A DNA stretch of 21,520 nt from a virus. The position numbers and the translations under genes are program-made. The first letter of the stretch is position 1. The number at the start of each line of letters is the position of its first letter. The DNA lies in IMG/VR virus record IMGVR_UViG_3300044680_000080, positions 1 through 21,520 of that record; one strand, written 5' to 3'. The notes under the pieces were generated by a model. That model saw nothing but the letters and a program-made list of their open reading frames with translations, was not told the origin of the DNA and did no database searches. Positions 1 through 21,520 of the stretch are shown here, piece after piece.

Positions 1-57
1 GCTCTGCTGTTTGGTGTCGCTGGCGGCGCTGGCATGGCTTTTTACTTCACGCACTGA
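1..57 (+). CDS. C-terminal end of an unidentified phage protein (partial)
   Basis: An open frame enters from the left edge and stops at TGA 55-57. Only 18 residues are visible (ALLFGVAGGAGMAFYFTH). They are hydrophobic and rich in Gly and Ala, ending in an aromatic FYF-Thr-His tail. This could be the last membrane-like helix of a small protein or simply a C-terminus; too little is present to name it. It is read in the same direction as everything downstream, and its stop overlaps the Shine-Dalgarno sequence (AGGAGA, 57-62) of the next gene, so the two are probably co-transcribed. Confidence 0.55.
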   Translation, partial: ALLFGVAGGAGMAFYFTH

Positions 58-69
58 GGAGAACTTTCG

Positions 70-699
70 ATGAAGAGATTCATACCACTGCTCGTTGCCG
101 CGCTTGCGCTGTTCGCCGCCGTTCCGTCCGGCGCGCAATCCCCCGTGCCGCTCGGCTTGATGCGTTTCGGCACCACGGGCGTATTCAATCCGCAGGCCGG
201 AAATTGCCTGAGCATTTTCGCGATGAACTCGAGCGGCCAGTCCGCGACGGATTCCGGCGTGCCTTGCTCGCCTGCCGTGGTGACGACGGCCTACACGAAT
301 GCCACCACCGCATACACGGCGGTCACGGCGCTGCCAGCCGTGCAGGGCGCGCTCACCGTCATCGGTGAATGCAACCTGATCTGGGAAGGCAGCAGCACAT
401 CGCTGACGCCGACCTTCGCAATGGGAAATTCAGCGGCACCGACTGACCTGTGGGCTATTGCGACGACAGCAGACGGGGTAGACACAGCGCCGGTTTACAC
501 GACAATCACCAGCACGACTACGACTGCTGTGACCGGAGCGCTCACCACCACGGCAACGGCGACGCCGTACAAGACGACGCTGTACTTCACGCTCGCAAAT
601 GCCGCGTCTGCGGATACCGTATCGGTGTACGCGAAGTCGAACAATGCGAGCTACACGGTTACGGTCGAGCCCGGATCTTTTTGCACGTATCTGCCGTAG
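70..699 (+). CDS. Signal-peptide protein of unknown function in the phage structural region
   Basis: This 209-residue protein has a clear Sec signal peptide: MKRF, a hydrophobic core to about residue 19, then SGA-Q as a likely cleavage site near residue 22. The mature part is rich in Thr, Ala and Ser, looks beta-structured and has four cysteines (in NCLS, VPCS, GECN and SFCT), an even number that would suit disulfides. I do not recognise the family. The start is supported by AGGAGA at 57-62, seven bases upstream of the ATG. The stop (697-699) directly abuts the next ATG at 700. Position between what should be head genes and the neck genes suggests a decoration or fibre-like virion protein, or a periplasmic accessory factor. 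Function is not assignable from sequence alone. Confidence 0.75.
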   Translation: MKRFIPLLVAALALFAAVPSGAQSPVPLGLMRFGTTGVFNPQAGNCLSIFAMNSSGQSATDSGVPCSPAVVTTAYTNATTAYTAVTALPAVQGALTVIGECNLIWEGSSTSLTPTFAMGNSAAPTDLWAIATTADGVDTAPVYTTITSTTTTAVTGALTTTATATPYKTTLYFTLANAASADTVSVYAKSNNASYTVTVEPGSFCTYLP

Positions 700-1251
700 A
701 TGGCCAAGTCCTTCGATCTCGGTAAAATCGCCCGCGCGCTGTCGGATCGCGCCGCGTTGTTCGAGGGCTCGGTAGTTCGCGTCGGCATTCCGGCTGGGAA
801 AAAATACCCGGACAAGAAGGGCACTAGCATCGGCTACATCGCCGCCATACAGGAGTATGGCGCTCCGGAAGTCAGCATTCCGTCACGGCCCTTCATGCGC
901 ATGACGCGCGCCGCGAAGTCGCGGGAGTGGGCGAAGCTGATGGGTGAGGGCGCGCAAGCGGTCGTGCAGCGGCGCATATCGCTCGATGGGATGCTGGACG
1001 CCGTGGGCGCAGTCGCGGCGGCGGACGTGGTGCAAACCATCGCGAATCGCGTCCCGCCGCCGCTTGCTCCGGCGACGGTTGCTGCGCGCATACGTCGGGC
1101 GCGTAAGGCGAACCCGTCATTTGACAGCAAGGGCTTGCCGATCACGATCAGCCATCCGCTCATCGATACCGGCGCGCTCGTGGCGCATGTTTCATATGGC
1201 ACGGGAATGGCTGGCACTGAGTTTGAAAACGGGAAGCCGGTAAAAGGTTAG
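700..1251 (+). CDS. Neck / tail-completion protein, HK97 gp10 or Mu gpG-like
   Basis: The 183-residue product looks like the phage tail-completion or virion-morphogenesis group that sits at the head-tail junction and terminates or connects the tail. The most telling part is residues 26-67: a VRVGIPAG strand, then IGYIAAIQEYGAP followed by IPSRPFMR. The pattern 'A-x-x-x-E-Y-G ... I-P-x-R-P-F' is typical of HK97 gp10-like and Mu gpG-like proteins. The C-terminal half is helical and basic, and ends with ITISHPLIDTGAL, also common in this group (target, then 'L-x-D-T-G-x-L'). The gene starts immediately after the previous stop, without its own obvious ribosome site, so translation is probably coupled. 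Family-level assignment is good; the exact neck position is inferred from gene order. Confidence 0.8.
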   Translation: MAKSFDLGKIARALSDRAALFEGSVVRVGIPAGKKYPDKKGTSIGYIAAIQEYGAPEVSIPSRPFMRMTRAAKSREWAKLMGEGAQAVVQRRISLDGMLDAVGAVAAADVVQTIANRVPPPLAPATVAARIRRARKANPSFDSKGLPITISHPLIDTGALVAHVSYGTGMAGTEFENGKPVKG

Positions 1252-1252
1252 C

Positions 1253-1708
1253 ATGCACTTACGCCGACTGGTACGTGGTGGCATCAACGCGGTTAATAAG
1301 GACCAGTTGATTCAATGGTCTCAATCCGTGGGGCCTGTCATTGACCGGACCACCGGCATTGCCACTCCGACCTACGAGCCGGTACAAAATATCTGGGCAC
1401 AGGTTCAGCCTGTCTCCACGGATCAGCTTGCGCACATGGAGCAGTTGAACATACAGGGAGTGCTGCGCAGCGTGTATATGAAGGGCGCTGTCGCCTCTGC
1501 CGTTCGGCCAGACGGAACCGGCGGAGACCTGTTGCAGTTCCCGGAAGTGTGTAACGGGCCACAACGTGTGTGGCTCGTGATGACCGTTGTTGAACAGTGG
1601 CCAAGCTGGTGCGCGGTCATAGTGCGGCTGCAGAATGACTTGAATACCGGGTGGACGGCGGACAGCAATACGGTCACTGCGGACTCTTCAAGGACCGCCG
1701 ATGGCTAA
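1253..1708 (+). CDS. Probable neck / head-tail connector protein
   Basis: The 151-residue protein lies between two neck-type genes and is probably a collar or connector component. AAAGG at 1244-1247 is five bases from the ATG. The centre (residues 45-125) alternates polar and hydrophobic residues like a small beta-barrel: IWAQVQPVS, then GVLRSVYMKGAV and RVWLVMTVVEQW. Such barrels, often annotated as collar or 'head-tail joining' proteins, commonly precede the neck terminator protein in this kind of tail module. The C-terminus is Thr/Asp/Ser-rich and overlaps the next gene by eight bases. I do not identify a precise family, so the role rests mainly on position. Confidence 0.65.
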   Translation: MHLRRLVRGGINAVNKDQLIQWSQSVGPVIDRTTGIATPTYEPVQNIWAQVQPVSTDQLAHMEQLNIQGVLRSVYMKGAVASAVRPDGTGGDLLQFPEVCNGPQRVWLVMTVVEQWPSWCAVIVRLQNDLNTGWTADSNTVTADSSRTADG

Positions 1709-2228
1709 TCCGACTCCCAGCATCGACATCACGGACAGCGATGTTTACAACGCGCTCGCAGCATTTGTCAGTCTGGTCATTGCGCCAGGTACGACGATTC
1801 AGCGCGGGCAGCAGAACCGTGTGCCGATGCCAAGTACGGATTGCGTGATACTGACGACAATAAGTGTTCCGGATCGCATCGGCACCAACATGGATTTTGT
1901 CGATGTTGCTGAGACGCAGATCACCGCGGATTTCACCTATTCGGTGCAGGCGGACTTTTACTCCCCCTATGCCGAGGCATGGGCGATGTCTGCGGAGCTA
2001 CTGTGGCGCGACAAGGCCGCGTGGTACGCAATGCCAGAAGGAATCAAACCGCTCTACAGCGAAGATCGCCGGCAACTGCCGCTGGTCGGCGCGGAGAATC
2101 AGTGGATTCAGCGCTGGACGCTGACACTCGTTCTGGACTACGAGCCAACGCTGACGATAACGACGCAATCGGCCAACACGGCAACCGTGATACCGGAGCC
2201 GATTGATGTGTTTTTCCCTGCATCATAA
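1701..2228 (+). CDS. Phage neck terminator protein (gp12-like, LIC_12616 type)
   Basis: The 175-residue product resembles the neck-terminator group that caps the tail tube below the head connector. Visible signature: residues 82-103 (VQADFYSPYAEAWAMSAELLWRD), residues 116-119 (KPLY), and E132 to W139 (ENQWIQRW), followed by a beta strand LTLVLDYEPTL. In this family a 'V-Q-x-D-x-Y-G/S-P' strand, a 'P-L-Y' turn and a 'E-x-Q-x-x-x-R-W' strand recur in that order. The start has AAGGA at 1690-1694, six bases upstream. The gene immediately precedes the sheath gene, the normal place for a terminator. Confidence is moderate to good because the motif order was matched by eye only. Confidence 0.75.
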   Translation: MANPTPSIDITDSDVYNALAAFVSLVIAPGTTIQRGQQNRVPMPSTDCVILTTISVPDRIGTNMDFVDVAETQITADFTYSVQADFYSPYAEAWAMSAELLWRDKAAWYAMPEGIKPLYSEDRRQLPLVGAENQWIQRWTLTLVLDYEPTLTITTQSANTATVIPEPIDVFFPAS

Positions 2229-2246
2229 ACCCGCGGAGATTTCCGA

Positions 2247-3740
2247 ATGTCTACAATCCCCTTCAGTGAAGTTGCCAATATCGTTCCCGGCGTATTGTCT
2301 GCCGTCGGTAGCGCGGTTGATGAAAACTGCGTGATACTGTCGGAGAGCATCTACGCGCCGCAGGAAGAGGTACTGGCCTTTATCAATGCGGCGGACGCCG
2401 CCGCATACTTTGGACAAGGCAGTCCCGAGGCCGTCATGGCTGCGGGTTACTTCCAAGGCCCCGACAACGCGCTTGCCACGCCCGGCGCGCTGTACTTCCT
2501 GGGTTACGCAGTGGCGGCTGTTCCCGCATGGCTGATGGGCGGCTCCAGCCAGCCAGCCACGCTCGCACAGTTGCAAGCGCTGTCCGGCACGCTGGCCGTC
2601 ACGGTCGACGGCACGCTGTTCACCAGCGCGACGATCAACCTTTCCGGTGTTGGCAGCTTCACGGCAGCAGCCGCTGACATCCAAGCGGCTTTCACAGCAC
2701 CGACGTTCACGGTCGCGTATGACGCTCTGCATCAGGCGTTCATCTTCACGACGAACGCGACCGGTTCCAGCGCCACGATTACCTACTGCACTGGCACACT
2801 CGGACTCGCGAACAGCCTTGGCCTTAGCTCGGCCGAAGGCGGCACGCTTTCCCAAGGAGCGGCGGCGACGACCCCGGCAGTCACGATGGGCTGGCTCATC
2901 AGCCAGTTCCAGAATTGGATGACGTTTGGCACAGCATTTTATTCGACGCAGAAGGAGCTGTTTGCCCAGTGGTCGAACTCCGTCGCGCCGCGCTACCTGT
3001 ACATTTCGTGGGATGCGGACGCCGCAGACGACGTCTTTCAAAACCCGGCGAGTTTCGGCAATTGGCTGGAGGTGAACGATCTGGTTGGCACGTTGCCCGT
3101 ATACGGCACAGAGCAGCACGCCGCGTTCGCCGCATCCTACTTTGCGTCGCTGAATTTCACGGCGCTGAACGGGCGCAGGACGCTGTGCTTCCAGTCGCAA
3201 TCCGGGCTGCCGGCGTCCGTGGACGATACGGTGACTTACGGCAATGTCACCTCCAACGGTTACAACGTCTACGGCGCTTTCGGCTCCAACAACCCGGCAA
3301 ACAACGCGGAGTGGATGACGCCGGGATCGGTGTCGGGCGACTGGGCATGGGCGGATACCTACGCGGGCCAGGTCGTGCTCAACGCCAATTTGCAGTTGGG
3401 TATCGTAACCGGTTTTCGCTCCGTCGGGCAGATACCGTACAACAGCGACGGCGACGCGCTGTTGTCCGGGTTCTGCGCCCCGGCCATTCAGGCCGCGCTG
3501 CGCTTCGGCACCATCCGCAAGGGCGTATCGTTGTCCGCCTTGCAGATTCAGGGGGTCATCGAGCTGGTGGGCTTCGACGTTTCTGGCACGATCACGGCGC
3601 AAGGCTACTACCTGTTCACGAATGCCGCCGGCACGCCGGCCAACATCCGGGCGCTGCGTCAGACGCCGCCGGCCATTCTGCTGTATCAGGACGGCGAGAG
3701 CGTGCAGCAGATCACCATGCCGAGTATCGTGATACAGTAA
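2247..3740 (+). CDS. Contractile tail sheath protein, DUF3383 type
   Basis: The 497-residue protein matches the DUF3383 group, which occupies the sheath position in many small myoviruses. Sheath subunits form the contractile outer cylinder of the tail. The N-terminus (IPFSEVANIVPGVLSAVG) is the usual short extension; residues about 105-215 form a beta-rich inserted domain with the recurring 'LAVTVDGT ... INLSGVGSFTAAAADIQAAF ... TVAYDALHQAFIFTT' layout. The C-terminal part (from about residue 385) contains GFRSVGQIPYNSDGDALLSG, then a final beta strand QQITMPSIVIQ that in sheaths donates to a neighbouring subunit. CGGAGA at 2234-2239 is seven bases from the ATG. The tail tube gene follows. 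DUF3383 is placed by recalled family features, not by a search. Confidence 0.88.
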   Translation: MSTIPFSEVANIVPGVLSAVGSAVDENCVILSESIYAPQEEVLAFINAADAAAYFGQGSPEAVMAAGYFQGPDNALATPGALYFLGYAVAAVPAWLMGGSSQPATLAQLQALSGTLAVTVDGTLFTSATINLSGVGSFTAAAADIQAAFTAPTFTVAYDALHQAFIFTTNATGSSATITYCTGTLGLANSLGLSSAEGGTLSQGAAATTPAVTMGWLISQFQNWMTFGTAFYSTQKELFAQWSNSVAPRYLYISWDADAADDVFQNPASFGNWLEVNDLVGTLPVYGTEQHAAFAASYFASLNFTALNGRRTLCFQSQSGLPASVDDTVTYGNVTSNGYNVYGAFGSNNPANNAEWMTPGSVSGDWAWADTYAGQVVLNANLQLGIVTGFRSVGQIPYNSDGDALLSGFCAPAIQAALRFGTIRKGVSLSALQIQGVIELVGFDVSGTITAQGYYLFTNAAGTPANIRALRQTPPAILLYQDGESVQQITMPSIVIQ

Positions 3741-3759
3741 TTTAACAGGAGAACAGGCA

Positions 3760-4200
3760 ATGTCTGGATCAATCACTTCTGCGAATGCGAGCATTCAGCT
3801 GACCATTCCCGGCGTTTACAGCTCCGGGATATTGCTGGATGGGTTCGCCGTCAACGACATCTTGGATACCGAAGCACAGACGCTCGTCGAAGGTCGCGTC
3901 GGCGCGGACGGTGAAACGGTTGCGGGCTACGTGTTCAACCTGAACAAGTTCCGCATGATGTTTCAGGCCAACTCGCCCAGCATTCCAGTGTTCTACAACT
4001 GGAAAGCGGCACAGGACGGGGATGTGGACGTCATCGCCGGCAGCATGACGATCATCGCGCCGTCATTGGGGCTGGACGTCGATCTCACCGATGTGTATTG
4101 CGAGTCGCTGCCGTTTTTGCCGCCGCTGAAAAAAGTGGCGGAAGAGCTGACTGTGTCGATGTTCAGCAGCCCGAACTGGGCAACCACGTCGAGCGGTTAA
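3760..4200 (+). CDS. Tail tube protein (DUF3277-like)
   Basis: The 146-residue protein is the expected size for a myovirus tail tube subunit, which stacks as hexamers inside the sheath and lines the DNA channel. It directly follows the sheath gene, as tube genes normally do. Visible pattern: an N-terminal beta strand (SIQLTIPGVYSSGILLDGFAVND), an acidic segment around DTEAQTLVEGRVGADGETVAGYVFN, then NKFRMMFQANSPSIPVFYNW and a C-terminal LPPLKKVAEELTVSMFSSPNW. This layout fits the DUF3277 group that accompanies DUF3383 sheaths. The ribosome site AGGAGA at 3747-3752 is well placed and one of the strongest in the window, in keeping with a highly made structural protein. Confidence 0.8.
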   Translation: MSGSITSANASIQLTIPGVYSSGILLDGFAVNDILDTEAQTLVEGRVGADGETVAGYVFNLNKFRMMFQANSPSIPVFYNWKAAQDGDVDVIAGSMTIIAPSLGLDVDLTDVYCESLPFLPPLKKVAEELTVSMFSSPNWATTSSG

Positions 4201-4203
4201 ACC

Positions 4204-4602
4204 ATGTCGCGCAAAACCGCGTTCGTCACGATCAACGAAGGTCGTGACAAAGGGAAAAAGTACAAGATTACCGAATGGCCTTGCGTTCAGGTGGAGCACT
4301 GGATCTTGCGCGCCGTATTCGGCCTGGGTGAAGTCGGTGTGGAGCTGCCGCCGGACATACTGCTGCTCGGCGCTGCGCCGATCATGTACGCGATCGGAAC
4401 GCAGATCACTAAACTCCCTTCCGCGCTGGGTGTGCAGCTGGCCGACGAGCTGATGCAGAACGTGGAGATGGTGGAGGATAAGGTCACGCGCTCGCTGGTG
4501 GACAATGACATCGAGGACGTTGGTACACGCTTCCAGCTGAAAAAGGAGGTGCTGAAACTGACGTTCGGTTTTTTCGCGACCGCCGCTTCCCCGAATTTGT
4601 AA
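4204..4602 (+). CDS. Tail assembly chaperone, short form
   Basis: The 132-residue protein follows the tube gene and precedes the tape measure gene, the conserved place of tail assembly chaperones (functional counterparts of lambda gpG and P2 E). These bind the tape measure and deliver tube subunits; they are not part of the finished virion. The sequence is mostly helical, with INEGRDKGKKYKITEWPCVQ as an N-terminal beta hairpin and a central 'PPDILLLGAAPIMYAIGTQI' stretch. No convincing Shine-Dalgarno lies before the ATG, which starts three bases after the tube stop, so initiation is likely coupled. A slippery heptamer near the 3' end (4569-4575) allows part of the ribosomes to continue in the -1 frame; see the long form. 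Confidence 0.8.
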   Translation: MSRKTAFVTINEGRDKGKKYKITEWPCVQVEHWILRAVFGLGEVGVELPPDILLLGAAPIMYAIGTQITKLPSALGVQLADELMQNVEMVEDKVTRSLVDNDIEDVGTRFQLKKEVLKLTFGFFATAASPNL

Positions 4603-4787
4603 TCGGCGAGCGGCGCGCCATCGTCAAACCCTGCAACGTAAGTTTCATCGTTTCAACCGTCGTCGCTTCCAAACTCGCCACGCTGCACGAACTGGAGACC
4701 GTGTACGGGTTGGAGGGGCTGTGGGATTTATTCGAGATCTACACGGTTACGCAGCATAACGAGTATCTGGCGTCGAAGCCAAAATAG
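4204..4787 (+). CDS. Tail assembly chaperone, -1 frameshifted long form (G/GT type)
   Basis: Ribosomes that slip one base back at T TTT TTC (4569-4575) would read residues 1-124 of the short form and then 70 codons from 4575 to the TAG at 4785-4787, a 194-residue product. The -1 frame is open from 4509 to the TAG but has no ATG, GTG or TTG until GTG 4701, only 28 codons before the end, so it cannot be an independent gene of useful length. Its sequence is protein-like and helical, with HELETVYGLEGLWDLFEIYT and an ending VTQHNEYLASKPK, which resembles the T-like extension of G/GT chaperones. That extension binds the tape measure. The frame change could also be a sequencing error, but the full set of frameshift signals argues against it. 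Confidence 0.82.
4544..4615 (+). promoter_or_regulatory. Programmed -1 ribosomal frameshift signal
   Basis: Three elements are seen. (1) An internal Shine-Dalgarno, AGGAGGT, at 4544-4550, 18 bases upstream of the slip site, with no start codon at usable distance. (2) The slippery heptamer T TTT TTC at 4569-4575, in the X XXY YYZ phase relative to the chaperone frame. (3) A perfect 7-bp stem, CGCCGCT 4581-4587 with AGCGGCG 4609-4615 and a 21-base loop, starting five bases after the heptamer. The zero-frame stop TAA (4600-4602) lies in the loop. Established knowledge: upstream Shine-Dalgarno pairing and downstream structure stimulate -1 slippage in bacterial dnaX; here the upstream spacing is longer than in dnaX. 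Confidence 0.82.
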
Positions 4788-4794
4788 GTGACAC

Positions 4795-6501
4795 GTGCCG
4801 ACCATCATTGACAGCTTATTCCTCGAACTCGGCATCGACACCGACAAATTTTCCAAGGATCAGCAAGCAGCGCTCGCACGAATCGCGGAGTTTGAGCGGC
4901 GCGCGAAGAAAAGCGGCAAGGAAGCCGGTGCCGCTATTCAGTCAGTTGGCGAAGCGTTCAAGGATCTGGCGCGGGAAACCCGCGTCGGTGCGGCCGGCGC
5001 CGGCATCGACCAACTGGGCCAGAAGCTCACCGCACTGGGCAGGAGCGCGCAGGTCGCCGGTACGGCTGGCGGCGTGATGGCCGAGACGCTCGGCATGCTG
5101 CTCTCGCCGACATCGCTCGGTATTGCCGCGACGGGCTTGCTGGGGTATGCGATGTGGGATCTCAACAAAAAGATGACGGCGACTAATGCCACTATCTACC
5201 GTCAGGCGGAACTCTCCGGCATAAACGCCGCGAACCTGTGGGACTGGGGCGAGGCGGCGCGCACGGTAGGTGCCAATCCGCAAGACGTGACGGGCGGAAT
5301 CGCCGCGATGCAGACGCAGATCATGGGCATGGGCATAGGCGCCGCCGACGCAACACCGCAGCTCGTCGCACTCGCGCGACTTGGCGTACCGTTCAGTTTC
5401 AAGACTGGCGTCGATATGGACAAGCTCGTGGAGACTGTGCACAAGAAGGCCATGGCAATTCCGGTGATCAACGGAGTAAGAAACCTTGGCGCTCTGCGTG
5501 CATTGACCAGTGCAGTGATGAACGATGCGATATTTGACATTTCGACTGATCCTGACAAGAACCCGGCGGAGTTGATGAAGGAGATCCGCGGCAAGACGCC
5601 AGTGGACACAGCCAACACTTTGCGCAAGTCGCTGGAGAGCCAGGCAGTACTAGGCAAGCTCGGAATTGCGCAAGACATTATTACGGAAACCAGCTACGGT
5701 GGTGAGCAGGGATTGCTGCAGGCCGTGGTGGAGCTGTTGACGCACATTCTGGACGGTGTCAGCAAACTGGTTGAGTGGATTGTGCATCCGGTCGATACTG
5801 CGAAACAGGTTGCCGGAGCTGTTGTGGACGCCGCCTCGCGTGCGCCCGACGCTGTGGGTTCCGCGTGGGATACGGTCAAAAACATGCTCTCTCCCAGCAG
5901 TAAGAGAATGTCGAGCGCCATGCAGATATTGACGGGCTATGGCATGTCGCGCCTCGATGCGGAAGCGGCCGTCGGCAACATGGCGTGGGAATCCAGCGGG
6001 ATGAATCCGCAGGCCAGGAACGGGGAACATTACGGCTTGGGGCAGTGGAGCAAGCGTCGTCAGGGAAATTTTGCCGAGCAGTTTGGCTACGCTATGGATG
6101 ACGAGTCCAAGGGCAAGTGGCGTCAGTTTCAGGACCAGTTGCTGTTCATGTATCGTGAGTGGCAGCAGCCCGGGATGGGTGCCGCGGAGATGGCCAAGGT
6201 CAGTAGCCTGATGGGCAAGACCAGTGCGTTTATGAAGTACTTCGAGAACCCCGGCGCCAAAGACAAGACTTTGGGCAACCGTTTCAGCTACGCGCAGATG
6301 GCGGCTGCGGCCAGCGCCAACGTACGTCCGCAAATAACTATCACGAACGACACGGACATTCACGAGCTTAACGTGCATGCCCCTTCATCTGATCCGAAGG
6401 CGCTCGCCGACGCTCTGCGTACCGGCGTCGCCACGCATCCGTTGATCCACTCGAACTCGCAGGGCATCGTGTCTCTTGGCGCGCGAGCGATGGCGCAATG
6501 A
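4795..6501 (+). CDS. Tail tape measure protein with C-terminal tail lysozyme domain
   Basis: The 568-residue protein sets tail length and passes into the cell envelope on ejection. Its N-terminus PTIIDSLFLELGID and a helical, Ala-rich segment up to residue 95 are typical of tape measures; residues 99-121 form one hydrophobic segment. Residues about 376-480 match the phage tail lysozyme family (Phage_lysozyme2): MQILTGYGMSRLDAEAAVGN, then W398-E399-S-S-G-MNPQA and YGLGQW. Glu399 is the likely catalytic acid. The lysozyme probably thins peptidoglycan during DNA entry. Start is GTG at 4795: an in-frame TGA at 4789-4791 excludes anything further upstream, and AGGTG lies four bases before it. The protein contains no cysteine. 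At about 1.5 Å per residue it implies a tail under roughly 85 nm. Confidence 0.92.
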   Translation: MPTIIDSLFLELGIDTDKFSKDQQAALARIAEFERRAKKSGKEAGAAIQSVGEAFKDLARETRVGAAGAGIDQLGQKLTALGRSAQVAGTAGGVMAETLGMLLSPTSLGIAATGLLGYAMWDLNKKMTATNATIYRQAELSGINAANLWDWGEAARTVGANPQDVTGGIAAMQTQIMGMGIGAADATPQLVALARLGVPFSFKTGVDMDKLVETVHKKAMAIPVINGVRNLGALRALTSAVMNDAIFDISTDPDKNPAELMKEIRGKTPVDTANTLRKSLESQAVLGKLGIAQDIITETSYGGEQGLLQAVVELLTHILDGVSKLVEWIVHPVDTAKQVAGAVVDAASRAPDAVGSAWDTVKNMLSPSSKRMSSAMQILTGYGMSRLDAEAAVGNMAWESSGMNPQARNGEHYGLGQWSKRRQGNFAEQFGYAMDDESKGKWRQFQDQLLFMYREWQQPGMGAAEMAKVSSLMGKTSAFMKYFENPGAKDKTLGNRFSYAQMAAAASANVRPQITITNDTDIHELNVHAPSSDPKALADALRTGVATHPLIHSNSQGIVSLGARAMAQ

Positions 6502-7415
6502 GCGCACAGTTCCCCAACGTGCCGGCGCTGCCGGGGGTGCCGCCACTGGCGCGATTGACCACGGCGGCGCAGACATTTGCCGGTGCCTCGCTTGCCGGCG
6601 AGACGCAGGCGCTCGCTTCACAGCTTGGCTTGCCGCCCACAGTGACGTTCGGCACCGACTCGCTGTACTCCGGCCTGGACTTGCAGCCGCTAACCTCGCC
6701 GCCAACCTCCTCACAAGGGCCGGACGCCGGTTCCACCGTCCCTGCCGGCGCGCTGCCAAAATACAGTATCACGACAGCGGAAACCGTCACCATTGGACCT
6801 TTCGTATCGACAATGCCGGATGGAACCACCGTGACAGACGTCACAACGTCCACCGACTCGTTTAATGTGAGTCAGGCCATCAGCCCTGACTCGGTAGTGG
6901 AACTTGACTTTAACGCCGACTCGCAGGTGAACACGCACCCGGTTGAGCCGGGAACTAACGGACCGTCGGTCGGGTTTTCCGCCTATAACCGCGTACAAGA
7001 CCCGGTCAACATTCGCCTGCTGCTGGCGTGCATGGGCAAGAACATGACTCGCAAAGCGTTTGTTTCGACGCTGCAAAATTTGCGCGAAGGAACGCAGCTC
7101 GTCACCATTTCAACCCCGGACGCCAGCTATCCCAACATGACGTTGAAGGGATACGGGTACAAGAAAACGGCGGAGCGTGGCGCAGTGACGATCTGGGCCG
7201 ATACTCATTGGACGGAGGAACGATCCAGCAACGTCGTCATTTCCTCACCGCCTACGGCGCAGCCGCAAGGAGAGGCAACCGCGAGCTTAGGTTCCGTGCA
7301 ACCCGCGACGGCGACTCCGCAGCAGCAAGCGTCGATCTCCAACCCACCTGTGCCACCAACCACGTTGCCCGCTGACTATGCAAGCACAGCGCCGCCGTCG
7401 GGAGATGCGTTTTGA
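6498..7415 (+). CDS. Baseplate Dit-like distal tail protein
   Basis: The 305-residue protein follows the tape measure with an ATGA overlap and opens the baseplate operon. Residues about 130-245 carry the recognisable core: DSVVELDFNADSQ, SAYNRVQDPVNIRLLLAC, then KAFVSTLQNLREGTQLVTIS and YPNMTLKGYGYKKTAERGAV with TIWADTHWTEER. The pattern of 'N-R-V-Q-D-P' followed by a helix, a 'L-V-x-I-x-T-P' strand and a 'M-x-L-x-x-Y-x-x-x-K-x-x' strand fits the Dit-like domain that forms the hub ring where tube joins baseplate. The N-terminal 90 residues are a Pro/Ala/Thr-rich linker and the last 57 are Pro/Gln/Thr-rich and probably disordered. Role is strongly supported by context. Confidence 0.82.
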   Translation: MSAQFPNVPALPGVPPLARLTTAAQTFAGASLAGETQALASQLGLPPTVTFGTDSLYSGLDLQPLTSPPTSSQGPDAGSTVPAGALPKYSITTAETVTIGPFVSTMPDGTTVTDVTTSTDSFNVSQAISPDSVVELDFNADSQVNTHPVEPGTNGPSVGFSAYNRVQDPVNIRLLLACMGKNMTRKAFVSTLQNLREGTQLVTISTPDASYPNMTLKGYGYKKTAERGAVTIWADTHWTEERSSNVVISSPPTAQPQGEATASLGSVQPATATPQQQASISNPPVPPTTLPADYASTAPPSGDAF

Positions 7416-7714
7416 CGCAGCAGATTCTGCCGATACAGGCAATTCCCTCGCAGACGTTTCAGGTAACGCTGGGCGGGCAGAGCTGTACGATTACGCTGCA
7501 ACAGATGCGCACGGGGCTGTACGCGACGTTGTCGATCAACGGTAACGTCATCATTTCCTGCAAGTACTGCAACGATCGCGTGAACCTGATCCGTCAGGCG
7601 TATCTGGGTTTCATCGGCTGGCTGTACTTCGTGGATTCTTCCGGGCAACAGCAAGACCCCAATTACGCAAGTCTGGGATCGCGGTTCCTGCTGGTGTACG
7701 AGTCCTCGCCGTGA
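7412..7714 (+). CDS. Baseplate plug protein (Pam3 gp18-like)
   Basis: The 100-residue product fits the small baseplate plug family that lies between Dit-like and hub genes in phages such as cyanophage Pam3. Features: N-terminal PIQAIPSQTFQVTLGGQ, a beta hairpin with Q-x-M-R-T-G-L-Y-A-T-L-S-I-N-G, KYCNDRVNLIRQAYLGFIGWLYFVD, and a closing RFLLVYES. The repeated 'I-P-x-Q-x-F-x-V-x-L-x-G-Q' opening is typical of these proteins. The start is TTG at 7412, overlapping the preceding TGA by four bases (TTGA) and preceded by GGGAG at 7400-7404, seven bases away. The next in-frame ATG would delete a third of the domain, so TTG is preferred. Confidence 0.82.
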   Translation: MTQQILPIQAIPSQTFQVTLGGQSCTITLQQMRTGLYATLSINGNVIISCKYCNDRVNLIRQAYLGFIGWLYFVDSSGQQQDPNYASLGSRFLLVYESSP

Positions 7715-8556
7715 GCTTTGCCGAGCGGGTTCTGAACTTCAAATTTTACGGCTCGTTGTCCGGTGATTTTTCCGCTGCGGGCTTGCGCGCCGTAGTGAGC
7801 ATCAACAAGACGCAAGGCCGGCTGGGTGTTCAAGCGACCGCGAAAATATGGGGTCTGTCGCTTCCGCAAATGAATGCATACTCGTCAAAGATCCCCACGG
7901 ATCTTGGCGTCAACCAGCTCGGACTGGTGATCGAGGCCGGGGATCTCGACGGAAATTTTACTGAGGCCGTGGACGCAAATGTCTGGGAATCTTACATCGA
8001 TTTGACCGGGACGCCGGATTCCGCTTTCGTGGTCGTACTGGCCGGCATCTACACTGCGTCGAACCCGATGGCAGCGCAGTCCCCCCCACCTGGCGGTACG
8101 CAGGACGCGGCGACGCTGATTCAGAGCATCTGCGCTTCTGCTGGTTTCACGCTCATCAATAATGGCGCGCACCAGCCGCTGCTCAACCAGTCGACTTACG
8201 GCTCGGCATTGGATCAGATCGAGCGCATCGCGATGGCGGCTGGATTTGCGTGGGCGTGGAGCGGCAAAAAGTTCTACATCTGGCCCGTGGACGGCGAAGT
8301 GGATTCTACTGTGGTGCAGATAGGCCCCAATACGACGCCGCAAATGGTAGGCTTTCCGCAGTACTGGCCGCAGGGGCTCATCGTGCAGTCGCTGTATAAC
8401 GCAGAAGTGCAACTGGGACGGAAAATAGAAGTGGTAGGGTCCGCGATTACAAAGGCCAACGGGCCGTGGCAGACCGTCGGCGTGCGGCATGATCTGTCAA
8501 CGATGCTGGGCAAAGGGCCGTGGTTCACAACGGCGACGCTGGCGGCACCCGCATGA
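7711..8556 (+). CDS. Baseplate hub protein (T4 gp27 / Pam3 hub type)
   Basis: The 281-residue protein sits between plug and spike genes and is the expected hub, the trimer that joins the tube's six-fold end to the three-fold spike. Supporting pattern: an N-terminal beta strand SFAERVLNFKFYGS, IPTDLGVNQLGLVIEAGDLD, the helix DQIERIAMAAGFAWAWSGKK-FYIWPVDG (Ala/Trp-rich then a strand), and a C-terminal GPWQTVGVRHDLSTMLGKGPWF ending TTATLAAPA, which matches the usual 'P-W-F-T-x-x-x-x-x-P' finish of such hubs. The start is GTG at 7711 with a four-base GTGA overlap. Only 281 residues long, it is a minimal hub without extra domains. Confidence 0.82.
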   Translation: MSFAERVLNFKFYGSLSGDFSAAGLRAVVSINKTQGRLGVQATAKIWGLSLPQMNAYSSKIPTDLGVNQLGLVIEAGDLDGNFTEAVDANVWESYIDLTGTPDSAFVVVLAGIYTASNPMAAQSPPPGGTQDAATLIQSICASAGFTLINNGAHQPLLNQSTYGSALDQIERIAMAAGFAWAWSGKKFYIWPVDGEVDSTVVQIGPNTTPQMVGFPQYWPQGLIVQSLYNAEVQLGRKIEVVGSAITKANGPWQTVGVRHDLSTMLGKGPWFTTATLAAPA

Positions 8557-9146
8557 GCGCAGTCGAGCCAAATTTTGGTCCAGCGCAAACCGTCGTCGAA
8601 GCGCTGCGCATAGAACTGCTGATCCGCACACTCATCCGGGAGATACGCACAGCGATCCCTGTTAAGGTCATCGCCGTGTACCCGGGGAGTGGCAGCCCAC
8701 CGGGTGTAGGCAAGGTGGACGTTCAGCCGCTGGTACAGACGGTTGACGGCAGCGGCAAGTTGTGGAACCTTGGCGTGACTTACGGGGCGTCGTTCAGCCG
8801 CAATGAGGCCAACGGCAACTCGATCATCATGGACCCCGGCGTCGGCGACATAGGGCTTGCCACGGTGTGCGACCGGGACATTTCATCAGTGCTCGCTTCT
8901 GGAGGGCTTGCTGGTCCCGGATCGTCGCGTACTCACGATATTTCGGACCTCGTTTACCAGTTCTCCATCATCAGCGCAAAGGCGCTGGCGCAGTACATCT
9001 GGTTCGCCTCCGGCATCTTAATCGAGTCGCCGTCTGTCATTACGTCCGGCAACCTGGCCTCCGGCACCGGCGCCACCGGGACGCTTACCGACTTAACCGG
9101 ACAAGTTGCCACCGTGCAGAACGGCCTCATCACGAACATCGCGTAG
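8553..9146 (+). CDS. Baseplate central spike, Gp138 N-terminal domain type
   Basis: The 197-residue protein, after the hub gene, carries an OB-fold-like N-terminal region (residues about 25-120) that fits the Gp138 membrane-puncturing spike family: IPVKVIAVYPGSG, GVGKVDVQPLVQ, then DPGVGDIGLATVCDRDISSV, where 'D-P-x-V-G-D-x-G-x-x-x-x-C-D-R-D' is a strong family marker. The C-terminal 75 residues include SDLVYQFSIISAKALAQYIW and end VATVQNGLITNI, a common strand at the foot of phage spikes. No long beta-helix or PAAR-like tip is visible, so the spike is short. I start it at ATG 8553 (ATGA overlap with the hub stop) because the longer in-frame start at GTG 8520 lies inside hub coding sequence and lacks a ribosome site. 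Confidence 0.85.
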   Translation: MSAVEPNFGPAQTVVEALRIELLIRTLIREIRTAIPVKVIAVYPGSGSPPGVGKVDVQPLVQTVDGSGKLWNLGVTYGASFSRNEANGNSIIMDPGVGDIGLATVCDRDISSVLASGGLAGPGSSRTHDISDLVYQFSIISAKALAQYIWFASGILIESPSVITSGNLASGTGATGTLTDLTGQVATVQNGLITNIA

Positions 9147-9150
9147 CTAT

Positions 9151-9522
9151 ATGTCAGGACCACTCAACACAGCCTACTTCGACAACCTCACCGAGCAGAT
9201 TGCAAGGTGCAGCAGTTGCGCGGAGTTGCAGGAGCTGACTACGACGGCGATCACGGCGCTGAACGCGCAGCTCGCCGCGATCACGGCGGCCAACGCGGAG
9301 TTCGCAGCGCTGCAGTCGCTGCTGGTTTCTCCTGCGGCTGACCTGACGGCGATTGTCACTTGGATCACCAGTTTAATATCGCTGTACCTCGGTCCGCAGC
9401 TGGCGGCCTATGCAAAACTGACAGCACAGGTGGCAGCCATGACGACGGAGATTGCAACATTGTCGTCGGCCATCACATCGGCGGCATCCAACTTCGAGAA
9501 CTGTTCCATTTCTATCCCATGA
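9151..9522 (+). CDS. Small baseplate-region protein of unknown function
   Basis: The 123-residue protein sits between the spike and the gp25-like wedge gene. It starts MSGPLNTAYFDNLTEQIARC, has a CSSC motif at residues 20-23, a helical Ala/Thr/Leu-rich stretch that may coil, then a hydrophobic segment AIVTWITSLISLYLGPQLAA and another Ala/Ser/Thr helix. I do not recognise a family. The ATG is at 9151, four bases after the preceding stop; a longer frame from 9106 would overlap the spike. No good Shine-Dalgarno is obvious. Its stop overlaps the next start (ATGA). The small helical composition and location would suit a tip, plug or trimeric bundle component, but this is only inference. Confidence 0.6.
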   Translation: MSGPLNTAYFDNLTEQIARCSSCAELQELTTTAITALNAQLAAITAANAEFAALQSLLVSPAADLTAIVTWITSLISLYLGPQLAAYAKLTAQVAAMTTEIATLSSAITSAASNFENCSISIP

Positions 9523-9959
9523 GCATCAACCATACCACCTGGCTTCTGGACTGGGACACGGGAGACCTGTGCATGGACGCTGCCGGCAACATCGCCGTGG
9601 CGAGCGCTCCCTATGCGATTGCGCAGGACATCGCGACGCAGGAGAGCACGTTCCGGGGTGAGTGCTGGTACGACATTACTCAAGGTGTCACCTACTGGCA
9701 GCAGATTCTGGGCCAGCGCCCGTCGGCCTCACTGGTCGTCTCGCTGTTCGAGGCTCAGGCGCTGGAAGTTCCAGATGTGGCGAGTGCGACCATGACCGTC
9801 GGCGGGATCAACCCGCAGCGCGGCCTTATCGGGCAGATGCTCGCCACGGACACGGACGGAAATTCCATCACGCTTTCTTTTGGCGGCACTGTTCTTGGTG
9901 TCTTGGGCACGCAGCAGGGACGCCCCATCACAATTGGAGGACAGGAAATTGAAGTTTAA
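9519..9959 (+). CDS. Baseplate wedge protein, gp25-like
   Basis: The 146-residue protein matches the GPW/gp25-like wedge group. Key residues: the opening TTWLLDWDTGDLCMDAAGNI, then SAPYAIAQDIATQESTFRGEC and the WYDITQGVTYWQQILG strand (usual family 'G-E-x-x-x-D-x-x-x-G-x-x-Y-x-x-x-x-L-G'), and RPSASLVVSLFEAQALEVPDV. In T4 gp25 starts sheath assembly on the baseplate. The start ATG at 9519 forms an ATGA overlap with the preceding stop; a longer frame upstream (from 9360) would run inside the preceding gene. Downstream, a fibre gene overlaps this one by 11 bases (9949-9959), placing an accessory gene between wedge genes. Confidence 0.85.
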   Translation: MSINHTTWLLDWDTGDLCMDAAGNIAVASAPYAIAQDIATQESTFRGECWYDITQGVTYWQQILGQRPSASLVVSLFEAQALEVPDVASATMTVGGINPQRGLIGQMLATDTDGNSITLSFGGTVLGVLGTQQGRPITIGGQEIEV

Positions 9960-11124
9960 GTTTGCCTTGCTCGCGCTGCTCGCGTGTACGCTGGCCGGCG
10001 CGCAGACCGTCCCGGTTCCCATCAGCACCCTGCCGCAACTTAGTACGCTGGCCGGCACCGAGCTGTATCCGCTGGAGCAGTTCAACGGTCAGTCCGCGTC
10101 CGTCAGCAGCGCCAATATCGCGAACTACGTTCTTGGGCAACTGAGCGCGACGGAGATCATCAATCTCTGGAACTGCCCGAATACCGGCGTCGGCAGCTTT
10201 CTCGGCGCCAACGGCTCATGCCAGACAGCGGGCTCCGGCACAGGCGTCGGTAACGTCGTCACGACCGGTTCCCCGGTCAGCGGCAATCTCACGATGTTCT
10301 CCGGTGCCACTTCTATCACGAACAGCGACTTGTACGGCGACTGCACCACATCCGGCACGCTGTCTATCACGTGTTCAAAGACCAACGGCGTGCCCTTCGG
10401 CAGCCTCGCTACCGCCAGCGCCGCATCGCCGCCGGCGCTTGGTACGGGCACGCCGAACTCCGCTACTTTCAGCACGCTCGGTATTACGAGCGGCACTGTC
10501 GGATCACCGACCGGTGGCAACGAAGGTGCGGGCAGTCTCAACATGCAGGCGTGCTACATCAACGGCGTCGCTTGCGCCACCGGTACGTCGATACTGACGA
10601 GCATCAGCGTCACCGTACCGCCCTTCCTCAGCGTTTCTCCTTCGACGTTGACATCTAATGGCACGTTTGCGTTTTCCTACAGCGGCAGCGCGCTGCCTGT
10701 CCTCAATGGCGGCACGGGATCGACGACGGCCACCGGCAGTGGCGCAGTGGTTCTCGCCAGCGCGCCGACGATAGCGAACTCGACGCTTACCGGTACGGTT
10801 TCTGTGCCGACGGCAAGCACCGGGGATTCTTCATCGATGGTTGCTTCGACTTCGTTCGTCAACCCCGGCACATTGTTCGCGGGCAACGGGTATACGAAGC
10901 TTCCCAGCGGGCTGATTTTTGAGTGGGGCATCGCCAGCGTTACCGGCGGCACTTCGCCGACCACTGTCAGCTACACGATTGCGTTTCCGCACGCCACGCT
11001 GCAAGTGGTGATGTCGCCACAATACAACGGCATCTCCCCGGCATTTGGTACAGGTACTTACTCGACCACGGGGTTTCAAGCGTATGGTAATTCCAGTTAT
11101 ACGTGGACCGCTATTGGGTACTGA
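9949..11124 (+). CDS. Tail fibre protein with signal peptide and gp53-like C-terminal domain
   Basis: The 391-residue protein has a Sec-like signal peptide (MKFKFALLALLACTLAGAQ, with AGA-Q as likely cleavage near residue 18). The start is TTG at 9949, preceded by GGAGG at 9936-9940 with eight bases spacing, so this start is well supported. The mature N-terminus (VPISTLPQLSTLAGTELYPL) resembles phage fibre adaptor strands. A central repetitive Gly/Ser/Thr region follows. From residue about 305 the sequence NGYTKLPSGLIFEWG with a later FPHATLQVVMSPQYNG fits the gp53-like C-terminal domain of phage fibres, likely the receptor-binding end. Six cysteines lie in the mature chain. It is placed between the gp25-like and J-like wedge genes. 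I infer a short fibre bound to the wedge. Confidence 0.78.
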   Translation: MKFKFALLALLACTLAGAQTVPVPISTLPQLSTLAGTELYPLEQFNGQSASVSSANIANYVLGQLSATEIINLWNCPNTGVGSFLGANGSCQTAGSGTGVGNVVTTGSPVSGNLTMFSGATSITNSDLYGDCTTSGTLSITCSKTNGVPFGSLATASAASPPALGTGTPNSATFSTLGITSGTVGSPTGGNEGAGSLNMQACYINGVACATGTSILTSISVTVPPFLSVSPSTLTSNGTFAFSYSGSALPVLNGGTGSTTATGSGAVVLASAPTIANSTLTGTVSVPTASTGDSSSMVASTSFVNPGTLFAGNGYTKLPSGLIFEWGIASVTGGTSPTTVSYTIAFPHATLQVVMSPQYNGISPAFGTGTYSTTGFQAYGNSSYTWTAIGY

Positions 11125-11127
11125 TAA

Positions 11128-12612
11128 ATGAACCCAGTCACAAACGTCCCGCCACTCACGTGGGATAACGGAATGCCCGTGGTGCCGAGCGAGCAGGCGG
11201 TGCTCGCGGGTCGCAAGGCGGATTTCACGGCAGCCTTCGGCAGCGGGCTAAACACCTCGCCGACGACGCCGCAAGGGCAGGTAATCGCGAGCGACGCGGC
11301 GATCATCGGTAGCGCCCAGAGCCAGATCGCGCTAGTGGCTTCGATGGTCGATCCGGATCAGGCCGTGGGCGCTTGGCAGGACGCCATCGGCGCGATCTAC
11401 TACCAGCAGCGCATCGCCGCCGCCGGTTCCGTCAAGACCGTCACGTGTATCGGCGCTGTCAACACGCCGATTCCGGCGGGTTCGCTGATTCAGGACCCGA
11501 GCGGCTATCTGTGGGCCGCTACAGGCCAGATCAACATCGCCGCCACCGGCTCGGCCGTCGGCACGTTCCAGTGCACGACGCCAGGGCCTATCGCCTGGCC
11601 GGGGAGCACGCCTTGCACGATTATCACGCAAGCTGACGGCTGGGATCAGGCAGTCAGCAGCTCTGCGGCGGCTCTGGGCAATTACGTGGAGTCGCGCGCC
11701 GCATTCGAGAACCGCCGCAGGAACTCTGTGGCGATCAACTCGCATGGCACCTGCCCGACGATCTACGGCAACGTGCTGGCAATTCCGAACGTGCTGTCCG
11801 CCTACGTGATCGACAACCCGACCAGCGCTGCGGTCAACGTAGGGACTACAAATTACTCGGTAGCCAAAAATTCAATTCTGGTCAGCGTCTATGGTGGACT
11901 CGCGTCTGCTATCGCGCAGGCGATCTGGTTGGGGAAGGACGGCGGCTGTGGTTACAGCGGCAATACAACCTACACGGTGGCTGACACCACGTACCCGGTA
12001 GGCTCGCAGCCTCTATATCCGATCACGTGGCTGACGGCAACGCCGACGCCGACGTATTTTGTCGTCACGCTGAAGAACAACACCTCTCTGCCTCCCGGCA
12101 TTACCGGGCTGGTACAGCAGGCCGTCTTAGCTACGTTTAGCGGCACGGACGTCGCTGGCAGCGCTCCAGCCGGCATTGCGCTGACAATTTCCGGATCGCG
12201 TTACTCGCCACAGATCAACCTCATCAGCTCCGCGGTCAACATCGAAAGCATCGACGTTGGCCTGCAAACTTCGCTAGGCGGCGAATCCGTAGGTACCGGC
12301 AACGCCTCTACGGTGACGTTTGGACACACTGCCGCGAATCTGGCTGTGGTGCCCGGCACTGTCGTCATTACTGCAGGTGCTGTGGTCGCGACGGATGACG
12401 GCGACGGAAATCTGACTGGTACGGGGGTCACTGCTGGAACCATCAACTATGCGACCGGGGTGCTGAGCATTACCTACTCGGTTGCGCCGGCGAACTTGCT
12501 GGCGATCACGATGGCCTACTCGTACTGCACGCCGTCGGGAAGTATCATCACGATGGGCGTTGATCAAATGCCGACGCTGGTTGCTGATTCGGTCGTGGTC
12601 GTTCTGGTGTAA
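11128..12612 (+). CDS. Baseplate J-like wedge protein
   Basis: The 494-residue protein has the appearance of baseplate protein J (T4 gp6 family), which forms the outer wedge ring that opens on contraction. Features: helical N-terminal segment with VIASDAAIIGSAQSQIALVAS; VKTVTCIGAVNTPIPAGSLI and the G-Y-L-W strand; EFRR-like ESRAAFENRRRNSVAINSHG; IYGNVLAIPNVLSAYVIDNP, typical of J; then KNSILVSVYGGLASAIAQAI. The C-terminal part includes an inserted beta domain from about residue 390, VVPGTVVITAGAVV and YATGVLSITYSVAPA, as seen in other phage proteins. Start ATG 11128 is three bases after the preceding fibre stop (TGATAAATG context) with a weak ribosome site. Ends just before the DUF2612 gene. 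Confidence 0.85.
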   Translation: MNPVTNVPPLTWDNGMPVVPSEQAVLAGRKADFTAAFGSGLNTSPTTPQGQVIASDAAIIGSAQSQIALVASMVDPDQAVGAWQDAIGAIYYQQRIAAAGSVKTVTCIGAVNTPIPAGSLIQDPSGYLWAATGQINIAATGSAVGTFQCTTPGPIAWPGSTPCTIITQADGWDQAVSSSAAALGNYVESRAAFENRRRNSVAINSHGTCPTIYGNVLAIPNVLSAYVIDNPTSAAVNVGTTNYSVAKNSILVSVYGGLASAIAQAIWLGKDGGCGYSGNTTYTVADTTYPVGSQPLYPITWLTATPTPTYFVVTLKNNTSLPPGITGLVQQAVLATFSGTDVAGSAPAGIALTISGSRYSPQINLISSAVNIESIDVGLQTSLGGESVGTGNASTVTFGHTAANLAVVPGTVVITAGAVVATDDGDGNLTGTGVTAGTINYATGVLSITYSVAPANLLAITMAYSYCTPSGSIITMGVDQMPTLVADSVVVVLV

Positions 12613-12614
12613 CT

Positions 12615-13157
12615 GTGCAGAACTGGCCGCAAACACAGCTGAGCCGCTACGCTGGCTCACCAATTTTGATGCAGCTTATTTCGTCGTTCAACGGAGCGAT
12701 GGACCCAACGTGGCAGATCGAGAATTTTTACAAGTATATCTGGAATGTGCGTACCGCCGTTGGCTACGGGCTGAACGTCTGGGGAAAGATTGTCAACGTA
12801 TCGCGCACGATCCCCAGTTCACCGCCTATCACGTTGAAAGACCCAGACTACCAAACGCTTATTTTAGTCAAGGCCGCCGCCAACATCGGCAACGCGACCA
12901 TACCGACGCTGAACAAATTGCTGCGGGCGATATTTGACGGGTCCGGCCTTGTCTACGTTCAGGACAACCTGGATATGACGATCACTTACGTTTTCCTCTT
13001 CGAGCCTTCACCGACACAGCAGGCCATAGTTAAATACTCCGGCGCTCTGCCGCGTCCGGCTGGAGTGCTGGCAAATTATGCGTGGGCCGCAGTGCAGGGG
13101 CCGCTCAACACACAACCACTGAACACGTGGCCGCTCAACCAATTCGCTCTGGGGTAG
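12615..13157 (+). CDS. DUF2612 baseplate protein (tail protein I counterpart)
   Basis: The 180-residue protein, immediately after J, matches the DUF2612 group, which takes the place of tail protein I (T4 gp7/gp53-like) and links the wedge to the fibres. Visible markers: GLNVWGKIVNVSRTI (family 'V-W-G-x-I-V-x-x-S-R'), DPDYQTLILVKAAANIGNAT and IPTLNKLLRAIF, then GLVYVQDNLDMTITYVF and ALPRPAGV. The C-terminus has three imperfect PLN repeats (PLNTQPLNTWPLNQF, residues 163-177). The start is GTG at 12615, two bases after the J stop, without a strong ribosome site, suggesting coupled translation. The following gene encodes the first fibre-type protein. Confidence 0.85.
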   Translation: MQNWPQTQLSRYAGSPILMQLISSFNGAMDPTWQIENFYKYIWNVRTAVGYGLNVWGKIVNVSRTIPSSPPITLKDPDYQTLILVKAAANIGNATIPTLNKLLRAIFDGSGLVYVQDNLDMTITYVFLFEPSPTQQAIVKYSGALPRPAGVLANYAWAAVQGPLNTQPLNTWPLNQFALG

Positions 13158-13162
13158 TCCGC

Positions 13163-13915
13163 ATGCTGAAGAAATTTGTTCTGGGTCTGGCGCTGTGCCT
13201 CGCTGGATTGCCGGCATTGGCCGGTGTGCAGCTGTATACGAACAACGCGGTTACGACGCTGGCATCTAATGCGTCATCTTCGACGACCTCGCTAAGCGTG
13301 GCGTCGAGCACCGCGTTTCCGTCGTTGTCCGGCGGCAACTGGTTTATTGCCACGCTGGAGCACATCGTGTCCAGCGTCGTGACTGCCGAGGAAATTGTCA
13401 AGGTCACGGCGGTTTCTGGCACCACCTGGACTGTGGTGCGCGCGCAGGAAGGCACGGCTGGCGTCTCGTGGCTCTCCGGCGACACCGTGGTGCTGCTGCC
13501 TACGGCGGGCGGCATGGCGAACTTCATACAGCCGCAGAGCGGAACATTTACCGGCACGCTTACCGGTATGTCCGGTTCAACCACTGGGGCGGTCAACTAC
13601 ACGGTCACTGGCAACGTGTGCACGATCTACGTGACCAGCGGGATTACCGGCACATCAAACTCCACGGCGTTGACACTTACCGGCATTCCGTCCGCTTGCC
13701 AACCCGCCAATACGCAGGCCGGCACATGCGGACTGGTTGAAGATAGTGGCCACGCATTGCTCGGCGCTGTCTCCATTACTGGCGGCACGGCGTCTTTCAG
13801 CCTGGCTGTAACGAGCGATGTGTCGAATCGCGTGGATTTCGTGACTTCCGCATTCACGGCCAGCGGCACAAAAGGGCTGCCGCCCGGCTTTTTGTTTATG
13901 TACACACTGAATTAA
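13163..13915 (+). CDS. Tail fibre-like protein with signal peptide
   Basis: The 250-residue protein begins MLKKFVLGLALCLAGLPALA, a clean Sec signal peptide with cleavage expected after residue 20. Residues 24-112 resemble a common phage fibre/adaptor domain: NNAVTTLASNASSSTTSLSV, FIATLEHIVSSVV, EEIVKVTAVSGTTWTVVRAQEGTAG and SGDTVVLLPTAG; the order 'N-N-A...T-T-L', 'E-I-V-K-V-T' and 'V-R-A-Q-E-G-T' is characteristic. The rest is Gly/Thr-rich beta sequence with three cysteines. I choose ATG 13163 because GGGG at 13151-13154 is eight bases upstream and the longer in-frame start at 13082 would lie within the previous gene. It follows DUF2612 directly, so it may be the fibre that docks there. Confidence 0.75.
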   Translation: MLKKFVLGLALCLAGLPALAGVQLYTNNAVTTLASNASSSTTSLSVASSTAFPSLSGGNWFIATLEHIVSSVVTAEEIVKVTAVSGTTWTVVRAQEGTAGVSWLSGDTVVLLPTAGGMANFIQPQSGTFTGTLTGMSGSTTGAVNYTVTGNVCTIYVTSGITGTSNSTALTLTGIPSACQPANTQAGTCGLVEDSGHALLGAVSITGGTASFSLAVTSDVSNRVDFVTSAFTASGTKGLPPGFLFMYTLN

Positions 13916-13930
13916 AGCGAGGGTTTCACA

Positions 13931-14185
13931 ATGTCTATTCGCACTAACCTTACCGCGAACGGCTCTTGGACGCAGATCGGCACGGCCCCGGCAACGGCGC
14001 AGCTGATCTCCCCGGACGCAACAGGCACTGAAGTGATGGTGTACACAGGAGCTTCAGCACCCGCCACTAATTCTGACGGCTTTGTACTGAGCGCGGGATA
14101 CCAGTCGCACACTTTCGGTGGCACCGCCGCTATCTGGGCACAGATCGTACAGGCGACCGGCAACGCCCTGCTCGCCTGCCAGTAG
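13931..14185 (+). CDS. Small tail-fibre-region protein of unknown function
   Basis: The 84-residue protein has no signal peptide and lies between two signal-peptide fibre genes. GAGGG (13919-13923) lies seven bases before the ATG, so this start is well supported. The sequence alternates strands and turns: SIRTNLTANGSWTQIGTAPA, then TEVMVYTGASAP and AIWAQIVQATGNALL, giving a probable small beta-sandwich. A single cysteine is present near the C-terminus (LLACQ). Comparable small beta proteins often sit next to tail fibres and may be a tip, decoration or collar protein. I do not identify a family. Confidence 0.6.
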   Translation: MSIRTNLTANGSWTQIGTAPATAQLISPDATGTEVMVYTGASAPATNSDGFVLSAGYQSHTFGGTAAIWAQIVQATGNALLACQ

Positions 14186-14198
14186 AGAGGATTCTCGA

Positions 14199-17100
14199 AT
14201 GAAGTACGTACTCGCACTCCTGCTTGCTGTCGGGGCGCTGCTGCCGCGTGTCGGCGCTGCTCAGCAACAGCACCTCGTGTGCAATACGCTGACGGGTGCT
14301 TATTGCAACACCGTCTCGAATCCCGGCAACGGCGACATAGGTATGCCAGCATGGCTTGCTTACGGGACGTCGGAAGCTAACTTTGACCAGGTGTTCGCTA
14401 TCCTCCCATCGGGTTCGCTGCCGGCACCGCTGTATGGCGTGCTGACCAATGACAACGGTGTAATGGCGAGCCTGCTTCCCGAAACCACGGGAACATGGTG
14501 TCTCAACTGGTCAAGCCTGACGGCAGAGCCGACGCTGGCTTCGTGCGGCAGCGGATCGGGAACCGTTACCAGCGTCGGTGTCACGGTGCCCGCATGGCTC
14601 ACGGTTTCTCCCGCCACGATCACTTCGAGCGGCGTATTCAGCATCTCGGGAACCAACGAACCCAATAACGAGTTTCTGGCGAGCGCGTCCAGCGGCAGCG
14701 AAACGGTATTGGCACCACGCCTCATCGTACCGGCTGATATTCCCACGCTTAATCAGAACACGACCGGGAACGCTGGCACGGCAACTGCGCTGCTGAGCGC
14801 GCCGGCACAGTGCTCATCTGGCAGCTATACCACTGGCATCGCCACCTCCGGCGCCGCTAATTGCGCCGTGGTGCAGTATGGCCAGCTGGGCGGTTCCGTG
14901 CCTACCTGGAATCAGAGTACGACTGGCAACGCCGCCACGGCTTCCAGCGTCCCCTACAGCGGACTCACCGGCACGGTGCCTACGTGGAACCAAAGCACCA
15001 CGGGCAACGCCGCCACGGCTTCCAGCGTCCCCTACAGCGGACTCACCGGCACGGTGCCTACGTGGAACCAAAGCACCACGGGTAACGCCGCCACGGCTTC
15101 CACGCTCGCTTCTACGCCTGCTCAGTGCCCCGGCGGGCAGTACGCTACGGGTGTGACTGCGGCGGGCGTCGCCAATTGCGCCCAGGTAGGCGCTGGGCAG
15201 CTCAGCGGGCTAGGCACCTTCGCTACCCAGAACTACGCCACTCCGCCTGCCATTGGCGGTACGACGCCGAATACGGCGGCTTTCAGCGGATTGACCGATA
15301 CGGCCATCTCCGGGTCTACGCAGTGTGTACAGGCCAACAGCGCCGGGGTGCTGTCCGGCACCGGCACGGCCTGCAACGCCAGCAGCGGCACCATCACCGG
15401 GGTGACGGCTGGCACGGGCCTTACGGGCGGCGGATCGAGCGGAACGGTGACGGTAGCGCTCTCCACGCCGGTCAGCGCGGCGAACGGCGGCACCGGACTG
15501 TCTGCCCTTGGCACGGGAGTTGCGACGGCCTTGGGTATCAATGTGGGCACAGCAGGCTCCCCGGTCGTCAATGGCGGCGCGCTGGGCACACCCTCATCCG
15601 GCAGCGGCGCGAATTTGACCGGAGTACCCATTTCCACAGGCGTCTCGGGCCTTGGCACCGGGATCGCTACGGCGCTCGGCACCAGCACCGGGACCACCGG
15701 AGCGCCGGCCCTGCTTGGCAGCGCGGCGACGTTTAGCGGCGTGACGGACAGTGCGATTACGGGGTCCACGCAATGCGTGCAGGTCAACTCTTCCGGCGTG
15801 ATGTCCGGCACCGGAGCGGCGTGCGGCGGCAGCGGCAGCACCGGGGCGAATCCCACGGCCAGCGTCGGGCTTGCGACGGTCAACGGCTCCGCTGTGACGT
15901 TCATGCGCTCGGACGCCGCGCCGCCGCTTTCACAGTCGATCGCTCCCACGTGGACCGGGACGCATAAATTCACTAACGGCACGCTCCAGCTTCTGGGATC
16001 TTCTTCCGGCGCGATGACACTGGAAGCGCCGGCTGCCGCTTCATCCTACGTCGTGACTTTTCCGCCCACGACGGACACGGTGGACGTGCTCGGTACTGCG
16101 CAGACGTTCACCGCCGCCAAGACGTTCGCCAATTCGGATCTGCTGTTGCAGGGCGCGTCGACCGGCACGACGGCGTTCAGCAGCGCCAACTCCAGTTCGA
16201 CCAATTACACCGCCGCCATTCCGGCCAATTCCGGTACTGTCGCCGAGATCAACCTGGCGCAGACGTTCACGGCGTTGCAGACGTTTGGAACCGACATCTC
16301 CATCGCAGGCGTAACGCCAACGGGCGCAACGGGTACGGGCAATGCTGTTTTTGGAACCAACCCTGTACTCGTAGCCCCGACGCTGGGCAATGCTGCGGCG
16401 ACGTCTCTGACGATTGCGAACCCGCTCGGCACCGGTTACGGCGGCACGGGCGCGGCGAGTTTGGCGGCGGCCAGCATCCCGGTTTTCAGTTCGACGCCAA
16501 CGGCGGGGCATTGCGTTGAGTGGCTTTCCTCCACGGTCTTGGAAGATTTCGGTGCGGCTTGTAGCAGCACTTCCGCACCGATCGCTGGGCAGACGGTATA
16601 CGGCAACGGCAACAGTACGGGCAGCACACCGGTCCCCGCCTATGCGTTAAATCTGGGCGCTGGACTTGTGGCAACGACAACGACGCTGGCGGCACAGGCG
16701 GCAATCGACGATGAAACGGGGACGACGTTCGCCATCCCATCCAGCGACGCCGGCATGGTGGTTAACCGTACCGTTACCTCTTCCTGCAATGACACGTTGC
16801 AGTCTGCCGTGGCTACGGGGTTTACGCCGTATTTTGCCTTTACCTACGCGAACTCGCCGGCCTCTACGGTCCCCTGCACGCTGACGCCCACTACCTCCAC
16901 GATCGGTGGACGCGCCACGCTTGGCCCCGTTTTTCCGGGGCAGAGCTGCAACATCACGAGCGACGCCGATGGCAACTATAAGGTTGACAGTTGCAATGCT
17001 GCGAACATCACCGCACAGAACGCGGTGAACCTGGCGACCATGACGGCGCACGACGGCGTGACCGACGACAGCGCCGGTATCAGCACGGCGGTTGCCATCA

Positions 17101-20033
17101 TCAATGCCGCCGCTGCCAGCGGCATTTACGAATGTCTCTATATCCCGGCTGGCGTGTACTACGTCAACGCCCCCGTGACGCAGTTCGCCAAGTTCGTGCC
17201 CAGCTGCGCGACCGGAGACGGCAAGTATCACTCGTTTTTCAAGCTCGGCTCTGGCTTCAGCGGCCCGCTGTTCTCGGTATCCGATGCGTGGAACGTCACG
17301 AACGGCATTCCGAACGATTTTTACAACTACGGCAGTGTTTTCAACGGCGCTTTGTTCTGGGGTTTCACGATAACCGGCGACATCAGAAACAGCGGCCAAA
17401 GCGGCATCGCATTTTACGACAATAACGACAAGGCAATTTTTGGTGATCTGTCCTTCGAGTACATCAATGGTCCGGCCATCGACATCGGCACCGTACTCAA
17501 CAACACCGGCTCTGGCCAAGCTTACATGCGCGACTCCAAGTGCTATGACCTGATATTCAACTACACCGGCAGCACGACCGCGCCCGCTTTTCACATTGGC
17601 GGCAGCACGGGCACAGTGGGTGACGCGACCAATGAGATCGAGTGCTTCGGCATTCGCATGGTCCATCCGAATACCGATGGCCTAGTGGTCGATACCGCAA
17701 GCACATTAGGTTCAATCAACAAAGGCACCGACAACATTTCCCTGCACGGCGTGTCACTTGAAGGCAACGTCAACAGCGGCGATCTGTTTCGCGCCGGCGG
17801 CACGACGAATAACGGCACCGTATACAACGTGCATGTGTACGACTATCTCTGCACGAATGTTCAAGGGTACTGCTTCCATCTGGCCGGCACGAGCGTGACG
17901 CCGAGCGGCGCGTCTGCGCCGAATAATTTTGAGTTCGACGGCTTCACGGTAACTAGCGTCAACGGCACCGCTTCAGCCGTCAAGCTCGATCAGGGCAACA
18001 ATGTCACGATCAAAAATTACAAGGGCAATGGCAGCCTGGTGGACGATCTGATCACTGGCTCTGCCGTTGCCGCGCCGGTACGCATTGAAAATACCGGCAA
18101 CGCCGCGCTTACCACGAGTCTTGCAAACCCGAAAGTCGTTCAGATTACGGGGCAGTACGGCTACGGTCCGCTGAATCAGGCGGTAAGCACGAACGTGACA
18201 TCAACGGGTGCAGCAGACTGCGCCACGGACGTATCGGCGGACGCGAACGCGCTATTTGCAGCGGGGTACATTCATGTAGTGGTGCCAGCGGGCTGCATTC
18301 TGATCGCGGATAACCTTACGGGCGGCGCGACGCCCGCCGGCTCGATCATCGAAGGGGAGAACTGGCTGACCTCCGTCATCACGACGAACAGCCCCACGAC
18401 GACCGACGTGCAAATAGGCGCGATGTCCACCCTCAAGAATATCTCGGTTCGCGACGGCTTTTGCAATGCCAACACCACGCCCTACAACGTGGACAAGTAC
18501 TGCCCTGTCGTCGATGCGACGAATCAATCGAGCGCAACCATACCGGCGTACATATGGCCCGGCAAGGTCATTGACGGTCATGCAGGCCCCTTCGTCGTGC
18601 CTCCTGGGCAGACACCGGTTGCCGCGACCGCATTGACCGGGCCGCTGAATGGCAGCAGTTCGTGCACGACGGCGGCTAACTGCCGGATCACGATGACCGG
18701 CACATGGAGCAGCGCAACCACGACGATTGCGGTGACGGGCGCGAGTGCGCAGCCGAACGTCTGGGATGTCGTCACGGGCACCGGCTTTCCGTCGGGAACG
18801 ATCATCACGAGTTTGACATCCGGCTGTACGTCCTCCTGCACGATGACGATTTCCAAGACGACGACGACGAATGAGCCGGGCGGCACGACGCTTACCGACG
18901 CAATTGGCAACTATTATCAAATTTACAGCGCCGGCAGCACCACATGGTCAACCTGCGGATCATCCTCGAATGCCGTGGGGACTATTTTTCAGGCCACCGC
19001 GCAATGCACCGGAACGGGGACCGTGGTCTTTGCGGCCAACCAGATGCCGATGATCTCGGCGGTGCTGCTCGGCAACGGCGATGGCATGTTCACTTCGACG
19101 AACAACACCTCAGAGTCGGGGGCTTCCGCGATTCGCATTGTGACCAACGGCGTGGGTGACAACGGTGCTTACATCATCAACGGCAACACCAACCCGTCTT
19201 ACCTGCACTACGGCACATTCATTCTCGATCTGACCGATTCGACCGCCGGGACTGGCACGGCGGGCTCGCACGCCATCTACATCAATCGCAAGGGCAATAC
19301 GTCCGCCTCGTCCGATGTCACTTTCCTGATCAGCGACGCTAGCAGCCAGTTCGCCTCGGGCAACACGACGGATGTTTTTGATACGACGCTCACCAATCAG
19401 GTGAGCGGCAATGTCTGGAACGAGTTTTTGAATGTCTCGACGTTCACCGGCAACTTCCTGATGCAGAAGATGGGCAGTACCGGAACCTGCACCGGGAACT
19501 TCATCCAATCAATCGTGAACACGACGACGGAATTTCAGGTTGGATGCAACGGCAATGTGACGGTAACGGGCAGTTTGACAGCCAACGGGGGCCTTCACAT
19601 CCCGGCGCCCGGCCCCGCTGGCGGGTCTATAACAGTGGGTTCATTAAGCACCAATATCGACACGACGCTGGCGACTACAACAAACGTGGGCAACGTACTC
19701 AGCTCACTTATCATTGGCGCCGGAAGTGTTACGGACTCGAACAATGGCTTGACTAGCTTTGTTGACAGCGCGATTACCAACGCCATTCTGCGCGGGACAA
19801 CCGGATCTGTCGGCGGCAGCGTTTTAACGGCTGGCTCCTGCTCTTCCGGGACAGTATCGGTTACGGGAGCAACGACAGCGATGGCTGTGACAGCAACGCC
19901 GGTCACTTATCCGGGCGATGGAAATTACTGGCTGGGGTACGTTTCGTCGGCGGGCACCGTAACAGTGAAAGTGTGTGCGGCGGTCGCCGGAACTCCGGGC
20001 GCGAGCGCCTACAACGTGAGGGTCATTCAGTGA
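14199..20033 (+). CDS. Giant tail fibre / tailspike protein with signal peptide, repeats and beta-helix modules
   Basis: The 1944-residue protein begins MKYVLALLLAVGALLPRVGA-AQ, a Sec-like signal peptide, with AGAGAGG at 14184-14190 eight bases before the ATG. Residues about 180-550 are a modular Gly/Ser/Thr-rich shaft: duplicated 49-residue blocks, two identical 26-residue repeats (243-294) and duplicated STQCVQ modules. From residue 944, AHDGVTDDSAG and LYIPAGVYYV fit the N-cap of Pectate_lyase_3-like right-handed beta-helices; a second similar entry (GAADCATDV to VVVPAGCIL) begins near residue 1334. Such domains bind or cut surface polysaccharide; I see no provable active site. About three dozen cysteines are present. 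Likely a long fibre or tailspike that reaches the host surface. A longer start at 14118 lies inside the 84-residue gene and is rejected. Confidence 0.8.
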   Translation: MKYVLALLLAVGALLPRVGAAQQQHLVCNTLTGAYCNTVSNPGNGDIGMPAWLAYGTSEANFDQVFAILPSGSLPAPLYGVLTNDNGVMASLLPETTGTWCLNWSSLTAEPTLASCGSGSGTVTSVGVTVPAWLTVSPATITSSGVFSISGTNEPNNEFLASASSGSETVLAPRLIVPADIPTLNQNTTGNAGTATALLSAPAQCSSGSYTTGIATSGAANCAVVQYGQLGGSVPTWNQSTTGNAATASSVPYSGLTGTVPTWNQSTTGNAATASSVPYSGLTGTVPTWNQSTTGNAATASTLASTPAQCPGGQYATGVTAAGVANCAQVGAGQLSGLGTFATQNYATPPAIGGTTPNTAAFSGLTDTAISGSTQCVQANSAGVLSGTGTACNASSGTITGVTAGTGLTGGGSSGTVTVALSTPVSAANGGTGLSALGTGVATALGINVGTAGSPVVNGGALGTPSSGSGANLTGVPISTGVSGLGTGIATALGTSTGTTGAPALLGSAATFSGVTDSAITGSTQCVQVNSSGVMSGTGAACGGSGSTGANPTASVGLATVNGSAVTFMRSDAAPPLSQSIAPTWTGTHKFTNGTLQLLGSSSGAMTLEAPAAASSYVVTFPPTTDTVDVLGTAQTFTAAKTFANSDLLLQGASTGTTAFSSANSSSTNYTAAIPANSGTVAEINLAQTFTALQTFGTDISIAGVTPTGATGTGNAVFGTNPVLVAPTLGNAAATSLTIANPLGTGYGGTGAASLAAASIPVFSSTPTAGHCVEWLSSTVLEDFGAACSSTSAPIAGQTVYGNGNSTGSTPVPAYALNLGAGLVATTTTLAAQAAIDDETGTTFAIPSSDAGMVVNRTVTSSCNDTLQSAVATGFTPYFAFTYANSPASTVPCTLTPTTSTIGGRATLGPVFPGQSCNITSDADGNYKVDSCNAANITAQNAVNLATMTAHDGVTDDSAGISTAVAIINAAAASGIYECLYIPAGVYYVNAPVTQFAKFVPSCATGDGKYHSFFKLGSGFSGPLFSVSDAWNVTNGIPNDFYNYGSVFNGALFWGFTITGDIRNSGQSGIAFYDNNDKAIFGDLSFEYINGPAIDIGTVLNNTGSGQAYMRDSKCYDLIFNYTGSTTAPAFHIGGSTGTVGDATNEIECFGIRMVHPNTDGLVVDTASTLGSINKGTDNISLHGVSLEGNVNSGDLFRAGGTTNNGTVYNVHVYDYLCTNVQGYCFHLAGTSVTPSGASAPNNFEFDGFTVTSVNGTASAVKLDQGNNVTIKNYKGNGSLVDDLITGSAVAAPVRIENTGNAALTTSLANPKVVQITGQYGYGPLNQAVSTNVTSTGAADCATDVSADANALFAAGYIHVVVPAGCILIADNLTGGATPAGSIIEGENWLTSVITTNSPTTTDVQIGAMSTLKNISVRDGFCNANTTPYNVDKYCPVVDATNQSSATIPAYIWPGKVIDGHAGPFVVPPGQTPVAATALTGPLNGSSSCTTAANCRITMTGTWSSATTTIAVTGASAQPNVWDVVTGTGFPSGTIITSLTSGCTSSCTMTISKTTTTNEPGGTTLTDAIGNYYQIYSAGSTTWSTCGSSSNAVGTIFQATAQCTGTGTVVFAANQMPMISAVLLGNGDGMFTSTNNTSESGASAIRIVTNGVGDNGAYIINGNTNPSYLHYGTFILDLTDSTAGTGTAGSHAIYINRKGNTSASSDVTFLISDASSQFASGNTTDVFDTTLTNQVSGNVWNEFLNVSTFTGNFLMQKMGSTGTCTGNFIQSIVNTTTEFQVGCNGNVTVTGSLTANGGLHIPAPGPAGGSITVGSLSTNIDTTLATTTNVGNVLSSLIIGAGSVTDSNNGLTSFVDSAITNAILRGTTGSVGGSVLTAGSCSSGTVSVTGATTAMAVTATPVTYPGDGNYWLGYVSSAGTVTVKVCAAVAGTPGASAYNVRVIQ
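14748..15209 (+). repeat. Diverged 147-bp duplicated module flanking the 78-bp repeats
   Basis: Bases 14748-14894 and 15063-15209 each encode 49 residues of matching layout: N-Q-(N/S)-T-T-G-N-A, then P-A-Q-C, a Gly/Ser/Tyr stretch, A-N-C-A and G-Q-L. Conserved cysteine positions (PAQC and ANCA) suggest each module closes a disulfide loop. DNA identity is lower than for the 78-bp units, so this duplication looks older. The tandem units lie between the two copies and share the W-N-Q-S-T-T-G-N-A block, meaning that they arose from the front part of this module. Confidence 0.8.
14925..15080 (+). repeat. Two identical 78-bp tandem repeats in the giant fibre gene
   Basis: Bases 14925-15002 and 15003-15080 are identical copies by eye of a 78-bp unit starting GGCAACGCCGCCACGGC. 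A third, truncated copy begins at 15081 with one changed base and ends after about 23 bases. A diverged copy lies just upstream (about 14895-14924). The unit encodes 26 residues, GNAATASSVPYSGLTGTV-PTWNQSTT, so expansion or contraction keeps the frame. Identity at wobble positions points to recent duplication. This is a tandem coding repeat, not a CRISPR array: no spacers are present. Confidence 0.93.
15282..15824 (+). repeat. Duplicated STQCVQ module in the giant fibre
   Basis: Bases 15282-15374 and 15732-15824, 450 bases apart, encode 31-residue segments of the same layout: F-S-G-(L/V)-T-D-(T/S)-A-I-(S/T)-G-S-T-Q-C-V-Q, then a segment with V-(L/M)-S-G-T-G and a final cysteine (T-A-C or A-A-C). 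The two copies differ at many third positions, so this is an old duplication. The region between is rich in GTG-(V/I)-A-T-A-L-G style repeats, the usual linker of phage fibres. Confidence 0.78.
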
Positions 20034-21520
20034 TGCGCGTCCTATTCTGTTTGCTGGCCTTCCTCGCCTTCGCGCCGTCCGTCGAAGCAAGACTGCCAAG
20101 CGGCGGCGCGTGCGCATGTGTTAAGGCGGCGACCCCAGTCGCGAGCCCCCCAGCGGCAACGTATGCGTCGGCGCAAACGGTAACGCTGTCTGACTCGACG
20201 TTCGGCAGCTCCATTTATTTCACAACGGACGGCACCATCCCGGTGTATCCGGCCCACGGCTCGACGACGTTGTACACAGCGCCGTTCAGCGTAGGAAGCA
20301 CCGCCACGGTCAAAGCAATAGCCGTGGCTCCGGGCTTTAGTCAAAGTCTGCTCCTGACCGTAAAATACACCATCGAAACGCAGGTAGAGACTCCGGTAAT
20401 TTCACCCGGCAGCGGCACGGCAAGTTCTTTCCTCATGATGATTGTCGACGGCACGCCGGGAGCCGCCATCTGGTACACGGCGAACAACACGACTCCGGTC
20501 TGCGCGTCGCCAAGCGTGCAGTACACCGGCACAGAAGTTTCGATCACAGCCACGTCAACCGTACAAGCCATCGCGTGCGCGGCTGGGTTTACGAACTCTG
20601 CCGTTTCCGTCCCGGTGGTCTACACCATTTCGGGTTCACCGCCGGCCTGCTCGCCGGTCACTGGCGTCACGGCAGGTACTCTGACGTTGAAAACCTTTCC
20701 GACAAGGTCGAACGGCATATCGCCGCTGCTCATATGGTTCGACTCAACGAATACGGTGGACTCTGGGCTGGCGGCAAATACCACGCCGTTTAACAGCGTC
20801 TGGTATGTCGAGAATTTCGGCGATGCGGGCGCATCGGGAACCGGCTTCTGGAAGTACGGCGCAAGTCCGGGCAGCAACAGCATGGACACAGCGTCGGGTG
20901 CCGGAATATCGGCGCACCTGTATATCTGCCCGCCTGGCGGCGGCAATTGCAACTACACGCCTACCGTAACCGGGACCGATCCGGCGGGCAACACGATAAC
21001 CTGCCAGATTCCGATTACCGCGTACGACCCGTCAGGCAGCAATGGTTTCCTCGGCACTGCGACGATCTGCCAGTCGTCCTCTGGTACGCCGGTCGCCGGT
21101 AGCGGTGGGTGTCCTGCCGGTGCCGCTGTGTCGCTTTCGGCGGCTATGGGCGCGAACGTCGGCGCTGGCAAGCAGGTGCTGTTCAAGTGCGGGGACACTT
21201 TTACGGGCTCCATCACAATGAGCGGCACCAAAGGAACCATCGGCGCGTATGGATCGCCGAACTGTTCTGGCACGCAGACTAATAGGCCGATCTTCAACGG
21301 CGGAATTACGCTCAACGCGGGCGGCATGGTTGACTGGCGCCTGATGGATGTGGATATTGAATCGACCGGCACCACGGCAGTTTTTGAGAACGGCGGCTCA
21401 GTAGCTCCGGGTCCGCTAACGATTTACAACGTGAACTCCAACAATAACACGCGCCATTTTTATATCGGCAGCGCGCAGCAGTACGGCCTCATTGCTGTCA
21501 CAGCTACGAACACGACCACG
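20033..21520 (+). CDS. Tailspike-like protein with signal peptide, two chitobiase-C-like repeats, PKD-like and beta-helix domains (partial)
   Basis: An open frame starts at ATG 20033, overlapping the previous TGA by one base (TGATG), and stays open for 496 codons to the right edge, so the C-terminus is missing. Residues 1-19 (MRVLFCLLAFLAFAPSVEA) form a Sec-like signal peptide. Residues 36-113 and 119-199 are two repeats like the chitobiase C-terminal / FN3_7 fold: IYFTTDGTIP and IWYTANNTTPV, each followed by VKAIAVAPG or VQAIACAAG and an SxxxxVxYTI finish. Residues about 208-330 look PKD-like (PLLIWFDSTNTVDS, later YVENFGD). From about 385, FKCGDTFTGSITM and IGAYGSPNC lead into a right-handed beta-helix. 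I infer a glycan-binding spike. No catalytic residues can be named from the part visible. Confidence 0.78.
   Translation, partial: MRVLFCLLAFLAFAPSVEARLPSGGACACVKAATPVASPPAATYASAQTVTLSDSTFGSSIYFTTDGTIPVYPAHGSTTLYTAPFSVGSTATVKAIAVAPGFSQSLLLTVKYTIETQVETPVISPGSGTASSFLMMIVDGTPGAAIWYTANNTTPVCASPSVQYTGTEVSITATSTVQAIACAAGFTNSAVSVPVVYTISGSPPACSPVTGVTAGTLTLKTFPTRSNGISPLLIWFDSTNTVDSGLAANTTPFNSVWYVENFGDAGASGTGFWKYGASPGSNSMDTASGAGISAHLYICPPGGGNCNYTPTVTGTDPAGNTITCQIPITAYDPSGSNGFLGTATICQSSSGTPVAGSGGCPAGAAVSLSAAMGANVGAGKQVLFKCGDTFTGSITMSGTKGTIGAYGSPNCSGTQTNRPIFNGGITLNAGGMVDWRLMDVDIESTGTTAVFENGGSVAPGPLTIYNVNSNNNTRHFYIGSAQQYGLIAVTATNTTT

Follow-up and report, generated by a model that had tools for sequence, protein, structure and literature searches.

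The window analysed here is an entire IMG/VR record of 21,520 bases, a fragment of an uncultivated contractile-tailed phage, and the genes discussed below all lie on its plus strand. They run in the order neck, sheath (DUF3383), tube, tail chaperone, tape measure, baseplate hub, spike and wedge, Baseplate J, DUF2612 and fibres; the succession of DUF3383 sheath, Baseplate J and DUF2612 places the window in the DUF3383/DUF2612 myovirus tail module. The neck-to-baseplate core genes (neck, DUF3383 sheath, tube, chaperone, tape measure, hub, spike and wedge) occupy positions 700-9959 and none of them encodes a signal peptide. The signal-free core baseplate protein Baseplate J (PF04865) is encoded at 11128-12612, and its gene served as the marker for finding relatives; the DUF2612 baseplate protein (PF11041) follows at 12615-13157. 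For host identification, genome contigs were scanned with two queries, Baseplate J and the fibre N-domain, and neither gave a relative; promoter, terminator and Rfam scans of the window gave nothing informative. Between the fibre genes lies a gene for a conserved 84-aa protein (13931-14185), which is without a signal (score 6.4) and has been retained next to the fibre genes both in this phage and in the relatives L002, L003, L004 and L005; it is possibly an adaptor. In another locus, two homing-endonuclease-like open reading frames were recognised by eye amid the tail genes (L015:5345-6031 and 8917-9633).

Five further open reading frames were confirmed, at 70-699 (209 aa), 13163-13915 (250 aa) and 14199-20033 (1944 aa) with ATG starts, at 9949-11124 (391 aa) with a TTG start, and from an ATG at 20033 to the window end at 21520, where the contig cuts off a protein of at least 496 aa. 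Cleavage was predicted after MKRFIPLLVAALALFAAVPSGA and before Q in the protein starting at 70 (signal 70-135), after MKFKFALLALLACTLAGA and before Q in that at 9949 (signal 9949-10002), after MLKKFVLGLALCLAGLPALA and before G in that at 13163 (signal 13163-13222), after MKYVLALLLAVGALLPRVGAA and before Q in that at 14199 (signal 14199-14261), and after MRVLFCLLAFLAFAPSVEA and before R in that at 20033 (signal about 20033-20089). The signal-peptide score used was a simple home-made one (n-region charge, h-region and the -3/-1 rule) and not SignalP; on it the five proteins reached 11.55-14.28 (13.65 for the protein at 70), and all five have the positive n-region, hydrophobic core and small -3/-1 residues of Sec/SPase I signals. 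The 16 core genes scored at most 7.7 or gave no match, so that 0 of 16 has a signal. At a threshold of 11.5, no signal was called at 268 internal in-frame starts (maximum 10.5) or at 98 spurious open reading frames (maximum 9.1), which together make 366 control starts in the window, and 19 of 10,000 composition-random N-termini passed. Signals in five of five proteins against none in the core are therefore far beyond chance, and the preliminary description, which had noted five Sec-type starts and no signal on any core tail gene, was right on both counts. Its description of the signals as AxA-ending was accurate for the proteins at 9949 (AGA) and 13163 (ALA), but the others end in different small-x-small motifs (SGA, GAA, VEA). 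No lipobox cysteine was found after the hydrophobic core in any of the five window proteins.

Good ribosome sites precede four of the five starts (GAGGAG at 70, GGAGG at 9949, GAGAGG at 14199 and GAGGG at 20033), as had been stated before, and only a weak GGGGT precedes the start at 13163. This weak site, together with the TTG start at 9949, might be explained if the true starts lay beyond the hydrophobic segments, which would then be untranslated. Such a start-codon artefact is extremely improbable, because several diverged phages preserve a signal-like reading of this frame, most of their starts being ATG, and no ATG is conserved where the mature protein begins.

Homologues in the IMG/VR relatives L002, L003 and L004 carry signals of their own, and alignments of homologues begin at or adjoining the predicted mature end, namely at residue 26 for the protein at 70, at residues 20-24 for that at 13163 and at residues 20-25 for that at 14199. 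Conservation in the 70 family was 49% in the signal versus 77% at the start of the mature protein, and in the 13163 family 56% versus 69%; for the proteins at 9949 and 14199 there was no contrast in conservation between the two parts. In the 70 and 13163 families the signal is present in every homologue despite sequence drift. The survey of homologous phages for retained signals, suggested in the preliminary description, thus found them kept, with matches that begin near the mature end. To judge from these comparisons, the signals are kept by selection and look functional, and Sec export of the proteins is very probably real. The idea that the signals were acquired or kept independently also fits, as each distinct N-domain has its own signal and a sister fibre in L071 has none. 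In L005, a homologue of the 14199 protein (L005:18056-19813) has a lipoprotein signal (LVSGC) instead of an SPase I type signal, with a linker preceding the conserved domain. Such an exchange makes most sense if what counts is export as such, and the L005 protein is possibly a surface-tethered phage adhesin.

The protein at 13163 is the main tail fibre of the window. Its predicted mature N-domain, beginning with GVQLYTNNAVTTLA, is a fibre domain already known from phages, and the protein was assigned to the tail-fibre families phrog_8469 and phrog_30299 with residue 26 aligned to model position 6. Both this homology and the position after Baseplate J and DUF2612 identify it as a phage fibre. 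The mature N-domain also matches residues 5-102 of PDB 8jov (E 1.5e-14), a 'Putative tail fiber protein' with 18 chains in the entry; that homologue comes from a different phage and differs in having the domain from chain residue 5, so that it has no signal. This NN fibre domain recurs in 21 further IMG/VR loci, where Met lies 1-9 residues before the motif without a signal, and the domain is likewise Met-started and signal-free in an uncultivated Manatee Spring phage, Pantoea PdC23 and Burkholderia BcepIL02. Therefore, cleavage of the 13163 protein would leave a normal fibre start. Fibres of the 13163 type have a conserved N-domain and differing C-terminal parts, which by sequence comparison is the usual mosaic of virion receptor-binding proteins. 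The protein at 9949 has a fibre-like N-domain and a C-terminal Gp53-like fibre tip (PF21882) at residues 317-391 that covers the entire model; the signal is also present in the homologues L002:8468 and L062:3947. Judged by these domains, at least two of the five proteins (13163 and 9949) are ordinary virion fibres with an added signal. Hydrophobic N-terminal helices could in principle also remain uncleaved and serve as anchors in the baseplate or a membrane. This is very unlikely here, given the good small-x-small cleavage sites, the homologous fibres that lack the helix and start at the mature residue, and the lipobox in its place in the L005 homologue.

The baseplate gene upstream of the main fibre carries a matching feature. 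The DUF2612 protein ends in the C-terminal tail GPLNTQPLNTWPLNQF (about 13095-13148), with the pattern GPLNTxPLN(T/S)WPLNQF. This PLN tail is near-identical in all four phages whose next gene is a signal-bearing NN fibre and occurs only there; it is absent with other fibre types, for example in L005, where the next gene encodes a signal-free S74-chaperone fibre. Outside the known clade, a search for the PLN-tail DNA pattern across IMG/VR gave a single match, on the minus strand of a 135-kb contig. Among 64 family members in which the gene after DUF2612 could be read, only these four have a signal on that main fibre; the other 60 score at most 8.9, and many of the members are near-duplicates. 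The sister phage L071 (DUF2612 67% identical) has, like the window, an NN fibre directly after DUF2612; its fibre differs in that Met stands directly at the domain, with no signal, and its ATG overlaps the DUF2612 stop. The DUF2612 tail of L071 is a YNT repeat analogous to the PLN repeat. Most simply read, these gene pairs would mean that the NN domain docks on the tail repeat and that docking stayed unchanged when the signal was gained, or when L071 lost it. The matched tails and fibres fit a retained virion docking, and we consider it rather probable, on this sequence evidence, that at least the 13163-type fibre ends on the virion.

Cysteine makes up 1.97% of the residues in the mature signal-bearing proteins of the window versus 0.72% in the core (Fisher p 5e-6, with residues treated as independent). 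Counts were even in 19 of 22 complete signal-bearing proteins, several of which are homologous, and close pairs exceed random placement in some long fibres, namely the 14199 protein, L002:13268 and L056, the last with seven tight pairs. The enrichment and even counts fit disulfides that would form in an oxidising compartment, the periplasm. A strict link between cysteine and signal was rejected: the part seen of the signal-free L071 fibre has 15 Cys, so cysteine content is not strictly tied to export. A tailed phage with a disulfide-bonded virion part has been described in Agrobacterium phage Milano (PMC10811340); there it is the contractile tail that is concerned, unlike the fibres considered here.

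No known virion fibre domain came up in Pfam for the other three exported proteins. The exported fibre or adhesin at 14199 contains 38 Cys, mostly in close pairs, and had no match in Pfam. The protein at 20033 had no match in PHROG and contains two CHB_HEX_C/Fn3-associated domains, the only Pfam matches, which are of a type found in secreted proteins. The protein at 70 had no match in Pfam, PHROG or PDB. Its family is small and found beside head and neck genes in six phages, with a signal in all (homologues in L004, L053, L054, L055 and L056), and four cysteines, with two possible disulfides in the window protein, are common to every full-length homologue. AlphaFold models were too poor for use (mean pLDDT 45 for the 70 protein and 53 for the 13163 protein). 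Of the earlier picture of five virion-region fibres or adhesins, the fibre assignment thus stands for 13163 and 9949 by their fibre domains, but the protein at 70 was not shown to be a fibre. Tandem pairs of signal-bearing 70-family paralogues lie beside the neck genes at L053:3938-5060 and L055:3902-5024.

A rival explanation is that the exported set consists of adhesins or decoys that reside in the periplasm or outer membrane and are not virion parts; they might mask receptors (superinfection exclusion), free progeny from debris or digest matrix at lysis. The clear lipobox of the L005 homologue would tether that protein to the membrane, which would argue against a virion role and favours envelope residence of the 14199 family in at least one phage, and another likely lipoprotein is encoded in the L004 module. 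At the end of the fibre module of L002, a signal is joined to a glycoside hydrolase family 44 (GH44) domain (L002:16525-18774), possibly a secreted matrix-degrading enzyme. An NHL beta-propeller in a signal-bearing protein of L118 and the domains of the 20033 protein, which are common among secreted proteins, point the same way. A precedent is lambda Lom, a signal-bearing outer-membrane protein whose gene lies between the tail spike and tail fibre genes (PMC12309495), although Lom is an outer-membrane beta-barrel and not a fibre as in the window. For the set as a whole this explanation is nevertheless rather unlikely: 13163 still has the anchor domain of phage fibres and, on the baseplate, the tail that partners it; 9949 carries a fibre-tip domain; and the main baseplate fibre position of the clade is filled only by a signal-bearing protein. 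Virion docking of the 14199, 20033 and 70 proteins has weak sequence support, and with the lipoprotein homologue in view the set is probably mixed, with virion fibres alongside adhesins and enzymes that are secreted or lie on the surface. The suggestion that exported proteins stay on the host surface is therefore a live alternative for some members, such as the L005 lipoprotein and the exported L002 enzyme.

Signal-bearing proteins also occur more widely in the family. In a subgroup of ten loci (L081, L082, L084, L089, L094, L105, L108, L118, L124 and L126) the main fibre is signal-free and the next gene is signal-bearing; its products reach 1327 aa and start with ...QTSGxTPPPPPxCxSxNAGA or similar. 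Among these, L082 and L124 gave matches to virion structural PHROGs, and L082 gave one to a tail-spike PHROG as well. Two signal-bearing fibre proteins with matches to tail-fibre PHROGs were found in L076, and the L056 fibre combines a signal with a Peptidase_S74 fibre chaperone. Candidate signal-bearing proteins are also present in Acetobacter phage phiAO1 and the circular phage ctLpZ231. The signal-bearing protein of L126 contains a collagen-like GPPGPVGPSGPP stretch.

Tailed phages are taught as wholly cytoplasm-built, and cytoplasmic assembly of their tails is established. Export signals placed exactly ahead of the first residue of an ordinary fibre suggest virion parts that would be made outside the cytoplasm. 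We favour, with a probability of about 0.52, an explanation in which Sec export and periplasmic maturation are followed by docking of fibres to virions at lysis. The clade would make its fibre and adhesin proteins as Sec pre-proteins, and the signal would be cleaved at the membrane, so that the mature protein begins where ordinary fibres begin. The fibres would fold and oxidise in the periplasm, forming disulfides, and the cytoplasm would be the site where heads and tails, still lacking fibres, are assembled. Once both membranes are broken at lysis, mature fibres with a docking domain (13163, probably 9949) would bind the baseplate; for the 13163 fibre, the binding site would be the PLN-repeat tail of DUF2612. 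The same export route would serve the 14199, 20033 and 70 proteins, which may be released or envelope-bound adhesins or enzymes.

A point against docking after lysis is that free fibres would be diluted. Post-lysis assembly could be avoided if the signals were weak or slow, with most of the fibre staying in the cytoplasm, assembled normally, and a fraction exported; this would reconcile fibre domains with a signal. Such dual use is unlikely, since every homologue has a strongly hydrophobic signal and a good cleavage site, and no feature points to weakness. With respect to the preliminary description, export of fibre-type proteins is strongly supported by the conserved signals, the fibre domains at the mature N-terminus and the lipoprotein swap in one relative. 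Assembly of virions in the periplasm is unsupported because tailed-phage tails are built in the cytoplasm, and fibres joining virions after lysis are possible. More tentatively, at somewhat under even odds in our estimate, the entire receptor-binding fibre set would be Sec-exported, disulfide-stapled and docked post-lysis, in a two-compartment assembly widespread in this environmental myovirus family.

The statement that no established system explains the pattern was correct for the literature searched, which gave no description of exported tailed-phage fibres (most subscription journals lay outside its coverage). In GenBank, however, a possible tail fibre is already annotated with a 'possible signal peptide domain', in the records of both Bcep781 and Bcep1. 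The Burkholderia phages Bcep781, Bcep43, Bcep1 and BcepNY3 (Naesvirus) belong, like the window, to the DUF3383/DUF2612 myovirus family, and gp49 and its homologues are possible tail fibres with a signal, which in Bcep781 is MNMKKNKHVLFGVLLTACGLPAFA followed by Q. They differ from the window in having one such fibre in the records inspected, and their main fibre after DUF2612 is signal-free. No published mechanism for this signal was found in the literature searched. The fibre signal had thus been seen in annotation and left unexplained, and an exported-fibre assembly pathway would be categorically new. If the favoured explanation is true, fibres that pass through Sec form disulfides, could undergo periplasmic modification and meet the particle only at lysis, which would change the view of how host-recognition proteins are made and of their laboratory production (periplasmic expression). 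The cultured Bcep781 group is a testable case, and signal-bearing fibre-like proteins beside tail genes could serve to recognise phage adhesins of a class that is otherwise hidden.

Two rearrangements were seen among the relatives. In L004, the 70 homologue (L004:1855-2484) lies directly before the sheath gene, the usual site of the 1701 gene, and the 1701 homologue (L004:17077-17646) is positioned behind the fibres. In L015, a fibre upstream of the sheath (L015:3-923), its N-terminus off the contig, has an S74-like chaperone region recognised by eye, followed by a C-terminal transmembrane helix and an RKRL tail.
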